Shown here piece by piece: positions 1 through 64,000 of a stretch of DNA of 64,000 nt. The translations under genes were made by a program, and so were the position numbers. Below the pieces are notes generated by a model that was not told the DNA's origin, made no database searches, and saw nothing but the letters and a program-made list of their open reading frames with translations. The DNA is from Novosphingobium sp. KA1 (GTDB taxonomy: Bacteria > Pseudomonadota > Alphaproteobacteria > Sphingomonadales > Sphingomonadaceae): NCBI RefSeq assembly GCF_017309955.1, contig NZ_CP021247.1, positions 372,001 to 436,000 of the forward strand, given 5' to 3'. Each line of letters opens with the position of its first letter. The stretch's first letter is position 1.

Positions 1-1
1 G

Positions 2-775
2 GTTTCCGGCCCCGATCCGCGCCGCGGCGTGGCCGCCACCAGCGGCGATGCGCTGCTGAAAGGCGGCAAGCGCACGCCCTCCGGCATCGATGGCGCGATG
101 GAGTGCCAGGACCTGATGGCGCTCGATTTCAAGAGCCAGATCTTCCAGGCTTTCGCCCAGATACCCCGCTACTCCGAGTGGCTGCTGGAAACCGACCTGA
201 ACGACACCTACGCCTACCAGAAACGCACCTTGAAGCTGCTTCAGTGGGGCGAACCAGCGGGTGCGTGGCGCCTCAAGGCCCCCACGCACATGCTCTACCT
301 CGATGCGCTGACCGCCGCCTTCCCCGACGCCCGTTTCGTCATGACCCACCGCGATCCCGCCGACGTGATCCTCTCCGTCGCCACCGTCTATGCCGACATC
401 ATCGGCAAGTTCACCGACCATGTCGACATGGCCTACCTCGGCGACCTCAACCTGCGCTGCTGGTCCGAGGCGATGAACCGCGCCATCGCCTTTCGCGAGG
501 GCGGCCACGACCACCGCTTCTTCGACATCCACTTCCGCGCCATGCACAAGGACCCGCTCGGCGAAGTGCGCGCGCTTTATGCCTGGCTCGGCGAGGAGGT
601 CTCCCCCGCCTTTGCCGAAGCCATGGCCCAGTGGTGGGCCGGCAACACCGAAACCGAACGCATGGGCAAGCCCGATCCCGCCCGGTTCGGGCTCGATCCC
701 GCCGCCGTGCGCGAGCGCTTTGCCCCCTATCTCCAGCGCATGGCGCGCTGGGCACCCTTCGATGCGGCAGCATGA
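2..775 (+). CDS. Sulfotransferase family protein (5' end outside the window)
   Basis: The frame is open from base 2, so this is the C-terminal part of a longer protein. The visible 250 or so residues match the bacterial sulfotransferase family that moves sulfate from PAPS to a hydroxyl or amine. A WRLKAPTHM segment is followed by PDARFVMTHRDP, the strand and loop that contact the 3'-phosphate of PAPS in this family, then a C-terminal helix-rich part ending in a KPDPARFGL-type segment. The N-terminal P-loop-like motif must lie upstream. The acceptor substrate cannot be told. The next gene starts 41 bases downstream on the same strand, so the two may be co-transcribed. The GTG at 29 is probably internal, not the true start. 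Confidence 0.8.
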   Translation, partial: VSGPDPRRGVAATSGDALLKGGKRTPSGIDGAMECQDLMALDFKSQIFQAFAQIPRYSEWLLETDLNDTYAYQKRTLKLLQWGEPAGAWRLKAPTHMLYLDALTAAFPDARFVMTHRDPADVILSVATVYADIIGKFTDHVDMAYLGDLNLRCWSEAMNRAIAFREGGHDHRFFDIHFRAMHKDPLGEVRALYAWLGEEVSPAFAEAMAQWWAGNTETERMGKPDPARFGLDPAAVRERFAPYLQRMARWAPFDAAA

Positions 776-816
776 CCCTTTCCCAAACACATTCCCTAGG
801 CACAGGTGATTAGAAC

Positions 817-1440
817 ATGAGCAAGCCCAACAGCGGCCCGGTGAATTTCGACGAAGCGGCCCGCATGGCGCAGACCACGGCGGGCGGCCCGCGCTATGCC
901 CCGCTGCGGCTCGAGGAGGTCAGCCCCGAGGGACAGGAGCAGGTCGATGCGATTCGCGCCGCCTTCCATATCCCCGAAAGCCGCCCCTTCCCCGACGTCA
1001 GCCTGATCACCCTGCGCCATCCCGGCATGTTCAAGGGCCAGATGGTCCTCGGCATCGAACTGGCCGCGCGCGGCGCCATTCCGGGGCGTGAGCGCGAATT
1101 GATGATCCTGCGCCTTGCCCGCCTGGCCGGGGCGCCGTTCGAATGGTGCGAGCATGTCGATATCGGCAAGGCCTTCGGCATCACCACCGAGGAAATCGAG
1201 CGCGTGCTGGAAGGCTCGGCCGCGCCGGGCTGGAGCGCGCACGAATCGGCGATGCTGCGCGCGGTGGAGGAACTCGTCGCCGATCACTGCATGGCCGATT
1301 CGACCTGGGACACCCTCGCCCAGACCTGGGACGAGAAGCAGATGCTCGAAGTGCCTATGCTGGTGGGCGCCTACCTGATGACGGCGCTTCAGCAGAACAC
1401 GTTGAAAATTAAGCCGAAGGGCGGTTTCGACTACCGCTGA
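817..1440 (+). CDS. Carboxymuconolactone decarboxylase (AhpD-like) family protein
   Basis: A 207-residue cytoplasmic protein of the carboxymuconolactone decarboxylase/AhpD-like fold. The central GRERELMILRLARLAGAPFEWCEH block is the family signature: conserved Arg, then the E-W-x-x-H type active-site stretch, here with a Cys before Glu-His. It lacks the CxxC of true AhpD peroxidase partners. Members of this length are often annotated only to family level, so decarboxylase activity is not shown. It follows the sulfotransferase by 41 bases and may share its transcript; the start is the ATG at 817, preceded by a weak purine-rich stretch. A hairpin about 57 bases after the stop may end the unit. 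Confidence 0.8.
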   Translation: MSKPNSGPVNFDEAARMAQTTAGGPRYAPLRLEEVSPEGQEQVDAIRAAFHIPESRPFPDVSLITLRHPGMFKGQMVLGIELAARGAIPGRERELMILRLARLAGAPFEWCEHVDIGKAFGITTEEIERVLEGSAAPGWSAHESAMLRAVEELVADHCMADSTWDTLAQTWDEKQMLEVPMLVGAYLMTALQQNTLKIKPKGGFDYR

Positions 1441-1496
1441 CAGGCGCATTTCCCGCCGCCTCCCGCAACCTCTCCGTCTGCCGGTTCGGCAAACCG

Positions 1497-1528
1497 ACAC
1501 GCGCGGCCCATCGGGCGGCGCGTGTTTG
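1497..1528 (+). terminator. Candidate terminator hairpin after the CMD-family gene
   Basis: ACACGCGC (1497-1504) pairs with GCGCGTGT (1518-1525), closing a GC-rich loop and followed by only three T. The stem is perfect, but the short T tract makes termination uncertain. Confidence 0.45.
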
Positions 1529-1807
1529 CATGTCTGTGGACAAGTCCGGCACCAATTCGGGGAAGTCTGGGGACAGGCGGTGCACCGGCAGCGGACATCG
1601 CCTGCCGAGGCCTGTGGATAGACCTGGGCAAATCCCCTGAAAAACCTAGGGAAAGATTGGGAAAAAACGGGCCGGGTGGTCTTTTGCGCTAGGCAAGACC
1701 GACCCGGCCCAGGAGGACAGGAAGGGCAGTACCGACACCCCATGACAAGTGCCGGAACCGGGTCCTTGGGTGCAGGCTTGACGGCCAGGACAAGCTGCGT
1801 ATCAATG

Positions 1808-1826
1808 GCTAATGATAATCATTCGC
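1808..1826. promoter_or_regulatory. Fur box (iron-responsive operator)
   Basis: GCTAATGATAATCATTCGC matches the classical 19-bp Fur operator GATAATGATAATCATTATC at 16 of 19 positions, including the whole core. It lies 86 bases before the ATG at 1912, a usual operator position. The rest of the 471-base gap (1441-1911) holds the hairpin at 1497, an AT-richer stretch at about 1620-1690, and no other gene I can support. Only the gene at 1912 reads away from the box downstream. Confidence 0.75.
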
Positions 1827-1911
1827 AAGTGCAAGCTCTTTTCGTCCAAGCCCGGAAAGAGCCCCGCCCCTGCCCTTGCGCATTGCCTGTTTCGCAACCT
1901 GGAGACCTGCC

Positions 1912-2358
1912 ATGTACCAGTATGTCGACCGCCCGCTGAGCACTCTGGACGAAGGCTGCCGCTTCCTCGTCTGGTCGATGCGGGCCTGGGTCACGACACT
2001 GTCGCAGCGCCGCTGCCCGGCCGAGTCGCTCGCCCCGGCCTTCGCGCGCTGGCGCATGATCGGCGGGCTCCAGCCGTTTCACCGCGCCATGCTGATGTTC
2101 AACCGCGACGCGCTGGAGACTTTCGCGTTCTGCCCGATGGCCTGCGATCACGTTTCGGAGCACGAGGCGGTGATTCTCGAACTCGTCTCCTCGCTGCGCG
2201 ACCGCGGCGCCCAGGCGACTCGCGAGACGCTGGAGCTGGTGGTTCAGGAGGACGCGGTGGGCGACCTGCTCGAAACGCTGTCCAAGCTGGGCGCGGCCAT
2301 GGCGATTGCCGGGATCTTCCCCGAGCAGCCCGTCGCAGCGCCCGAACACCGCGACTGA
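1912..2358 (+). CDS. Conserved hypothetical protein behind a Fur box
   Basis: A 148-residue protein without signal peptide or clear membrane segment. I do not recognise the family. It is mostly helical by composition, with a FRFLVWSMRAW-like amphipathic N-terminus, and two cysteines in FCPMACDH. The start at 1912 (MYQYVDRPL) is chosen because GGAG lies about 8 bases upstream; an in-frame ATG at 1876 would add 12 residues and has no such site. The near-perfect Fur operator 86 bases upstream suggests that it is repressed by iron and induced in iron shortage. It stands alone: the next gene is convergent. Function unknown. Confidence 0.7.
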   Translation: MYQYVDRPLSTLDEGCRFLVWSMRAWVTTLSQRRCPAESLAPAFARWRMIGGLQPFHRAMLMFNRDALETFAFCPMACDHVSEHEAVILELVSSLRDRGAQATRETLELVVQEDAVGDLLETLSKLGAAMAIAGIFPEQPVAAPEHRD

Positions 2359-2376
2359 CAGGCTGGCTGGCGGGCG

Positions 2377-2676
2377 TCAGGGGGCGCTCGCAACCCAGCC
2401 GATCAGCCCGGCCAGAGCGATCGCCTGCAGGGCAACGATGGCCATGAGGTAGTTCACGAAGGGCTGCTTGCGCGTCTTGTGGCGGAACATCCGCCGCCCC
2501 AGCAGCGCGCCGGGCGACCCGCCGATAGCCGCCAGCGTCAGCAAGTGCCGCTCCGACACCCGCCGGCCGCCGCTTACACCGACTCTGCGCGACTGCACCT
2601 TGTCATAGCCGTAGACGGCGAAAGTCCAGAAATTGAGCCCGCATAGCAGCGCGGCGACAAGCATGGGTGCATTCAT
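2377..2676 (-). CDS. DUF1294 family small membrane protein
   Basis: A 99-residue protein with two hydrophobic helices, residues about 4-22 and 75-95. Between them lies the DUF1294 signature: YGYDKVQSRR, then RRVSERHLLTLAAIGGSPGALLG and RMFRHKTRKQPF. This small family of inner-membrane proteins has no established biochemical role; in some bacteria the domain is fused to cold-shock domains, which is not the case here. It converges on the Fur-box gene with an 18-base gap. The start ATG at 2676 fits the family length. Confidence 0.85.
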   Translation of the reverse strand: MNAPMLVAALLCGLNFWTFAVYGYDKVQSRRVGVSGGRRVSERHLLTLAAIGGSPGALLGRRMFRHKTRKQPFVNYLMAIVALQAIALAGLIGWVASAP

Positions 2677-2777
2677 GCGCTGCGCCTAGACGCAATCACC
2701 GAAGCTGGGCAGTCCTTAGCGCCATCGCGCCAACAGCGCATAACGGAAACTCGGAAGCACGCGTTCGCTGGTACGCC

Positions 2778-3626
2778 TCAATCGCCTCCGGGCCATCGGT
2801 GCGCCCGTATGACGGCGAGCCAACGATGAGCCCGATCTGAGCGCTGTCTATCTGCACGGCTCAACAACTGTGTTAGCCCGTAATGAACATAGCGCCGACG
2901 TAAGATCGAGGGCCGCGGCGCAATTAGCGCCAAGACGTTTAGGATCATCGCTAGAGCAACAATTAACCTCGCGACCAAAGCCGTTGGATATTCGGTGTGC
3001 CAGACTTCGACCATCAAGATGAACTGCATTACGACGCTACCTAGCGCCGCCAGTACAGCGATCAGAACCACAAGGGCTATCGCCAGTAGCTGGCTCATGC
3101 CACTGCTAACTGGAAACATATCTTTAGGATATCCAAGGCTTGTCCGTGAGAAACTAAAATAATGAAACGCCTCGGGATAACGGAGATAAAGCCAGGCCTT
3201 TCGCGGCGGCTTTGCAAACTTTGCCTGCTGCTCGAACCAAGTCCGCAGCATGCTAAATTTTGTGAAAATTGTAGAAAACCAAAGCGATGTTAACGCGGCC
3301 CCGATCAAGGCCACTGGCAAGAATCCGCTCCGGGTTATCGCAACACCGCCGAGGCTGGCAGATTCGACGACGCCATAGATCGATAGAAAGGCCAGTGAAG
3401 AGGCCACTACCCACAAGCCTACAGCTTTATTGAGGCTGCCGCGCAGTTGAATGAGTTCTCCGTAAACCGCATCGCGCATGTCTTCGGTAATCGGCGGCCC
3501 TTGTTCCAGCAGCACATGCTGAATCTCACCGTCGTTCATCAAACGTGTCTTTGTTAGCCAATCCTTTTCGGTGCGCACCCACGGGCGCAGATCATTAATC
3601 GTTTCCAGCCATCGCTTAAGTCCCAT
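2778..3626 (-). CDS. Low-GC hypothetical membrane protein
   Basis: A 282-residue protein not recognised as a known family. Four hydrophobic stretches suggest membrane helices at roughly residues 70-92, 100-120, 177-203 and 217-240, with an N-terminal cytoplasmic region rich in charge and a basic C-terminus. I chose the ATG at 3626 (MGLKRWLE); a further in-frame ATG at 3641 would add five residues. Base composition is visibly lower in G+C than the flanking genes, and codons such as AAA, ATT and TTA are used freely, unlike the neighbours. This suggests recent acquisition together with the gene at 3744. No mobility gene or att site is visible next to it. Confidence 0.6.
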   Translation of the reverse strand: MGLKRWLETINDLRPWVRTEKDWLTKTRLMNDGEIQHVLLEQGPPITEDMRDAVYGELIQLRGSLNKAVGLWVVASSLAFLSIYGVVESASLGGVAITRSGFLPVALIGAALTSLWFSTIFTKFSMLRTWFEQQAKFAKPPRKAWLYLRYPEAFHYFSFSRTSLGYPKDMFPVSSGMSQLLAIALVVLIAVLAALGSVVMQFILMVEVWHTEYPTALVARLIVALAMILNVLALIAPRPSILRRRYVHYGLTQLLSRADRQRSDRAHRWLAVIRAHRWPGGD

Positions 3627-3743
3627 AGCCACGACATACACCTAAACTTTACCAGCGGCACCCAAGACCTGCTCCCCGCTAACCGGCCCGCCTTTTCGAG
3701 CCTCCAGCCATAAACAGTCAGTCTGCAACCAGCCCAAGGCTAA

Positions 3744-3998
3744 TCAACGTGGCAAATGATAGCGCACAGTCAGACTTGCGCCTTTACCGCTCGGTGGACC
3801 TGCGATGACTTCGTCCAAAACTCGACGCTCTTGCTCCATCGCCTGACAGCAACTGGGCATCTGATGATTATGTCCGGGATAGCCTCCAAGCTTTCGGTGG
3901 AGCTCGCCCGCATTGATTTCAACATAGGGGAGCCCATTTCGCTCTGCTGTCCGGAGAATCAGGCCTACCTCGCTCCGAAACTCATCTGATGTGGGCAT
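3744..3998 (-). CDS. Small conserved hypothetical protein (GELHRKLGGYPG family)
   Basis: An 84-residue protein. Motifs that I recall from a widespread family of about 90-residue proteins are EFRSEV, EINAGELHRKLGGYPG, NHQMPSCCQAM and a C-terminal KGASLTVRYHLPR. Similar domains are sometimes annotated as HNH-endonuclease-associated, but no HNH catalytic residues are present here, so I do not claim nuclease activity. The ATG at 3998 (MPTSDEF) matches the usual family start; upstream in-frame codons to 4073 are probably leader. Like the gene at 2778 it is low in G+C and sits in the same likely acquired islet. Confidence 0.6.
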   Translation of the reverse strand: MPTSDEFRSEVGLILRTAERNGLPYVEINAGELHRKLGGYPGHNHQMPSCCQAMEQERRVLDEVIAGPPSGKGASLTVRYHLPR

Positions 3999-4116
3999 TG
4001 CTCGAATCCCCGAATATTGTTTCTGTGATGTCGTAATTTCAATCATAACAAAATCAAAGCAGTCTTTCCGCAACTGCCCCTACTCGCCGATGTCACGAGT
4101 TTCCGGTTCCCGCCCG

Positions 4117-4192
4117 CTCAGGCTGAGCCTGTCTAAGCCCCATGATACGGAGCGCGAGGCTTCCCATCCTTCGACAAGCTCAGGATGAGCGG
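4117..4192. repeat. Dispersed inverted-repeat element (CTTCGACAAGCTCAGG type)
   Basis: CTCAGGCTGAGCCTGTCTAAGCC (4117-4139) is the imperfect reverse complement of CTTCGACAAGCTCAGGATGAGCGG (within 4168-4192), with about 4 mismatches over 24 bases. Such paired sequences are common between genes in sphingomonads. With the palindrome at 4261 it fills the 367-base gap 3999-4365, in which I see no gene. Confidence 0.6.
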
Positions 4193-4260
4193 GGTGGGTG
4201 GAGCGGTGGCCACTTCCGACCTCGCAATGCGTGCCCAGCGGTTAGGCGGCGCACAAGGTG

Positions 4261-4304
4261 GACATTTCGAGGGTCCGGGGGATCATCCCCCGGGACTTCC
4301 CTTT
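4261..4304. repeat. Palindromic 3'-flank repeat, copy 1
   Basis: The stem CCGGGGGAT / ATCCCCCGG (about 4275-4293) sits inside a longer block beginning GACATTTCGAGGGTC and ending GGGACTT. A second copy lies at 15378. Both copies sit just beyond the stop codon of a minus-strand gene, so the structure may lie in the 3' end of that transcript. The stem base pair next to the end differs between copies (C:G here, T:A there), keeping pairing. Confidence 0.6.
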
Positions 4305-4365
4305 TCTCCTCTTCTGAACCGCTGCGCGCCCACGCATAGCGGTCCCAGTTTCGCTGGAATGCCGC

Positions 4366-5247
4366 TCAGTCCAGCGGCGCGACGTCTACCGAGAAGAACA
4401 TCGTCTGCTCCGAGGAACCCCGGAAGGTGCCGTCGAGCGGGGCGACGTCCGAGTAGTCGCGGCCCATGCCGATGAAGATGTGGTCGGTATCGGCCAGCAT
4501 GTCGTTGGTGGGGTCGAAGCCGATCCAGCCGAGTTCGTCGCCGCACCACAGGTTTACCCAGGCGTGCATGGCGTCGGCGCCGACGAGGCGGTCCTGACCC
4601 GGTGGCGGCAGGGTCCGCAGGTAGCCGCTGACGTAGGCCGCCGGGATGCCGTGGGCGCGGGCGGCGATGATCATGATATGGCTGAAGTCCTGGCAGACCC
4701 CGTGGCGCGCGCGGAAGGCTTCGATGGGCGGCGTATCGGCGACGGTGGCGCCCGATTCGTAGGCGAACTGGTCGTGGATCGCCGCCATCAGCGCGCGGCC
4801 TGCCTCCACCACCGGCATCGTCTCGCCAAGGAACGCGCTCGACCACATGGCGATGTCGCGCTCCGGCACCGCGATCGGCGAGGCGAAGCTGTAGGAGGCG
4901 GGGCCGAGCGGCGAGAGGTCGGGCTTGAGCATCGCCCGTTCGCGCAAGTCGGCAAGGCCGGGGCCGGTGGCATCGGTGATGCGCGCGGGCAGCGGCTCCT
5001 TCTCCACCGTGAAGCGGCTCTCGATCTGGAGCCGGGAGATCGGCTCGCGCAGGGAGAACCGCGCCTCGTTGACGTAGTAGCCGCCCTCGCGCTCGGCCAC
5101 GGTGGCGGGCTGGGGATCGACGCTCAGCGCATAGTCGCTGAGGCGCTGTCCCCGCCATGGGCTGGGGCGCAGGCGCGCGTTGAACTGGGCGAGGCGCACG
5201 GGGGCGGCATATTCCAGCGTGGTGATATGGCTGACCGAATAGCGCAT
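4366..5247 (-). CDS. Transglutaminase-like cysteine peptidase family protein
   Basis: A 293-residue protein with the bacterial transglutaminase N-terminal beta domain (residues about 1-80, MRYSVSHITTLEY) followed by a transglutaminase-like core. The catalytic triad is visible: Cys185 in HGVCQDFSH, His228 in DAMHAWVNL, Asp245 in GWIGFDPTND. Enzymes of this fold in bacteria are thought to act as peptidases or amidotransferases on peptides, not as protein cross-linkers. It is the last gene of a three-gene operon: its ATG overlaps the stop of the ATP-grasp/alpha-E gene by one base (TGATG), implying coupled translation. It is cytoplasmic, with no signal peptide. Confidence 0.88.
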   Translation of the reverse strand: MRYSVSHITTLEYAAPVRLAQFNARLRPSPWRGQRLSDYALSVDPQPATVAEREGGYYVNEARFSLREPISRLQIESRFTVEKEPLPARITDATGPGLADLRERAMLKPDLSPLGPASYSFASPIAVPERDIAMWSSAFLGETMPVVEAGRALMAAIHDQFAYESGATVADTPPIEAFRARHGVCQDFSHIMIIAARAHGIPAAYVSGYLRTLPPPGQDRLVGADAMHAWVNLWCGDELGWIGFDPTNDMLADTDHIFIGMGRDYSDVAPLDGTFRGSSEQTMFFSVDVAPLD

Positions 5248-7790
5248 CACAGCAAGGCGGTCCGCCGCTCGGCCTGTTCGGGGTCGAACTGGAGGAAGTA
5301 ACGCGCCGAAATCGCGTCGGACAGGCCGTAGAGTTCCTGCTCGATCTCGGTGAGGGCAAGGCTGGTCATGTCCTGTGCGGCGGCGGCCTGGAGGCGGCCG
5401 AGCAGCGCGCGGGCGGCGCGCATCGGCGCTTCGGGCAGGTTGTCGTCGCGCACGCTGGGCAGCGCGGCGAGATGCTCGACCACACCGGCGATCTGGAACA
5501 CCAGCGCGCGCGGGTTGTCGGGATCGAGCAGCAGGAGATCGCGCACCGGCCCGGCCATCGGCCCGGTCAGGTAGCGCGTGCGGTAGATGATCTGGCTGTC
5601 GCACAAGTCCAGCAGCACGCCCAGGGCGCCGGTGCCGTCGGGGCCATCCGGCCCGGCGGGCGAGGCGGCATCGCCGAGGCGGCGCACCATGCGGCAGATG
5701 CCCTGCGCACGCTCGATCCGCTGGCCGATCTCGAGGAAGCGCCATGCGGCGGAGCGCACCATGTTCTCGGAGACAAGGCCCGCCAGCGCGCTGAAATGCT
5801 CGGTCAGCGACCGCACCGCGCCCAGCAGGGTGGCGGGGCGATGGAGGTCCACTTGCGGCACGGCCTGGCTGACCAGCCGCCAGAAGTCGCGCGCGAAGCG
5901 TTCGCGCAGGGCCAGCCCCACCGCCTGGCGCCGCCGCATCAGCGCGGTGACGCCGCCGGGCAGGCTTGCCTCCGCCAGCACCGCGGCGCAGATCGCCTGC
6001 ACGTCCGCCGCCGCGCCGGGAGCCTCGTCCTGCGGGGCGATGCTGCCGGTTTCGCCCAGCAGGCCGACCAGCGCGCCGACCACGCCGCCCTGCTCCGCCG
6101 GGCCGCCATCGATCTCCACCGAGCCGTCGAGCAAGGCCCGCAGCACGCGCGTGACCAGCTGCGCGCGTTCGTTGTAGCGGCCGAACCAGTAGAGATTGTC
6201 CGCCGCCTGGCTGGCGAGAATGCCGCCCCCGCGCGAGATCGGCGGCTCGGTCAGCGTGCGCACGGTGAACTGCGCCGGGCTCGGCGCCTCGTCCACCACC
6301 CAGACGTCGGCGGAAATCTCGCCCTCGCCCATCAGCGAGGTCGGCAGCGCCTGACTGGCGGCGAGGCGGGCGAAGCCGCCGGGCATGACGGTCCAGTTGC
6401 CGTCGGCATCGCGGGCGACAAAGGCGCGCACGGTGAACGGGCGCGGCACCACTTCGCCGCCGACGATGGCGGGCGCGGTGGAGAGGTGGACGATCTCCTG
6501 CCCGCAATAGTCCATCGGGCGGCGGGCCAGCGCCTCGAGCAGCGCGCCGCGCTGCACGCTGTCGAGGTCGGCACCGGCCACCGGCTCGCGCCGCTCCAGC
6601 CCCTCGACCGGCTGGCCGAAGGCGGGCAAGATCGCAAGCTCGGCAAGCCGCGCGGCGACGGTGGCGCCTTCCGCCGCCTGCCCGCACCACCAGGTGGCGA
6701 TGTTCGGCAGGATCGGTTCCTCGCCCAGCACGACCTTGCACAGACGCGGCATGAAGGCGGCGAAGGCGGGGCTTTCCAGCACTTCGGTGCCCGGCCAGTT
6801 GATCATGCCCACACCGCCGCGCGCCCAGGCCTCGAACAGGTTGGCGACGCCAAGCTGCGAGCGGGCGTCGAAGGCCAGCGGGTCCAGCGACGTCGTGTTG
6901 ATCCAGCGCCAGATCGAATCGACGCGCTTGGGGCCCGCGATCGTGCCGACCCAGAGCCGGTCCTCCACCACCGAGAGGTCGCGCCCTTCCACCAAGGGAA
7001 AGCCGAGATAGCGCGCGAGATGCGCCTGTTCGGCATAAGTCTGGTTGAAGCGCCCCGGGGTCAGCAGCGCGATGCGCGGCGCCTCGCGCCCGCAGGCGGC
7101 AATCATGCCTTCGCGCATGACCGCAAAGAAATCGACGATGCGGCGCACTTGCTGGTCGGCCAGCAGGTGCCCGGCGAGCCGGGTCATTGCCAGCCGGTTT
7201 TCCAGCGCGTAGCCGATGCCCGAGGCGATCCGCACCCGGTCCTGCAGCACCCGCCACTGGCCGCGCGGGCCGCGCGCGAGGTCGGCCGAATAGACCTGGA
7301 TGAAATGGGGATGCGCCTGCTCCGCCCCCAGCCGCCGGGCCGGGTCGAGCATCTTGCGCGCGAAGAACGGACTTCCGGCGATGACGGCCGCCGGCAGATG
7401 GCCTTCGCGCACCATGCGCTGGTCGCTGTAGATGTCGGCGGCGAGGTGTTCGAACAGTTCGGCGCGCTGGATCAGCCCGCGCTCGATCACCTCCCACTCG
7501 CCCGCGCCGATCACCACCGGCATGGCGTTGAGCGGCCATGCGCGTTCCTCTTCCTCGCCGGTGACGCGGAAGGTCAGGCCAAGGTCCGCGGCATTGCGCG
7601 TGGCGGTGTCCTGCAAGGCCACCGGATCGCCCTCGGACAGCGCGGCAAGGCCGGAGGCGACCGCCCGCCAGCGCGCGGCAACCGGATCGGCGGCATCACC
7701 GAACAGGTCGCCGCCCGAGACCGGCACCGGGTAGGCATCGAGCCAGCCGGGCGGGCTATCGGTCAGTCCGGGCGGCGGTGCGGCGGCCAT
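5247..7790 (-). CDS. Circularly permuted ATP-grasp / alpha-E domain fusion protein
   Basis: An 847-residue fusion of two proteins that are often separate genes. The first half (about residues 1-460) is a circularly permuted ATP-grasp type 2 domain: it contains the GLTFRV, YSDQRMVREG, RIALLTPG and WPGTEVLES blocks of that family. The second half (from about residue 520, SRGGGILASQAADNLYWFGRYNERA) is the alpha-E domain, an all-helical partner domain. ATP-grasp enzymes of this group are predicted to ligate an amine to a carboxylate, and are found with transglutaminase-like peptidases in a presumed peptide-synthesis and modification pathway. The start at 7790 follows the upstream stop by 7 bases. 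A longer open frame upstream lies inside the previous gene. Confidence 0.85.
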   Translation of the reverse strand: MAAAPPPGLTDSPPGWLDAYPVPVSGGDLFGDAADPVAARWRAVASGLAALSEGDPVALQDTATRNAADLGLTFRVTGEEEERAWPLNAMPVVIGAGEWEVIERGLIQRAELFEHLAADIYSDQRMVREGHLPAAVIAGSPFFARKMLDPARRLGAEQAHPHFIQVYSADLARGPRGQWRVLQDRVRIASGIGYALENRLAMTRLAGHLLADQQVRRIVDFFAVMREGMIAACGREAPRIALLTPGRFNQTYAEQAHLARYLGFPLVEGRDLSVVEDRLWVGTIAGPKRVDSIWRWINTTSLDPLAFDARSQLGVANLFEAWARGGVGMINWPGTEVLESPAFAAFMPRLCKVVLGEEPILPNIATWWCGQAAEGATVAARLAELAILPAFGQPVEGLERREPVAGADLDSVQRGALLEALARRPMDYCGQEIVHLSTAPAIVGGEVVPRPFTVRAFVARDADGNWTVMPGGFARLAASQALPTSLMGEGEISADVWVVDEAPSPAQFTVRTLTEPPISRGGGILASQAADNLYWFGRYNERAQLVTRVLRALLDGSVEIDGGPAEQGGVVGALVGLLGETGSIAPQDEAPGAAADVQAICAAVLAEASLPGGVTALMRRRQAVGLALRERFARDFWRLVSQAVPQVDLHRPATLLGAVRSLTEHFSALAGLVSENMVRSAAWRFLEIGQRIERAQGICRMVRRLGDAASPAGPDGPDGTGALGVLLDLCDSQIIYRTRYLTGPMAGPVRDLLLLDPDNPRALVFQIAGVVEHLAALPSVRDDNLPEAPMRAARALLGRLQAAAAQDMTSLALTEIEQELYGLSDAISARYFLQFDPEQAERRTALL

Positions 7791-7797
7791 GGGGTCA

Positions 7798-10700
7798 TCA
7801 TGCCCCGACCGGGCGGCGCAAGTCGAGCGAATAGGGGAACTCGCCCGGCACTTCCTCGGGCGGGGCCGGCATCGGCCCGGGCGAATGGCCGTGCGGCTGG
7901 AACCGCGCCTTGCGCCGCGCCTCGGCCTCATAACCGTTGATCGGCACGTCGTCGTAATGGCGGCCGCCGGGATGGGCGACATGGTAGACGCAGCCGCCCA
8001 GCGAACGGCCGTTCCACAAGTCCATGATGTCGAAGGTGAGCGGCGCATGGGCCGCCAGCATCGGGTGCAGGCACTCGGCCGGCGCCCAGGCCTTGTAGCG
8101 CACGCCGCCGACGCCTTCGCCCGGCCCGGTCATCGTCAGCGGCACCCGCCGCCCGTTGCACGAGATCACATGGCGCCCGGCGACCAGCCCGCTCGCCCGC
8201 ACCTGCAGGCGCTCGGTCGAACTGTCGACATACCGCACGGTGCCGCCGATCGCCCCGGTTTCGCCCAAGACGTTCCACGGCTCCAGCGCATGGCTGATTT
8301 CCAGCGTCACGCCGCCGCCCTCGACCTCGCCGTGGACCGGGAAGCGGAACATGCGCTGCGCCTCGAACCATGCCGGGTCGAAGCGGTATCCGGCGCGGGC
8401 AAGATCGCCCAGCACGTCCAGGAAGTCCGCCCAGACGAAATGGCCGAGCATGAACCTGTCATGCAATTGCGTGCCCCAGCGCACCAGCGGCCCGGACTGC
8501 GGCTCCTTCCAGAACCACGCCGTGAGCGCGCGCAGCAGCAATTGCTGGGCAAGGCTCATCTTGGCATCCGGCGGCATCTCGAAGCCGCGAAACTCGACAA
8601 GGCCGAGGCGGCCGGTCGGCCCATCGGGGCTGAACAGCTTGTCGATGCAGATTTCGGTGCGGTGGGTATTGCCGGTGACGTCGACCAGCAGGTTGCGGAA
8701 CAGGCGGTCCACCACCCACGGCGCCGGTTGCGCATGCTCAGCCCCCCCTGCAAATGGATTGGGCACCTGGGACAGCGCGATTTCCAGCTCGTAGAGCGCA
8801 TCGTGGCGCGCCTCGTCGATGCGCGGGGCCTGGCTGGTCGGGCCGATGAACAGGCCGGAAAACAGGTAGCTGAGCGAGGGATGGCGCTGCCAGTAGGTGA
8901 CGAAGCTCTTCAGCAGGTCCGGGCGGCGGATGAACGGACTGTCGAGCAGGCTGGGCCCGCCCAGCACGATATGGTTGCCCCCGCCAGTGCCGATCGAGCG
9001 GCCGTCGACCATGAACTTGTCCGCCGTCAGCCCCACCTCGCGCGCGGCGTCGTAAAGCGTCTCGGTGATCTCCACCGTCTCGCGCCAGGAGGCGGAGGGG
9101 TGGATGTTGACTTCGATCACGCCGGGATCGGGGGTGACTTTCAGCACCTGCAGGCGCGGATCGGGCGGCGGCGGATAGCCCTCGATCCGCACCGGAACGC
9201 GCTGCCCGGCGGCGACCGCCTCGACGGCGGCGACGAGTTCGAGATAGTCCTCCAGCCGCTCGGTCGGCGGGATGAACACGGCCAGGTAATCGCCGCGAGG
9301 CTCCACCGTCAGCGCGGTGCGCACCGCGCCTTCGATCAGGTGCTGCTCGACGCGCTCTCCCGCCGCGCCGCTGTCGGCCGCGCGGACATATTCGGTCCGC
9401 TGCGCCTCGTTGCTGCCCGAAAGCCGGGTCTCGGACCCGCGCGCGGTCACCTGCTCGCGGTAATCGGCGAGCGGCTCGCGCGCCTCGGCCGTGTCGCGCG
9501 GGTGGATATAGGGATAGGCCGAAGGCGGCACATAGGGCAGCGCGCCCAGCGGCAGGCGGTAACCGAGCGCGGAATCGCCCGAAACCGCCGTCAGCACCCC
9601 GCGCCGCACCCGCCAGACTTCACTCTTCCAGCGCGGCGCCTGGCTTACCGAGGCGTTCCAGCGCTGCACCGGCAGGACAAAGCCGGTCGGCTTTTCCAGC
9701 CCGCGCCGGTAGACGCGGCGGAAGCGGCGGGCCAGTTCCTCGTCGTCGATATGCGAATCTTCGGGCACGGTGTTGACCGGCAGCTGCTCCTCGCGGAACT
9801 TCCACCAGTCGGCATCCTCGAACACCGGCTGCACGAATTCCTCCGCCAGCCCGAGGTTGAGCGCGGTGTCGCGCAGCAGCGCATCGGCGGCGGCGGCATC
9901 GATCGTCGGCACCGGATCGGGATCGCCGCCCTTTTCCAGCGGCTTCTCGCCGGCGATCAGGCTCTCGTCGCGCCAGATCGGCACGCCGTCCCCGCGCCAG
10001 TAGATCGAATAGCCCCAGCGCGGCAGCGTCTCGCCCGGATACCACTTGCCCTGCCCGTGGTGGAGCAGCGAACCCGGCGCGAACTTCGCGCGCAGCAGGC
10101 GGATCAGCGTGTCGGCATAGGCCGCCTTGGTGGGGCCGACCGCCGCGCCGTTCCACTCGGGCGCCTCGAAATCACCGTCGGCGATGAAGGTCGGCTCGCC
10201 GCCCATGGTGAGATTGGCGCCCGCCGCCACAAGATCGGCGTCCACCCTGTCGCCAAGGTCCAGCAGCGCCTGCCAGCGTTCCTCGGTGAAGGGCTTGGTG
10301 ATCCGCACCGCCTCGGCAATGCGCGAGACGTCCATCTCGAAATGGAAATCGACTTCGGCAGGCTCGGCCATGCCCTCGATCGGGGTGGCGGAGCGATAGT
10401 GCGGCGCGGCGCAGAGCGGAATGTGCCCCTCGCCCGCAAACATGCCCGAAGTGGCGTCAAGCGCGATCCAGCCCGCGCCGGGTACATAGGCCTCGGCCCA
10501 GGCGTGCAGGTCGGTCACGTCCTCCAGCACGCCCTTGGGGCCGTCCTTGGGAATGACGTCGGCCACCAGCTGGATCGAATAGCCCGAGACGAACCGCGCC
10601 GCGAAGCCGAGGCGGCGCAGCAGCTGCACCAGCAGCCAGGCCGAATCGCGGCAGGAACCGATGCCCACGGCCAGCGTCTCTTCCGGGGTCATCACCCCGG

Positions 10701-11187
10701 TCTCCATGCGGATCACATAGCCGATGCGCTGCTGCAGGCGGCTGTTGATGTCGACCAGGAAATCGACCGTGCGGCCTTCGTAGCCGGCATGCTGGGCGAC
10801 CAGTTCCTCAAACAGCGGGCCCTGCTCTTCCAGCTCGAAATAGGCGGCAAGGTCCGCCTTCATGCTCTCCGAATAGGCGAAGGGATAGGTCTCCGCCTCG
10901 GGCTCGACGAAGAAGTCGAAGGGGTTGATGACGGCGAGTTCGGCCAGGAGGTCCACCTCGATCGAGAAATGATCGACCGGGTCGGGGAACACCACCCGTG
11001 CCTGCCAGTTGCCGTGCGGGTCCTGCTGCCAGTTGAGGAAATGCTCGGGCGGGCTGATCTTCAGCGAATAGTTGGGGACCGCCGTGCGGCTATGCGGCGC
11101 GGGGCGCAGCCGTATCACCTGGGGACCGAGGCGCACCCGCCGGGAGTAACGGTAGCGCGTGAGATGGTGGAGAGCCGCCTTGATCAT
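7798..11187 (-). CDS. Transglutaminase family protein with DUF2126
   Basis: An 1129-residue protein. Residues about 1-280 are a transglutaminase N-terminal domain plus catalytic core, with Cys179 in [10 protein letters not shown], His228 in DLHAWAEAY and Asp244 in IALDATSG. The remaining 800 or so residues are DUF2126, a domain found almost only in this architecture; it includes MGGEPTFI and [16 protein letters not shown]. It is the first gene of the operon and begins with ATG at 11187, after a 375-base intergenic region that carries a structured repeat. The substrate is unknown. Family knowledge links these operons to synthesis or processing of a small peptide, which remains inference. Confidence 0.88.
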
Positions 11188-11273
11188 CGGCCGTGACTGT
11201 GCGCGAAACTATGCTGCACTGCAATGATCTTCCATTGGTCCTGGATTCAGTTTGAAAATTCGCGATGCGAATT

Positions 11274-11425
11274 GCGCGGCACCGGCCCGCTCCCGTCCCG
11301 AAGAACACGAAAGGGTCCGGGGGACCTTTTCGCTGAGGGGGCCGACCACCCATCAGGATACACTCGTGGGTGGTCGGGTGGGGGAGCGGGCCGGTGCCGC
11401 GCAAAAATGCCCTGCGGGCATTTTT
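11274..11425. repeat. Structured intergenic element, GTGTATCCTG-loop family, copy A
   Basis: A closing stem of 21 bases (11274-11294 with 11382-11402) encloses two hairpins: 11308-11332 (CGAAAGGGTCC stem) and 11342-11377 (CCGACCACCCA stem, with loop reading GTGTATCCTG on the minus strand). Directly after comes AAAAATGCCC / GGGCATTTTT (11403-11425), which looks like an intrinsic terminator on either strand. Related copies lie at 43892 and 48171. The rest of the gap 11188-11562 shows no gene. The element could be a DNA repeat or a transcribed structured RNA with its own terminator. Confidence 0.65.
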
Positions 11426-11562
11426 CAAACGGGATCTTGCCGCCGGAACTTGATAGATTGCGCAAGAAGCCCCCACAATTGCAGCAAAAGTGACATCATG
11501 GCATGCAAGGGGGGCCAAGGGGTGCATGGCGCCCATGACTCGCTCGAACGAAGACGTAGGAC

Positions 11563-13731
11563 ATGCTGGACATTCACGAAGACACGGCCCCCGGTGAACG
11601 CAGCCCGGTGACCGACCTCGCCACCCTGCCCAACCGCTACTTCAACCGCGAGCAGAGCTGGCTGGCCTTCAACGAGCGTGTTCTCGCCGAAGCGAGCAAT
11701 CCCCATTACCCGCTGCTGGAACGGCTGCGGTTCCTCTCGATCTCGGGCAGCAACATCGACGAGTTCCTGATGGTGCGCGTCGCCGGCATCGCCGGGCAGG
11801 TGCGCCGCCAGATCGAGGAAATCTCGATGGACGGCCTCACCCCCTCGCAGGCCATCGCCATCACCCATGAAAAGGTGCTGCAACTCGAGGCGATCCAGCA
11901 GGAAACCTGGGCGGACCTCAAGGTCCAGCTGGCCGGGGAAGGCATCCGGGTGGTGGGCGAGGAACCGCTCGATGCCGAGCAGCGGGCCTGGCTGCGCAAC
12001 TACTTCCTCGAACACGTCATGGCGGTGATCACCCCGCAGGCGATCGACCCGGCGCATCCGTTCCCCTTCGTCGCCAACCAGGGCATCGGCATCCTGTTCT
12101 CGCTGACCCGCGTGGCGGATGACGCGCCGGTCATGGAAATGGTGCTGATCCCCGCCCCGCTGCCCCGCTTCGTGCGCATTCCCGGCGAGCAGGCGGCGTG
12201 GATCTCGATCGAGGACGTGATCTGCCGCAACGCGGACGAACTGTTCCCCGGCTTCACGCTGCACGGCCACGGCGTGTTCCGCATCCTGCGCGACAGCGAC
12301 ATCGAGATCGAGGAAGATGCCGAGGACCTGGTGCGCTACTACCGCACCGCGATCCAGCGCCGCCGCCGCGGCCTTGTCATCGTGCTCCAGCTGCAGGGCA
12401 AGTTCGACCCGGCCGCCGAGGAGCTGCTGCGCAACCAGCTCGGGCTCGACAAGGCGCTGATCATGAAGACCGAGGGGCTGATCGGCTTCTCCGGCCTGTC
12501 GACGATCTGCGACGAGGACCGCCCGGAACTGAAGTTCGAGCCCTATACCCCCCGCTATCCCGAACGCATCCTCGAGCATGACGGCGACATCTTCGCCGCC
12601 ATCCGCGAGAAGGACATCGTTGTCCAGCACCCCTACGAAAGCTTCGAGGTGGTGATCGACTTCCTGCGCCAGGCCGCGCGCGACCCGGACGTGATCGCGA
12701 TCAAGCAGACGCTCTACCGCGCCGGCAAGCAGTCGGCGATCATCTCCGCCCTCATCGGCGCCGCCGAACAGGGCAAGTCGGTGACCGCGGTGGTCGAACT
12801 GAAAGCCCGCTTCGACGAGGAGCAGAACCTGCTCTGGGCCAGCCAGCTCGAACGCGCGGGCGTTCAGGTGATCTACGGTTTCGTGGACTGGAAGACCCAC
12901 GCCAAGACCTCGATGGTGGTGCGGCGCGAGGGCGACGGCTATCGCACCTACTGCCACTTCGGCACCGGCAACTACCACCCGATCACCGCGCGCGTGTATA
13001 CCGACTTGTCCTACTTCACCGCCGATCCGGCGATGGGGCGCGACGTCGGCCGCCTGTTCAACTTCATCACCGGCTATGTCGAGCCCAAGGGCACCGAGTG
13101 CCTGTCGATCTCGCCCATTTCGCTGCGCTCCACGCTCTACACCAACATCGACGGCGAGATCGCCAATGCCCGCGCCGGCAAGCCCGCGCAGATCTGGGCC
13201 AAGATGAACTCGCTGACCGACCCGGGCCTCATCGACAAGCTCTATGCCGCCAGCGAGGCGGGCGTCGACATCGAACTCGTCGTGCGCGGCATCTGCTGCC
13301 TGCGCCCCGGCATCACCGGACTGTCGGAAAACATCACCGTGAAGTCGGTGATCGGCCGCTTCCTCGAACACTGCCGCATCTGGGCCTTCGCCAACGGCGC
13401 GGACCTGCCCAACCGCAAGGCCAAGGTCTACATCACCTCGGCCGACGCGATGAGCCGCAATCTCGACCGCCGGGTCGAAGTCATGGTGCCGATCACCAAC
13501 AAGACCGTGCACGACCAGGTGCTCGACCAGGTCATGCTGGCCAATCTGCTCGACACCGAACAGTCCTGGGTGCTCCACCCCGACGGCAGCTACGACCGGG
13601 TGGGAGAAGTGGACAACCCCTTCAATCTCCACCGCTATTTCATGACCAACCCGTCGCTCTCAGGACGCGGCGCGTCGCTTGCCAGTGGACGAAAAGTGCC
13701 AAAGCTCTCGCTAAGACGAGGCAACATCTGA
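11563..13731 (+). CDS. ppk1: Polyphosphate kinase 1
   Basis: A 722-residue PPK1, close to the usual 690-740. It makes inorganic polyphosphate from the gamma phosphate of ATP, reversibly, in the cytoplasm. The N-terminal domain begins NRYFNREQSWLAFNERVL, the standard PPK1 opening. The phospholipase-D-like C-terminal half holds the two family histidines: His446 in DWKTHAKTSM, equivalent to the autophosphorylated residue, and His465 in YCHFGTGNY. The start is the ATG at 11563 (MLDIHEDTA). The ppx/gppA gene follows after 86 bases, giving a synthesis and degradation pair. No clear Pho box was found upstream. Confidence 0.97.
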   Translation: MLDIHEDTAPGERSPVTDLATLPNRYFNREQSWLAFNERVLAEASNPHYPLLERLRFLSISGSNIDEFLMVRVAGIAGQVRRQIEEISMDGLTPSQAIAITHEKVLQLEAIQQETWADLKVQLAGEGIRVVGEEPLDAEQRAWLRNYFLEHVMAVITPQAIDPAHPFPFVANQGIGILFSLTRVADDAPVMEMVLIPAPLPRFVRIPGEQAAWISIEDVICRNADELFPGFTLHGHGVFRILRDSDIEIEEDAEDLVRYYRTAIQRRRRGLVIVLQLQGKFDPAAEELLRNQLGLDKALIMKTEGLIGFSGLSTICDEDRPELKFEPYTPRYPERILEHDGDIFAAIREKDIVVQHPYESFEVVIDFLRQAARDPDVIAIKQTLYRAGKQSAIISALIGAAEQGKSVTAVVELKARFDEEQNLLWASQLERAGVQVIYGFVDWKTHAKTSMVVRREGDGYRTYCHFGTGNYHPITARVYTDLSYFTADPAMGRDVGRLFNFITGYVEPKGTECLSISPISLRSTLYTNIDGEIANARAGKPAQIWAKMNSLTDPGLIDKLYAASEAGVDIELVVRGICCLRPGITGLSENITVKSVIGRFLEHCRIWAFANGADLPNRKAKVYITSADAMSRNLDRRVEVMVPITNKTVHDQVLDQVMLANLLDTEQSWVLHPDGSYDRVGEVDNPFNLHRYFMTNPSLSGRGASLASGRKVPKLSLRRGNI

Positions 13732-13788
13732 CATAAGGGGGGCAATTGGCCCGAGTCTCGGGCTCGAGAGGCAATCGACCAAAGACCC

Positions 13789-13834
13789 CCTATGATCGGC
13801 ATCAGCCTGGTTTTCCTATGATCGGCATCAGCCT
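13789..13834 (+). repeat. 26-base tandem duplication of the ppx start region
   Basis: CCTATGATCGGCATCAGCCT occurs at 13789-13808 and again, identically, at 13815-13834. Each copy holds an ATG reading MIGISL. The first ATG (13792) runs only nine codons and its TGA overlaps the second ATG, the start of the ppx gene, as ATGA. Confidence 0.9.
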
Positions 13835-15299
13835 CAAGAGCGAAAAGCGCGCGATCATCGACATCGGTTCGAACACCGTGCGTCTGGTGATCTACAACGG
13901 GCCGCCCCGCGCACCCGTCGTCATCCTCAACGAAAAGGTGAGCGCCCGGCTGGGCCGCGACCTCGGCAAGACCGGCGCGATCGCCGAAAAGGGCATCCGC
14001 AGCGCGCTCATCGCGCTCGGCCGCTTCGCCGGCCTGCTGCGCCTGTTCGAGGTGAAAAACGTCGAATGCGTGGCCACCGCCGCCGCGCGCGATGCAACGA
14101 ACGGCCCCGAGTTCCTGGACGCGGTCCGGGCCCTCGGCCTCCACCCCCGCCTGCTCACCGGCGAGGAAGAAGCCCGCGCCAGCGCCACCGGCGTGATCGC
14201 CGCCTTCCCCGGCGCCCGCGGCGTTGCCGCCGACCTTGGCGGCGGCAGCCTCGAACTCGTCGAGATCGCCGATGGCGAAAGCTGGCACGGCGTTACCCTG
14301 CCGCTCGGCACCCTGCGGCTGCCGGACTTGCGCGCCAGGGGACCGGCCGCCTTTGCCGACACCGTGCGCGACGGCCTCAAGCGGGCCGGATGGGAACAGG
14401 GCAAGGGCCTGCCGCTCTACATCGTCGGCGGGTCCTGGCGCGCGCTCGCGCTTCAGGCCATGCGTGTGCTCGACTGGCCGGTGGACGATCCCCACGGCTT
14501 CGAACTGCCCGCCTCGCAGGCGCTCGACCTCGCCCGCGAATTCGCCAGGGGCAAGCTGGGCGACGTCGATTCGCGCACGTCCGCCTCGCGCCTCGCCTCG
14601 CTGCCCGATGCCGCCGCGCTGATGGCCGAAGTCATCACCCGCCTCAAACCGTCCAAGCTGGTGTTCTCCTCCTGGGGCCTGCGCGAAGGCCTGCTTCACG
14701 CCCAGCTCGATGCCGAGGTGCAGGCCGAGGACCCGATGCTGGCCAGCGTCGCCGCCTTTTCCGCCAGCGCCCGCGTGACGGCGGACGATGCCGTCGCCCT
14801 TGCCAGATGGACCGCTGCCGTCTGCCGCGAGGAACCGCAGGACCGCCAGCTGCGCCAGGCCTCCGGCCTGCTCGCGCTCGCCGCGATGCGCACCGAACCG
14901 AACCTGCGCACCGAAGAGGCGATGACCTGGGCCCTGCGCAAGCGCTGGATCGGCCTCGACATGCACGGCCGCGCGATGATGGCGATGACCGTCTTTGCCA
15001 ATTCCGGCAAGACCGAGGTGCCGGACGCCTTCGCCCGCCTCGCCTCGAAGGAAGACCTCGACCGCGCGATCGGCTGGGGCCTCGCGGTGCGCCTCTGCCG
15101 CCGCCTGACCGGCTGCTCGCAGTCCGGCCTGTCGCAGACCTCGCTGCGGATCGAGGATGGCGCGCTGGTGCTGACGCTCTGCGAAGTGATGCGCCCGCTC
15201 TACAGCCCCGGCGTCGCCAAGGATCACAAGGCCTTGGCCGATTGGCTCGGGCTGGAGTGCGAGGTGCGCGATGCGGCGGGATTGGCGATCGTCGATTAA
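13818..15299 (+). CDS. ppx: Ppx/GppA family exopolyphosphatase
   Basis: A 493-residue member of the exopolyphosphatase/guanosine pentaphosphate phosphatase family (actin-like ATPase fold). AIIDIGSNTVRLVIY near the N-terminus is the first phosphate-binding motif; CVATAAARDATNG, TGEEEARASATGV and VAADLGGGSLELVEI are the further active-site motifs. It is presumed to release phosphate from polyphosphate, opposing the adjacent ppk1. I chose the ATG at 13818, with the conserved KRAIIDIGSN 12 residues in; an upstream in-frame codon at 13746 gives an atypical leader. The start lies in a duplicated segment, and a nine-codon reading frame ends across it. No strong ribosome-binding site is visible, so coupling to that short frame is possible. 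Confidence 0.93.
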   Translation: MIGISLKSEKRAIIDIGSNTVRLVIYNGPPRAPVVILNEKVSARLGRDLGKTGAIAEKGIRSALIALGRFAGLLRLFEVKNVECVATAAARDATNGPEFLDAVRALGLHPRLLTGEEEARASATGVIAAFPGARGVAADLGGGSLELVEIADGESWHGVTLPLGTLRLPDLRARGPAAFADTVRDGLKRAGWEQGKGLPLYIVGGSWRALALQAMRVLDWPVDDPHGFELPASQALDLAREFARGKLGDVDSRTSASRLASLPDAAALMAEVITRLKPSKLVFSSWGLREGLLHAQLDAEVQAEDPMLASVAAFSASARVTADDAVALARWTAAVCREEPQDRQLRQASGLLALAAMRTEPNLRTEEAMTWALRKRWIGLDMHGRAMMAMTVFANSGKTEVPDAFARLASKEDLDRAIGWGLAVRLCRRLTGCSQSGLSQTSLRIEDGALVLTLCEVMRPLYSPGVAKDHKALADWLGLECEVRDAAGLAIVD

Positions 15300-15377
15300 G
15301 GGGGAAGAGTAAAAGCTGGGGAGCATAGCCCCCCTGCGCCGCAAGGAGCGCACGACGGATAGGCTGGGCGCGACGAA

Positions 15378-15419
15378 GACGTTTCGAGGGTCTGGGGGAT
15401 CATCCCCCAGGACTTGCCT
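15378..15419. repeat. Palindromic 3'-flank repeat, copy 2
   Basis: GACGTTTCGAGGGTC is followed by the stem CTGGGGGAT / ATCCCCCAG and GGACTTGCC. It corresponds base for base to the block at 4261-4304, apart from a paired change in the stem and a few flanking bases. It sits 8 bases beyond the virB11 stop on the minus strand. Confidence 0.6.
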
Positions 15420-15426
15420 GTATCTT

Positions 15427-16497
15427 TTACCCTACCAAAGTCGCACTCTCGGCAATCTGGCTGATCCCGCGCTTCCCGTCCCGCCGGTCAAGCTGGACGA
15501 CGATATCGATCACCGAGGCCGCATATTCCAGCGTCTCCGCGCGCGTCAGCCCCAGACCCGTCTGCATCGACATCAGCGCGATCTGCTCCAGCGCGCCGCG
15601 CGGGGTATTCGCGTGGACGGTCGAGAACGAGCCCGGATGGCCGGTGTTGATCGCGCGCAGGAACGAAACGGTCTCACCGCCGCGCAGTTCGCCCAGCACG
15701 ATGCGGTCGGGCCGCAGGCGCAGCGCCGCTTGGAGGAGGTCGTTGGCGGAGACTTTCGCCTCGCCCAGTTCGCCCTTCACCGCGATCAGGCCCACGCCGT
15801 TGGCGCCCGGCAGGTGCAATTCGGCGGTGTCCTCCACCAGCACCACGCGCTCGTGCCCGGGGATTTCGCCGAGCATGGCATTGAGGAAGGTGGTCTTGCC
15901 GGTCGAGGTGCCGCCCGAGATCAGGATCGTGCGGCGGCGGCGGATGGCGTCGCGCAGGAAGGCGATGGGCTCGGCCATCGGATCGGGCGTCGGTTCTTCG
16001 ACCGGCGGGGTGATCGGGCCGCGGTCGTAGGCGTCGAGCGGCAGTTCGAGCAGCCGGTGGCGGCGGATCGCCATGGCCCAGTCGGACCGCGTCGCCGGCG
16101 GGCCGACCAGCTGGATGCGCGCACCGCCACCATGGCCCCCACCATAGCCGGACAGCGTGGCGGAGAGCAGCGGATGCTCGCGGTTGATGCCCTGGTGGCT
16201 GATCCGCGCGACCTGTTCGGCAAGGCGCTGGAGCAGGCGGTTGTCGAGCGCGGGCAAGGCCACGCGCTGCATGCCGGAAAGCGCCGCATCCTCGATCCAC
16301 ACCTCGCCCGGCCGGTTGACGAGGATCTCGGTCACCGTCTCCTTGTCGAGCCAGGGCCGCAGCGGCGCGAGGTAGGCGTCGAGATAGACGCTGCGCTGCG
16401 CGCCTTGCGCGCCCCCGTCAGACATGGATGCGTCAGACATCGGTGCGTCAGGCAGGGGTGCGGCAGGCAGGGCCTGAAGGGAAAGAACGTCCGCCAT
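15427..16497 (-). CDS. virB11: VirB11-type secretion ATPase
   Basis: A 356-residue VirB11/TrbB hexameric traffic ATPase that powers pilus assembly and substrate transfer at the inner face of the cytoplasmic membrane. The N-terminal domain ends before a linker; the ATPase domain has Walker A GGTSTGKTTF, the VLVEDTAELHL Asp box, the RIVLGELRGGE Walker B and GHPGSFSTVHANTP His box. The start is uncertain: ATG at 16497 (MADVLSLQ) is used, with a GTG at 16512 as alternative. It is the last gene of the virB operon, 18 bases after virB10. The N-terminus is unusually rich in Asp-Ala-Pro-Met-Ser repeats (about residues 12-30). Confidence 0.92.
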   Translation of the reverse strand: MADVLSLQALPAAPLPDAPMSDASMSDGGAQGAQRSVYLDAYLAPLRPWLDKETVTEILVNRPGEVWIEDAALSGMQRVALPALDNRLLQRLAEQVARISHQGINREHPLLSATLSGYGGGHGGGARIQLVGPPATRSDWAMAIRRHRLLELPLDAYDRGPITPPVEEPTPDPMAEPIAFLRDAIRRRRTILISGGTSTGKTTFLNAMLGEIPGHERVVLVEDTAELHLPGANGVGLIAVKGELGEAKVSANDLLQAALRLRPDRIVLGELRGGETVSFLRAINTGHPGSFSTVHANTPRGALEQIALMSMQTGLGLTRAETLEYAASVIDIVVQLDRRDGKRGISQIAESATLVG

Positions 16498-16515
16498 CGA
16501 TCCAATCTTCACCGA

Positions 16516-17607
16516 TCATTGCGCCTGGCTGAAGTCGAGGTCCTTGGCGGTGAACACGCGGATCGGCTCGCCCTGGCGCACGCGGATGGTCGGGCCGACA
16601 CTGCCGTTCTGCTGGATCGCCGCCGCGGCCGCCGACTGGCCGCCGCCGACCACCACGCTCGACCCGCTCGACACGATGGTCGAGAGGCCGCCGACGACGG
16701 AAAGCAGCATGGCCGAGCCGAAACGCTCGAAGAAGTGGCTGTTGACCTTGCCCGCAAGGCCGGTCTCGCCGCCGAAGGCAACGGCGGGCGAGCCGAGGTT
16801 CACCGAGACGCCGTCCGGGCGGATCAACCGGCTCCAGATCACGTAGGCGCGCTTCTGCCCCGCCGTGAGGCCGCTCTTGTACTGGCCGATCAGGCGCGAG
16901 GAGCGCGGGATGAGCACGCGCTTGCCGTCGAAGCTGCGCACGTCGGTGGAGACGATGGCGCGCACGTAGCCGGGCACGTCGGTATCGATGGCGGTTTCCA
17001 GCACCGCCGGGATCAGCGTGCCCTGCGTGACCGTGGTGGCCGGATCGAAGTTGCGGGTCGCCGAGGCGGTGGAGCCGGTGCCGCCCACGCGCGCGGCGAA
17101 ATCGTCGTTGGCGTTGCCGCCGCCCTTGGCTTCACCGGCAGGTCCGGCAAGCCCGGCCGGCGCCGGTCCGGCGCCGACGTCGAAAACCACGGTCGGGCTG
17201 GCGTAAGGATTGGCGGCAGGCGCAGCGCCCGGCGCTGCGGCCAGCACCGGCGCGGGCGCCGGGGCGGGCAGCGGCGCGGCGGCTGGCGCGGCGACCGGCG
17301 CGGGCGCGGGCACGGCGGGAGCGGGCGCGATGGCGGCGGCCTGCGGAGCAGCGGCGGGCGGCGTGGGTTCAACCCCTGCAACCGGCGACTTGCGCACCGA
17401 ATCCATCGACCACAGCGTCAGCCCGCCCAGTGCCATCACGAACACGATCCCGGCGGCAAGCCCCAGCCCGTCGGCCTTCTTGCGCTGGGTGACGCGCGGC
17501 AGGACGTTGCGGGTGGTAAGATCGATGACCTCGGCGCCCTGCCCGTCACGCGGGTCGGTAGCGGCATCGGCGGCGATCTTTTCGCGCATCGAGGAATTGG
17601 GCGCCAT
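16516..17607 (-). CDS. virB10: VirB10-type core complex protein
   Basis: A 363-residue VirB10/TrbI that spans the envelope in type IV secretion. Residues 1-45 are cytoplasmic; one membrane helix follows (about 48-66, GLGLAAGIVFVMALGGLTLW), then a long Pro-Ala-rich periplasmic linker (about 75-135). The C-terminal beta-barrel domain contains GTLIPAVLETAIDTDVPGY, RVLIPRSSRLIGQYKSG and FERFGSAMLLSVVGG, all typical of the family. The antenna region that crosses the outer membrane is within the SAMLLS-to-IQQNGS segment. It is cotranscribed with virB9 (2-base gap) and virB11. Confidence 0.94.
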   Translation of the reverse strand: MAPNSSMREKIAADAATDPRDGQGAEVIDLTTRNVLPRVTQRKKADGLGLAAGIVFVMALGGLTLWSMDSVRKSPVAGVEPTPPAAAPQAAAIAPAPAVPAPAPVAAPAAAPLPAPAPAPVLAAAPGAAPAANPYASPTVVFDVGAGPAPAGLAGPAGEAKGGGNANDDFAARVGGTGSTASATRNFDPATTVTQGTLIPAVLETAIDTDVPGYVRAIVSTDVRSFDGKRVLIPRSSRLIGQYKSGLTAGQKRAYVIWSRLIRPDGVSVNLGSPAVAFGGETGLAGKVNSHFFERFGSAMLLSVVGGLSTIVSSGSSVVVGGGQSAAAAAIQQNGSVGPTIRVRQGEPIRVFTAKDLDFSQAQ

Positions 17608-17609
17608 GG

Positions 17610-18464
17610 TCAGTTCCCCTTGGCCGGAGCAGGCGTGGAAGCAGTATTGGCAGCGACCGCTGCCGCGGGAGCAGCCGGTGCGGCAGCAGCGGCCGGCGCC
17701 GCATCGCTGCGGTTGTTTTCCAGCGCGGCGCTGGCCTTGCCCGAGCGCAGGATGATGAGCCGGGGCACTTCGGCCACCACGATCGTCTGGCCGCGCACGG
17801 CGTAGTTCACCGGGCCTTCCTCACCCTTCTCGTTCTGCACGAGAATGGCGGGCACCGCAGTGTTTTCCGGCCAGAGCAGATAAGTGGAAAGCCCGTCGTC
17901 ATAGACACGCGCGGGCAGCAGCCTGGGCGCGCCGGTGCGTTTCCACGCGAAGTTGAGCGCTGCCGGATCGGCGGGCATCGCCATCGCATCACCCTCGGCG
18001 ATCGCGCGCTCGGACGGTTCGAGACCTGCCAGCGCCGCCCCCGGAATGGCGGGCGCGGTCTCGGCCGGTTCGTCCTTGTAGGTGAAGCGCAGCATGTAGA
18101 GCGGCCGCGCCTTGGCCGAGGCGACCAGGTCGAAGAAATAGGTGTGGCGGTTGGTCACCACCGTCATGTTGGTGCGCGCGCTGGCTTCCAGCGGCTTCAC
18201 GAACAGCAGGTCGGCGCGCTTGTTGGGGGTGATCTGCCAGGTCTGCGAATCGCCGACCGCCACGTTCTCGATCGATTCGCCCTTGCCGAAGGCGATGGTC
18301 GCCTGGACCCCGGCCTTGCCGTCGATCCGCACCACCTGGTTGTCGGCGAAGGGACGCTCGACCAGGCGCTCGTCCGCCTGTGCGGACGAGGCGAGCATCA
18401 GCAGCGCGGGAATGGCGGTCACAGCGAGGGAGACTCCACGAATTTGGGCCTTGCTGCGGAACAT
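17610..18464 (-). CDS. virB9: VirB9-type core complex protein
   Basis: A 284-residue secreted VirB9 homologue that forms the outer-membrane ring of the secretion core with VirB10 and, where present, VirB7. A signal peptide (about residues 1-30, ending SSAQADE) precedes an N-terminal beta domain with RVDGKAGVQATIAFGKGE-type sequence, and a C-terminal domain with LNFAWKRTGAPRLLPARVYDDGLSTYL, a family hallmark. The C-terminus ends in an Ala-Pro-rich tail. The start is ATG 18464, overlapping the virB6 stop; GTG at 18467 is an equally placed alternative behind an AGGAG. No virB7 lipoprotein gene is seen next to it. Confidence 0.92.
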   Translation of the reverse strand: MFRSKAQIRGVSLAVTAIPALLMLASSAQADERLVERPFADNQVVRIDGKAGVQATIAFGKGESIENVAVGDSQTWQITPNKRADLLFVKPLEASARTNMTVVTNRHTYFFDLVASAKARPLYMLRFTYKDEPAETAPAIPGAALAGLEPSERAIAEGDAMAMPADPAALNFAWKRTGAPRLLPARVYDDGLSTYLLWPENTAVPAILVQNEKGEEGPVNYAVRGQTIVVAEVPRLIILRSGKASAALENNRSDAAPAAAAAPAAPAAAVAANTASTPAPAKGN

Positions 18465-19780
18465 CACGAATTCTCCTTCACCGGCTTCGATGCGGTGTTC
18501 TGGGTCGCGTTAGGGTGGGACGCCGGGCGCCCGCTGTCGTTCGATGCACTGCGGAACCGGCTGCCGATGCCGCGCGCCCGCGAGGCATGGCTGTGTCCCA
18601 GCGGCTCGATTCCGCCGCCCGAGACCTGGGTTACCACGGTTCGCCGTTCGCTTGAATGCGTTGCCGCACCCGCGCCGCCGCCCGAGGCCGCCATGGCCGC
18701 CGCGCTGGCGGCAGAGACGGCAGGCGCGCGGCCTTGCGCAGCGGAAGTCGCAAATGGCTGCACCTGCACCGAAGGCGGCGGCGGCGCGGCCTGCGAGGCG
18801 CTGTCGCCGCGTCCGCGCGAACGCTCGCCGTCGGCAAGGCCGAACACCCGCCAGCCGGACACCAGCGTGGCGGAAACCTTGAGCATCATGCCCATCAGCG
18901 CCAGATGCACGGCGGCGACGACAAACAGCGCCATGGCCGCGCGCCCGTCGATCTCGCCCAGCTGCGCGCCCTGGACCAGCGAGGAGACGATCGGCACCAG
19001 CAGTTCCAGCGTGATCCCGCCGCCCAGCACCACGAACAGCGGCGTCAGCGCGGTCAGCACGACACCGCGCAGCCACCCCGCGGTCAGCCCGCGGGTGCCG
19101 CCGAACAGGCCCATGACCACAAAGATCGGCCCGAGCGCGACCAGCACGCCCAGCGCGATGCGCGCGGTGAGCAGCACGCCCACGGTGCCGAGCAGCAGCA
19201 TCAGCGCGCCCATCCACATCACGCTGTCGGGCGAGAACAGCCCCGCGCCGCCGGCCGCCGCTGCGGCCTTGACCGCCCCGGCTCCCGCCCCGGCTCCGGC
19301 GGCAGCGCCTTCAGCCGCCCCCTGGGCCGCTTCACCGCCGCCCTGCCCGGCAGCCTGAGAGGCTTCGGCAATGGCGTTGAAAACGATGTCGATGCGGTCA
19401 CCGAAGATCTGCGTGGCCGATCCCCTGGCGCCCATCACCGCGCCCGCGATCCAGTCCGGGCCGCCGATGGCGAGGTTCCACACCACGCTCTGGTAAGCCA
19501 TCCAGCTGGTCGCGAAAGTCAGCACGAAGCCGATCGTCAGCATGCGCGGCGTCAGCGCCGAGACGCTGAGGCTGGAGCGCCCGGACAGCAGCGAGAAGCC
19601 CAGAAACGCGATGTACAGCGTCAGCACGAGGATGAGGACCGGCCCCATCGCCCCGCCGGCGCCGAACAGGCGCCCGAAGGCGGCCGCCGCCATCTCGTTC
19701 GAGACGCAGTCCACCGCGCGCAGCGCCGGGGCAACGCCCTGGGAGGCCAGTTCGGTCAGTTGTTCGCAGGCGGCGCTCAT
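18464..19780 (-). CDS. virB6: VirB6/TrbL-type polytopic membrane protein
   Basis: A 438-residue polytopic inner-membrane component of type IV secretion. Helices are visible at about residues 45-62 (VLILVLTLYIAFLGFSLL), 78-100, 185-230 (two), 232-250, 255-285 and 295-318, with a Gly-Ala-rich periplasmic loop at about 135-175. This is the VirB6 pattern of a large central periplasmic region and multiple C-terminal helices. The long hydrophilic tail from about residue 325, rich in Ser, Ala and Gly, is cytoplasmic or disordered. ATG 19780 is 5 bases after virB4. A longer open frame upstream lies inside virB4. Confidence 0.88.
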   Translation of the reverse strand: MSAACEQLTELASQGVAPALRAVDCVSNEMAAAAFGRLFGAGGAMGPVLILVLTLYIAFLGFSLLSGRSSLSVSALTPRMLTIGFVLTFATSWMAYQSVVWNLAIGGPDWIAGAVMGARGSATQIFGDRIDIVFNAIAEASQAAGQGGGEAAQGAAEGAAAGAGAGAGAVKAAAAAGGAGLFSPDSVMWMGALMLLLGTVGVLLTARIALGVLVALGPIFVVMGLFGGTRGLTAGWLRGVVLTALTPLFVVLGGGITLELLVPIVSSLVQGAQLGEIDGRAAMALFVVAAVHLALMGMMLKVSATLVSGWRVFGLADGERSRGRGDSASQAAPPPPSVQVQPFATSAAQGRAPAVSAASAAAMAASGGGAGAATHSSERRTVVTQVSGGGIEPLGHSHASRARGIGSRFRSASNDSGRPASHPNATQNTASKPVKENS

Positions 19781-19785
19781 CCGCC

Positions 19786-22215
19786 TTACTCCGCCGCCTG
19801 GCCCCAGGCGGCATCCTCGTCCTGCTCGCCCCATTGGTCGTTGGGCCACTGGAGGCCGGTGAGCAGCGGATACCACGCCGAAGGCTCGTCGCCGTAGCGT
19901 TCGCGAAGCTGGTCGAGCTTGCGCACGGTGCTCTCGCGGCCCGACAGCACGGTGAGCACTTCGGGCATGCCCGAAAGATCGAGGCGCACCACCACCGAGG
20001 CGTCCGACTGGCGGATCAGGAAGCAGCGCGAGTGCGCGGGCAGCGTCTTGATGACGTCGAGTTCGTGCTGCGAGAGGCCAAAGCCCTCGCAATAGTCCTC
20101 ATGGCGGGCGCGGGCATTGGGCATGAACACCATCGTCGCGGTCTGTTCGACCAGCGCGGTGGCGATCTTGCTGTCGAGCGCGTCGCGCGCCGACTGGGTG
20201 GCGAAACCGACCAGCGCGTTGCGCTTGCGCAGCGTCTTCAGCCAGTCGCGGATGCGCGCGGCGAAGACTTCGTCGTCGAGCGCCTTCCAGCCCTCGTCGA
20301 TGAGGATCATCGTCGGCTCGCCGTCGAGGCGCTCGTCGATGCGGTGGAACAGGTACATCATGACCGGCGTGCGCAGGCGCGGGCTTTCCAGCAGCGCGGT
20401 CATGTCAAAGCCCAGCACGCGGGCCGAGAGGTCGAGCCGGTCATGCTGGTTGTCGAACAGCCAGCCATGTTCGCCGCCCTGAAGCCACGCGTCGAGGCGG
20501 CTGGCGAGGTCGCCGGGTTCCGGACGGCGCGCGCCCGCCAGCAATTCGCGGAAGTGCGAGAGGCGGCGCAGCGAGGGATCGTTGTGATAGGCCGCGTCGA
20601 CCGCGCCGGCGATCGTCGCCAGTTCCTCGGGCCCCTTGGCTTCCAGCAGCACGCCCAGCCAGTCGCGCAGGAAGGCGCGGTTGGCGGCGGTGTCGGGCAG
20701 CGAGAGCGGGTTGAAGCCGGTCGGATGCCCGGCGGCGACGCGGCTGTAGGTACCGCCGATGCCGCGCAGGAACACTTCGGCGCCGCGATCCTTGTCGAAC
20801 AGGACGGTGCGGGGTGAGAACTTCTGCGCCTGCGCGGCGAGGAAGTTCATGACCACCGTCTTGCCCGAACCCGACGGACCGATGACGGTGAAGTTACCGA
20901 GATCGCCCTGATGGAAGTTGAAGAAGAACGGCGTCGCGCTGGTGGTGGCCAGCAGCGTCACCGCATCGCCCCAGTGGTTGCCGCTCGCCTGCCCCATCGC
21001 AAAGCCGTGGAGCGAGCCGAAACAGGCCATGTTGGCGCTGGAAATCAGCGCCCGGCGCACGATGTAGGCCTCGTTGCCGGGGAACTGGCCCCAGAAGCCG
21101 GGCTCCATGTTGACGTCCTCGCGCACCGCGACGGCCCCGGCATCGGCGAGCGCGGCGGCGCAGGAGGCGGTCACCTCGTCCAGCCCCTCGAGCGTGGGCG
21201 AGCGCACCAGCACCGACAGGTGATGGTCGCCGAAACCGACCGCGCCGGTGCCCAGCGCATCGCGCGCGGCGCTCATTTCACGGCGCTCGGCCATCGCCTC
21301 TTCATCCGCCGAGCGCAGGCGGCGGATCGCCAGGTCGATGCGTTCACGCGCGATCTGGCGGTCGCAGGGGGCATAAGTCTCGGTCAGGACCAGTTCGGCG
21401 GGCAGGCGCAGCAAGGCGTCGGTGAGGCCCGGCGAGGTCGAATCGGGATAGTCCTTGAGGCTCACCAGCGAGGCAAAGCCCGAACCTTCGGCGCCGCGCA
21501 GTTCCAGCGCGTCCATGCCGAAGCTGATCCGGCGATAGGGCAGCATGTGGCCAAGGTCGGTGCCCTCCACCGGGCGGCGCACCGGGCGCATCTCGCCGTT
21601 GTAGAGCGCCGAGACCAGTTCCAGCACTTCCGAGCAGTTGCCCGCCCCGCCCTCGTAGTCGCCGAGGATACGCGCGCCGTAGGAACCGAGCGAGGCGACC
21701 ATCGCCGTCGCCGCCGCGCGCAAGGTGCGCACGTCGGAGACATCGGCTTCGGCGGGTGCCTTGCCGCTATTCTTCATGAACCGGGACAGCTTGTCGGCCC
21801 AGCCCGCCTTGCCGCGCGCGGGGCGGCGGACCAGGGTGATGAACTGGTCGTTGACGAACAGCGCGCCGGACCCCGTGCGCGCCTTCCAGCGGGCATCGAT
21901 ATGGGCGGCCAGCGGATCGTCGAACTGGCCGTCCATCGCGATCTCCACCCGGCGGCGGATCACGTGGTGGTACAGCACGAAGCGCGCGTCGAGCGAGGAG
22001 CGCAGCAGCACTTCGCGGGTGGCGACGTGGGCGTTCAGTTCCTCGCTGTCGGCGGTCTCGAAGGCAAGGCCCGGCACCACCAGCGAGAGCATGACCGACC
22101 CGTCGCGCAGCAGCACGACGTTCTCGTCGACGAAGGACTGGTAGGGCAGCCGGTCGCCCACCATGGCTTCCTTGGCACCCCAGCCCTTCAGCACGGACTT
22201 TCTGTTCCCGGACAT
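19786..22215 (-). CDS. virB4: VirB4-type secretion ATPase
   Basis: An 809-residue VirB4/CagE ATPase, the usual size for the family. The N-terminal domain (about 1-400) mediates assembly; the ATPase domain has Walker A in VIGPSGSGKTVVMNF and Walker B in TMILIDEGWKAL, followed by LVGFATQSARDAL. ATG 22215 is chosen because GGGGGAAG lies about 6 bases upstream; the frame open further upstream overlaps virB3. It is the most conserved gene of the operon and the best marker for typing this secretion system. Confidence 0.95.
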   Translation of the reverse strand: MSGNRKSVLKGWGAKEAMVGDRLPYQSFVDENVVLLRDGSVMLSLVVPGLAFETADSEELNAHVATREVLLRSSLDARFVLYHHVIRRRVEIAMDGQFDDPLAAHIDARWKARTGSGALFVNDQFITLVRRPARGKAGWADKLSRFMKNSGKAPAEADVSDVRTLRAAATAMVASLGSYGARILGDYEGGAGNCSEVLELVSALYNGEMRPVRRPVEGTDLGHMLPYRRISFGMDALELRGAEGSGFASLVSLKDYPDSTSPGLTDALLRLPAELVLTETYAPCDRQIARERIDLAIRRLRSADEEAMAERREMSAARDALGTGAVGFGDHHLSVLVRSPTLEGLDEVTASCAAALADAGAVAVREDVNMEPGFWGQFPGNEAYIVRRALISSANMACFGSLHGFAMGQASGNHWGDAVTLLATTSATPFFFNFHQGDLGNFTVIGPSGSGKTVVMNFLAAQAQKFSPRTVLFDKDRGAEVFLRGIGGTYSRVAAGHPTGFNPLSLPDTAANRAFLRDWLGVLLEAKGPEELATIAGAVDAAYHNDPSLRRLSHFRELLAGARRPEPGDLASRLDAWLQGGEHGWLFDNQHDRLDLSARVLGFDMTALLESPRLRTPVMMYLFHRIDERLDGEPTMILIDEGWKALDDEVFAARIRDWLKTLRKRNALVGFATQSARDALDSKIATALVEQTATMVFMPNARARHEDYCEGFGLSQHELDVIKTLPAHSRCFLIRQSDASVVVRLDLSGMPEVLTVLSGRESTVRKLDQLRERYGDEPSAWYPLLTGLQWPNDQWGEQDEDAAWGQAAE

Positions 22216-22252
22216 CTTGTCGCTTCCCCCGCCGTTTGCTTGGCGCGCCCGC

Positions 22253-22534
22253 TCAGGGCGAATAGCTGTTGCAGCCCCAACGCTGCCAGTTCGGCACGCG
22301 CGGGCACTTGCTGACCTTGGCGAGCCAGAGGTCGAAGATCCGCGGCTCGCGCAGGCAGGCGAGGTAGCCGATGCCATGCACCAGCAGCGCCACCGGCAGC
22401 GCCCAGAAGCTCTTGGTGATGAGGAAGGCTTCCGTCGTCACCAGGCCGTTGATGATGAAGAAGGTGAAGGTCACCCCCGCGAACATCTGCGGGCGGGTGA
22501 GCGCGCGGTGCACCGGGAAGCGCGCGAGGCTCAT
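22253..22534 (-). CDS. virB3: VirB3-type inner-membrane protein
   Basis: A 93-residue VirB3 homologue. The opening FPVHRALTRPQMFAGVTFTFFIINGL is characteristic: the conserved LTRPQMFAGV is followed by one or two closely spaced membrane helices (about 17-60). The C-terminus includes REPRIFDLW, also typical. It sits 3 bases after virB2 and 37 before virB4, the canonical order. Family knowledge: VirB3 helps pilin assembly together with VirB4, and is fused to it in some systems; here they are separate. Confidence 0.92.
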   Translation of the reverse strand: MSLARFPVHRALTRPQMFAGVTFTFFIINGLVTTEAFLITKSFWALPVALLVHGIGYLACLREPRIFDLWLAKVSKCPRVPNWQRWGCNSYSP

Positions 22535-22537
22535 GCC

Positions 22538-22879
22538 TCAGCCCGCCGCCGACTGGATGCCGGAGACGATCGCGCCGGCACCGAACAGCACGAAGCAGCC
22601 GATGATGACGGTCGCCCCGAAGCGCCAGTTCATGCGCCCGGTCAGCATCATGAAACCGACCGCCGCCACCGCCATGACCGCGACGGCCGTGGCGACATGG
22701 CCGAGCAGCGTGCCCTGAAGCCAGCCCAGCGCCGCCACGATCGGGCCGGACCCGGCCGGATCGCCGCCACCTGCCGCCTGCGCATTCGCGGCAGCCGGCG
22801 CCATGGCAGCAAGCGCTGCAAAAATGTTGAAAACGCCGCGAAACTTGCGGGTGCCAAGCTGAACGTGTCGAATCACCAT
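22538..22879 (-). CDS. virB2: VirB2/TrbC-type major pilin
   Basis: A 113-residue pilin precursor. A basic start and long signal sequence ending near AAANAQA are followed by two hydrophobic helices (about residues 55-80 and 88-107, MNWRFGATVIIGCFVLFGAGAIV) joined by a short LTGRMNWR turn, the VirB2/TrbC pattern. ATG 22879 has a close GGAGG upstream; the GTG one codon later would have better spacing. It is the first gene of the virB operon. About 270 bases separate it from the TPR gene; that gap shows no further gene, so virB1 is absent here. Confidence 0.88.
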   Translation of the reverse strand: MVIRHVQLGTRKFRGVFNIFAALAAMAPAAANAQAAGGGDPAGSGPIVAALGWLQGTLLGHVATAVAVMAVAAVGFMMLTGRMNWRFGATVIIGCFVLFGAGAIVSGIQSAAG

Positions 22880-23153
22880 GCCCTCCGTATGGAGGCCAAG
22901 TGCGTTATCGGGATGACAGGTGTGTGACGGTGAGACGGCAAAATCGACCGTCGTGTTGCAATCCTGACGCAAGAATCACGAAACCGCCATCGCGACTCAC
23001 GGCAAACCGCCGACAGATCGCGCAGGCCGCGCCCCTTCCCCGCATGGCGCGACCCGAAGGGGAAAAGGATCAGGGACGGGTGCGGGAAGGAGACGGAGAG
23101 CGGTTCACCGCCCTCCGCGCCCCCTCAGGGCATCACCGGAGCGGCGGCTGGGA

Positions 23154-23561
23154 TCAGCGCGAGGCCTGGGCATTGGCGCGCAGCAGCTGGCCCAGCGCAC
23201 GGCGTGCGGCAAAGCGCGAATCGGCCCAGGTCCCGTCCGCCAGCTGGAGATCGTAGCGCTCCGGACTGTTGACGGCGGCACGGTAGCTGGCGAGCGCCTT
23301 CTCGGTCTGGCCATTGGCGACATAGGCCGCGCCGAGGTTGATGAGGGTGGCCGGATCGTCCGACTTCGGCGCCCCGGCGGCCTCCAGCTTGCGCAGCGCA
23401 TCCTGCGCCCTGCCGGCGGAAAGTTCGTCATAGGCGACGTCGACACGGTCATGCGTCGGCTCTGCCACGGCCAGCGAGGCGGGCGACTGGGCAAGCAGGA
23501 CGGCGAGGGCAAGGGCGGCAAGGGACACGGCAGTTCTCCCGGTTCGATCTGTTGATTGCAT
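23154..23561 (-). CDS. Small secreted TPR protein
   Basis: A 135-residue exported protein. A signal peptide (about 1-33, VSLAALALAVLLAQSPASLAVAE) precedes two tetratricopeptide-like repeats, visible as AYDELSAGRAQDALRKLEAAG and ATLINLGAAYVANGQTEKALASYRAAV. TPR units usually mediate protein binding; no partner can be inferred. The start is ATG 23561 (MQSTDRTGR). The gene diverges from the lipoprotein/receptor pair, across a 293-base region with several Pho-box-like repeats, and ends 275 bases before virB2, so it is not clearly part of the secretion operon. Confidence 0.75.
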   Translation of the reverse strand: MQSTDRTGRTAVSLAALALAVLLAQSPASLAVAEPTHDRVDVAYDELSAGRAQDALRKLEAAGAPKSDDPATLINLGAAYVANGQTEKALASYRAAVNSPERYDLQLADGTWADSRFAARRALGQLLRANAQASR

Positions 23562-23605
23562 GCAACATCCGCCGGAAAACGCGCGCCCGCAAGAAAATGA
23601 CGCAA

Positions 23606-23623
23606 GTGTCATAAAACTGCAAT
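23606..23623 (+). promoter_or_regulatory. Pho-box-like site (upstream)
   Basis: GTGTCAT, AAAA, CTGCAAT: two 7-mers with a 4-base spacer, close to the PhoB consensus CTGTCAT-N4-CTGTCAY. It lies between the divergent TPR and lipoprotein genes, nearer the former. Confidence 0.5.
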
Positions 23624-23717
23624 CAAAGCGTGAATCGTCTCGAAACGAGCGAGTCGATGTCCGTTTCGGCGGACATAAGCAGACCTGCGTAGGCCAACCG
23701 GCGCCAAATCGATGTTG

Positions 23718-23778
23718 CCGTCATATTGCGGTCATCCAACCGAATATTTCTGTCACGGTAACGCCAACAAACTGTCAC
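23718..23778 (+). promoter_or_regulatory. Cluster of Pho-box-like repeats before the lipoprotein/receptor genes
   Basis: CCGTCAT at 23718 and CGGTCAT at 23729 form one box with exact 11-base spacing. Then CTGTCAC at 23750, a poor ACGCCAA at 23761 and CTGTCAC at 23772 keep the same 11-base phase. All read toward the gene at 23855, whose start is 77 bases downstream of the last repeat. This suggests activation by PhoB in phosphate starvation. Confidence 0.6.
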
Positions 23779-23854
23779 CCCCTCGGCCTAGACGCCCCTC
23801 ACAGCGAAGGCGGACTCGCCGTCTCGTAGCGACCTGTCCAACGGGGGAACTCAC

Positions 23855-25456
23855 GTGAAGACTATCCATGGCATGCTGCTGCTCGGCTGCAGCGCCCTTG
23901 CACTTGCCGGTTGCGGCGCCGACGACGTTGCCTCGCCGGGCGCAGGCAGCATCGTGATCAACAATCCGACGCCGACCCCCACGCCGACCCCGACGCCCAC
24001 TTCGGGCACCGTGACCGCGGCGGCTTCGTGCCCCTCGACCGGCGGCGTTACGCTGACCAACGACGGCGTCATCACCAGCCCCGAAGGCACCTGGCGCGTC
24101 TGCACCCTGCCCGCACTCGTCGACGTCAGCTCGGCCCTGCCCAAGGTCGCCGGCGTGCTCTATCGCCTGAACGGCCGCGTCGACGTCGGCTGCGACGGCG
24201 GTTTCTCGGCCCCGACGGCGGCCAAGCCCTTCGCCACCACCACCGCCAGCTGCGGCGGACGCACCCTGACTGCCGACACCAACGTCACCCTGACGATCGA
24301 TCCGGGCGTGATCGTCTACGGCGAAAACGGTTCGGAACCGGCCTGGCTCGCGGTCAACCGCGGCAACAAGATCAGCGCGACCGGCACCGCCTCGGCCCCG
24401 ATCATCTTCACCAGCGTCCAGAACGTCACCCGCCCGAGCGGCTTCGACGACAGCGCGCAGGGCCAGTGGGGCGGCGTCGTGCTGCTCGGCCGCGGCGTGG
24501 TGACCGACTGCAACTACGGCTCGACCGCCGCCGCCACCTGCGAACGCGACACCGAGGGCGCGGTCAACAAGGCCGTCTTCGGCGGCGCCGACAACACCTA
24601 CAATGCCGGCACGATGAAGTACGTGCAGATCCGCTATTCGGGCTTCGTGCTGTCGAACGGCAAGGAACTGCAGTCGCTGACCGCCGAGGGCATCGGCACC
24701 GGCACCACGCTGGAATACTTCCAGTCGGTCAACAGCTCGGACGACGGTGCCGAGTTCTTCGGCGGCGCCGTGAACTTCAAGCACTACATCGCGGTCAACG
24801 CCGACGACGACAGCCTTGACGTCGACACCGGCCTGCAGGGCAACTTCCAGTACGTGCTGCTGCTCCAGCGCAGCGGCGGCGGCGACGCCATGGTCGAGGC
24901 CGACTCGAACGGCCTGGAAACCGACACCCCGCGCCAGAAGACCGTGATCGCCAACTTCACGATGGTCCAGCCCGCCGTCAGCTCGAACAACGAAGCGAAC
25001 GACCTCGCCTCGCTGCTGATCCGCGGCAATGCCGACGTGACGCTCGTCAACGGCGTGATCAACACCCCGAACAACGAGTGCCTTCGCCTCAACGGCACCG
25101 GCACCACGCCGGCGACGCTCAAGGCCTACTCGGTGGTGATGAGCTGCAACTCGACCAAGTATCTCGGCTCGGGCAGCTATACCGCCGCCAACACCCAGAG
25201 CCAGTTCGGCTCGGGCAGCAACAACAACAACGACGCCTTCACCTCGACGCTGACGAGCACGTTCGTCAACGGCACGAACGAAAGCGGCGTCGCCGCCTAC
25301 ACCGGCCTCACCACGCTCTCGAGCTTCTTCACCGCGGCCACCTACATCGGCGCCGTCAAGGATGCCTCGGACACCTGGTACAAGGGCTGGACCTGCAACA
25401 ACGCCACCGGCGCGTTCGGTTCCACCTACAGCTGCACGGTGCTGCCGACCACCTGA
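23855..25456 (+). CDS. Secreted lipoprotein paired with a TonB-dependent receptor
   Basis: A 533-residue lipoprotein. The signal peptide ends in the lipobox LALAGC (Cys20), followed by a Pro-Thr repeat linker (about residues 38-50), then a large domain with repeated beta-strand and Asn/Asp-rich segments (for example IIFTSVQNVTRPSG, GQWGGVVLLGRG, GAEFFGGAVNFKHYIAVNADDDSLD) that suggests a right-handed beta-helix like pectin-lyase folds. It has many paired cysteines. Such lipoproteins commonly sit beside TonB-dependent receptors in sphingomonads and Caulobacter; a surface substrate-capture role is inferred. Function is not established. It starts with ATG at 23855, after a weak GGGG stretch, behind phosphate-type boxes, and is followed by the receptor after 114 bases. 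Confidence 0.8.
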   Translation: MKTIHGMLLLGCSALALAGCGADDVASPGAGSIVINNPTPTPTPTPTPTSGTVTAAASCPSTGGVTLTNDGVITSPEGTWRVCTLPALVDVSSALPKVAGVLYRLNGRVDVGCDGGFSAPTAAKPFATTTASCGGRTLTADTNVTLTIDPGVIVYGENGSEPAWLAVNRGNKISATGTASAPIIFTSVQNVTRPSGFDDSAQGQWGGVVLLGRGVVTDCNYGSTAAATCERDTEGAVNKAVFGGADNTYNAGTMKYVQIRYSGFVLSNGKELQSLTAEGIGTGTTLEYFQSVNSSDDGAEFFGGAVNFKHYIAVNADDDSLDVDTGLQGNFQYVLLLQRSGGGDAMVEADSNGLETDTPRQKTVIANFTMVQPAVSSNNEANDLASLLIRGNADVTLVNGVINTPNNECLRLNGTGTTPATLKAYSVVMSCNSTKYLGSGSYTAANTQSQFGSGSNNNNDAFTSTLTSTFVNGTNESGVAAYTGLTTLSSFFTAATYIGAVKDASDTWYKGWTCNNATGAFGSTYSCTVLPTT

Positions 25457-25570
25457 TCGGACCGCCCGCGATTTCGGGGGAGCGGTCCAGCGCGGCCGCT
25501 CCCCTTTATCGCATCGGGCCAAGACCCACGCTCTGCCAACGAAATTCCAAGTGTTCCAGGGGGACCAGAC

Positions 25571-28261
25571 ATGACCACGCCGCGGCTCGCATCGCTGCTG
25601 CTGCTTTCCACGACGATCCTCACGCCGAGCCTGGCGTGGGCGCAGGACAGCACCACTTCCACCACCGCCACCGATGCCGCGAGCCCGCAGGACGGGGCTG
25701 ATGAGGGGCAGGCGCCCGACATCTCGGTCCCCGGCGGCGCGATCATCGTCACCGGCCAGCGCAGCCGCAACGTCATGCGCACCGCCCCGCAGGTCATCTC
25801 GGTGCTTTCCTCCGAGGAAATCGCCCGTACCGGCGAAGGCGACATCGCCGGCGCGCTGGGCCGCGTGACCGGCCTTTCGGTGGTCGGCAACGGCTACGTC
25901 TACGTGCGCGGCCTCGGCGACCGCTATTCGCTGGCCCTGCTCAACGGCTCGCCGCTGCCCAGCCCCGAGCCGCTCAAGCGCGTGGTCCCGCTCGACCTCT
26001 TCCCCACCAGCATCGTCGCCTCCTCGCTTGTCCAGAAGAGCTATTCGGCGAACTTCCCCGGCGAATTCGGCGGCGGCGTCATCAACCTCACCACCAAGGC
26101 GATCCCCGAGGAAAGCTTCCTCGAGTTCGGCGGCGGCCTGGGCTGGGACACCGAGACCACCAACAAGCTGGGCTACACCTACTACGGTTCGAAGACCGAC
26201 TGGACGGGCTGGGACAACGGCAACCGTTCGGTCCCCTCGGCGCTGCAGGCCTATTTCAACAGTAACGAGGTCATCACTCCGACCAGCGACCTTGCCAAGG
26301 AACTTGGCGGCCAGCTGGTGACCAGCCGCAACGCGGTGGTCCAGAAGGATGACCACGTCCAGCCGAACTGGTCCGCCGACATCTCGGCCGGCACCCGGTT
26401 CGATCTCGGCGGCGCCACGCTCGGCGTGATCGCGGCGGCGGGTTATTCGAACAAGACCCAGACCAAGCAGATCACCCAGCAGCGCGCCCAGGGCGTGACC
26501 GCCGATCCCGACCAGCTGTTCGAGAACTTCACCGCGGTCAACACCGACAACCGCGTCGTCGCCAATGCCCTCGTCGGCATGGGCCTGGAGTGGGGCGAGA
26601 ACTCGATCCGCTGGACCAACGTCTATATCCACGACACCGACAAGCACACCGGCCTGCGCCTCGGCAAACGGGAGAACAACCCGAATGCCGACTACATGGA
26701 GCAGACCACCGCGTGGTACGAGCGCCAGCTGATCGACACCCAGCTGGTCGGCGAGTTCAAGCCCGCCGACGACACCACCATCGACCTGCGCGCCGGTTAT
26801 GCCAACTCCAAGCGTCTCGCGCCCTTCGAGATCAACGCCGAGTACCTGCGGACCAACACCGCAGCGGATCCTTACGGCGAATACTTCGTCAACCGTCTCG
26901 GCAACGGCAACCAGGACCCGACCACGATCACCTTCTCGCGCCTGAACGAGAACGTGTGGTCGGCCGGGGCCGACCTCTCGCACCAGTTCGCACCGGGCTG
27001 GACGGGCACGGTGGGTTATGCCTACCAGATCAACTCGCGCACCAACACGCGCCGGTCCTTCGCGATCTACGCCAATGGCGACCAGACGCAGATCTCGAAT
27101 TTCGGCCTGCTGCGCCTCGACGTGCTGCTCCAGCCGGGCACCTGGTACCTGGCGGACAACGGCGTCAACTACGGCCTGGAACTGCGTGAACCCGACGCCT
27201 CGACCGCCCAGTTCGATTCGCGCCTGCTCAACCACGCCTTCTACGGCAAGCTCGACGGCCAGCTGACCGACGCACTGTCGTTCGATTTCGGCCTGCGCTG
27301 GGAATATGCCAAGGAATCGACGATCCTGCGCCCGATCGGAGCCGCCCCCAGCAAGGCGACCGATCTCAAGAACGAGTATATCCTGCCCGCGCTGACGCTG
27401 ACGTACGAAGTCCAGCCCGGCATGCAGGTGCGCGCCAGCGCGTCCAAGACGCTCGCCCGTCCGCAGTTCCGCGAACTGCTCTACCAACCCTACTTCGACC
27501 CCGACAGCAACCGCACCTACCAGGGCAACCCGTTCCTCGAGGACAGCCAGCTCTACAACGCCGAAGCGCGCTGGGAATGGTACTTCGCGCCGGATCAGCG
27601 GATCGCGGTGGGCGGTTTCTTCAAGCGGATCGACAATCCGATCGAATCGTTCCTGACCGGTTCGGAATCCTTCATCACCTCCTACGCCAACGCGCCCAAG
27701 GCCAACCTCTACGGCGCCGAGGTCGAGTTCCAGAAGTACGTGCCGCTGGACAGCTGGGGCGGCCTGTTCGAGACCCGCCGCCTGCTGCTGCTGGGCAACT
27801 ACACCTTCACCAAGTCGGAACTGAAGGTGAAGGACGGCGATACCGTGCGCATCTACGGCGCCGGTACCGGCACCTCGCTCGCCACCGACTACTTCACCAA
27901 CGGCGCGCCGCTGACCGGCCAGTCCAAGCACATCGCCAATGCCCAGATCGGCTTCGAGGACACCGAAAGCCTGTCGCAGCAGACGATCCTGTTCAACTAC
28001 GCCAGCAAGCGCGCGGTCAGCCGCGGCCTTGCCAACTCGGGCCAGCCCGACATCTTCGAATACCCCGGCCTGACCATCGACCTGGTGATCCGCCAGGGCA
28101 TCAAGCTGTCGGAAAACAAGCAGATCGAGCTGAAGTTCGAAGGCCGCAACCTCACCGGCCGCAGCCATCAGGAATACCAGCAAATGGAAGACGGCAAGGT
28201 CAACTACAACACCTACGACCAGGGCCGCGTCTTCACGCTGTCCGCCTCGGCCAAGTTCTGA
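25571..28261 (+). CDS. TonB-dependent outer-membrane receptor
   Basis: An 896-residue TonB-dependent receptor. A signal peptide (1-25, ending SLAWAQ) is followed by a low-complexity Ser-Thr segment, the plug domain (about 55-170: APQVISVLSSEEIARTGEGD, GYVYVRGLGDRYS, LNGSPLPSPEP, GEFGGGVINLTTK) and a beta-barrel ending in the aromatic FTLSASAKF. It lacks an N-terminal STN signalling domain, so it is a transporter rather than a signal transducer. Ligand unknown; the Pho-type boxes upstream of the paired lipoprotein suggest a phosphorus-containing substrate. It starts at ATG 25571 after a GGGGG and is closed by strong hairpins downstream. Confidence 0.93.
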   Translation: MTTPRLASLLLLSTTILTPSLAWAQDSTTSTTATDAASPQDGADEGQAPDISVPGGAIIVTGQRSRNVMRTAPQVISVLSSEEIARTGEGDIAGALGRVTGLSVVGNGYVYVRGLGDRYSLALLNGSPLPSPEPLKRVVPLDLFPTSIVASSLVQKSYSANFPGEFGGGVINLTTKAIPEESFLEFGGGLGWDTETTNKLGYTYYGSKTDWTGWDNGNRSVPSALQAYFNSNEVITPTSDLAKELGGQLVTSRNAVVQKDDHVQPNWSADISAGTRFDLGGATLGVIAAAGYSNKTQTKQITQQRAQGVTADPDQLFENFTAVNTDNRVVANALVGMGLEWGENSIRWTNVYIHDTDKHTGLRLGKRENNPNADYMEQTTAWYERQLIDTQLVGEFKPADDTTIDLRAGYANSKRLAPFEINAEYLRTNTAADPYGEYFVNRLGNGNQDPTTITFSRLNENVWSAGADLSHQFAPGWTGTVGYAYQINSRTNTRRSFAIYANGDQTQISNFGLLRLDVLLQPGTWYLADNGVNYGLELREPDASTAQFDSRLLNHAFYGKLDGQLTDALSFDFGLRWEYAKESTILRPIGAAPSKATDLKNEYILPALTLTYEVQPGMQVRASASKTLARPQFRELLYQPYFDPDSNRTYQGNPFLEDSQLYNAEARWEWYFAPDQRIAVGGFFKRIDNPIESFLTGSESFITSYANAPKANLYGAEVEFQKYVPLDSWGGLFETRRLLLLGNYTFTKSELKVKDGDTVRIYGAGTGTSLATDYFTNGAPLTGQSKHIANAQIGFEDTESLSQQTILFNYASKRAVSRGLANSGQPDIFEYPGLTIDLVIRQGIKLSENKQIELKFEGRNLTGRSHQEYQQMEDGKVNYNTYDQGRVFTLSASAKF

Positions 28262-28307
28262 TTTCCGTTCTCACCGGGAGGTCCTTGCCCTCCCGGCCGC
28301 ACCTCAG

Positions 28308-28340
28308 GACCCGGTCGCTTCACGCGGCCGGGTCTTTTCT
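28308..28340 (+). terminator. Terminator after the TonB-dependent receptor
   Basis: An 11-base stem, GACCCGGTCGC with GCGGCCGGGTC (one T-G pair), loop TTCAC, then TTTT. A second hairpin (CCGGGAGG / CCTCCCGG) lies just before it at about 28274-28297. Confidence 0.8.
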
Positions 28341-28404
28341 CGAGGGGCCTTTTTTTCGCCGGTTTTTTCTTTGCGCGCGGCACCGAAGCACGCTATGCGC
28401 CGGC

Positions 28405-28590
28405 CCGTCATCTGGGGAGTAGCCGCCTGCGTCCCCGCAGGACCCGTCGTCAACATACTTGGTCGAGAGACCATGGCGCACGGGAGGACGGATCACCGTC
28501 CGGGCGAGACCAATGGCGTTGCAGCTCCGTCCGGCCGGGCGGGTTCTGCCGCGCTATTGTCTTGTCTGTCGCCCGGCCCGGAGATTGCAT
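28405..28590 (+). promoter_or_regulatory. yybP-ykoY manganese riboswitch and expression platform
   Basis: GGGGAGTAG at 28414-28422, GTCAACATACTT at about 28448-28460 and GGCGAGACC at about 28503-28511 are the conserved blocks of the yybP-ykoY (Mn2+) aptamer, in order and spacing. Downstream, GGCCGGGCG (28533-28541) can pair with CGCCCGGCC (28570-28578), whose 3' edge touches the CGGAG ribosome-binding site of the gene at 28591. This is a plausible translational switch: metal binding would free the site. The gene behind it is of a family classically controlled by this riboswitch. Confidence 0.88.
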
Positions 28591-29181
28591 TTGCCCGTCC
28601 TGTTCTCGTCAGCGCTGCTGACCTCGACCGCGGTGGTCGCCCTTGCCGAAATCGGCGACAAGACCCAGCTTCTGGCCATCGTCCTGGCCACCCGCTTCAA
28701 GAAGCCCTGGCCGATCGTCGCGGGCATCTTCGTGGCGACCATCGCCAACCACTTCCTCGCCGCCCTCGTCGGCGAACAGGCCTCTGCCTTCCTCGACGGC
28801 CAGTGGTTCCGCTACCTGATCGCGTTCAGCTTCATCGCCATGGCCGCCTGGACCCTGATCCCCGACAAGTTCGACGAGGACGACGAGCCCAAGCCCAGCC
28901 GCTTCGGCCCCTTCATCGCCACCGCCATCGCCTTTTTCCTGGTCGAGATGGGCGACAAGACCCAGATCGCGACGATCGCGCTCGGCGCCCGTTTCCAGAG
29001 CGTGATCCCGGTCATGGCCGGCACCACCATCGGCATGATGCTGGCCAACGTGCCCGCCGTGTTCCTCGGCAACGCCCTCATCAAGCGGGTGCCGCTCAAC
29101 GTGGTGCGCACCGTGGCCGCGCTGCTGTTCCTGGTGATCGGCCTCTGGCTGCTCGCGCAGACCGCCGGCCTGCTGGGCTAG
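28591..29181 (+). CDS. TMEM165/GDT1 (UPF0016) family manganese transporter
   Basis: A 196-residue inner-membrane protein with six predicted helices in two homologous halves. Each half has the family signature E-x-G-D-K-T: EIGDKTQLLAI at about residues 17-27 and EMGDKTQIATI at about 120-130, the metal-coordinating motifs. Members export Mn2+ (and in eukaryotes exchange Ca2+/Mn2+ for H+). The two halves are joined by an acidic loop (PDKFDEDDEPKPS). The start is inferred as TTG 28591 (LPVLFSSALLTST), 7 bases after CGGAG, because the frame upstream runs through the riboswitch. A strong terminator follows. Expression is expected to rise with excess manganese. Confidence 0.9.
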   Translation: MPVLFSSALLTSTAVVALAEIGDKTQLLAIVLATRFKKPWPIVAGIFVATIANHFLAALVGEQASAFLDGQWFRYLIAFSFIAMAAWTLIPDKFDEDDEPKPSRFGPFIATAIAFFLVEMGDKTQIATIALGARFQSVIPVMAGTTIGMMLANVPAVFLGNALIKRVPLNVVRTVAALLFLVIGLWLLAQTAGLLG

Positions 29182-29192
29182 AACTTTGCCGG

Positions 29193-29226
29193 AATTGGCG
29201 GGAACATAAGAGGTTCCCGCCAATTT
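29193..29226 (+). terminator. Terminator after the GDT1-family gene
   Basis: A perfect 13-base stem AATTGGCGGGAAC / GTTCCCGCCAATT with a 7-base loop, followed by TTTA. It separates the manganese transporter from the next gene. Confidence 0.75.
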
Positions 29227-29268
29227 ACCGGATCGTGGCCCCGGATCGTGAATAAGGAACAACCGCCG

Positions 29269-29676
29269 ATGACGTGCGCAAGACTGGCCTGCATCGCCGC
29301 CTGTGCCGCGCTCGGTCTGGCCCCGGTCACCGCCAGCGCGGGCTTCTACAGCGGCGATGACCTCTACAAGACCTGCTCCGTCCCCAAGAAGGACAAGGCG
29401 TACGTCGAGCACTCCTACGAGTGCATCGCCTACATCACCGGCGCCGTCGACGCGTTCAACACCACGCGCGAGGCCAACAAGCTCAAGAGCTGCATTCCCG
29501 CGGACGTGACGATCAGCCGCCTGCGCGAGGTTACGCTCGCCTATCTCGAGGACAATCCCCGGAGCCTGAGCGCCCCCGCCTCCTCGCTGGTCTTCACCGC
29601 CACCCGCAAGGCCTGGCCCTGTCCCGCCGCAACGCCCGCGAAAAAGCCGGTACCTGCGAAACGAAAAAAGCGATAA
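29269..29676 (+). CDS. Rap1a/Tai-like secreted protein
   Basis: A 135-residue exported protein. The signal peptide (about 1-25, ending ASAGF) is followed by a domain with SGDDLYKTC, YECIAYITGAVDAFN, SCIPADVTISRLREV and ATRKAWPCPA. These four cysteines and the spacing are those of the Rap1a/Tai immunity protein fold, first known as periplasmic protection against type VI peptidoglycan amidases. No amidase effector or type VI gene is present nearby, so it is either an orphan or has another role. A basic tail (KKPVPAKRKKR) ends the protein. ATG 29269 is preferred over GTG 29248, since AAGGA lies upstream of the former. Confidence 0.75.
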   Translation: MTCARLACIAACAALGLAPVTASAGFYSGDDLYKTCSVPKKDKAYVEHSYECIAYITGAVDAFNTTREANKLKSCIPADVTISRLREVTLAYLEDNPRSLSAPASSLVFTATRKAWPCPAATPAKKPVPAKRKKR

Positions 29677-29754
29677 TCGCCCCGGCGCCCTGCCCCTCGA
29701 TGGCCCGCGCGGTCGCCCCGCGCTAGGCTCGCCTCCATAAAGGGAGAGCAGGCA

Positions 29755-30762
29755 GTGCGGGAATTGGGCTTCGGATATCTCTACGACATGCGCAATCCGG
29801 CGCCCTGGCACCGCGCGCCCGAGGCGCTGCATGCCGAAGTGCTGGACGTGATCGCCGAGACCGAAGCGCTCGGTTTCGATGGCGCCTGGGTGCCCGAGCA
29901 TCATCTCGCCGAGGACGGCTACATGACCTCGCCCATGGTCCTGCTGGCCGCCATCGCCGCGCGCACAAAACGGATGGCGCTGGGCTCCGGCATCGCGCTT
30001 GCCCCGCTCTACGAACCGCTGCGATTTGCCGAGGATTGCGCGGTGCTCGATGCGCTCTCGGGCGGGCGGCTCAGGATGGGCCTCGCCATCGGCTACCGGG
30101 CGCGGGAATATGCCGCGCATGGGTTCGACTTCCGCAAGCGCGGCGCACGTTTCGACGAGTTCCTGCACGTGGTCCGCAGGCTCTGGGCCGGCGAGACGGT
30201 GGACTTTGCCGGCGAGCATTTCCGGCTGGAAGGCGCACGCATCGCCGCCCTCTCCAGCCGGGGGCAGGTGCCGCTCTACATCGGCGGCTTTGCGCCCAAG
30301 GCGATGGAGCGCGTCGCCAGATACGGCGACGGCTACTTCGGCAATGCCGAAGTCTGGCCGCTCTATCGGCAGAAGCTGGAGGAACAGGGCAAGGACCCGG
30401 CCGAGGCGCATGTCTGGGTGCAGGAACTCACGCTGGTCGTCGCGCACGACAAGGCGGCGGCGATGGAGGAGCTGGCACCGCACTTCCTGCACGTCACCAA
30501 TTCCTATGCCGCCTGGATGGCGGAGGACAGCGCCGTGGGCATCGACGATCCGGCGATGAAGGCGATGGACCTCGCCAGCTTCAAGGCCAGCGGCGCGCTG
30601 CGCATCCTCACCCCCGCCGAGGCGATCGACCACTTCCGCCGCCTGCGCGGGACGGCGCCGGTGGAGCATGTGACGATGATGATGCCGCCCGGGCTTCCGG
30701 CGGAGCGTTTCCTTGCCTATGCCAAAGTCTTCGCGGACGAAGTCATTCCCGCGTTTCGGTGA
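29755..30762 (+). CDS. LLM-class flavin-dependent oxidoreductase
   Basis: A 335-residue luciferase-like monooxygenase family enzyme (TIM barrel, FMN or F420 type). GFGYLYDMRNP begins the barrel; WVPEHHLAEDGYMTSPMVLLAAIAARTKRMALGSGIALAPLYEPLRFAEDCAVLDALSGGR is the highly conserved block of the family, including the catalytic-site His-His and the flavin-binding strand. The substrate cannot be deduced. It starts with GTG 29755 behind GGGAGAG. An IclR-type regulator follows after 6 bases in the same direction, probably co-transcribed and possibly controlling it. Confidence 0.88.
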   Translation: MRELGFGYLYDMRNPAPWHRAPEALHAEVLDVIAETEALGFDGAWVPEHHLAEDGYMTSPMVLLAAIAARTKRMALGSGIALAPLYEPLRFAEDCAVLDALSGGRLRMGLAIGYRAREYAAHGFDFRKRGARFDEFLHVVRRLWAGETVDFAGEHFRLEGARIAALSSRGQVPLYIGGFAPKAMERVARYGDGYFGNAEVWPLYRQKLEEQGKDPAEAHVWVQELTLVVAHDKAAAMEELAPHFLHVTNSYAAWMAEDSAVGIDDPAMKAMDLASFKASGALRILTPAEAIDHFRRLRGTAPVEHVTMMMPPGLPAERFLAYAKVFADEVIPAFR

Positions 30763-30768
30763 GGCAGG

Positions 30769-31563
30769 ATGGCAGAAGGTGTGCAAGTGACGGAACGGCG
30801 GGCGGCCTCGCCGCAGTCGGTAACGCGGGTGATCCGCCTGCTGGAAGCGCTCTGCGCCAGCAGCGAGCCGGTGTCGCTGGCCGATCTCAGCCGCCGCCTC
30901 GCCACGCCCAAGAGCAGCCTTGCCGCCCTGCTGCGCGGCCTTGCCGACGAGGGTTTCGTGATCGGCAGCGACGCCATGTGGCGGCTCGGCCCCGGCGCTT
31001 TCGGGCTGGGCAGCGCGCTGACCGAGGCCCGGCGGCGGCTCCAGAGTTCGGACCTGATCCGCGACGGCATGCGCCGCCTGAGCACCGCCAGCGGCGAGAC
31101 GGTGCTGCTCGCGGTCGGCGATATGCAGGGCGAGAGCATGACTTATGTCGATCTCGTCGAAAGCGCGCATGTGGTGCGGTATCTCGTTGCCATCGGTGAC
31201 CGGCGCCCGTTCTATGCAACCGCGGGCGGCCGCGCGCTGCTGGCGACCTGCTCGGCCGAGGCGGTGGAGAGCTACCTCAAGCGGCTCAACGCCCAGCGCC
31301 TCGCGCCGACAACCTTGGTGGACCGCGCCGGGCTGCGCACAGCGATAGAGGCGGCGCGGGAGCAGGGTTATGCGCAGACGGTCGATCAGGCGGCGGAAGG
31401 CGTTACCGGCACGGCGGCGGTGATCCGCGATGCGGCGGGGCAGGTCCTCGGCGCGCTGGTGATCGCCGCGCCGACCGCGCGCGCGGGGGACCGGCTGGCG
31501 GAATTGGCGCGATTGGTCGTGGCGGAAGCGGCGCTGATCTCCCGCAGCCTGGGGTTCCGGTAG
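30769..31563 (+). CDS. IclR family transcriptional regulator
   Basis: A 264-residue repressor or activator with the IclR layout: an N-terminal winged helix-turn-helix (about residues 16-80, TRVIRLLEALCASSEPVSLADLSRRLATPKSSLAALLRGL) and a GAF-like effector-binding domain (about 90-260, with RRPFYATAGGRALLA and the typical GTAAVIRDAAGQVLGALVIAAP near the end). It is located 6 bases after the LLM oxidoreductase gene, suggesting local control of that enzyme. The effector is unknown. ATG 30769 is used, but a GTG start at 30781 (VQVTERR) is also possible. Confidence 0.9.
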   Translation: MAEGVQVTERRAASPQSVTRVIRLLEALCASSEPVSLADLSRRLATPKSSLAALLRGLADEGFVIGSDAMWRLGPGAFGLGSALTEARRRLQSSDLIRDGMRRLSTASGETVLLAVGDMQGESMTYVDLVESAHVVRYLVAIGDRRPFYATAGGRALLATCSAEAVESYLKRLNAQRLAPTTLVDRAGLRTAIEAAREQGYAQTVDQAAEGVTGTAAVIRDAAGQVLGALVIAAPTARAGDRLAELARLVVAEAALISRSLGFR

Positions 31564-31566
31564 AAC

Positions 31567-32634
31567 TTACGCCGCGCTGAGCAGTCCGCGATCGCCCTCC
31601 AGCGCCGCCGTCAGCGCCGCGAGGAACTGATCGGTGGCCCGCTCCCACGAAAACTGCGCGCCGAGCGCGGCCGCATCCATGCGTTCGACCTTCAGGGCAG
31701 CGCGAATGGCCACGGCAAGGTCTTTGTCCACGCCGCCTGCCGGACGGGCCAGCGGTTCGTCCACCCCGCAGCCGTCAAGGCCAAGGATGTCGACCGGCCC
31801 GGTCACCGGGAAACTGGCGACCGGTGTGCCGCAGGCCAGCGCCTCGATCACCACGAGGCCGAAGGTGTCGGTCAGGCTGGGAAACACGAAGCAATCGGCG
31901 GTGCGGTAGGCGCTTGCCAGTTCCTTGCCCGCCAGCGCGCCGAGGAAGTGGACATGCGGATAGCGGCGCTTCAGGCTGTCCAGCGCCGGACCGTCGCCCA
32001 CCACCACCTTGCTGCCCGGCACATCGGCGTCGAGGAAGGCTTCGAGGTTCTTTTCCGGCGCCACGCGGCCGACATTGAGCATGACCGGCCCCGGCAGCGC
32101 GGCCATCAGCGGGTGACGCGGGCCCTCGGCGCGGAACAGGGTGTGGTCGATGCCCCGGCTCCAGCGCCGGGTATGGCCGATACCGCGCCCGGCGAGTTCG
32201 GCGGCGAGGCTCTGGGTGGAGACCAGAACCGCCTGGCTCGGGGCATGGAAGCGCTGCATGATCGGCCAGAACCGCTCGGCGCTGATCCCGGTGCGCACCG
32301 AGGCATATTCGGGAAAGCGCGTGTGGAACGCGGAAGTGAACGGCACCCCGCGCGAGAGGCACCAGCCGCGCGCGGCCCAGCCGATCGGGCCTTCGGTGGC
32401 AATATGGACGATGTCGGGCCGGGTCCGGTCGAGCATGCGCCGCACCCCGAAACGCGGTGCCATGGCGAGGCGGATCGAGGCGTAACCCGGCATCGGCACG
32501 GTCAGGAACAGGTCCGGCGTCAGCGTATCGACTTCGTGACCGCGCCGGGTAAGCTCATCCAGAGTGGTGGTGAGCGAGCGGACGACGCCGTTGACCTGGG
32601 GGAGCCAGGCGTCGGTCGCCAGCGTCAGCTTCAC
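31567..32634 (-). CDS. Glycosyltransferase family 4, probable lipid glycosyltransferase (Agt-like)
   Basis: A 355-residue GT-B glycosyltransferase. N-terminal acceptor domain: ATDAWLPQVNGVVRSL, then FHTRFPEYASVRTG. C-terminal nucleotide-sugar domain: MLNVGRVAPEKNLEAFL and the GT4 motif FVFPSLTDTFGLVVIEALACGTPV, with the E-x7-E pair. It starts with GTG 32634, overlapping the stop of the upstream metallophosphoesterase (GTGA). In alphaproteobacteria the pair PlcP plus a GT4 enzyme makes glycolipids that replace phospholipids during phosphate starvation. The order and overlap here fit that pathway: PlcP makes diacylglycerol, this enzyme would add a sugar. The sugar is not known from sequence. 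Confidence 0.82.
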   Translation of the reverse strand: MKLTLATDAWLPQVNGVVRSLTTTLDELTRRGHEVDTLTPDLFLTVPMPGYASIRLAMAPRFGVRRMLDRTRPDIVHIATEGPIGWAARGWCLSRGVPFTSAFHTRFPEYASVRTGISAERFWPIMQRFHAPSQAVLVSTQSLAAELAGRGIGHTRRWSRGIDHTLFRAEGPRHPLMAALPGPVMLNVGRVAPEKNLEAFLDADVPGSKVVVGDGPALDSLKRRYPHVHFLGALAGKELASAYRTADCFVFPSLTDTFGLVVIEALACGTPVASFPVTGPVDILGLDGCGVDEPLARPAGGVDKDLAVAIRAALKVERMDAAALGAQFSWERATDQFLAALTAALEGDRGLLSAA

Positions 32635-33530
32635 TCGGCGGCCTCCAGATGGGCGTCCGCCGGGGCGGTGTGCCCTCCGGTTTCCGCGATCCAGTCGAGG
32701 ATCGAAAGGTGTCCCGCCGCGTCTTCCACCAGCGCCGTGCAGCTTTCCACCCAGTCGCCGTCGTTGTAATAGGTGATGCCGCCGAATTCGCGGATTTCCG
32801 CACAGTGGATATGGCCGCAAACCACGCCGTCGAAGCCGCGGTTGATGGCTTCCGTGGCCACCGCTTCCTCGAAGCTGCAGACGTACTGGACGGCGTTCTT
32901 GACCTTCTTTTTCATGTAGGCCGAGAGCGACCAGTAGGGCATCTTCAGCTTGCGGCGCACCGCGTTGAACACGATGTTCGCCCGCAGCAGCGCGCCGTAG
33001 GCCTTGTCGCCCAGGAACGCGAGCCACTTGTGGTAGAGCACCACGCCGTCGAAGGCATCGCCATGCGTCACCAGCAGGCGGCGGCCGTCCTTGGTTTCGT
33101 GCACCGCTTCCAGCACCAGTTCGACACCGCCGAAGGTGAGGCCCGCATAGTCGCGCAGCATCTCGTCATGGTTGCCGGCCACAAAGACCACGCGCGTGCC
33201 GCGGTGCGCCATCTTGAGGATGCGGCGGATCACCTCGTTGTGTGCGTCGGGCCAGTACCAGCCCTTGGAAAGCCGCCAGCCGTCGACGATGTCGCCCACC
33301 AGATAAAGCGTCCTGCACTCGACCGAGCGCAGGAAGTCCACCAGCATCTCGGCATTGCAGCCGCGCGTGCCGAGGTGGATGTCGGAAATCCAAACGGTTT
33401 CGTACTTGCGCTTGGGGCGGAAGCCCTTGGGATCGGGCAAGTCCAGCCAGGCCGGAATATTGCCGCCGCCATCACCGCCGCCAAGGCCGTAGGCACCGCG
33501 TTCGAGAAGAGCCTGCATGTCGTTGCGCAT
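32631..33530 (-). CDS. plcP: PlcP-like metallophosphoesterase (annotated elsewhere as UDP-2,3-diacylglucosamine diphosphatase)
   Basis: A 299-residue calcineurin-like phosphoesterase with all metal motifs: WISDIHLGTRG, YLVGDIVDGWRL, FVAGNHDEML, LLVTHGDAFD and GVVCGHIHCAE. The GTRGCNAEMLVDFLR, DGWRLSKGWYWP and GDWVESCTALVE segments match the LpxH-like family that contains Sinorhizobium PlcP, a phospholipase C hydrolysing membrane phospholipids when phosphate is scarce. It is somewhat longer than true LpxH (about 240 residues). Coupled by overlap to a GT4 glycosyltransferase, and diverging from a triple Pho box 145 bases upstream, which supports the phosphate-starvation role. LpxH activity in lipid A synthesis is the alternative. 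Confidence 0.8.
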   Translation of the reverse strand: MRNDMQALLERGAYGLGGGDGGGNIPAWLDLPDPKGFRPKRKYETVWISDIHLGTRGCNAEMLVDFLRSVECRTLYLVGDIVDGWRLSKGWYWPDAHNEVIRRILKMAHRGTRVVFVAGNHDEMLRDYAGLTFGGVELVLEAVHETKDGRRLLVTHGDAFDGVVLYHKWLAFLGDKAYGALLRANIVFNAVRRKLKMPYWSLSAYMKKKVKNAVQYVCSFEEAVATEAINRGFDGVVCGHIHCAEIREFGGITYYNDGDWVESCTALVEDAAGHLSILDWIAETGGHTAPADAHLEAAE

Positions 33531-33674
33531 CGATCCGGACCCCGTTTCTGCCCCGTTCCAGCTCTGTCATATTTCGCATGGACGCGTTGCGCGGGCGTGA
33601 CGGTTGCGGGTCACTTCGATGACAGCGACGGCGGCAGGCGGATCGCCCTTCAAAGTACTGCCAATTTCTTGGGC

Positions 33675-33703
33675 ATGTCATCGATATGTCACTTGCTCGT
33701 CAC
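33675..33703 (+). promoter_or_regulatory. Triple Pho-box-like repeat
   Basis: ATGTCAT (33675), ATGTCAC (33686) and TCGTCAC (33697) repeat at exactly 11 bases, each separated by 4 bases (CGAT, TTGC). This is the spacing of PhoB sites. It lies in the 330-base divergent region 33531-33860, 145 bases from plcP and 158 from the regulator at 33861, and reads toward the latter. The rest of that gap shows no gene. Confidence 0.65.
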
Positions 33704-33860
33704 ACTGACGCGGCAATTACCCGCTCGCAACAACTCGCGACACCGGGCTGGAGCAGTTTGCGGACCGATCAGATCGGTTCGAACACTCCCGTTTCCCGTT
33801 TTCGCATTTTCCAAGTCATCGGGTGCTCCACCTGATGCGAAAAAACGCTCCAGGGGGGTC

Positions 33861-34535
33861 ATGAAGCGGATCGATATCTTCCTGGCATGCGAGCTTTCCG
33901 GCGGACTCGCGGCCTTTCGTCATGACGATTTCGACGTCGTGCTGCATCGCTGGCACGACAGCGGAGAGCTGCCGCTGATCGAAGGCGCGCTCTGGGTGTT
34001 CATCGACTGGGTGCTGCCGGAAATGTCCGGCCTCGAACTGTGCCGCCGCCTGCGCGCCGACGGGCTGACGCAGAATGCCCATGTGACGATGGTGCTGGAA
34101 GAGGACAACCAGGAAGACCGCAAGCGCGCGCTGCGCATGGGCGCGGACGACTATATCGTCGGCCCGCTGACCCGCGGCGCCCTGCTCGACCGGGTGCTGG
34201 GCGCCAATATCGGCGAACAGGAAAGCATCGGGCTGCGGGTGCTGGCCCAGGGTGAACTCTCGGTCGACGTCGCCGCCTTCCAGGCGCGCTGGCAGGGCAA
34301 GCCGATCGCGCTGATGCCCAACGAGCTACGCCTGCTGCGTTATTTCATCGAGCACCCCGGCCGCGTGTTCACCCGCACCCAGCTGATCGCCGCGCTCGGC
34401 AAGCAGGAACCGGCGGTGGACGAACGCACCGTGGACGTGTGGATCGGCCGCCTGCGCCGCGCCCTCAAGGGCGTGGGCGCGGGCAACCCGCTGCGCACCG
34501 TGCGCTCGCTGGGGTATGTCTTCGATACGGCCTAG
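33861..34535 (+). CDS. Atypical orphan OmpR-family response regulator
   Basis: A 224-residue protein with a receiver-like domain (about 1-120) and a winged-helix DNA-binding domain (about 130-224: MPNELRLLRYFIEHPGRVFTRTQLIAALG, RTVDVWIGRLRRALK, RTVRSLGYVFD). Asp49 in VFIDWVLPEMSG is at the phosphorylation site, but the N-terminal acidic pair is missing (IDIFLACELSG) and the usual Lys of the KPF motif is Gly (DDYIVGPLTRG). Phosphorylation by a standard kinase is thus doubtful. No kinase gene is adjacent. It is preceded by a triple Pho box. Its TAG stop is completed by the first base of the inserted element at 34535. Confidence 0.85.
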   Translation: MKRIDIFLACELSGGLAAFRHDDFDVVLHRWHDSGELPLIEGALWVFIDWVLPEMSGLELCRRLRADGLTQNAHVTMVLEEDNQEDRKRALRMGADDYIVGPLTRGALLDRVLGANIGEQESIGLRVLAQGELSVDVAAFQARWQGKPIALMPNELRLLRYFIEHPGRVFTRTQLIAALGKQEPAVDERTVDVWIGRLRRALKGVGAGNPLRTVRSLGYVFDTA

Positions 34536-34798
34536 GTCGTAAACGCATAAACGGCACCATCGAGGCGCCCAAATGGCGAACAGCTCGGGCCGAAGTTGCC
34601 GCCGGACGGGCTGGTTGCCCGTCCAAGGCAGCTTCGGTTCGAGATGGAAGCCATTTGGGCGTCCCTGCGGGATTTGCCCAAAATGGCCCAGCGCTGCGTC
34701 GGGAAGTCTTGAAATATCGACATATTCCAGCGCCTTCCCTCCTGCCGCTGAGCCATTTTGCCTCAAACCTCGATGATGCCGTTTATGAGTTTACGGCC
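34535..34798. mobile_element. 264-bp cloverleaf MITE-like element, copy 1
   Basis: Terminal inverted repeats of 31 bases (GGTCGTAAACGCATAAACGG at left, matched with 3 mismatches at right) are flanked by TA on both sides (34533-34534 and 34799-34800). There is no transposase. Inside are two long imperfect hairpins, one closed by CGCCCAAATGGC / GCCATTTGGGCG and one by CAAAATGGC / GCCATTTTG, with a small hairpin TCCC-TGC-GGGA between them: a cloverleaf. It is about 96% identical to the inverted copy at 57705. TA duplication resembles IS630/Tc1-mariner or IS427-type mobilisation. It separates two convergent genes whose stop codons both use TA plus the terminal G of the element. A 74-residue open frame crosses it on the minus strand. 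Confidence 0.85.
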
Positions 34799-35286
34799 TA
34801 GAACTTGTAGCCCAGCCCCACGGCGACCATGTCGGCATCGGGTTCGCCGTCGCCGATCAGCACGTGCTTGTATTCGAGCTTGGCGTAGACGCTTTTGGTG
34901 AGGTCCTGCTCCCAGCCGGTGCTGAGGCCGACCGCGCTGCCGCATTCGCGGCAGTCCTTGGTCTGCCAGTTCGCCGCCGCGTAGAGCTTGGCGCCCGGCA
35001 GCACGCGGGCGCCGACACGGCCGCCCACGCCCCAGACCACGCGGGTATCATCGGCAAGCGTCTTTTCCGCAAGGCCTTCGGCCCCGACGAAGAAACGCTC
35101 GCCCAGATCTACGTCATAGCCCACCGCCGCGCCGGCGACGGCATGGGTATCCTCGCGGTTCCAGATCACGCCGCCGGTGCCTTCGACATAAGCCTCATCG
35201 GCAAGCGCGGGGGTGGCGAAAGTAACGGCGAGGGTAGCGGCGGGCGAAACGAATGCCGCGCAAAGCAGCAGGGGCAGGTGGCGCAT
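34798..35286 (-). CDS. Small outer-membrane beta-barrel protein
   Basis: A 162-residue exported protein with signal peptide (1-29, ending TPALADE) and alternating beta-strand pattern: GGVIWNREDTHAVAGAAVGYDVDLG, RFFVGAEGLAEK, GVGGRVGARVLPGAKLYAAANW, VYAKLEYKHVLIG and the terminal VAVGLGYKF. The last residue is aromatic Phe, as in outer-membrane barrels recognised by BAM. It resembles opacity/OmpA-like eight-strand porins; two cysteines in KDCRECGS may form a loop disulfide. ATG 35286 follows GAGG. Its stop codon overlaps the end of the element at 34535-34798. Confidence 0.75.
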   Translation of the reverse strand: MRHLPLLLCAAFVSPAATLAVTFATPALADEAYVEGTGGVIWNREDTHAVAGAAVGYDVDLGERFFVGAEGLAEKTLADDTRVVWGVGGRVGARVLPGAKLYAAANWQTKDCRECGSAVGLSTGWEQDLTKSVYAKLEYKHVLIGDGEPDADMVAVGLGYKF

Positions 35287-35469
35287 GATCAAACCTCGGA
35301 TAGCCGGTGCGCCGCCCGGAGGAGGTATAGGGCCGGGCAGCGCTGGCGCCGCCTTAGACCTTGCGATTGTGAGATAACATTGCTGATCCCTGCCCGGCAC
35401 TTGCAGTTTTCGGAAGCGGGACGCGGCCGATCGGATCGGGGCCCTGAAATTCGGTCCTAAAACTCCGCC

Positions 35470-36927
35470 CTAGAATTCGGCCCAGTCATCCCCCGAAGCG
35501 GCCGGGCTCAGGGCAAGATTGCCGCTGACCGGCGGCAGCGCCGCAAGGCGCGGCGCCGGGCTGGCCGAGCGGTCGGAGGCACTGCCCCCCGGCACCGAAA
35601 CCGGTAGCGACGACACCGATGGCGACGACGCCGCGCGGCGAGACGAGGCCTTGGCGCCTCCTTTCAGCCGGAAGCGCCCGGTCAGTCCGGAGAGTTGCTC
35701 GGCCTCGGAGGCCAAGCTGCGGGCGGCCGCCGCGGTCTGCTCGACCATGGCGGCGTTCTGCTGGACCATCTGGTCCATGTTGATCACGGCCTTGCCGATG
35801 TCGCCCAGGGTATCGGCCTGCAGTTCCGCGCCCTTGGCGATGGCATCGACCAGTGCGTTCACCTCGGCGATCTTCGTGCCGATGCGCTCCAGCATGCGCC
35901 CGGTCTGCCCGACCAGATCGACCCCCTGGCTCACCTGGGTGGAGGAATTGGTGATGAGCGCGCGGATGTCGCGCGCGGCGTCGGAGGAACGCTGGGCCAG
36001 TGCCCGCACTTCGTTGGCGACAACGGCAAACCCCTTGCCGGCATCGCCCGCGCGCGCTGCCTCGACCCCGGCATTGAGCGCCAGGAGATTGGTCTGGAAG
36101 GCGATACCGTCGATCAGGTCGATGATCTGGTTGATCTCCAGCGAACTCTTCTCGATCGCCGCCATCGCCGTGATGGCACTGCGTACAACCGAGGCACCCT
36201 CGTCGGCATCGCCGTGCGCGGCGGTCACCGCGTTGCGCACGTCGGCCGCGCTGCGGGCAGTCTCGCCGACCATGCCGGTCACATGCTTCATCGAGGCCGT
36301 GGTCTGCTCCAGCGTTGCGGCCTGCAGTTCGGTACGTTCGGCCAGGTCGTCCGAGGCGGCGCGGATCTCCGCCGAGCCCGAGCGCACGCATTCGGCCGAG
36401 GCGACCACTTGCCCCATGCTCCCCTCGAGACCGCCTACGGTGCGGTTGAAACTCGCGCGCAGACCTTCATAGGCCGCGGCGAAAGGCTGGCCGAGCTGGG
36501 TGGTCATGTCGCCCTGCTCGATCGCCGAAAGGCCGCGTTCGAGCCCCTCGACCACGGCCTGCTGTTCGCCCGCGCTGCGCTGGACTTGCGCGGCATTGTC
36601 GCGAAACACCGCCATCGCCTTGGTCATGCGGCCCACGCAGTCGTTGTGGTCGGTGAAGCGGATGGGACTGGAAAGATCGCCGCCCGCCAGCGCCTACATG
36701 CGCACCACGGTCTCGACATAAGGGTCGCAGATCAGCCTGCCGCTGATCCGGACCGTCACCAGCCCGCCCGCCAGCGCCAGAACCGCGCAGCCGATTCCGG
36801 GGATCATCCAGCCGAATGCGGCAAGGGCAGCCCCAAGCAGGCCCACCAGCCCCCAGAGCCCGTGAAGATAGAGCAGCGCCCGGAACTTGGCGCGGATCGG
36901 AGCCTCTTTCTCGAACCAATCGAACAT
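35470..36927 (-). pseudogene. Methyl-accepting chemotaxis protein gene interrupted by an in-frame TAG
   Basis: The frame from ATG 36927 (MFDWFEKEAPIRAKF) encodes a short N-terminal region with two membrane helices (about residues 18-55) and the start of a HAMP domain, but codon 78 (36696-36694) is TAG. The same frame then continues without interruption: [27 protein letters not shown] completes the HAMP, followed by the MCP signalling hairpin ([49 protein letters not shown]) and a C-terminal DWAEF like CheR tether pentapeptides. Related HAMP domains have Glu at this place (MEALAAGDL-like), so GAG-to-TAG is the simplest change. The second part alone could start at GTG 36636, lacking membrane anchor. 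Sequencing error or amber readthrough are alternatives. No che genes are nearby. Confidence 0.85.
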
Positions 36928-37153
36928 GCCTGCCCTTCCCGAAGCCAGTCCCTGGATCCTGACTTGCGCCGGATCTGGCGCGCAGCGTGCCAAAGGCGAT
37001 CTGCAAGAGAGCGATTTATCCGGTATTTGCAAAGGATTGGCAGACCCCATGCTAGGGGCAATCATGTAGTGGAAAGCGCCTTGGAGCGCGCAAACGCCTA
37101 ACCGGCATCGCCTCCCCGGCCTGTCCGCCAGGCGCACCAACCGCGCCGGGCAC

Positions 37154-37180
37154 AAAAAAAGGCAGCGTTTCCGCTGCCTT
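37154..37180 (-). terminator. Terminator of ssb
   Basis: On the minus strand GGCAGCG, GAAA, CGCTGCC is followed by seven T. A textbook intrinsic terminator 31 bases after the ssb stop. The 283-base gap 36928-37210 holds nothing else I can support. Confidence 0.93.
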
Positions 37181-37210
37181 CTTGCTTCGATACGGTCCGG
37201 CAAAAGCCGA

Positions 37211-37813
37211 TCAGAACGGGATGTCGTCGTCGAGGTCGTCGCCGAAACCGCCGCCCGAGGACGAAGGCGTGCGGCCCCATTCGTCGCCGCCGCCCGAAGA
37301 GCCACCCGACGAACCGCCCGAACGGCCCCATTCGTTGCCGCCTGACGAACCGCCGCCCGAACGGCCACCGCCGCCATAGCCGCCGCCCGAGGAACCACCC
37401 GAGGAACCGCCTTCGTTCCAGCCGCCGCCGGAACCGCCACGGGCACCGCCGCCGCCGCCCTGCGCGCCGTCCAGCATCGTCAGCACGCCGCCGACGCCGC
37501 CAACCGAGACTTCGGTGGTGTAGCGGTCGTTACCGTTCTGGTCCTGCCACTTGCGCGTGCGCAGCTGGCCTTCGATGTAGATCTTCGAACCCTTGCGCAG
37601 GAACCGCTCGACCACGCCGACCAGACCTTCGCTCTGGATCACCACCGAGTGCCACTCGGTGCGTTCCTTGCGCTCGCCGGTGGCGCGGTCCTTCCAGCTT
37701 TCCGAGGTCGCGATGCGCAGATTGGCGATGCGGCCGCCGTTCTGGAACGACTTCACCTCGGGATCGGCACCCAGGTTGCCGATCAGAATGACCTTGTTGA
37801 CGCTGCCTGCCAT
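37211..37813 (-). CDS. ssb: Single-stranded DNA-binding protein
   Basis: A 200-residue SSB. The OB-fold (residues 1-115, [52 protein letters not shown]) binds single-stranded DNA as a tetramer in replication, repair and recombination. A Gly-Ser-rich linker (about 117-188) leads to the acidic tip DDLDDDIPF, which recruits partner proteins. The linker is long and very low in complexity, with several NEWGR/DEWGR repeats. It has its own terminator. Upstream, 100 bases away, is a 262-bp inserted element that separates it from feoB. Confidence 0.97.
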
Positions 37814-37913
37814 GATGGAATCGCTTTCTTCTGAATCTTGGCGAACGGGGTAGCGAATGGGGGCCGGCGATGCGAGTCTGAAGCCCCCGGTTTTCTACAG
37901 GCCCGGTTTGCTA

Positions 37914-38174
37914 GGCGGCGTGGACAAATTCCTCGAGGTCACGACCGGAGGCAAAACCCGTCAATTCAAGGAGATGAGGCGCAGGACTATGTCGATAGTT
38001 CAAGCCGAACCGACGCCGAAGTGGCGGGTTTTGGTCCGGCCCCTTCGGGGTAGCCCCCATGTGCCCCCCGGCAGCGTTGCACGGCCTTGAAAGAGAACCA
38101 CTCTTCCCGCGTCCGCGCGCCTCGCCGGGGGCACATGGGGGCTATCGTGACCTCGAGGAATTTGTCCACGCCGC

Positions 38175-38175
<1 letters not shown>
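37914..38175. mobile_element. 262-bp cloverleaf MITE-like element, diverged type
   Basis: Terminal inverted repeats of 31 bases (GGCGGCGTGGACAAATTCC at left, perfectly matched at right up to TCACGA), flanked by TA (37912-37913 and 38176-38177). No transposase. Inside: a first long hairpin closed by CAAAACCCG / CGGGTTTTG with apex ACTATGTCGATAGT, then CCCCTTCGGGG, then a second hairpin with perfect stem TAGCCCCCATGTGCCCCC and its complement. This is the same architecture and size as the elements at 34535 and 57705, with a related first arm, but unrelated terminal repeats and second arm. It abuts the feoB stop codon, which is TA plus the first base of the element. Confidence 0.85.
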
Positions 38176-40015
<1,840 letters not shown>

Positions 40016-40019
<4 letters not shown>

Positions 40020-40333
40020 GCGGCCACTCCTGAACTGGTGGGCGTACCGGCAGCGACGGCGGCCTCATCGGTTTCGGGTTCGGCCTGGACCTTGTCGAGC
40101 GGCAGCACGGTCATCGCGCGGGCGTGGGCGCGGCGCACGGCCACGATCATGCGGCCGATGGCAATGGCGACCGGGTCACGGCCGACAAAGATCCCGCGAT
40201 GCGCGATCGAGACCCGCGCGCCCTCCTCTAGCCCGAGCGCGCGCAGGCGGCGCGCCTCCTCTTCAACGAGGGCATTCCAGTCCACCGAAACGATGCGGGC
40301 GTACTGGCCGATAGGAAGCTGGTCGAGAGTCAT
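40016..40333 (-). CDS. feoA: Ferrous iron transport protein A
   Basis: A 105-residue FeoA, a small SH3-like cytoplasmic protein required for FeoB function. The core (about 1-75) reads MTLDQLPIGQYARIVSV, LRRLRALGLEEGARVSIAHRG and DPVAIAIGRMIVAVRR, the family pattern. The tail from about residue 80 is extra, Thr-Ala-rich and probably disordered. It is the first gene of the feoAB operon. Upstream (about 40365-40385) is an imperfect palindrome ATTGCGAACAAGTTGCAAT on the minus strand that could be an iron-regulator site, but it does not match the classical Fur box well. Confidence 0.92.
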
Positions 40334-40473
40334 GCGGGCTGCGCTGCCAGATTACCGATTCAATTGCAACTTGTTCGCAATAGCCCGCTTAACCGGACAT
40401 GTCTGTCGCTATTCCTGCAATCGAAAAGGCAGGAAACAGCGAAACCCGGCAGCACAAGGCCACCGCCAGCGGC

Positions 40474-41139
40474 TCAGCGCGCCGGATAGCGCAGGCGCCC
40501 CATCAGCCGCACCAGGCTGATCCGCTCCTCGCTCGGGCGCAGCCATTGCGCCTTGGCCTTCTCGAAACGCATGATGCCCTCGATCCGGCGGTCGAGGAAC
40601 GCGCGGGTCTCGGCCTTGGGGCCGACCGCATCCTCGCTGGTGTCGCTGGCAAAGACCTTGAGCGTGGCGGCATAGATCGCGCCGAGGATCGCCCGCTTGG
40701 TATAGTGGTTGTAATCGGTGGCGGTATCGCCGGCGAGACGCCACATGGCGTCCGCGCTGTGCCAACCCAGGCGCGTGGCGGCGAGCACGTTGCGCGGCAT
40801 CGCCATGACCGCCAGCGCCCGGCTGAGCGCTTCCTCGCGTCCGGCCACGGCATCGAGCCGGGCCATGACGAGACGGCGGATCCGCTCGCGAATCGGCAGT
40901 CCGGCCAGCGAGGCCGCCGGGACGCTGCGCGCCATCTCGGCATCGACATGGGCAATCCACGCCGAGATCATCGCCATCTGGCCTTCCGCGAAGGCATAAC
41001 GGGCCAGTTCGGGATCGACCCCGGCGAGGCGCGCGGCCTCGTCCACCGCCTTCACGCTCCAGCCGTCGAATGCCGCGGCATCGGCGATGGCCGGGGCAAG
41101 CTGGCGCCGCAGCGCCTCCAGCGTCTGAGGTTCTTCCAT
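40474..41139 (-). CDS. COQ9 family ubiquinone biosynthesis protein
   Basis: A 221-residue COQ9-like protein, distantly related to TetR fold but without DNA-binding role. The helix-rich N-terminus is followed by the conserved C-terminal block WHSADAMWRLAGDTATDYNHYTKRAILGAIYAATLKVFASD, the family hallmark (trp-his-ser..., D-x-x-HYTKR). In eukaryotes COQ9 binds lipids and supports COQ7; alphaproteobacterial homologues are presumed to support quinone hydroxylation. I chose ATG 41139 (MEEPQTLEAL). It is a single gene, with ankyrin gene upstream at 41207 in the same direction. Confidence 0.9.
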   Translation of the reverse strand: MEEPQTLEALRRQLAPAIADAAAFDGWSVKAVDEAARLAGVDPELARYAFAEGQMAMISAWIAHVDAEMARSVPAASLAGLPIRERIRRLVMARLDAVAGREEALSRALAVMAMPRNVLAATRLGWHSADAMWRLAGDTATDYNHYTKRAILGAIYAATLKVFASDTSEDAVGPKAETRAFLDRRIEGIMRFEKAKAQWLRPSEERISLVRLMGRLRYPAR

Positions 41140-41206
41140 CACTCTGTTCCTTCGCGCCGGCACCATCCGGCCGGCCAGTATTCCGCCACGGCGTGGTGCC
41201 CCACGG

Positions 41207-41848
41207 TTACATCACGGGTCCGTAAACCGCCTTGGGCTTGCTGCCCTTGGCGCCGAACTGCTCGATCACTTGCGCCAGCTGGCTGGTCTTGCCCGCCTCG
41301 ACATTGGCATACTCGCGCGCGCTGCGACCCGAGTTGTCGGCGCGATCGGCGCTGGCACCGGCCTGGAGCAGGGTCTTGACCATGTCGACGTCCTTGCGGT
41401 GCACCGCGAAGATCAACGGCGTCTCGCCCGCGTCGTTGGTCGGATCGGGCTGGGCCTTGGCATCGAGCAGCTGTGCCACGCCTTCGCGCCAGCCGAGGCT
41501 GACGGCCAGCTGCAGCGGGGTGCGGCCATGGTCGTCCGACGCATTCACGTTGGCGCCCTTGCCGATGAGGTAGGCCAGCCAGGTGAGGTCGCGGCGCTGG
41601 GTGACGATGTGCAGGCCGGTCTCGCCGGTCGTCACGTCCTTGGCGTTGACGATCTGGCTGTTCTCCATCAGCGCCTTCTCGACCTTTTCGCCTTCCTTCT
41701 TCTTGACCGATTCGAGGAACTTGTAGCCTTCCGAGTAATCGGCATGGGCAGGCGAGGCGAGCGTCATGCCCGCCGCGAGTGCAGCCAGCCCCGCAGCGAG
41801 GATCCGGCGCGAAAACCCTGTGGCGTTCCCGGAGATCGTCTTCGACAC
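41207..41848 (-). CDS. Secreted ankyrin-repeat protein
   Basis: A 213-residue exported protein. Signal peptide about 1-36 (ILAAGLAALAAGMTLASPAHAD). Three to four ankyrin repeats follow from about residue 65: TGETGLHIVTQRRDLTWLAYLIGKGANVNASD, HGRTPLQLAVSLGWREGVAQLLDAKAQPDPTND, AGETPLIFAVHRKDVDMVKTLLQAGASADRAD, SGRSAREYANVE. A basic linker EKVEKALME precedes them. Ankyrin repeats bind proteins; no partner is known. It is 68 bases upstream of the COQ9 gene and could be in the same unit. Confidence 0.85.
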   Translation of the reverse strand: MSKTISGNATGFSRRILAAGLAALAAGMTLASPAHADYSEGYKFLESVKKKEGEKVEKALMENSQIVNAKDVTTGETGLHIVTQRRDLTWLAYLIGKGANVNASDDHGRTPLQLAVSLGWREGVAQLLDAKAQPDPTNDAGETPLIFAVHRKDVDMVKTLLQAGASADRADNSGRSAREYANVEAGKTSQLAQVIEQFGAKGSKPKAVYGPVM

Positions 41849-41964
41849 GTTTGATTATCCTTCCAGACTGGGTCCACGGCGCCGTCCGGGCGGCCCGTCC
41901 GTCTCCGACGCCAGCCCCGATGCGCCGTCAAATCGCACCCTTGCACGCGCGGCTCTAGCAGAGC

Positions 41965-42606
41965 ATGAAGCGCGGCGCCATGACCTACCTTTCCCCGTTT
42001 CGCCGGCTGCTTGCCGTTTCCACATCCGCGCCCATGCTGGGCCTGGCCCTGGCCTGCGCCGTGCCGCTGGCGTCCTGCGGACAGGGCCGCGAGGAGCATC
42101 CGCCGCTCGAGGGCGCGGAAATCGGCGGGCCGTTCACGCTCTTCGACAAGGCCGGCAAACCGCATACTTGGGATTCGTTCAAGGGCCAGTGGCGCATCGT
42201 CTACTTCGGCTACACGTTCTGCCCGGATGCCTGCCCGATGGACGTCCAGGCGATGATGAAGGGCTTTGCGCTCTTCACCAGGGACCATGCGGCCGCCGCC
42301 GCCAAGGTGCAGCCGATCTTCGTCACCATCGATCCCGCGCGCGACACGCCCGAGATCGTCGGCCAGTGGACCGGCGCCTTCGGCCCGCGCCTGCTCGGCC
42401 TCACCGGCAGCGCCGCGCAGGTCAAGCAGGCCGCCGATGCCTTCGCGGTCTACTACAAGAAGGGCGAGAACACGCCCGGCGGATACCTGATGGACCACAG
42501 CCGCATCGCCTACCTGATGGACCCGGACGGCAAGCCGATCGCCATGCTTCCGGTGGACAAGGGCCCCGAGGCAGTGGCCGGCGAACTCGCCAAATGGGTG
42601 AACTGA
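41965..42606 (+). CDS. SCO1/SenC/PrrC family copper chaperone
   Basis: A 213-residue thioredoxin-fold protein that delivers copper to cytochrome c oxidase or acts as a thiol reductase in the periplasm. The metal ligands are present: Cys86 and Cys90 in FGYTFCPDACPMD, and His178 in LMDHSRIAYL. A signal peptide ends in a possible lipobox LASC (Cys38), suggesting a membrane-anchored lipoprotein. DPARDTPEIVGQW is the standard family segment. ATG 41965 is used; ATG 41980 is an alternative. The gene begins a run of plus-strand genes with the YcgN and metallopeptidase genes, only 19 bases apart. Confidence 0.92.
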   Translation: MKRGAMTYLSPFRRLLAVSTSAPMLGLALACAVPLASCGQGREEHPPLEGAEIGGPFTLFDKAGKPHTWDSFKGQWRIVYFGYTFCPDACPMDVQAMMKGFALFTRDHAAAAAKVQPIFVTIDPARDTPEIVGQWTGAFGPRLLGLTGSAAQVKQAADAFAVYYKKGENTPGGYLMDHSRIAYLMDPDGKPIAMLPVDKGPEAVAGELAKWVN

Positions 42607-42625
42607 GCGTAGAATTCGCGCCATC

Positions 42626-43141
42626 ATGACGACGAACGGGGAACGACCCTTCTGGGAGCGGCCGCTCCACACCCTCGACCGCGGCGAGTGGGAAGCCCTG
42701 TGCGACGGCTGCGGACAGTGCTGCCTGCACAAGGTGGAAGATGCCGACACCGGCGAGATCTACCACACCAATGTCGCCTGCAAGCTGCTGAACCTCAAGA
42801 CCGCGCAGTGCAGCGACTATCCGGGGCGCCGCAAGGTCGTGCCCGATTGCCTCAAGCTCACCCCGGAATCGGCGGGCAGGCTCTCGTGGCTGCCGCCAAG
42901 CTGCGCCTACCGTCTGCGCGCGGACGGAGATCCGCTGCCCGAATGGCACTATCTCGTCAGCGGCGACCGCAATTCCGTGCACGCGGCGGGCATGTCCGTC
43001 GCCGGCAAGGCGGTCAGCGAGACGGTGGCGGGCCCGCTCGAGAACCACATCGTCTGGCCCTATGGCGAGGACGAGATGGAGGACTGGGAGATCGAGGCCG
43101 AGGGCCCCGCCCCCTGGGCCGGCGAACAGGAGAGCCGATAG
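42626..43141 (+). CDS. YcgN family cysteine-cluster protein (UPF0260)
   Basis: A 171-residue cytoplasmic protein of the YcgN/UPF0260 family. The eight or so cysteines are arranged as in the family: WEALCDGCGQCCLHKVED, TNVACKLLN, AQCSDYPGR, PDCLKL and SCAYRL. This suggests a zinc or iron-sulfur site (YkgJ-like). The C-terminal part HAAGMSVAGKAVSE is also conserved. Function is not established. It starts at ATG 42626, 19 bases after the SCO gene, and is followed 2 bases later by the metallopeptidase gene. Confidence 0.9.
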   Translation: MTTNGERPFWERPLHTLDRGEWEALCDGCGQCCLHKVEDADTGEIYHTNVACKLLNLKTAQCSDYPGRRKVVPDCLKLTPESAGRLSWLPPSCAYRLRADGDPLPEWHYLVSGDRNSVHAAGMSVAGKAVSETVAGPLENHIVWPYGEDEMEDWEIEAEGPAPWAGEQESR

Positions 43142-43143
43142 GC

Positions 43144-43869
43144 GTGCTCGACTGGCTGCGCCGCGCTCCCGACGAGGACCCGGTGGTCGAGATCGCCGGA
43201 CGGCAAGTGCCCATCCTGATCCGCCGCCTTGCCAATGCCCGGCGCATGACCATGCGGCTCGCCCCCGACGGCAGCGAGATCCGCATCTCGGTCCCGCGCT
43301 GGACCCGCACCGAGGATGCCGTCGCCTTCGCCCAGTCCAAGCGGTCCTGGCTGGCGATCCAGATCGAGGCGCTGCCCGAGGCACGGCCGCTGGCCGACGG
43401 CACCCCCCTTTCCTTCCGGGGCGAGGTGCTGGTCCTGCGCCACGACGCCGCCTACCCTCGCCGCCCGGTGCCCGATGATGGCGAGTTGCTGGTAGGCGGC
43501 CCGGAATCCTCGCTGCCCGCCCGGCTCAAGCGCTGGCTGGAAACCGAGGCGCGCACGCTGCTGGCGGACGATCTGGAGCATTACTGTGCCGTGGCCGGGC
43601 AAGCCGTGCCCGCGCTCGCGCTGTCGAGCGCCAATCGCCGCTGGGGCTCCTGCGCGGCGGACGGCTCGATCCGCATCAACTGGCGGCTCATCATGGCCCC
43701 CGATTCGGTGCGCCGCTCGGTCGTTGCCCATGAAGTGGCGCATCTGGTCCACTTCGATCACTCGCCCGCGTTCCATGCCTTCCTGGCAAAAATCTTCGAA
43801 GGCAGCGTGCCTTCGGCCAATCGCTGGCTGAAAGAAAAGGGCCGCAGTCTCTATGTACCCTTCGGGTAG
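43144..43869 (+). CDS. YgjP-type M48 family metallopeptidase
   Basis: A 241-residue protein of the YgjP/DUF45 metallopeptidase-like family. The zinc site is visible in VVAHEVAHLVHFDHSPAFHAFL, giving HExxH-x-x-x-x-x-x-H-type ligands; before it comes SSANRRWGSCAADGSIRINWRLIMAP, the conserved family block. The N-terminal domain (about 1-100, RMTMRLAPDGSEIRISVP) is also typical. Its substrate is unknown. It starts with GTG 43144, 2 bases after the YcgN stop, with AGGAG about 12 bases upstream. A structured repeat follows the stop after 22 bases. Confidence 0.88.
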   Translation: MLDWLRRAPDEDPVVEIAGRQVPILIRRLANARRMTMRLAPDGSEIRISVPRWTRTEDAVAFAQSKRSWLAIQIEALPEARPLADGTPLSFRGEVLVLRHDAAYPRRPVPDDGELLVGGPESSLPARLKRWLETEARTLLADDLEHYCAVAGQAVPALALSSANRRWGSCAADGSIRINWRLIMAPDSVRRSVVAHEVAHLVHFDHSPAFHAFLAKIFEGSVPSANRWLKEKGRSLYVPFG

Positions 43870-43891
43870 CGTTCTGTCTTTTGTTTGATGG

Positions 43892-43960
43892 GCTCGTCAC
43901 ATCCGTGACGAGCTTGGGGCAGTGGGCCGGTGCCGCTAAAATCCGCCCACGGCGGATTTT
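43892..43960. repeat. Structured intergenic element, copy C (box plus hairpins)
   Basis: GCTCGTCAC / GTGACGAGC (43892-43913) forms a hairpin, followed by a TTGGGGCAGT spacer and GGGCCGGTGCCGC (43924-43936), then the perfect stem AAAATCCGCC / GGCGGATTTT (43938-43960) and CAAAC. The box, the terminator-like hairpin and the trailing CAAAC correspond to the element at 11274. It may end transcription of the YgjP gene. Confidence 0.6.
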
Positions 43961-43992
43961 CAAACAGCACTTAAACGCCTACATAGCGGCCC

Positions 43993-44520
43993 ATGGGTCT
44001 ACTGAAGCGCACCGGATACTGGAAAGACGTCAATCCCGTCGGCATGATCGCGGATTTCCGCGCGGTCTGGAAGCAGGCCGGGCATAACCGCTGGCGCATC
44101 GCCGCGGTTTCGGCCGCCTGCACTTTCGGCGTGTTCTACCTGATGGTGAACCAGGAGGCCAAGGGCCCGCACCTGCCGCCCAAGGTGACCTGGATCACCG
44201 TGCTGCCCGAACACCGCAGCGATGCCGAGATCATGGCCTCCAACCTCGACAACCAGAAGCGCAAGGAAGCCTGGGCCGCCGAACTCGCCCGCCGCGACAA
44301 GGACGTGCGCGAGATGTACAAGGTGATCGGCCGCTATTCGGGGATGGACGTGGACAAGATCGCGCGCGAGGCCGAGGCCGACGAAGCCGCCCGCAAGGCC
44401 GCCGAGGCCAAGCGCATCGGCGCACCGAAGCTGCCCGAAGGCGTGACGATGCCCAAGTACGACGAACAACCGGCCGCGTCCGGCACATCCGCACAATCCC
44501 AGACCCAGCAACAGCAGTGA
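43993..44520 (+). CDS. Hypothetical single-pass membrane protein
   Basis: A 175-residue protein not recognised as a named family. The N-terminus is cytoplasmic and basic; one membrane helix is visible at about residues 35-52 ([18 protein letters not shown]); the rest is charged and helical, with coiled-coil-like [16 protein letters not shown] (about 128-143) and a Gln-Ser-rich tail ending in Gln repeats. The conserved core is [31 protein letters not shown]. It overlaps the ribD start (GTGA), so it belongs to the same operon, although no link to riboflavin is evident. Confidence 0.7.
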
Positions 44521-45488
44521 GCGATGCCCGCTGGCTTGCGGCGGCGGCGGCGCTGGCCGCGCGGGCGCGACCGCTGAGCCGCCCCAATCCCGGCGTCGGC
44601 GCGATTCTGGTCAAGCATGGCAAAGTCATCGCACGCGGCTGGACCCAGCCGGGCGGTCGCCCCCATGCCGAAGCCGTGGCCCTCGCCGCAGCGGGCGAGG
44701 CGGCGCGCGGCGCCACGCTCTACGTCACTCTCGAACCTTGCGCGCACCAGTCCGCCCGCGGCCCCGCCTGCGCCGACCTTGTCTGCGCGTCGGGCGTGGC
44801 GCGCGTGGTGATCGGCTGCATGGACCCCGATCCGCGCACCTCCGGCGAAGGCCTCGCCCGCATCCGCGCGGCCGGGATCGAGGCGGAATACCTGCCCTCG
44901 CCCGCCTGCACGCGCAGCCTGTCCGGCTACCTCGTTTCCAAGCGCCTCGGCCGCCCCGAAGTGACGCTGAAGCTGGCGCTCTCGCTCGACGGCTGCATGG
45001 CCATGGCGAACGGCGAGAGCCAGTGGATCACCGGGCCCCAGGCCCGCGCCCACACCCACGCCATGCGCGCCAAAGCCGATGCCATCCTGGTCGGCGGCGG
45101 CACCCTGCGGGCGGACAACCCACGCCTCGACGTGCGCCTGCCCGGCCTTGCCGCGCGCAGCCCCGAACGCTGGGTACTGACCCGCGGCGCAGCGCCCGAC
45201 GGCTGGCGCGCCCTGCCCTCGCCCGAGGCGATTACCTCGATGGAAGGCGTTCAATACCTCTTTGTCGAGGGCGGCGCGGTCACCGCCACGGCCTTCCTCG
45301 CCGCCGGACTGGTCGATCGCCTGCTGCTCTACCGCGCGCCGATCCTGGTCGGCGGCCGCCCGGCGCTCGGTGACTACGGCCTCGCCCGCCTTGCCGATGC
45401 CCACGGCCGCTGGTCGCTGACCACGCGGCGGCGGCTTGGCAGCGACACCCTCGAAGTCTACGAAAGCAGCCTATGTTCACCGGAATAG
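44517..45488 (+). CDS. ribD: Riboflavin biosynthesis deaminase/reductase RibD
   Basis: A 323-residue bifunctional enzyme for steps two and three of riboflavin synthesis. Deaminase domain (about 1-145): zinc ligands in PHAEAVAL, and in [18 protein letters not shown]. Reductase domain (about 150-323): [42 protein letters not shown] and [15 protein letters not shown]. The GTG start at 44517 overlaps the preceding stop; the end overlaps ribE by 16 bases. It is a little shorter than the E. coli enzyme (367 residues), mainly in the reductase domain. No FMN riboswitch was seen upstream. Confidence 0.95.
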
Positions 45489-46090
45489 TCACCGCCGTCG
45501 GCCAGATCCGCGAAGCCCGCCAGTCGGGCGACCTGCGCGCCGTCATCACCTGCCCCTGGGACCCTGCCGGGATCGCCATGGGCGCCTCGATCGCCTGCTC
45601 GGGCGTGTGCCTCACCGTCATCGACAAAGGCGGCCGCGAAGGCGATGCCTGGTTCGCGGTGCAGATTTCCGCCGAATCGGTCGCGCGCACCGTCCCCGGA
45701 CGCTGGACCGAAGGCACCTCGCTGAACCTCGAACAGGCGCTCAAGCTGGGCGACGAACTGGGCGGACACATCGTCACCGGCCATGTCGACGGCGTCGGCA
45801 CCGTGGCCAGCATCACGCCCGAAGGCGATTCGCTGCGCTTCGTGATCGCGGCGCCTGCGGAACTGGCGCCCTACCTCGCCCCCAAGGGCTCGATCACGGT
45901 GGACGGCGTCTCGCTGACCGTGAACGACGTCGCCGACCAGAGCGACGGCAGCTGCCACTTCATGCTCAACATCATCCCGCACACCGCCGAAGTCACCACC
46001 ATCGGCGCGCTCAAGGCGGGCGACGGGGTGAACCTCGAAATCGACGTGCTGGCGCGGTATCTGCAGCGGATGCAGTCGCTGCGGGGGTGA
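45473..46090 (+). CDS. ribE: Riboflavin synthase alpha subunit
   Basis: A 205-residue riboflavin synthase that dismutates two 6,7-dimethyl-8-ribityllumazine molecules into riboflavin. It consists of two lumazine-binding repeats: [14 protein letters not shown]... with SIACSGVCLTV in the first, and LGGHIVTGHVDGVGTVASI with SITVDGVSLTVNDV in the second. MFTGIV at the start and HVDGVG are family hallmarks. It overlaps ribD by 16 bases. The other genes of the pathway (ribBA, ribH) are not in the window after it; a GC-rich repeat follows the stop. Confidence 0.96.
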   Translation: MFTGIVTAVGQIREARQSGDLRAVITCPWDPAGIAMGASIACSGVCLTVIDKGGREGDAWFAVQISAESVARTVPGRWTEGTSLNLEQALKLGDELGGHIVTGHVDGVGTVASITPEGDSLRFVIAAPAELAPYLAPKGSITVDGVSLTVNDVADQSDGSCHFMLNIIPHTAEVTTIGALKAGDGVNLEIDVLARYLQRMQSLRG

Positions 46091-46170
46091 GATTCGCGCG
46101 GAGGGTGGAAGAGCCGCGCTCGACCGCACCGATGCGCCCAAACCGCCACTAATCTTGCACCATCATCCTC

Positions 46171-46250
46171 GTCGCCCCCGCGAAGGCGGGGGCCCCGCTT
46201 CTGCCACGCCCGCAAGGACAAGCGGGATCCCCGCCTTCGCGGGGATGACG
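46171..46250. repeat. REP-like GC-rich double palindrome
   Basis: CCCCCGCGAAGGCGGGGG and its near complement CCCCGCCTTCGCGGGG, separated by about 35 bases with CCCGCTT / AAGCGGG between, form either two hairpins or one long stem. This is a sequence type repeated widely in proteobacterial genomes. It may serve as the convergent terminator between ribE and the GNAT gene. The 231-base gap 46091-46321 shows nothing else. Confidence 0.7.
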
Positions 46251-46321
46251 GAGTTTTGGGTTGCGGGTCGCGTTGTGAATACTGGTGAGGCGGAATACTC
46301 GACTTCTTCGTTTCCGCGTGA

Positions 46322-46855
46322 CTAAGCCGCCAGAGGCCCCGCCGCAAAGCTCTCGCGCGTAATCTCGAACAGCACATGCGGCACGATCACGCCGCACATC
46401 TCGCGCTCGAAGGTGCGATCGGTCAAATGCCCGCCGATATGCCCCATCGCCTTGCGCGAGATCACGTTCTGCGCGCCGACCTTGAAGATCACCCGCTCAA
46501 AATGCGCCAGCGCGTGGGCCAGCATCAGGCGCTTCATCTCCGCGTTGAAACCGCCGCCCCAGTAGGCACGAGCAAGGAAAGTCCAGCCGATCTCGATCTC
46601 GTCGCCCTCGGGCGGGCCATAGCGGCTGGAGCCGATCACCGCCCCGCTCTGCTGGTCGATAATGGCAAAAGCGCCGCCGCCCTCCAGAGCGTCGGCAAAG
46701 AACTGGCGGAACACCGGTTCCTGCCAGCGGTCGTGGGCGGGGTGAACCGCCCAGATCTCGCGGTCGGAGGCTACCGCGTAGAGTGCGTCCCAATCGTCTG
46801 AACGAAGGGGACGCAGGACCAGCCGGTCCCCTTCGAGGACCGGCTGACGATCCAT
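46322..46855 (-). CDS. GNAT family N-acetyltransferase
   Basis: A 177-residue acetyltransferase of the RimJ/RimL-like group (Acetyltransf_3). MDRQPVLEGDRLVLRPLRSDDWDALYAVASD is the typical start; SSRYGPPEGDEIEIGWTFLARAYWGGGFNAEMKRLMLAHALAHFERVIFKVGAQNVISRKAMGHIGG contains the acetyl-CoA binding R/Q-x-x-G/A-like loop (RAYWGGG) and the N-x-x-S-R motif. The substrate is unknown. It lies 1 base after the aminotransferase stop and is probably its co-transcribed downstream partner. Confidence 0.88.
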   Translation of the reverse strand: MDRQPVLEGDRLVLRPLRSDDWDALYAVASDREIWAVHPAHDRWQEPVFRQFFADALEGGGAFAIIDQQSGAVIGSSRYGPPEGDEIEIGWTFLARAYWGGGFNAEMKRLMLAHALAHFERVIFKVGAQNVISRKAMGHIGGHLTDRTFEREMCGVIVPHVLFEITRESFAAGPLAA

Positions 46856-46856
46856 C

Positions 46857-48035
46857 TCAGGCCGTCACGTCGGCGACAGCGGCGATGAACTTGTCGATGT
46901 TGCCCATCGTCAGGCCCGCCACGTTGATGCGGCCAGACCCTGCCATGTAGACGCCGTGCTTGGTGCGCATGGCAAGGACCTGGTCCTTGTTCAGCGGCAC
47001 GATCGAGAACAGGCCGTTCTGGCCGCCCATCGGCGTCAGGTCGGCCGAACCGGCGGTGCCGGCGGCGGCCAGCTTGGCGCGCACTTCACGCATGCGCTCG
47101 CGCATCTCGTCGAGCTCGGCGAGCCAGTCGGCGGTCAGCGTCTCGTCTTCGAGGACGAGGCGGACAGCGGCGCCGCCGTGGTCTGGCGGCTGCGACCAGT
47201 TGGCGCGGGCGAGGTTGTGGCCGTTCGACATCACGCGGGCGAGGTCGGCCGGATCGCCAACCATCGCGTAGAGCGCGCCGACGCGGTCACGGTAGAGGCC
47301 GAAGTTCTTGTCGCACGAATAGCAGATCAGCGCTTCCGGCACGGCGGCGAGCACGCGGCGCAGGCCATAGGCGTCTTCTTCCATGCCCTTGCCCAGGCCC
47401 TGATAGGCGAGGTCGAGGATCGGCAGGATCTTCGCAGCGGCGATCAGGCCGGCGATCTCGTCCCACTGCGCGTTGCTGTAATCGATGCCCGTGGGGTTGT
47501 GGCAGCAGCCGTGCAGCAGGATGGCATCGCCTTCGCGGGCATCGGCGATGGCGGCGCGCAGCGCGTCCATGTCGGTGGTGCCCGAAGCGAGCGCGTGATT
47601 GAATTCAACGACTTCAAGGCCGAGGTCGGCGCAGATCTGGGCGTGGTTGGGCCAGCTGGGAACGCCGACGATGATGCGGTTGTAGCCGGCGCGCTTCACC
47701 ATGGCGAGCGCGAGGCGCAGCGAGCCGGTGCCGCCGGGGGTCTGCATGCCCTCGATGCGGCCGCCCATCGACGGGTCGGCCTTACCGAACACATAAGGCA
47801 TCAGCGCTTCGACAAAGCCCATGTCGCCCTCGGGACCGAGGTAGGCTTTCGAATCCTGCTCGGCGACGAGTTTGGCCTCGGCGGCCTTGATCGAGCGGAA
47901 CACCGGAGTGTCGCCCTCACCGGTGCGGTAGACGCCGACACCAAGGTCGATCTTGTCCGCGCGCGGATCGTCGTTGTGGAGCTTGATCAGCGCAAGAAGC
48001 GCGTCGGCGGGCTGTTGCTGAAGGTTCGTAAGCAT
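46857..48035 (-). CDS. Aromatic/aspartate aminotransferase (class I, fold type I PLP enzyme)
   Basis: A 392-residue class I aminotransferase of the AspC/TyrB group. DKIDLGVGVYRTGEGDTPVF and QTPGGTGSLRLA are typical of this group; HGCCHNPTGIDY is the pyridoxal phosphate and substrate site; PILDLAYQGLGKGMEED follows; the lysine that forms the Schiff base is in SCDKNFGLYRDRVGAL. It transfers amino groups from aspartate or aromatic amino acids to 2-oxoglutarate. Aspartate and aromatic specificity cannot be separated by sequence alone; sphingomonad homologues are usually called aromatic. It starts at ATG 48035. Confidence 0.92.
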   Translation of the reverse strand: MLTNLQQQPADALLALIKLHNDDPRADKIDLGVGVYRTGEGDTPVFRSIKAAEAKLVAEQDSKAYLGPEGDMGFVEALMPYVFGKADPSMGGRIEGMQTPGGTGSLRLALAMVKRAGYNRIIVGVPSWPNHAQICADLGLEVVEFNHALASGTTDMDALRAAIADAREGDAILLHGCCHNPTGIDYSNAQWDEIAGLIAAAKILPILDLAYQGLGKGMEEDAYGLRRVLAAVPEALICYSCDKNFGLYRDRVGALYAMVGDPADLARVMSNGHNLARANWSQPPDHGGAAVRLVLEDETLTADWLAELDEMRERMREVRAKLAAAGTAGSADLTPMGGQNGLFSIVPLNKDQVLAMRTKHGVYMAGSGRINVAGLTMGNIDKFIAAVADVTA

Positions 48036-48170
48036 GGCGGGCGGGCCTTACTCCGCACCGTCCGCCCGCGCAACCGGGATTGACAGGGAATTACCGCAAG
48101 CAGCCCGCGCAGTGGTGCAACGGCCACAAAACCGATGGCGCGAAGCAACTTTCTTGGCCGAAATACGCCT

Positions 48171-48234
48171 GCGGCACCGGCCCACGCTCCCCTCCCGACC
48201 TCCCATGACGGTGTATCCTGGATGGGAGGTCGGG
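48171..48234. repeat. Structured intergenic element, GTGTATCCTG-loop family, copy B
   Basis: GCGGCACCGGCCC (48171-48183) is the complement of the GGGCCGGTGCCGC box. Next is the hairpin CCCGACCTCCCAT / ATGGGAGGTCGGG (48194-48206 with 48222-48234) with a 15-base loop holding GTGTATCCTG. It is the inverted counterpart of the element at 11274. One stem pair is T:A here and A:T there, preserving pairing. With the next repeat it fills the gap 48036-48353. Confidence 0.65.
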
Positions 48235-48248
48235 TCGGCGCCACGTCG

Positions 48249-48345
48249 TTTTCCAATCAGGTGGATTCACCTGATGACTCGGAAAACGCGTAAAACCAAA
48301 ACCATAGAGCAGTTGATCCGATGCAATCGGATCGGAAACTGCTCT
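48249..48345. repeat. Double palindrome repeat
   Basis: First, GTTTTCC / GGAAAAC encloses ATCAGGTG / CACCTGAT (48249-48287). Second, AGAGCAGTT / AACTGCTCT encloses GATCCGAT / ATCGGATC (48306-48345). Such segments recur between genes in alphaproteobacteria. They lie just beyond the stop of the minus-strand eipA-like gene at 48354. Confidence 0.65.
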
Positions 48346-48353
48346 AGCCCGGA

Positions 48354-49154
48354 TTAAAACGGCAGCCAATTCTGCTTGTGCGAGAACTTCATGTAGCCGA
48401 TGTTCGCGCCGAGACGCAGGCCCGCGCCCGCACGGACCGGGATCAGCACCACGTTGCCGCGGCGCAGATAGCTGACGGTGAAGCCGCCGATCAGATAGGC
48501 CTGCCCCTCGCCCGCGCCGAATCGGTGGTAGAGATCCTCGCTGTCGTAGAGGTTGTAGACCAGCACGAAGGCATTGCCCGCATTGGCGCCCGCGTCGAAA
48601 CCGATCGAGGGGCCGGTCCAGTAGACCGGCTGCTCGCCCTCGATCTTGTGATAGAGCGTGCCAGAACCGTAACGCAGCCCCACTGCCAGCGCGCCGCCGG
48701 CCTCGCGGCCGACGATGTAGCCGTTGGGCTCGCCCTGCTTGGCCAGCAGATCCTTGATCAGGTCCGCAAGGCCCTTGGCGCCCTTGCCGAACACGCCTTC
48801 GGCAGCCCCGATCAGGTCATCCTCGTGATAGGTGCTGGAACTGTCCGCCGCCACCGGGGCGCCATTGGGGCCGACAGGCGCGGGCGTCGTCGGGATCGGT
48901 TGAACCGGCGCCGGCCCCTGATCGACCGGCATACCGTTGCCCTGGCTGTCCACCGGGGCCTGCTCGGGCACCTGCGGCGTATGGGAATACGTGGTCGGCG
49001 GCGTGCCGATGTCGGAATCGATCGCCGCGTCGGGATCGACCGTCGTCACTTGCGCCATGGCGGAGCCCAGCGGCGCGGCAAGCCCTGCCACCATCATGGC
49101 GATCCCCATGCCGATACGCAGGCGGCGTCCTTTAGCTGGCGTTTCGACTGTCAT
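48354..49154 (-). CDS. DUF1134 family envelope protein (EipA-like)
   Basis: A 266-residue exported protein of the DUF1134 family, whose Brucella member EipA is a periplasmic beta-barrel-like protein needed for envelope integrity. The signal peptide (about 1-38, GMGIAMMVAGLAAPLGSAMAQ) is followed by a Pro-rich linker (about 60-110) and the DUF1134 domain (about 125-266), with EPNGYIVGREAGGALAVGLRYGSG, PVYWTGPSIGFDAGANAGNAFVLVYNL and the terminal GANIGYMKFSHKQNWLPF. ATG 49154 (MTVETP) is used; the frame further upstream has no signal-peptide logic. Its own transcript probably ends in the double palindrome. Confidence 0.9.
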   Translation of the reverse strand: MTVETPAKGRRLRIGMGIAMMVAGLAAPLGSAMAQVTTVDPDAAIDSDIGTPPTTYSHTPQVPEQAPVDSQGNGMPVDQGPAPVQPIPTTPAPVGPNGAPVAADSSSTYHEDDLIGAAEGVFGKGAKGLADLIKDLLAKQGEPNGYIVGREAGGALAVGLRYGSGTLYHKIEGEQPVYWTGPSIGFDAGANAGNAFVLVYNLYDSEDLYHRFGAGEGQAYLIGGFTVSYLRRGNVVLIPVRAGAGLRLGANIGYMKFSHKQNWLPF

Positions 49155-49466
49155 TTCCCTCGCTCCCCTGAGTAATCCGATTGATGCGATCCCGCGCCCG
49201 AATTCGGGCTCCGCACGCGCCGGGGGGCGGCGCATTGCGGCAGGACGCTAGCAGAGTGCACCCCGCCTGACCCTGCAATGAACGGTCGGCAGGGCGAGTC
49301 CGTTTCGCGACGGATCGAATCGGGCCTGAGCGCCGCCGAAACAATCCGTAGACCAAAACAGTCCACAGGCATTTTCCGGAGCGGATCGGCAAATGCGCAA
49401 ATCCAGCGACATGCCCCTTGCCCGACCCCGAAGCCCTCGTTATAGGGCGCCTCCTAGCCGCAGCAC

Positions 49467-49558
49467 GGAGACGTGGGTGAGTGGCTGAAACCAGCGGTTT
49501 GCTAAACCGTCGTACTCTTAAGGGGGTACCGAGGGTTCGAATCCCTCCGTCTCCGCCA
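49467..49558 (+). tRNA. tRNA-Ser (anticodon GCU)
   Basis: The 92 bases fold as a class II tRNA: acceptor GGAGACG / CGTCTCC, D arm with GGGTGAGTGGC, anticodon stem GCGGT with loop TTGCTAA (anticodon GCT), a long variable arm (about 49510-49530, TACTCTTAAGGGGGTA), T arm GAGGG TTCGAATC CCTC, and encoded CCA (49556-49558). Reads AGC/AGU serine codons. No integrase or att-like duplication was seen next to it. Confidence 0.97.
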
Positions 49559-49766
49559 TGCGGCTTTCGGTTTCAGCCTTTTCCCTTCATACAGACAAGC
49601 AAGAGCAAACCCCTCGCGGGGAACGCAAAAGCCATGTCTGCGCACGTGTGTTGCTGAACCGTTTCCAATAGTTTCGTGCTGGCAATACTTCGTTACAGAG
49701 CCGTACGAAGCAGGACACGGAGCGTCCTCACATTCAGGTCCATTGCCAGTCTATGGAGACCTGAAA

Positions 49767-50033
49767 GTGACCAAGTTCCCCGTTCTCGCCGCTATCGCCT
49801 CGCTTTCGCTCGCCCTGCCCGGCGCCGCGATCGCCAACGAGACCATCGCCCACCTCAAGGGCCATCCCGCCGTTTCCGCCCCCAAGGCCAAGCGTACCGC
49901 CGCCGCGCGCGTGGCCTGCCACCCCGAACCGTCGAAGGGCCGCGACTGCCGCCACCGCGCGCTGCAGGCCGACGCCAAGGCAGCCGCGCAGAGCGATGGC
50001 ACCCAGCTCGCCGCCAACGAGGGCGCGCGCTGA
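49767..50033 (+). CDS. Hypothetical small secreted protein
   Basis: An 88-residue protein with a signal peptide (about 1-22, FPVLAAIASLSLALPGAAIAN) and a short basic mature part with two cysteines (VACHPEPSKGRDC). Not recognised. GTG 49767 (MTKFPVLA) is chosen since GGAG lies 8 bases upstream; the frame upstream offers no better start. Its stop overlaps the next gene (TGATG), so the two form a pair. Confidence 0.65.
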   Translation: MTKFPVLAAIASLSLALPGAAIANETIAHLKGHPAVSAPKAKRTAAARVACHPEPSKGRDCRHRALQADAKAAAQSDGTQLAANEGAR

Positions 50034-50653
50034 TGCCGCTACGCGCGGGCATGGCCGGCGTGATCGGCATTCTCGGCCTTCCCGCGCTCCTGCTCGCGGG
50101 TGAAGCGGCGGCGCGCGAGCTCGCGCCCGCCGCAAGCCCGGCCGCGGTCATCGACGACCCGGCCCTGCCGCATGTCCTTGCCACCACCCACAAGGCAGGC
50201 AAGCGCGGCCATGGCCGGGCGGCGGCGGGCAGCGTCGAGATCGGCCCCGCCCATCTGCGCGCCCATGTCGACCGCGAAAGCGGCGCGGTGCGCTGGCAGC
50301 TCTGGCAGGAAGTGACCCATGCCGGGCTGGCCCGCGACATGACCGGCCTTGCCCTCGGCATCGACGGCGACGCCGCCCGAACGAGCGCGGCACTGCCGCT
50401 CGCCCAGGTCGAGCGCCAGGCGGAGCGCTGCCCCACGCAGGACGCGCTGGTCACCGCCTGCACTACCCGTGTCCATTATGCCTTCGACGTGCCGGCCGGC
50501 ACCGTCGCGCGCATGGCCGCCAGCCCCTCGCCGACCAGGCTTGCCTTGCACGACACGATCGGCCGCACGTTCCAAGCCTCGATGCATCCGGACGAAGCCG
50601 CCGGAATTTCCGACGCGGTTGCCGCACTGCAGCCGCCGCAAGGAACCGACTAA
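50033..50653 (+). CDS. Hypothetical secreted protein
   Basis: A 206-residue protein with N-terminal signal sequence (about 1-28, GVIGILGLPALLLAGEAAAREL) and no recognised domain. The mature part contains AHLRAHVDRESGAVRWQLWQEVTHAGLA and a cysteine pair in ERCPTQDALVTACTTRVHYAFDVPAG; alternating strands suggest a beta-rich fold. It is translationally coupled to the upstream small protein by TGATG and lies about 140 bases before the two-component genes, though a shared role is only a guess. Confidence 0.65.
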   Translation: MPLRAGMAGVIGILGLPALLLAGEAAARELAPAASPAAVIDDPALPHVLATTHKAGKRGHGRAAAGSVEIGPAHLRAHVDRESGAVRWQLWQEVTHAGLARDMTGLALGIDGDAARTSAALPLAQVERQAERCPTQDALVTACTTRVHYAFDVPAGTVARMAASPSPTRLALHDTIGRTFQASMHPDEAAGISDAVAALQPPQGTD

Positions 50654-50790
50654 AGGGATGGGAAACGCAAATCGCTCCGTTTCCCACTACCCTGGATTTG
50701 CCAATCGCCGCCCTCCCCCCTACATCAGCTGACGACGAGATCATGATCCAGAGTGTCGCCCCCGTTTATCGCCACCTCGACGAAGCACCC

Positions 50791-51528
50791 ATGTCCACGC
50801 CCACAATCCTGCTCGTCGAGGACGACGGCCCCCTCCGCACCCTGACCGCGCGCGCCTTGCGCCAGAGCGGGTTCAACGTGCTCACCGCCGCCACCGGCGC
50901 GGAAATGTGGGTGACGCTGCGCGAGGGGCCGGTCAGCCTGGTCGTGCTCGACGTGATGCTGCCGGGCACCAGCGGCTTCGACCTGTTCCGCCGCCTGCGC
51001 CGCGAAAGCGATGTGCCGGTGATCTTCATCAGCGCCCGCGGCAGCGAGGAAGACCGCGTACTCGGCCTTGAACTGGGCGCGGACGACTATCTCGCCAAGC
51101 CCTTCAGCACCCGCGAACTGGCCGCGCGTGTCAGCGCCGTGCTGCGCCGGGGCGGCAACAGCGCCGGGCCGGACACCGCCGCGGCCGACGGCGTGGCCGA
51201 TGGCCGCATGCCCGACGCGATCCTGTTCGACGGCTGGACGCTGTCGATGGCGCGCCGCGAGCTGCGCTCGCCGACCGGCGCGATGGTGGACCTCACCGGT
51301 GCCGAGTTCGACCTGCTGGCCACTTTCCTCGCCTACCCCCAGCGCGTGCTGGGCCGCGAGCGGCTGATCGAGCTTTCGCGCGCACGCCTGGGTGACAGTT
51401 CCGACCGCAGCGTCGACGTGCTGGTCAGCCGCCTGCGCCGCAAGCTTCAGGGCGAAGGTGCCGAGCCGCCGATCGTCACCGTGCGCGGCGTCGGCTACAT
51501 GTTCAAGGCCGAGGTCACGCGCGCCTGA
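50791..51528 (+). CDS. OmpR family response regulator
   Basis: A 245-residue response regulator. Receiver domain (about 1-115): acid pair in LLVEDDGPLRTLT, phosphoacceptor Asp54 in VVLDVMLPGTSG, Lys103 in DYLAKPFS. DNA-binding winged helix (about 145-245): DLTGAEFDLLATFLAYPQRVLGRERLIELS, RSVDVLVSRLRRKLQ and VTVRGVGYMFK. ATG 50791 (MSTPTILLVEDD) is the usual family start; ATG 50743 in frame would add 16 residues. Its stop overlaps the kinase start (TGATG), so it forms a classical pair. Target genes are unknown. Confidence 0.93.
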   Translation: MSTPTILLVEDDGPLRTLTARALRQSGFNVLTAATGAEMWVTLREGPVSLVVLDVMLPGTSGFDLFRRLRRESDVPVIFISARGSEEDRVLGLELGADDYLAKPFSTRELAARVSAVLRRGGNSAGPDTAAADGVADGRMPDAILFDGWTLSMARRELRSPTGAMVDLTGAEFDLLATFLAYPQRVLGRERLIELSRARLGDSSDRSVDVLVSRLRRKLQGEGAEPPIVTVRGVGYMFKAEVTRA

Positions 51529-52853
51529 TGCAGACACGCCGGTTCCGCCTGTTCCGGCGTTTTGGCCTCATCGAGCGGCTGATCGCCGTCCTGCTGCTGG
51601 TCATCCTCATCGATTTCATTGCCAATACGGTGCTGTTCGAGCGGGCCAGCTCGTTCGAACTGCGCCGCGACGATGCCGAGCGCATTGCCGAGAACCTGGT
51701 GCTGGCCAGCCGCGCGATCGAGCGTGCGTCGCTGGCCGACCGCCCCGGCGTGACCGGGGCCCTTTCCACCAAACGCTTCGTGCTCGAATGGTCGCCCCCC
51801 TCGCAGCGCCATCGCGGCTCGATCGGACTGGCCAACTTGCGCGCGCAAGTGGTCGAGATCCAGCCGGAACTCGCCCATGCCGACCTCGAACTCCATCTCG
51901 AAACCATTCCCGGGCGCGGCAATATCGGCGGCTCGTTGCGCCTGCCGGACAATTCGCTGCTGTCCTTCCGCACCCACGCCCGTGCCGCCTGGAGCCTGAC
52001 CGCCGGGCGCCTCGCCAGCCTGCTGGTGCCGGCGCTGCTGCTGGTCTCGCTGGCCTGGCTGCTGCTGCGCGCCGCGCTCGACCCGCTGCGCTCGCTGGTG
52101 CGCGCCACCCGCAATCTCGGCGCCGGGCCACCCAAGCCGCTGCCCGAACACGGGCCTGAGGAAATGCGCGAGCTGATCCGCGCGATGAACGAGATGCAGG
52201 AGCGCATCCACCAGTCGCTTCAGGACCGCACCCACACGATGCTGGCGATCGGCCACGACCTCAAGACCCCGCTCGCCCGCATGCGGCTGCGCCTCGACGA
52301 CGGCGAGGTCGATCCCGAAGTGCGCGAGGGGCTCGACCACGACATCGAGGAAATGCGGATGCTGCTCGATTCGATCCAGGCCTATGTCGATACCGGCGGC
52401 GCCAATATCCCGGCCGAACGCATCGACCTTGCGGTGATGGCCGAAACGCTGGTCGACACGGCGGCGGATCGCGGCGCGAATGCGACCTATTCGGGACTGT
52501 CGAGCCTCGAGATCATGGCCCGCCCGGTCTCGATCCGACGGGCGCTGTCGAACCTGATCGAGAATGCCCTGCACTATGGCGGCAATGTGCGCGTCTCGCT
52601 GCGGCGCGACGGCGGCGCCGCGGAAATCACGATCGACGACGACGGCCCCGGCATTCCCGAAGACCGCATCACCGACGCCCTCCAGCCTTTCGTCCGCCTC
52701 GACAGTTCGCGCGCGCGGGATACTGCCGGCATGGGCCTCGGCCTGCCAATCGTTCGCAAGGCAGTACGGCTGGAAGGTGGCACCCTCGACTTGCGCAACC
52801 GCGCCGAGGGCGGGCTGCGCGCTACGATCAGGCTTCCGCTGGAGCCGGCCTGA
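51528..52853 (+). CDS. Sensor histidine kinase
   Basis: A 441-residue membrane histidine kinase. Two membrane helices (about 15-35 and 158-182) flank a periplasmic sensor of about 120 residues with no recognised ligand domain; HAMP follows (about 183-235, PLRSLVRATRNLG). The dimerisation box has His243 in LAIGHDLKTPLARMRL. The ATPase domain has N box NLIENALHYGG, G1 DDDGPGIP and G2 GMGLGLPIV. It is coupled to the response regulator upstream, which it presumably phosphorylates. The layout is that of EnvZ-like kinases. Confidence 0.93.
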   Translation: MQTRRFRLFRRFGLIERLIAVLLLVILIDFIANTVLFERASSFELRRDDAERIAENLVLASRAIERASLADRPGVTGALSTKRFVLEWSPPSQRHRGSIGLANLRAQVVEIQPELAHADLELHLETIPGRGNIGGSLRLPDNSLLSFRTHARAAWSLTAGRLASLLVPALLLVSLAWLLLRAALDPLRSLVRATRNLGAGPPKPLPEHGPEEMRELIRAMNEMQERIHQSLQDRTHTMLAIGHDLKTPLARMRLRLDDGEVDPEVREGLDHDIEEMRMLLDSIQAYVDTGGANIPAERIDLAVMAETLVDTAADRGANATYSGLSSLEIMARPVSIRRALSNLIENALHYGGNVRVSLRRDGGAAEITIDDDGPGIPEDRITDALQPFVRLDSSRARDTAGMGLGLPIVRKAVRLEGGTLDLRNRAEGGLRATIRLPLEPA

Positions 52854-52978
52854 AACTACCGACGCGATACTATTGGCTAGCGCTGTCGACCGCCAAGAGG
52901 ATCATGGTACAATCCTCATGCTGGTCAACGCGATAACATGCGGCAACGATTGCATCAGCGCAGTTCGGGGGAGGCCTG

Positions 52979-53410
52979 ATGCAGGTTCGTTTTGTTGTAT
53001 CGGCGATGACGGCTTTACTGCTCCTCCTGTCACTCGATCAGGTCAATGCAAATCCGTCCGCTCCAACCACCGGCGCCGACATATGTCGGCCTCCAGCCTC
53101 GAACTGGAGCCCGCAGGGCAGCGAATCCGGCGAACTCCAGTGGTACAATGCCCTTGAGGCTGCGCCGGATCGCCTGCTGTGGAACGACACCCCGATCAGC
53201 GACAAGGAATTGGCAAAGCGGTTGTCACAGGCTTCCCGCCATCCGTTGGTTCTCATAATCGCACCCTCACTGCCATGCGACCAAGTGATGGCGCTGCGCA
53301 GCGCGATCAGCCGGAAAATGAAGTGCGGCCGGGAGCGGATCTGCGTCGAGTATTCGGCCAACGCGTGGCAAGCGACCAGACCACCAACGCAACCCGCCAC
53401 GAAGAAATAG
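52979..53410 (+). CDS. Hypothetical secreted protein, ExbD-like domain
   Basis: A 143-residue protein with signal peptide (about 1-24, ALLLLLSLDQVNAN). The mature region LLWNDTPISDKELAKRLSQAS, HPLVLIIAPSLPCDQVMALRSAISRKMKC resembles the small periplasmic domain of ExbD/TolR biopolymer transport proteins (W-N-x-x-P-I-S strand, then a helix-strand-helix), but has two cysteines and no membrane anchor. Function unknown. It starts at ATG 52979 after GGGGG. Confidence 0.65.
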   Translation: MQVRFVVSAMTALLLLLSLDQVNANPSAPTTGADICRPPASNWSPQGSESGELQWYNALEAAPDRLLWNDTPISDKELAKRLSQASRHPLVLIIAPSLPCDQVMALRSAISRKMKCGRERICVEYSANAWQATRPPTQPATKK

Positions 53411-53470
53411 GCTGCACGGCCAAGGGCTGCGCCGGTTACCGGGACAAACCAAATCTCAGGCAAGACGGGC

Positions 53471-53989
53471 TCAATCTTGCACGGGCGCGATGGAGCCTGA
53501 TGTAAAGGATCGCCGCCAGCCGTCGCCTGCGACAATACGCCCGTTCTCGAAAGTGAACTTGACCGGAAAGACATGGGCCTGCCGGCTATCGAAAAATTCG
53601 ACGGTCAGTTCCTGTCTCGCGCAAGGGTCCTGCACGGGCGTCGGAATATAGTCCCAGTTCAGGAAGCGAAACGTATCGGCACGCATTTCCAGCGCCATCC
53701 GCCGGATCGCCGGAACGCCCTCGCCAAGCGGAACCCTCACATCGCCCCCTCCCAGGGAAAACGCCGCCTGCTCCCCCAGTAGGCGCTGCAACCTCGCGTT
53801 CGTTGCAGCGCTTTGCCTGCCGCCCGCGAGATTCATGGCCTCAACCGCTCTTTGTCCGAGCACATGCCAAAGATCGCCGATGTACGTTATCGATGGCAGA
53901 TCACATACCGGTCGCGCCGCTGCCGCCGCAAACGACGGCAGCGAAACCATGCAAGCCCAAAAGGCCAACGGGAAGGACAGTCTTCTCAT
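53471..53989 (-). CDS. Hypothetical secreted protein
   Basis: A 172-residue protein with signal peptide (about 1-26, PLAFWACMVSLPSFAAAA) and no recognised domain. It contains CDLPSITYIGDLWHVLGQRAVEAMN, LEMRADTFRFLNWDYIPTPVQDPCARQELTVEF and a C-terminal FENGRIVAGDGWRRS. The two cysteines may form a disulfide. ATG 53989 (MRRLSFP) is chosen because a signal peptide begins there. It converges with the gene at 52979. Confidence 0.6.
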   Translation of the reverse strand: MRRLSFPLAFWACMVSLPSFAAAAARPVCDLPSITYIGDLWHVLGQRAVEAMNLAGGRQSAATNARLQRLLGEQAAFSLGGGDVRVPLGEGVPAIRRMALEMRADTFRFLNWDYIPTPVQDPCARQELTVEFFDSRQAHVFPVKFTFENGRIVAGDGWRRSFTSGSIAPVQD

Positions 53990-54222
53990 CCGCTTACCAT
54001 GACCAGCGCCCGTCGTTTCGGCAATCCGCTCCTGTCCGGCCAACGCGGACTACCTGCTCTCCCCATGCGGCAGAAACACGCCTGCTGCGGCGCAGCAACA
54101 TTTCCTGACAAACGCGCACGATGGCCGAAAACGAGCGTCCATACCTTTCCTTCAAGCCCCGCGCCGCTCTCCCATCCCCCTTCGGGCGAGCGCGGGGCAC
54201 CCTGTTTGGAAAGGTGACGAGA

Positions 54223-54912
54223 GTGAACGAACTGATTGGACGCGTCTTCCACTTCGAGAAGACCATCTTCCCCGCCAGCAGCGAACTGTTCGGCAAGCTG
54301 ACGTCCGAAGGCCAGGAGCCCAAGGCGCTGATGATCTCCTGCGCCGATTCGCGCATCGTGCCCGAGCAGATCATGCAGGCCCAGCCCGGCGACCTCTTCG
54401 TCTGCCGCAACGCCGGCAACATCGTGCCCCCCTATTCGACCCAGAACGGCGGCGTGACCTCGACCGTGGAATATGCCGTCGCCGCTCTCGGCGTGCGCGA
54501 CATCATCGTCTGCGGCCACTCGGACTGCGGCGCGATGAAGGCGCTCAGCAACCCGGTCGGCCTCGAAGCCATGCCGAACGTCGCCGCATGGCTCAAGCAC
54601 GGCGCCGCTGCCGAGCACATCGTCAGCACCTGCCACAGCGACCTCGACGGCAAGGAGCGCGTGCGCGCCATCAGCCTCGAGAACATCATCGCCCAGATCG
54701 CCCACTTGCGCACCCACCCCTCGGTCGCCGCCGCCATCGCCCGCGGTGAAATGACCCTGCACGGCTGGTTCGTGGACATCCACGCAGGCCAGGTGCTCGG
54801 CCTCGACGGCGACACCGGCCAGTTCGTGCCGCTGCGCGAAGACAGCGCCCTGCCGGTGGCCCTCGCCGCCCGCACCCGCTTCGCCACCGAATATGCCGAG
54901 GCCGCAGAGTGA
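54223..54912 (+). CDS. Beta-class carbonic anhydrase
   Basis: A 229-residue beta carbonic anhydrase that interconverts CO2 and bicarbonate. Zinc ligands Cys40 (MISCADSR), His99 and Cys102 (CGHSDCG) are present with the Asp42-Arg44 dyad. GTG 54223 (VNELIGRVFHFEK) is preferred because GGAAAGG lies upstream and the protein then has family length; an upstream ATG (54121) would add a Pro-rich leader of 34 residues. Its stop overlaps the start of a SulP transporter (GTGA), so the two work together in bicarbonate supply. Confidence 0.93.
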   Translation: MNELIGRVFHFEKTIFPASSELFGKLTSEGQEPKALMISCADSRIVPEQIMQAQPGDLFVCRNAGNIVPPYSTQNGGVTSTVEYAVAALGVRDIIVCGHSDCGAMKALSNPVGLEAMPNVAAWLKHGAAAEHIVSTCHSDLDGKERVRAISLENIIAQIAHLRTHPSVAAAIARGEMTLHGWFVDIHAGQVLGLDGDTGQFVPLREDSALPVALAARTRFATEYAEAAE

Positions 54913-56438
54913 ACTCGGTATCCACCGAAAGAAGTGGGCTTTTTGCCCACTTCGGCCGGGACTTCACCGCGTCGATCGTGGTGTTCCTGGTCGCGATGCC
55001 GCTCTGCATGGGCATCGCCATCGCCTCCGGCGTGCCGCCTGAAAAGGGCCTCGTCACCGGCATCATCGGCGGTCTGGTCGTCGGCCTTCTGGCCGGCTCC
55101 CCGCTTCAGGTCAGCGGCCCCGCCGCTGGCCTTGCCGTCATTGTCTTCGAGTTCGTGCGCGAGCATGGCCTTGAAGCGCTCGGCCCCGTGCTGCTGCTGG
55201 CGGGCGTGCTGCAGATCGTTGCCGGCGTGCTGCGCCTCGGCGGCCTGTTCCGCGCGATCAGCCCGGCGGTGGTCCACGGCATGCTCGCCGGTATCGGCGC
55301 ACTGATCGTGATCGGCCAGTTCCACATCCTCTTCGACCAGAAGCCGATGTCGAGCGGGCTCGAAAACATGGCGATGATGCCCGCACGCATCCTCGGCCTC
55401 GATCCCACCAACATCGCCTCCACCGAACTGGCGCTGATGCTCGGCCTGCTGACCATCGGCGTGATGATCGGCTGGGAAAAGCTGCGCCCGAAGAACCTCG
55501 GCCTCGTGCCCGGTGCGCTGCTCGGCGTGATGGCGGCAACGCTCGTCGCCTGGGGCCTGGGCCTCGACGTGGCGCGCATCGCCGTGCCCGAATCGATCGG
55601 CGCCGCCTTCGCGCTGCCGACCTCCACCGCCTGGTTCGCCCCGCTCGCGCAGCCCGCGCTGCTTGTCGCCGCGCTTGCCATCGCCTTCATCGCCAGCGCC
55701 GAGACGCTGCTCTCGGCCGCCGCGGTCGACCGCATGCATGACGGCGTGCGCACGCACTACGACAAGGAACTGCGCGCACAGGGCATCGGCAACCTGCTCT
55801 GCGGCATTTTCGGCGCCCTGCCGATGACCGGCGTGATCGTGCGCAGCTCGGCCAACGTCCAGGCCGGTGCCAAGACCCGTCTCTCGACGATCCTGCACGG
55901 CGTCTGGATCCTCGGCTTCATCGCCCTGCTGCCCTGGCTGCTGCGCGAAGTGCCGATGGCGGCGCTGGGCGGCGTGCTGGTCGTGACCGGCTGGAAGCTC
56001 GTGAACCTCAGCCACGTGCGTCACCTGTTCCACGCCTACGGCGCGTTCCCCGCCGTGATCTGGGCGGCGACTTTCGTGCTGGTGGTAACGACCGACCTGC
56101 TCACCGGCGTGCTGGCGGGCCTCGCCCTGACGCTGGTGGAACTGCTGCCCCATGCCAGGAACCTGCGCCTCAAGGTGCAGGAGCACGACAACGACGAGCA
56201 CACCCGCCTCGAACTGGGCGGCGGCGCCACGTTCCTGGGCCTCACCCGCCTCAACGCGGTGCTGGAGAAGCAGCCCCACCACAAGCCGGTCCACCTCGAC
56301 CTGCACAAGGTGAAGGTGATGGATCACACCACCGCGGAAACCATCCGCGAATGGCTCGGTCGCCGCCGCCAGAGCGGGCAGACCGATACCGTGACCGGCC
56401 CGGAAGCCATCCTGCGCCCGTTGCCGATCGCAGCCTGA
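54909..56438 (+). CDS. SulP family anion (probably bicarbonate) transporter
   Basis: A 509-residue SulP transporter. About 11-12 membrane helices run to residue 420: GRDFTASIVVFLVAMPLCMGIAIASG, GLVVGLLAGSPLQVSGPAAGLAVIV, QGIGNLLCGIFGALPMTGVIVRSSANVQAGAKTR are conserved segments. A C-terminal STAS-like domain follows (about 425-495, HHKPVHLDLHKVKVMDHTTAE). Coupling to carbonic anhydrase through a 4-base overlap favours a BicA-like bicarbonate or sodium-coupled role over sulfate, but this is inference. It starts with GTG 54909. A strong terminator follows. Confidence 0.9.
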   Translation: MNSVSTERSGLFAHFGRDFTASIVVFLVAMPLCMGIAIASGVPPEKGLVTGIIGGLVVGLLAGSPLQVSGPAAGLAVIVFEFVREHGLEALGPVLLLAGVLQIVAGVLRLGGLFRAISPAVVHGMLAGIGALIVIGQFHILFDQKPMSSGLENMAMMPARILGLDPTNIASTELALMLGLLTIGVMIGWEKLRPKNLGLVPGALLGVMAATLVAWGLGLDVARIAVPESIGAAFALPTSTAWFAPLAQPALLVAALAIAFIASAETLLSAAAVDRMHDGVRTHYDKELRAQGIGNLLCGIFGALPMTGVIVRSSANVQAGAKTRLSTILHGVWILGFIALLPWLLREVPMAALGGVLVVTGWKLVNLSHVRHLFHAYGAFPAVIWAATFVLVVTTDLLTGVLAGLALTLVELLPHARNLRLKVQEHDNDEHTRLELGGGATFLGLTRLNAVLEKQPHHKPVHLDLHKVKVMDHTTAETIREWLGRRRQSGQTDTVTGPEAILRPLPIAA

Positions 56439-56495
56439 TGGCCTGACCATCTGACCAGACAGAGCGGCGAACACCCTCACGTTCGCCTTTCCCCT

Positions 56496-56535
56496 GCCGG
56501 GCGGCCCTTCCCATTCGGGCCGCCCGGCTTTTCTT
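56496..56535 (+). terminator. Terminator after the carbonic anhydrase/SulP unit
   Basis: GCCGGGCGGCCC (56496-56507) pairs with GGGCCGCCCGGC (56517-56528), followed by TTTTCTTT. A strong intrinsic terminator 58 bases after the stop. The gap 56439-56734 holds no further gene. Confidence 0.9.
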
Positions 56536-56734
56536 TATGGAACGCACCCGCATGCGGCGCCTGATCGCCCCTGCGGACGCTGGAAACATTTTGTCACAGG
56601 CTGGCAAGCAAGCGGACAAGCCCGATCCGTAAGCAGGAGGTTCCGGCAGAAATGGGCCCGCCACGCACGCAGGGCACGACTGCCGGACGCAGGAAGGAAC
56701 GCGCAACAAATCGAAACATGAGGGCGTTCCGATT

Positions 56735-57577
56735 ATGAATTTCCGTCTTGCCACCGGCCTCCTGGGCCTTGCTACCGCCATGCTTGCAACGCCTGCGATG
56801 GCGCAGGAAGAAGCACCGGGACCGATCACCGTCTCGGGCAGCGTGGGGCTGACCACCGACTACCGTTTCCGCGGCGTCTCGCAGACCGACAAGGAAATGG
56901 CCGTGCAAGGCGGCGTGACCGTCACCCATGAAAGCGGCTTCTACGTCGCCACCTGGGCCTCCAACCTTTCCGGCTGGGGCACCTTCGGCGGCTCGAACAT
57001 GGAACTCGACCTTGTCGGCGGCTACTCGACCGAGATCAGCAGCGGCCTCAAGCTCGACGTCGGCCTGACCTGGTACATGTATCCGGGCGGCGCCAGCGAC
57101 ACCGACTTCGCCGAACCCTACGTCAAGCTTTCGGGCGACCTCGGCCCGGCCAGCGTGCTGGTCGGCGTGGCCTATGCGCCCAAGCAGCAGGCGCTCGGCA
57201 AAGTCTACGCCAGCGGCGCGGACTATCTCGACGGTATCGGCAACCCCGGCGCCAAGACCGACAACTTCTACATGTGGAGCGACGCCAGCGCCGGCATCCC
57301 CAACACTCCCGTCACCGTGAAGGGCCACATCGGCTACTCGAACGGCAACTCGGGCCTTGGGCCCAACGGCACCAGCGTCGCGCCGACCGGCGAATATGTC
57401 GACTGGCTGCTCGGCGCCGACCTGGCGCTCGGCCCGGTGACGCTGGGCGTCGCTTATGTCGACACCGACATCTCGAAGTCGGAATCGGCCTACCTGCAGC
57501 CGAACTTCTCCTCGACCAAGAACGGCAAGACGATCGCCGGTTCGACCGTGCTGTTCTCGCTCACCGCCGGTTTCTGA
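56735..57577 (+). CDS. TorF family putative porin
   Basis: A 280-residue outer-membrane beta-barrel of the TorF/TIGR02001 type. Signal peptide 1-23 (ending PAMAQ). The family opening ITVSGSVGLTTDYRFRGVSQTDKEMAVQGGVTVTHESGFYVATWASN is present, followed by EISSGLKLDVGLTWYMYPG, TFGGSNMELDLVGGYS, and the terminal FSLTAGF with final Phe. Substrate unknown; the family is widespread in proteobacteria and often of unassigned function. It starts at ATG 56735; GATT sits upstream. Confidence 0.9.
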   Translation: MNFRLATGLLGLATAMLATPAMAQEEAPGPITVSGSVGLTTDYRFRGVSQTDKEMAVQGGVTVTHESGFYVATWASNLSGWGTFGGSNMELDLVGGYSTEISSGLKLDVGLTWYMYPGGASDTDFAEPYVKLSGDLGPASVLVGVAYAPKQQALGKVYASGADYLDGIGNPGAKTDNFYMWSDASAGIPNTPVTVKGHIGYSNGNSGLGPNGTSVAPTGEYVDWLLGADLALGPVTLGVAYVDTDISKSESAYLQPNFSSTKNGKTIAGSTVLFSLTAGF

Positions 57578-57590
57578 TCGATCCCGCAGC

Positions 57591-57618
57591 GACACCGCCC
57601 CGACGGGCGGTGTCGTTC
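57591..57618 (+). terminator. Hairpin after the TorF porin
   Basis: Perfect 10-base stem GACACCGCCC / GGGCGGTGTC with loop CGAC, 14 bases after the stop. The trailing T tract is weak (GTTC), so termination may be partial. Confidence 0.65.
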
Positions 57619-57704
57619 ACAGGCAAGCGGAAGGCCCCCGCGCCCTCCTGCCCCCTGCCGGCGCTTCCTTCAGCAACCGATGGCATTTGCCCGGTGAGCG
57701 CCTA

Positions 57705-57968
57705 GGTCGTAAACTCATAAACGGCACCATCGAGGTTTGAGGCAAAATGGCTCAGCGTCAGGAGGGAAGGCGCTGGAATATGTCGATATTTCAAGACTTC
57801 CCGACGCAGCGCTGGGCCATTTTGGTCAAACCCCGAAGGGGCGCCCAAATGGCTTCCATCTCGAACCGAAGCTGCCTTGGACGGGCAACCAGCCCGCCCG
57901 GCGGCAACTTCGGCCCGAGCTGTTCGCCATTTGGGCGCCTCGATGGCGGCGTTTATGAGTTTACGACC
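57705..57968. mobile_element. 264-bp cloverleaf MITE-like element, copy 2 (inverted)
   Basis: Terminal repeats of 31 bases (GGTCGTAAACTCATAAACGG at left, 2 mismatches to the right end) are flanked by TA (57703-57704 and 57969-57970). Length is exactly 264, as in the copy at 34535, which it matches at about 96% in opposite orientation (11 differences by my count). The central hairpin is CCCCGAAGGGG, where copy 1 has the compensated TCCC/GGGA pair. A 74-residue frame crosses it on the plus strand. It lies between the porin hairpin and the phosphatase start, 13 bases from the latter. The 404-base gap 57578-57981 is otherwise empty. Confidence 0.88.
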
Positions 57969-57981
57969 TAATATAATCGGC

Positions 57982-58821
57982 ATGCGCCGTTTCTTCCGGC
58001 CTTCGCGTCCCGCCGAGGACCACCACCCGGACGCGCCGGGGCAGAGCGCCGCGCCGCCCGCATCCCTGCCTCCACCATCGCCATCGGCCGATCCCTTCCG
58101 CGACCGGCGCATTCCTCCCGGAAAACGCATCTACGCGATTGGCGACATCCACGGCTGTGCCGACCCGTTCGAGCGCCTGATCGACATGATCGCCCGCGAT
58201 GCGCGCGGCCTTTCCTGCCGCGAGACCGCAATCGTGCTGCTGGGAGACTTAGTCGACCGCGGCCCCGACAGCGCCCGCGTGCTCGATCTCGTGAAGCTCC
58301 TGCAGGACAGCGCGCTGGAAGTCCACGCGATCATGGGCAACCACGAGGAAGTCCTGCTCGAACTGCTCGACCACCCGACCGAGGAGGTTGCGCGGTTCTT
58401 TGCCCGCATCGGCGGGCGCGAGACATTGGCCAGCTACGGTGTGGCGCTTCCCGGCTCCGGGGACGAAACCCACGCCATCATCGAGGGGGTCGGCGCCATT
58501 CCCGCAGAACACCGCGCACTGCTGCGCGGGCTATGCGCCTGTGCCGAGTTCGGCGACATGTTTTTCACCCATGCCGGCATCGACCCGGCGTTGGCGCTTG
58601 GCGATCAGGACGCCGCCACCATGCGCTGGATTCGCGAACCCTTCATCGGCTCGCAGCAGCGCTTCGAGAAGCTGGTCGTGCACGGGCACACGATCACGCC
58701 GGCAATCGACCTGGCACCGGGACGGGTCGGCATCGACACCGGCGCCTTCCGGACCGGCGTGCTCACCGCGCTGGTGCTCGAGGACGACCGCCACTGGAGC
58801 CTCCAGACCGGCATTGCGTGA
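57982..58821 (+). CDS. Calcineurin-like metallophosphoesterase (PPP-type serine/threonine phosphatase)
   Basis: A 279-residue phosphoesterase. The core carries the PPP metal motifs: YAIGDIHGC (GDxHG), LLGDLVDRGPDS (GDxVDRG), MGNHEE (GNHE), FFTHAGID and VHGHTITP. The first 45 residues are Pro-Ser-rich and disordered. It is similar to bacterial PrpA/PrpB-like phosphatases that act on phosphoproteins or diadenosine polyphosphates. ATG 57982 has no visible ribosome-binding site, and TATAAT lies at 57972-57977, so a leaderless transcript is possible. The inserted element ends 13 bases before this start, which may have displaced earlier upstream signals. Confidence 0.85.
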   Translation: MRRFFRPSRPAEDHHPDAPGQSAAPPASLPPPSPSADPFRDRRIPPGKRIYAIGDIHGCADPFERLIDMIARDARGLSCRETAIVLLGDLVDRGPDSARVLDLVKLLQDSALEVHAIMGNHEEVLLELLDHPTEEVARFFARIGGRETLASYGVALPGSGDETHAIIEGVGAIPAEHRALLRGLCACAEFGDMFFTHAGIDPALALGDQDAATMRWIREPFIGSQQRFEKLVVHGHTITPAIDLAPGRVGIDTGAFRTGVLTALVLEDDRHWSLQTGIA

Positions 58822-58824
58822 CGG

Positions 58825-59139
58825 TCAGCGATCTCCCCTCCCTGCCCGCCGCGCCCGCCGCAGGACACTGCGCAGCGCCAGCACCGGATAGGCCCCGAAG
58901 GCACAGCCGATGCAGCCGTAGAGTATGAAAAAGCCAAAGTCGGCAAGCAGGTTCGCGGCGCCCAATTCGCCGATGCCCCGCCAGTCGATCAGGAGCACAA
59001 GATCGGCAATGACCGCGAGGACCACGGCGATGGCGACCAGTTTGCGCGGCAATGTGCCCCGCACCGCGACAAAAACCAGCGCGCTGCCAAATCCCACGCA
59101 GAGCGACAGGAAGGCGGCCAGGATATAGGTGAAGTCCAT
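58825..59139 (-). CDS. Hypothetical small membrane protein
   Basis: A 104-residue protein with three hydrophobic helices: about 5-27 (ILAAFLSLCVGFGSALVFVAV), 35-52 (AIAVVLAVIADLVLLID), 60-88 (LLADFGFFILYGCIGCAFGAYPVLAL), then a basic tail. Not recognised. It converges on the phosphatase gene with a 3-base gap. AGGAG lies about 7 bases before ATG 59139, supporting the start. Confidence 0.65.
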   Translation of the reverse strand: MDFTYILAAFLSLCVGFGSALVFVAVRGTLPRKLVAIAVVLAVIADLVLLIDWRGIGELGAANLLADFGFFILYGCIGCAFGAYPVLALRSVLRRARRAGRGDR

Positions 59140-59216
59140 CGAGATCTCCTTCCCACCGCCCTACCGCCGCCGACGCCGCAGATCCACCCGCCTGCACGAA
59201 ACAGGCCAAGGCGCGA

Positions 59217-61178
59217 TCAGGCATATTCCTCCAGGATCGCCGGTTTCACCCGGAAATGAAGCGCGCCGGCATGGAGGAAGGCCCGCGCCGTCCAGCGCCG
59301 GGAGGCGTCGGTGCCGGGTATCGTCAGCAGTGCCATCGCCGCCGAGAGGACCAGCTTGGCCCCGGCAGTGGCGACCAGCTTGCGATAGCGGACGGGCTCG
59401 AACTCCCGGCACAGCAGCCCATGGACCTGGCCCGAGCGATATTTGCGCCGCCGCACCCAGGCCATCGTCGCCCGCTGGGCCGGGACCGTCTCGTAGACGA
59501 CGGAGGCCGGTCGGTAGACGATGGAACCCCCGGCCTCGGCCATCTGCCGGAAAAACAGGGTATCCTCGCCCCCGGTGCGGCCCAGTCCCTCACGAAACCG
59601 CAAGTTCGTCCCGCGCACGAAATCCACGTCGATCAAGGCGTTGGATGTATAGGCATTGTCCGGTCGGCCGGTGATACGGTTGGAATGGAAATCGCAGCGC
59701 GCCGCCCAGCCCGGCAGTTCGGCGGGATAGACCGCCCGGCTCTGTCCGATCACCGCGTGATGCCCCTCATGCCCGGCCAGCAACATCGCCAGCCAGGCGG
59801 GATCGGCCACCTCGTCATCGTCGATGAAGGCCGCCCAGCGCGTCGTCACGGCATCGAGGGCGGCATTGCGGGCGATCGAGATGTTGCGCGCCGGGGCATG
59901 GACATAGGCGAGCGGCAAGCCGTACCCTGCGGCGAACCGCCCGACAGCAGCGCGCAGATCGTCCCCATCGTCGTTGTCGACCACCACGACATTCACCGCG
60001 CGCCCGTCCAGAGCGGACAGTCCCAGGAAGGACGTCAGCGTCTCGAACAGCGAGTCCCGGCGGAACGTGCAGACGCAGATCGTTACCGCTTCCAGCCCGC
60101 AGGCCGTTGCTTGCCCATCGGGATCGACGACCAGCGGCACCGGCGGGGCAGGCAAGCGATCCGGCCTTGACCGCAGCCGCAGCCATTCCGCCACAAAGCC
60201 GAACCCCCAGCCCGCGTGCATCGCCAGTGCCGCGCCGCCGGCCCCCATCGCGCAAGGCACCCGCGACCGCAGCCCCAGTCCCGCGCCTGCGGCAAGCGTC
60301 GCCCCGATCCAGACCATCGCCGGCAATGCCAGCGCCAGTGCCCAAGGATGCAGCGCCGCCAGCAAAAGCCCGAACGGTGCCAGCAGGATCGCCGGCACGA
60401 CCCCCAGCGGCAGGATCTGGCGCAGCTTCATCCGGTCCGGATGCCGTGCCAGATTGCGCGCCCGCCCCCGCCCGTAATTGCGATACTGGCGCAGCAAGGG
60501 CCGCAGCGAAGCGCGCGGATAATACGTGATCGCCGCCGAGGGCTCCAGCCAGATGCGCGCGCCCCGATCGCGCAGGCGGCGGTCGAGTTCGGCATCCTCG
60601 TTGTGCGAAAAGGCCTCGTCGTAACCGCCCGCGGCGAGGAAGCGCATGAGATCGAACAGGGCATGGTGACCGTGGTCGACCCAGCGCCCTTCGCCAAGGT
60701 GGCGATGGGGCGATCCCCCGGTACCCAGCACCGAGTTCTGCGCCGCCGCCGCTGCGACCTGGAAACATCCGTTCCCGCGCGACACCATCGGTACGCTGAC
60801 CGCATCCGCCCCTTTCGCCGCCGCCGCCGTCTTGAGACGGTCGACATAGCCCGCCGGATAGTCGCAATGCGCATCGACCCGCACCAGCCAGCGCCGCCCG
60901 GCGCCAAAGCGCCGCGCCGCCAGATTGACTCCGGCGCTCTGTATCCGCTGCGGATTGTCGAGCAGATGCAGATTGGCGTGGCGGCGTGCGCGTTCCGCCA
61001 CGATGGCCCGGCTGGCATCGGCGCTGCCGCCATCGGCCACCACGACCAGCGCCCCGCGCGCATCGCGCAGCAAGGCGTCGAGCAGGCCGGGCAGATGCTC
61101 CTGCTCGTTCAGGCATGGAACCACGACCAGCACATCGGCATGCGCATCATCGAACGGAAAGGAACGCGGCTCAGTCAT
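59217..61178 (-). CDS. Tandem GT2 glycosyltransferase (ExoA-like plus ExoM-like)
   Basis: A 653-residue protein with two GT-A glycosyltransferase domains. Domain 1 (about 10-250): VLVVVPCLNEQEHLPGLLDAL, VVADGGSADASRAIV, RVDAHCDYP as the D-x-D region, then two or three membrane helices (about 252-335), as in ExoA. Domain 2 (about 370-600): AVTICVCTFRRDSLFETL, VVVVDNDDGDD, AAFIDDDEVADPAWLA and GRTGGEDTLFFRQM, as in ExoM-type enzymes. This fusion would add two sugars in exopolysaccharide synthesis. The end of the next gene overlaps its start by 8 bases, so they form an operon. Confidence 0.85.
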   Translation of the reverse strand: MTEPRSFPFDDAHADVLVVVPCLNEQEHLPGLLDALLRDARGALVVVADGGSADASRAIVAERARRHANLHLLDNPQRIQSAGVNLAARRFGAGRRWLVRVDAHCDYPAGYVDRLKTAAAAKGADAVSVPMVSRGNGCFQVAAAAAQNSVLGTGGSPHRHLGEGRWVDHGHHALFDLMRFLAAGGYDEAFSHNEDAELDRRLRDRGARIWLEPSAAITYYPRASLRPLLRQYRNYGRGRARNLARHPDRMKLRQILPLGVVPAILLAPFGLLLAALHPWALALALPAMVWIGATLAAGAGLGLRSRVPCAMGAGGAALAMHAGWGFGFVAEWLRLRSRPDRLPAPPVPLVVDPDGQATACGLEAVTICVCTFRRDSLFETLTSFLGLSALDGRAVNVVVVDNDDGDDLRAAVGRFAAGYGLPLAYVHAPARNISIARNAALDAVTTRWAAFIDDDEVADPAWLAMLLAGHEGHHAVIGQSRAVYPAELPGWAARCDFHSNRITGRPDNAYTSNALIDVDFVRGTNLRFREGLGRTGGEDTLFFRQMAEAGGSIVYRPASVVYETVPAQRATMAWVRRRKYRSGQVHGLLCREFEPVRYRKLVATAGAKLVLSAAMALLTIPGTDASRRWTARAFLHAGALHFRVKPAILEEYA

Positions 61179-62388
61179 GGGCCGCCCCCATCACTTGCGC
61201 GACGATGGCCTTGCGCTCCCGCTCCGTCTGGAACAGTGCCTCCATCGGCAGCGCCGCCACCGCACGGCGCCATGCCTCAAACCGCGCCCCCGCAGCCTCC
61301 AGCAGACGCTGCGGCAATTCCGCCTCCGGCGCATCGACCAGCAGGCCGACGCCGTGACGCTCCAGCCAGCGCCCCGTCTCGACCCGGCGCAAGGCGATCG
61401 GCACGGCCCCGTGCGCCAGCCCCTCGTAGAGCCGGTTGGGCAGCAACCATTCGGAATTGAGCCCCTCTTCGAAATAGTCGATCGCCCAGATGTAATCGAC
61501 CTCGGCATAGAGATCGGGAAGCTGCGCGGGCGTGTAGGGCCCGAGGTAGCGCAAGCCGGGACAGGCCCTCACCTGCTCGGCAAAGTCGGGGAATTCGGCC
61601 GGGCTGGGGATCCCGGCAATCAGCACCTCCACCCGGGCGCCACTGACCGCCGCCGGCCCCGGGACATCGGCCCTGGCGATGCGTGCCAGTTCGGCCAGAG
61701 TCCGGCGGCAGCGCAGCATGCCGAACCAACCGATGACAACACGGGGGGAAGCCTGCGCGTGCGCCCCGGCATGTGTCTCGGCACTGCCTCGGGGCTCGGC
61801 CTCGGCGCGGGTCTCTCCGCCTCGCCGTGCCGCGCGCTGGGTGATCGGCACCTTGTTTTCGACCAGCAGGACCGCCTTGTCATGCCCCTGCCGAGCCGAG
61901 AAATACTCGTGCGCAAAAGCCGGGGAACTCACCAGGACCAGGTCGGCACGGCGCAGCAGCTTGCGCTCGATCCACCGCATCAGCCGGGATTTGCATCCGG
62001 AACCGAGCATTAATCGGTGAATGTCCAGACACTCGTAAACCAGCCGCTGCCCGCGACGGCGCACCCGCCATGCCAGCACCAGCATTTCCAGGTTGCGCGC
62101 CACAAGAACCCGCGCGCCGTCGCAGGTTCGCTGAACGAGCCGGGGCGCGAGCAGGTTGCCGAGAACCCGGAGCGCCCGCTGCATGAGCCGGGCGTCGGCG
62201 GTTTTTCCAAAGTCGACGATCTCGTCCGGACTGCCGCCGGGCGGCGCCGCGTCCCCCCGCCGGAAGCCACCGAGCCTGACCGCGAGGCCTTCCTCCCGGA
62301 ACATCGCCACGCGTCGCCGGACGGCGGCATCGTTCACGTCGTGTCCGAGATAGGCGACCGTAGCCGGCGAATATTGCTCCAATCTCAT
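61171..62388 (-). CDS. Glycosyltransferase, GT4-like, exopolysaccharide cluster
   Basis: A 405-residue glycosyltransferase with a GT-B appearance. Visible blocks: ATVAYLGHDVNDAAVRRRVAMFREEGLAV at the start, RVLVARNLEMLVLA, YECLDIHRLMLG, GWFGMLRCRRTLAELA and WAIDYFEEGLNSEWLLPNRLYEGLAHGAVPIAL, the last similar to the C-terminal donor motif (E at the L-YEG-LAHGA position). It is similar in outline to ExoL-like enzymes. A low-complexity Glu-Ala-His stretch interrupts at about 190-212. Donor and acceptor are unknown. Confidence 0.78.
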   Translation of the reverse strand: MRLEQYSPATVAYLGHDVNDAAVRRRVAMFREEGLAVRLGGFRRGDAAPPGGSPDEIVDFGKTADARLMQRALRVLGNLLAPRLVQRTCDGARVLVARNLEMLVLAWRVRRRGQRLVYECLDIHRLMLGSGCKSRLMRWIERKLLRRADLVLVSSPAFAHEYFSARQGHDKAVLLVENKVPITQRAARRGGETRAEAEPRGSAETHAGAHAQASPRVVIGWFGMLRCRRTLAELARIARADVPGPAAVSGARVEVLIAGIPSPAEFPDFAEQVRACPGLRYLGPYTPAQLPDLYAEVDYIWAIDYFEEGLNSEWLLPNRLYEGLAHGAVPIALRRVETGRWLERHGVGLLVDAPEAELPQRLLEAAGARFEAWRRAVAALPMEALFQTERERKAIVAQVMGAAHD

Positions 62389-62553
62389 GCGAATATCCCG
62401 AAATCTACTCTCAATCCGATGAAAATCCTGTTCCCCGTCAAATCTCAGACAGGCATTGTACGGATGTCATCAGATCGAATTGAACTTCGGAATTATTTAA
62501 TTCCCATCCCTCAAAGGCATCAATTCGAACTTCATCTGTTTTGGAGGAACATC

Positions 62554-64000
62554 TTGAACAGTATTATTCACAATCTTCCATACGATGAATTGATGGAAAA
62601 CAGACCCAGGAAGATACTTCCCGACCCCGCTTTTATTCGCGAGATCATCTTGCGTCATCGCTGGCTGTTTCTCGGCACGTTCCTGGCAGTCGTGCTGCTG
62701 GCCGGCGGCGTGCTGTGGATCACCCCGAAAGTCTATTCGGCCACTGCGACCCTCCAGTTCGAACCGCGCGAAGGGCAACCAGTAAAGGTCAACGATCACG
62801 GTGCCCTCGCCCCGGCGGACGACAACCTGATCGACACCGCCGTCATGATGATGCGCTCCCCGGCGCTGACGATTGCCGTCGTGCGCCGCCTTCACCTTGA
62901 CCGGCGCAAGGGCTTCGGTCTTCCCGAAAAGCCGGGCGCGGCAGACGGACCGGTCGGTGGCGGCACCCAAGGCGCGGCGACCCTTGCCGAAGAGCGCGCC
63001 ATGCTGCGGGTGCTGGCCCTCACCAAGGTTCGCCGGATCGGCGTGACCTACCTGGTCGATGTCACGGCGCGCACGGGCAATCCGGAACTTTCCGCCGAAC
63101 TCGCCAACGGCATCGCCCAGACCTACATCGCGCTGAGCGCGCAGCACAGGCAGTCGCGCAGCCGCCAATCGGCCGAGGACGCGCAAGCCGGCGCGGAGAC
63201 CCTGCGCCGCCAGGCCGTGGCCGACGATGGCACCCTGCAGGACTACATGGTTCGCCACAACCTGATGAGCGCGGAAGGCGCCACGATGGCGGAACAGGAA
63301 GTGTCCGAACTCAACCGCCAGATCGCCGAAGCCCAGGCCGCGCTGGCCGAACAGCGCGGGCGGCTCGCCGCCGCCCAGTCACAACTCGCGCGCGGCGGCG
63401 GCGGAGCCGACATCGGCGCCGCGCTGGCATCGGACACCGTGCGCCAGCTTCGCCAGCAGGAAGCGCAGGCCAGCGCCCGCCTTGCCCAGCTTGACGCCCG
63501 TTACGGCAACCGCCACCCCGACGTGATCGAGGCGCGCAACGAGCTTGACGACATCCATGCCCAGTTGCAGGCGGAACTCTCGCGCATCGTCTCGGGCCTG
63601 CGCGCGGATGTGCAGATCGCCCAGTCCCGACTCGACTCGCTCCTGGCCAGCCGTGGCGGCGCCCGCGGTTCGCTGGCCCAGAACAGCGCGGCCCAGGTCG
63701 GCCGCCTCGAACTCGAACGCCGTGCCGAGGCCAGCCGCGCCATCTATAACGCCTTCCTCACCCGCGCCAAGGAAGCCGCCCAGGCCGGCTCGCTTGCCGA
63801 TGCCGAAGCCAGCATAGCTTCGGCCGCCCAGGTGCCCGGCGGCCCGATCTCGCCAAACCGCAAGCTTGGCGCCCTTGCCGGCCTGTTTGTCGCCCTGGCG
63901 GCGGGCCTCGCCGCCACCGGCATTGCCGAGTACGCCGAGAGCCGGGTGTCCACCCGCAGGGACATCGAGCAGGCGCTGGGTGCCAGCTACATCGGTGCCA
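62554..64000 (+). CDS. Wzz/GumC-type polysaccharide co-polymerase (3' end outside window)
   Basis: The frame from TTG 62554 runs to the end of the window (482 codons). Strong GGAGG lies 7 bases before it; ATG 62593 is a later alternative. An N-terminal helix (about residues 36-56, WLFLGTFLAVVLLAGGVLWITP) leads into the Wzz domain (YSATATLQFEPREG), then a long coiled coil (about 200-400, with VSELNRQIAEAQAALAEQRGRLAAAQSQL and RLAQLDARYGNRHPDVIEARNELD), and the C-terminal AAQVPGGPISPNRKLGALAGLFVALAAGLAATG, a second helix. STRRDIEQALGASYIG suggests that a tyrosine-autokinase domain may follow. It controls chain length and export of the exopolysaccharide; the promoter is probably in the AT-rich 62389-62553. 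Confidence 0.88.
   Translation, partial: MNSIIHNLPYDELMENRPRKILPDPAFIREIILRHRWLFLGTFLAVVLLAGGVLWITPKVYSATATLQFEPREGQPVKVNDHGALAPADDNLIDTAVMMMRSPALTIAVVRRLHLDRRKGFGLPEKPGAADGPVGGGTQGAATLAEERAMLRVLALTKVRRIGVTYLVDVTARTGNPELSAELANGIAQTYIALSAQHRQSRSRQSAEDAQAGAETLRRQAVADDGTLQDYMVRHNLMSAEGATMAEQEVSELNRQIAEAQAALAEQRGRLAAAQSQLARGGGGADIGAALASDTVRQLRQQEAQASARLAQLDARYGNRHPDVIEARNELDDIHAQLQAELSRIVSGLRADVQIAQSRLDSLLASRGGARGSLAQNSAAQVGRLELERRAEASRAIYNAFLTRAKEAAQAGSLADAEASIASAAQVPGGPISPNRKLGALAGLFVALAAGLAATGIAEYAESRVSTRRDIEQALGASYIGA

Follow-up and report, generated by a model that had tools for sequence, protein, structure and literature searches.

How do short palindromic elements that encode no transposase spread through a genome, and what is their elaborately folded interior for? 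The question is raised by the window, the whole 64,000-nucleotide stretch of Novosphingobium sp. KA1 DNA that was analysed, in which a sequence-only reading had described three transposase-less elements of nearly equal length with TA flanks. That description holds: the elements contain no transposase gene, and their inverted-repeat arms are 33–34 nt long and 91–100% complementary (Table 1). The copies at 34.5 and 57.7 kb, put at about 96% identity by that reading, are 96% identical over 267 bases and lie inverted with respect to each other, and two paired changes reported earlier were recovered, one in the small hairpin (CCCC-GAA-GGGG and TCCC-GCA-GGGA, both read on one strand) and one at the first-arm apex (A:T versus C:G). 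Two other statements had to be abandoned. The copies are not limited to three, as the genome, conspecific with 'Sphingomonas' sp. IC081 (a Novosphingobium relative), holds about 50 loci of ~265-bp elements. In the 37.9-kb element, moreover, the second arm is not unrelated but carries the first arm's ~57-nt hairpin module (M) on the opposite strand, scoring 65.0 bits versus 58.9 for the first arm.

Table 1. Positions of the three elements and their parts in the window.
Feature	Position	Strand	Remark
A-type element, with flanking CTAG	34532..34801	- (arm 1 first on - strand)	R1 match G000:C1:406533-406800:-
Terminal inverted repeat, one side, 34.5-kb element	34532..34565		TA+G of this repeat completes the response-regulator ORF's stop codon (ORF end 34535)
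Terminal inverted repeat, other side, 34.5-kb element	34768..34801		Completes stop codon of ORF 34798-35400 (-), outer-membrane beta-barrel domain
Module M, arm 1, 34.5-kb element	34692..34747	-	R2 65.8 bits
Small hairpin TCCC-TGC-GGGA, 34.5-kb element (other strand: GCA triloop)	34662..34672		
Arm 2, 34.5-kb element, M inner part only	34594..34633	+	R2 19.2 bits, E 0.022
B-type element, with flanking CTAG	37911..38178	+	TA duplication versus empty site in another species
Terminal inverted repeat, left, 37.9-kb element	37911..37944		100% complementary to 38145-38178
Terminal inverted repeat, right, 37.9-kb element	38145..38178		Completes stop codon of FeoB ORF 38175-40019 (-)
Module M, arm 1, 37.9-kb element	37965..38020	+	R2 58.9 bits
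Small hairpin CCCC-TTC-GGGG, 37.9-kb element	38040..38050		
Module M, arm 2, 37.9-kb element (arm 1's module, opposite strand)	38070..38126	-	R2 65.0 bits
A-type element, with flanking TA	57703..57970	+	
Terminal inverted repeat, left, 57.7-kb element	57703..57735		94% complementary to 57938-57970
Terminal inverted repeat, right, 57.7-kb element	57938..57970		
Module M, arm 1, 57.7-kb element	57756..57811	+	R2 66.4 bits
Small hairpin CCCC-GAA-GGGG, 57.7-kb element	57831..57841		Absent from MFE of this copy
Arm 2, 57.7-kb element, M inner part only	57870..57909	-	R2 21.0 bits, E 0.008

Distribution and gene context

The elements are spread over the Proteobacteria, far outside closely related strains, contrary to the confinement that would have refuted the sequence-only reading. 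Of 398 genomes from the whole phylum, 59 gave a match to module M, and the full cloverleaf fold was recovered in 14 of the 20 loci read outside the order; the phylum set excludes L327 (the same as L326) and L332 and L334, which lie at contig ends. Phage records gave no match to the A element. No description of the family was found in the literature searched and no Rfam family matched the window at gathering score, in keeping with the earlier reading, which knew of none for this architecture; at a loose threshold, two elements gave only eukaryotic-type Rfam families at chance level, far below gathering scores. Separate from the elements, a CGTC-like dimer lies at window positions 46170–46250.

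The home-made gene caller used to assign gene contexts took the convergent site in the window itself for a tandem one. The 41 own-genome loci assigned comprise 16 convergent, 14 tandem, 2 divergent and 9 unresolved contexts, and at 19 of them a stop codon overlaps an element end. Stop codons overlap 15 of 44 further two-arm loci, which show a weaker 3′ bias (9 convergent, 14 tandem, 6 divergent, 15 incomplete), while 42 other loci divide into 7 convergent, 19 tandem, 3 divergent and 13 unresolved. For one-arm elements in tandem contexts, M lies in the sense orientation in 6 and antisense in 1, a small bias; the other one-arm elements are 6 convergent, 2 divergent and 4 incomplete, with one duplicate removed.

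Exchangeable ends of the IS5 type

The terminal repeats are 33–34 bp long, and at one clean site, that of the 37.9-kb element, comparison of the empty site GGTTTGC-TA-AAGCCC with the filled site shows TA on both sides. A second empty-site comparison, with RL4, matched inexactly, and in plasmid records the flanks were missing or too diverged, leaving one exact empty site; a repeated flank at L003 and L037 yielded no further one. Among the 34 scored own-genome elements, a pyrimidine precedes TA in 33 and a purine follows it in 33, with CTAG in 19. With their terminal repeats, TA duplication and interspersed copies, the elements are MITEs.

All three end types compared resemble IS5-family ends over the element's outer ~20 bp; a search for insertion sequences with the same ends had been proposed in the sequence-only reading. 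Matching ends are carried by IS5-family elements L253–L257 for type C/D and L353 and L354 for type B; type A matches L258–L260 at the right end only, the left end of the A-like IS not being recognised. Four transposase pieces that were scanned match NF033580 (IS5 family; DUF4096 + DDE_Tnp_1) at 148–175 bits. IS630, named in that proposal too, was set aside as the mover on a comparison with IS5-family elements, which this genome's three end types matched. The elements differ from these insertion sequences in lacking a transposase gene, and M was not found in ten IS-bearing loci searched (L253–L256, L258–L260, L263, L353 and L354); the sole M match in L257 lies in a MITE adjoining the IS.

Ends and core are separable. 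L102 and L122, from one genome, have cores identical at 204 of 208 positions and ends identical at only 15/30 and 16/30, so that both ends have been exchanged as a pair around a near-identical core, and L272 has a left end of type A and a D-like right end. Both cases support the earlier proposal of end exchange during evolution.

A conserved, strand-selective hairpin module

The terminal stem and both arms appear in the RNA MFE folds of all five sequences tried, and the small hairpin in four, being missing from that of the 57.7-kb copy, in which neighbouring bases compete. Across 23 own-genome elements, double-sided pair changes number 289 cells versus 105.4 after shuffling, and the covariation score is 0.346 versus 0.134 for shuffled and 0.076–0.109 for slid controls; further pair types run in the opposite direction (73 versus 78.9 shuffled). 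These values support the suggested selection on a folded strand, with the qualification that shuffled and slid controls only partly remove kinship between copies. In a fold-based survey of 104 elements, a small hairpin was called in 85 and none in 19; its loop fits GNA or the complementary TNC in 72 of the 85, and 13 have other loops.

M contains two conserved internal loops. It forms the first arm and, on the other strand, also the second arm in B-type and several distant families; the A-type second arm carries only its inner part. Its structure is conserved, with a covariation of 0.794 versus 0.203 shuffled and 392 double-change cells versus 112.9. Columns 8 and 53 hold A·G in 49 and C·A in 30 of 79 modules and no other pair, a perfect non-Watson-Crick covariation. 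Further conserved mismatches include a G·A beside this A·G or C·A, and AA opposite three bases; one pair is G·U in 54/79 modules. Elements with two hits always carry them in the order + then −, as seen in 27 elements among 80 sources and in 11 of the own genome; at E 1e-4, only 13/64 sources yielded a full M on each arm. Model R2 was trained on 33 of the 52 arms of alignment A3, kept as alignment A4, and describes chosen modules because the other 19 were dropped (A-like second arms, doubled-GA-motif arms, the near-duplicate L016, and the odd first arms L101 and L127). Both 37.9-kb arms belong to the training set, and independent support therefore comes from second arms of untrained elements.

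The two arms prefer opposite strands. With RNA parameters arm 1 folds better on the + strand in 83/85 and arm 2 on the − strand in 74/77, and DNA folding parameters give the same asymmetry (83/85 and 75/77), so that single-stranded DNA is a candidate for the folded molecule too. Along M, pairs with a Watson-Crick majority show 48 G·U versus 13 A·C cells, and arm 2 read on the + strand shows 48 A·C versus 7 G·T. When the arm-1 count is restricted to Watson-Crick-majority pairs, it gives 12 G·T against 18 A·C cells, and a single doubtful column holds 13 of these A·C cells.

Known repeats and the probable role of the module

Integron attC sites carry the boxes RYYYAAC ... GTTRRRY, which occur in 0/79 modules, and were rejected as an identity for M. 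GTAG-REPs were likewise rejected, GTAG lying within 8 nt of either end in only 2/79 modules. In the available excerpts of the literature, REPINs and GTAG-REPs are 20–40 bp GTAG-tagged units thought to be moved by tyrosine transposases (RAYT) (PMC3116915, PMC3733652); they share with the present elements two inverted hairpin units within a larger fold and a mostly intergenic position 3′ of genes, and differ in that the elements here have ~57-nt modules, IS5-type ends, a TA duplication and no GTAG tag. CGTC-REPs, as an excerpt describes them, have an unpaired CGTC tag, an 8–9-bp stem, a 4–5-nt loop and a CCA-like tail, are common in alphaproteobacteria, and form inverted dimers 3′ of genes with no known transposase (PMC3733652). 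M is a longer hairpin with its two conserved internal loops, and the 79-module alignment lacks the tag, short stem and CCA tail of that excerpted description (PMC3733652), so this identity was also rejected. Bacterial MITEs such as QMITE1/2, Chunjie (Chunjie-1 measures 235 bp and has 37 further copies; PMC10969869), NEMIS, ERIC and Nezha are, in the excerpts consulted, similarly short, without a transposase gene, and endowed with terminal inverted repeats, target duplication and stable folds, and are described there for single species or groups (PMC10969869, PMC5896051, PMC3733652). Unlike those, the present family combines one core module with many different ends across a phylum, with covariation and strand preference.

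We consider it probable that the elements are IS5-mobilised MITEs in which M works as a structured single strand, probably RNA, whichever way the element has inserted. IS5-family DDE transposases would move them in trans, inserting at TA within YTAR (often CTAG) and often at stop codons. Each element has two exchangeable parts, a 33–34-bp terminal stem with the IS5-like outer ~20 bp, and a core in which a pair of inverted hairpin arms encloses the small, stable hairpin. M makes up the first of these arms and, in many families, the second as well. Transcripts of neighbouring genes would enter from either side, the arm transcribed first being the one that folds on that strand; since the arms are inverted, the first-made arm would fold whichever way the element had inserted. 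M, acting as RNA, would probably make transcripts tolerate the insertion through a protected or processed 3′ end or through antitermination, and by lowering the cost of insertion in this way M, rather than the ends, would persist. Recombination may replace one end, and copying within the palindrome may then correct the other to match.

It is rather unlikely that M acts instead as single-stranded DNA, with hairpins that form during replication or transposition and are bound by the transposase or a host factor, in the way proposed for REP hairpins and RAYT transposases; both strands would then be competent thanks to the inverted pair. The asymmetry under DNA parameters and the prevalent GNA or TNC loop are consistent with this, GNA triloops being unusually stable in DNA; however, the ends and TA duplication point to an IS5-family DDE transposase, which acts on double strands, M stays constant while the ends differ among IS5 types, and the ten IS-bearing loci searched gave no M. 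That the elements serve the host as bidirectional transcription terminators or 3′-end stabilisers is improbable. Many own-genome copies do lie between convergent genes and precisely at stop codons, but the CTAG target preference alone would put insertions at TAG stops, and occupancy of the 34.5-kb site varies between strains of one species. Moreover, terminator-like sites in window 34400–38400 are no commoner than in shuffles (3 versus 2.6), just one of them lies within an element (38014–38026, inside arm 1), and the 57.7-kb element has none. Least probable of all is that the elements spread as ordinary MITEs without function, their paired changes arising from inter-arm copying (quasipalindrome correction, a known process), for although this would explain why both ends change in concert and why the outer stems are long and almost perfect, it should erase the conserved mismatches of M (G·A, G·U and AA opposite three bases), and the perfect A·G/C·A covariation, the opposite strand preferences and the retention of M over a phylum while surrounding stems differ all speak against it.

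MITEs are usually regarded as decayed insertion sequences with passive interiors; in this family it is the interior that is conserved throughout a phylum, and the ends that can be replaced. To the reading of IS5-mobilised MITEs we add, tentatively and with less than even confidence, that M may be a previously unrecognised structured RNA of Proteobacteria living on selfish DNA, portable, rendering insertions tolerable whichever way they lie, and surviving by fitting its ends to the host's IS5 transposase. If this is right, the family would allow one to test how selfish DNA benefits from structure in RNA (or single-stranded DNA), and would account for a class of intergenic palindromes in Proteobacteria, with a covariance model for their annotation.

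Elements of the window, their fold and their ends

All three elements that the sequence-only reading had placed in the window were recovered, and the two A-type copies are 96% identical, as that reading had estimated. The fold it had claimed was upheld: the terminal stem and two long arms are predicted in all five representative sequences, and the 11-nt hairpin appears in the minimum free energy (MFE) structure of four and is missing for the 57.7-kb copy. A small hairpin was called in 85 elements; in 72 of these the triloop is either GNA (35) or the complementary TNC (37), patterns that 8 of the 64 possible triloops would fit by chance; such loops give C(UNCG)G on one strand and C(GNA)G on the other. 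An optional insert of ~20 bp (about AAGCGAARCTCACCGTAAGGTAAA) that separates arm 1 from the small hairpin, seen in six loci from different genomes (L021, L027, L063, L108, L137 and L267), could form an extra mini-hairpin. The window also holds a riboswitch and an inverted palindrome pair; the latter belongs to a repeat family distinct from the conserved ~57-nt hairpin module of the elements (M), and is similar to the CGTC-REP head-to-head dimers described in PMC3733652.

Elements, insertion sequences (IS) and other features (L, individual loci; C2, a contig of G000, the window's genome)
Feature	Position	Length	Ends	Remarks
A-type element	window 34532-34801		33-34 nt, inverted	element inverted
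B-type element	window 37911-38178		33-34 nt, inverted	
A-type element	window 57703-57970		33-34 nt, inverted	
L063, element	G000:C2:1232833-1234278			arm 1 interrupted by an IS with ends TAGGTCCTGTTGACAAAGTT
Hybrid element	C2:1614922-1615084			first half B, second half A
L253, IS		851 bp	left TAGGGTCAGGACCTATTAA	transposase ORF
L254, IS		844 bp	left TAGGGTCAGGACCTATTAA	transposase ORF
L255-L257, IS	own genome		TAGGSTCAGGACCCATTGA	transposase ORF
L258-L260, IS			right TAGGCCGTAGACTCATAAAC	transposase ORF
L353, L354, IS			B ends	transposase ORF
Inverted palindrome pair	window 46170-46250			CGTCGCCCCCGCGAAGGCGGGGG ... CCCCGCCTTCGCGGGGATGACG
Manganese (yybP-ykoY) riboswitch	window 28400-28532			50.2 bits

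In the 5.78-Mb genome of the strain (three contigs), BLAST and R1, the covariance model of the element, identified 39 full-length or nearly full-length loci and 11 that are truncated, interrupted or diverged, plus a few stray fragments of ends. The outer ends are of three types, A (TAGGYCGTAAACTCATAAAC), B (TAGGCGGCGTGGACA) and C (TAGGCTCAGGACCCATAAATC), with inner stems distinguishing subtypes B and B′. The earlier proposal that ends were exchanged is corroborated by L102 and L122, two elements of one genome that share 204 of 208 core bases versus 15/30 and 16/30 at their ends, the two ends within each still being complementary; by L272, with a left A end and a D-like right end; and by the hybrid element. 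Short B-ended elements without M (L360–L362) imply that B ends serve other passengers or MITEs too. We found no account of the element family in the literature, most subscription journals being outside the coverage, which makes this weak evidence of absence.

Mobility and IS5-family relatives

At the 37.9-kb site, Novosphingobium clariflavum 164 has a single TA where the element is flanked by TA on both sides in our strain, and the base next to the TA is not the same in the two. The 34.5-kb site carries an A element in our strain versus a B′ element (L278) in Sphingomonas sp. IC081, a strain of the same species, at the same TA and with matching flanks, reflecting either repeated insertion into a hot spot or in situ replacement. 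Of 35 own-genome elements given, 34 were scored: Y precedes the left TA in 33, R follows the right TA in 33, and 19 have C before and G after.

IS elements with the same ends, which the sequence-only reading had suggested seeking, occur in the genus as IS5-family elements with a transposase ORF. Four transposase pieces (L253, L257, L258 and L353) match NF033580 (IS5 family) above cut-off, and three N-terminal pieces match DUF4096. The last transposase residues are encoded in the right end, as ...RVYESTA* in the A-like IS (L258–L260) and ...KFVHAA* in the B-like IS (L353, L354), so that these end sequences are doubly constrained. No left end was recognised in the A-like IS, L353 and L354 lack mutual similarity over ~390 bases after the left end, and many end types of distant elements have no assigned IS. 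The assignment of the elements to MITEs of the IS5 family is very probable.

Distribution and structure of module M

R1 matches 23 of 61 genomes, namely our own, 18 of 36 other members of the genus and 4 of 24 from the rest of the order, and 7 of 385 across the class, our own counted. The covariance search of Sphingomonadales proposed earlier places copies outside close relatives: R2, the model of M alone, matches 93 of 396 genomes and 29 of 84 genera of the order at E 1e-4, and 59 of 398 genomes across the phylum (our own, 6 of the same family, 12 of the same class and 40 of other classes), per-genome counts being minima because no more than 14 candidates were scored per genome and near-cut-off matches were checked only in part. 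Judged by their coordinates, all 57 own-genome R2 matches at E up to 0.1 fall inside elements (150 of 2133 initial candidates scored). An arm-1 apex pattern occurs in at least 120 stretches of named genome contigs; among the 80 listed, titles are mostly those of sphingomonads, with one Bacteroidales and one gammaproteobacterial MAG. Twenty loci were read outside the order (8 in the same class, 12 in other classes). Their ends are complementary at ≥17/20 positions in every case, 17/20 being the script's own cut-off, and 14 give the complete fold by MFE; the small hairpin is missing from the MFE of three (L328, L330, L346), two have a single arm (L331, L343), and the second arm of L335 is broken.

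Read on the opposite strand, arm 2 of B-type elements and of several distant families resembles arm 1 (A-GG(A/C)G ... GCAGG - hairpin - CAAG ... C(G/A)ACGC), and R2 was trained on 33 chosen arms of both kinds. Full M is found on both arms in 13 of 64 sources at E 1e-4, and A-type arm 2 matches only in the inner part (19.2 and 21.0 bits). Untrained second arms from outside the order score 42.3 (L338), 41.3 (L341), 38.7 (L328), 38.6 (L342), 33.2 (L329), 30.5 (L349) and 30.2 bits (L340), four being from the same class and three from other classes. The arms run + then − in 27/27 two-hit elements (80 sources, E 0.05) and in 11/11 of our own genome.

Across 78 distinct modules, 91.8% of pairing cells in M can pair versus 59.9% when shuffled, and the covariation score is 0.794 on an alignment fitted to the structure, versus 0.203 shuffled and 0.090–0.159 slid; on the MAFFT alignment A4 the score is 0.791 versus 0.212. 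Columns 8/53 are A·G (49) or C·A (30) without exception, and the adjoining 7/54 are G·A (69), A·A (8) or A·C (2). In L113, L114, L116, L117 and L126, one arm has a variant of the module in which the first tandem G·A motif encloses another, GGAG/CGAC-like one stacked within it.

Strand preference, gene context and proposed action

Departures from Watson-Crick-majority pairs, counted on the + strand of 56 elements, comprise 48 A·C cells (14 pairs) versus 7 G·T (7 pairs) in arm 2, and are more balanced in the terminal stem (26 versus 17). Arm 1 has 12 G·T and 18 A·C, a single doubtful column accounting for 13 of the latter, with one further pair G·T in 56/56 and another T·G in 38. Along M, 48 G·U are seen versus 13 A·C. 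For 69-nt arm centres, MFE with RNA parameters favours + for arm 1 in 83/85 and − for arm 2 in 74/77, and DNA parameters give 83/85 and 75/77, in a set whose related sequences are non-independent yet cover very different families. The most parsimonious interpretation is that, on each strand, the 5′ arm is the one under constraint.

Gene context in our genome was called with a home-made program whose training set was 10 ORFs of the window. A stop codon overlaps an element end at 19 of 41 loci; by context, the 41 comprise 16 convergent, 14 tandem, 2 divergent and 9 unresolved, a bias weaker in other locus sets. The 34.5-kb element supplies the stop codon ends of two convergent genes, one for a response regulator and the other for a beta-barrel protein, and the 37.9-kb element completes the stop codon of feoB, the gene upstream of ssb. 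In one-arm elements within tandem contexts, M is sense with the genes in 6 and antisense in 1 (L150 and L406 counted as one locus), a bias that is suggestive only.

We conclude with high confidence that M is under structural selection acting on single strands, and we consider RNA somewhat more likely than DNA to be the molecule that acts. With inverted arms, a transcript entering from either side would carry the first arm in its folding sense, an arrangement that fits RNA synthesis 5′ to 3′, and M may serve in protection, processing or antitermination.
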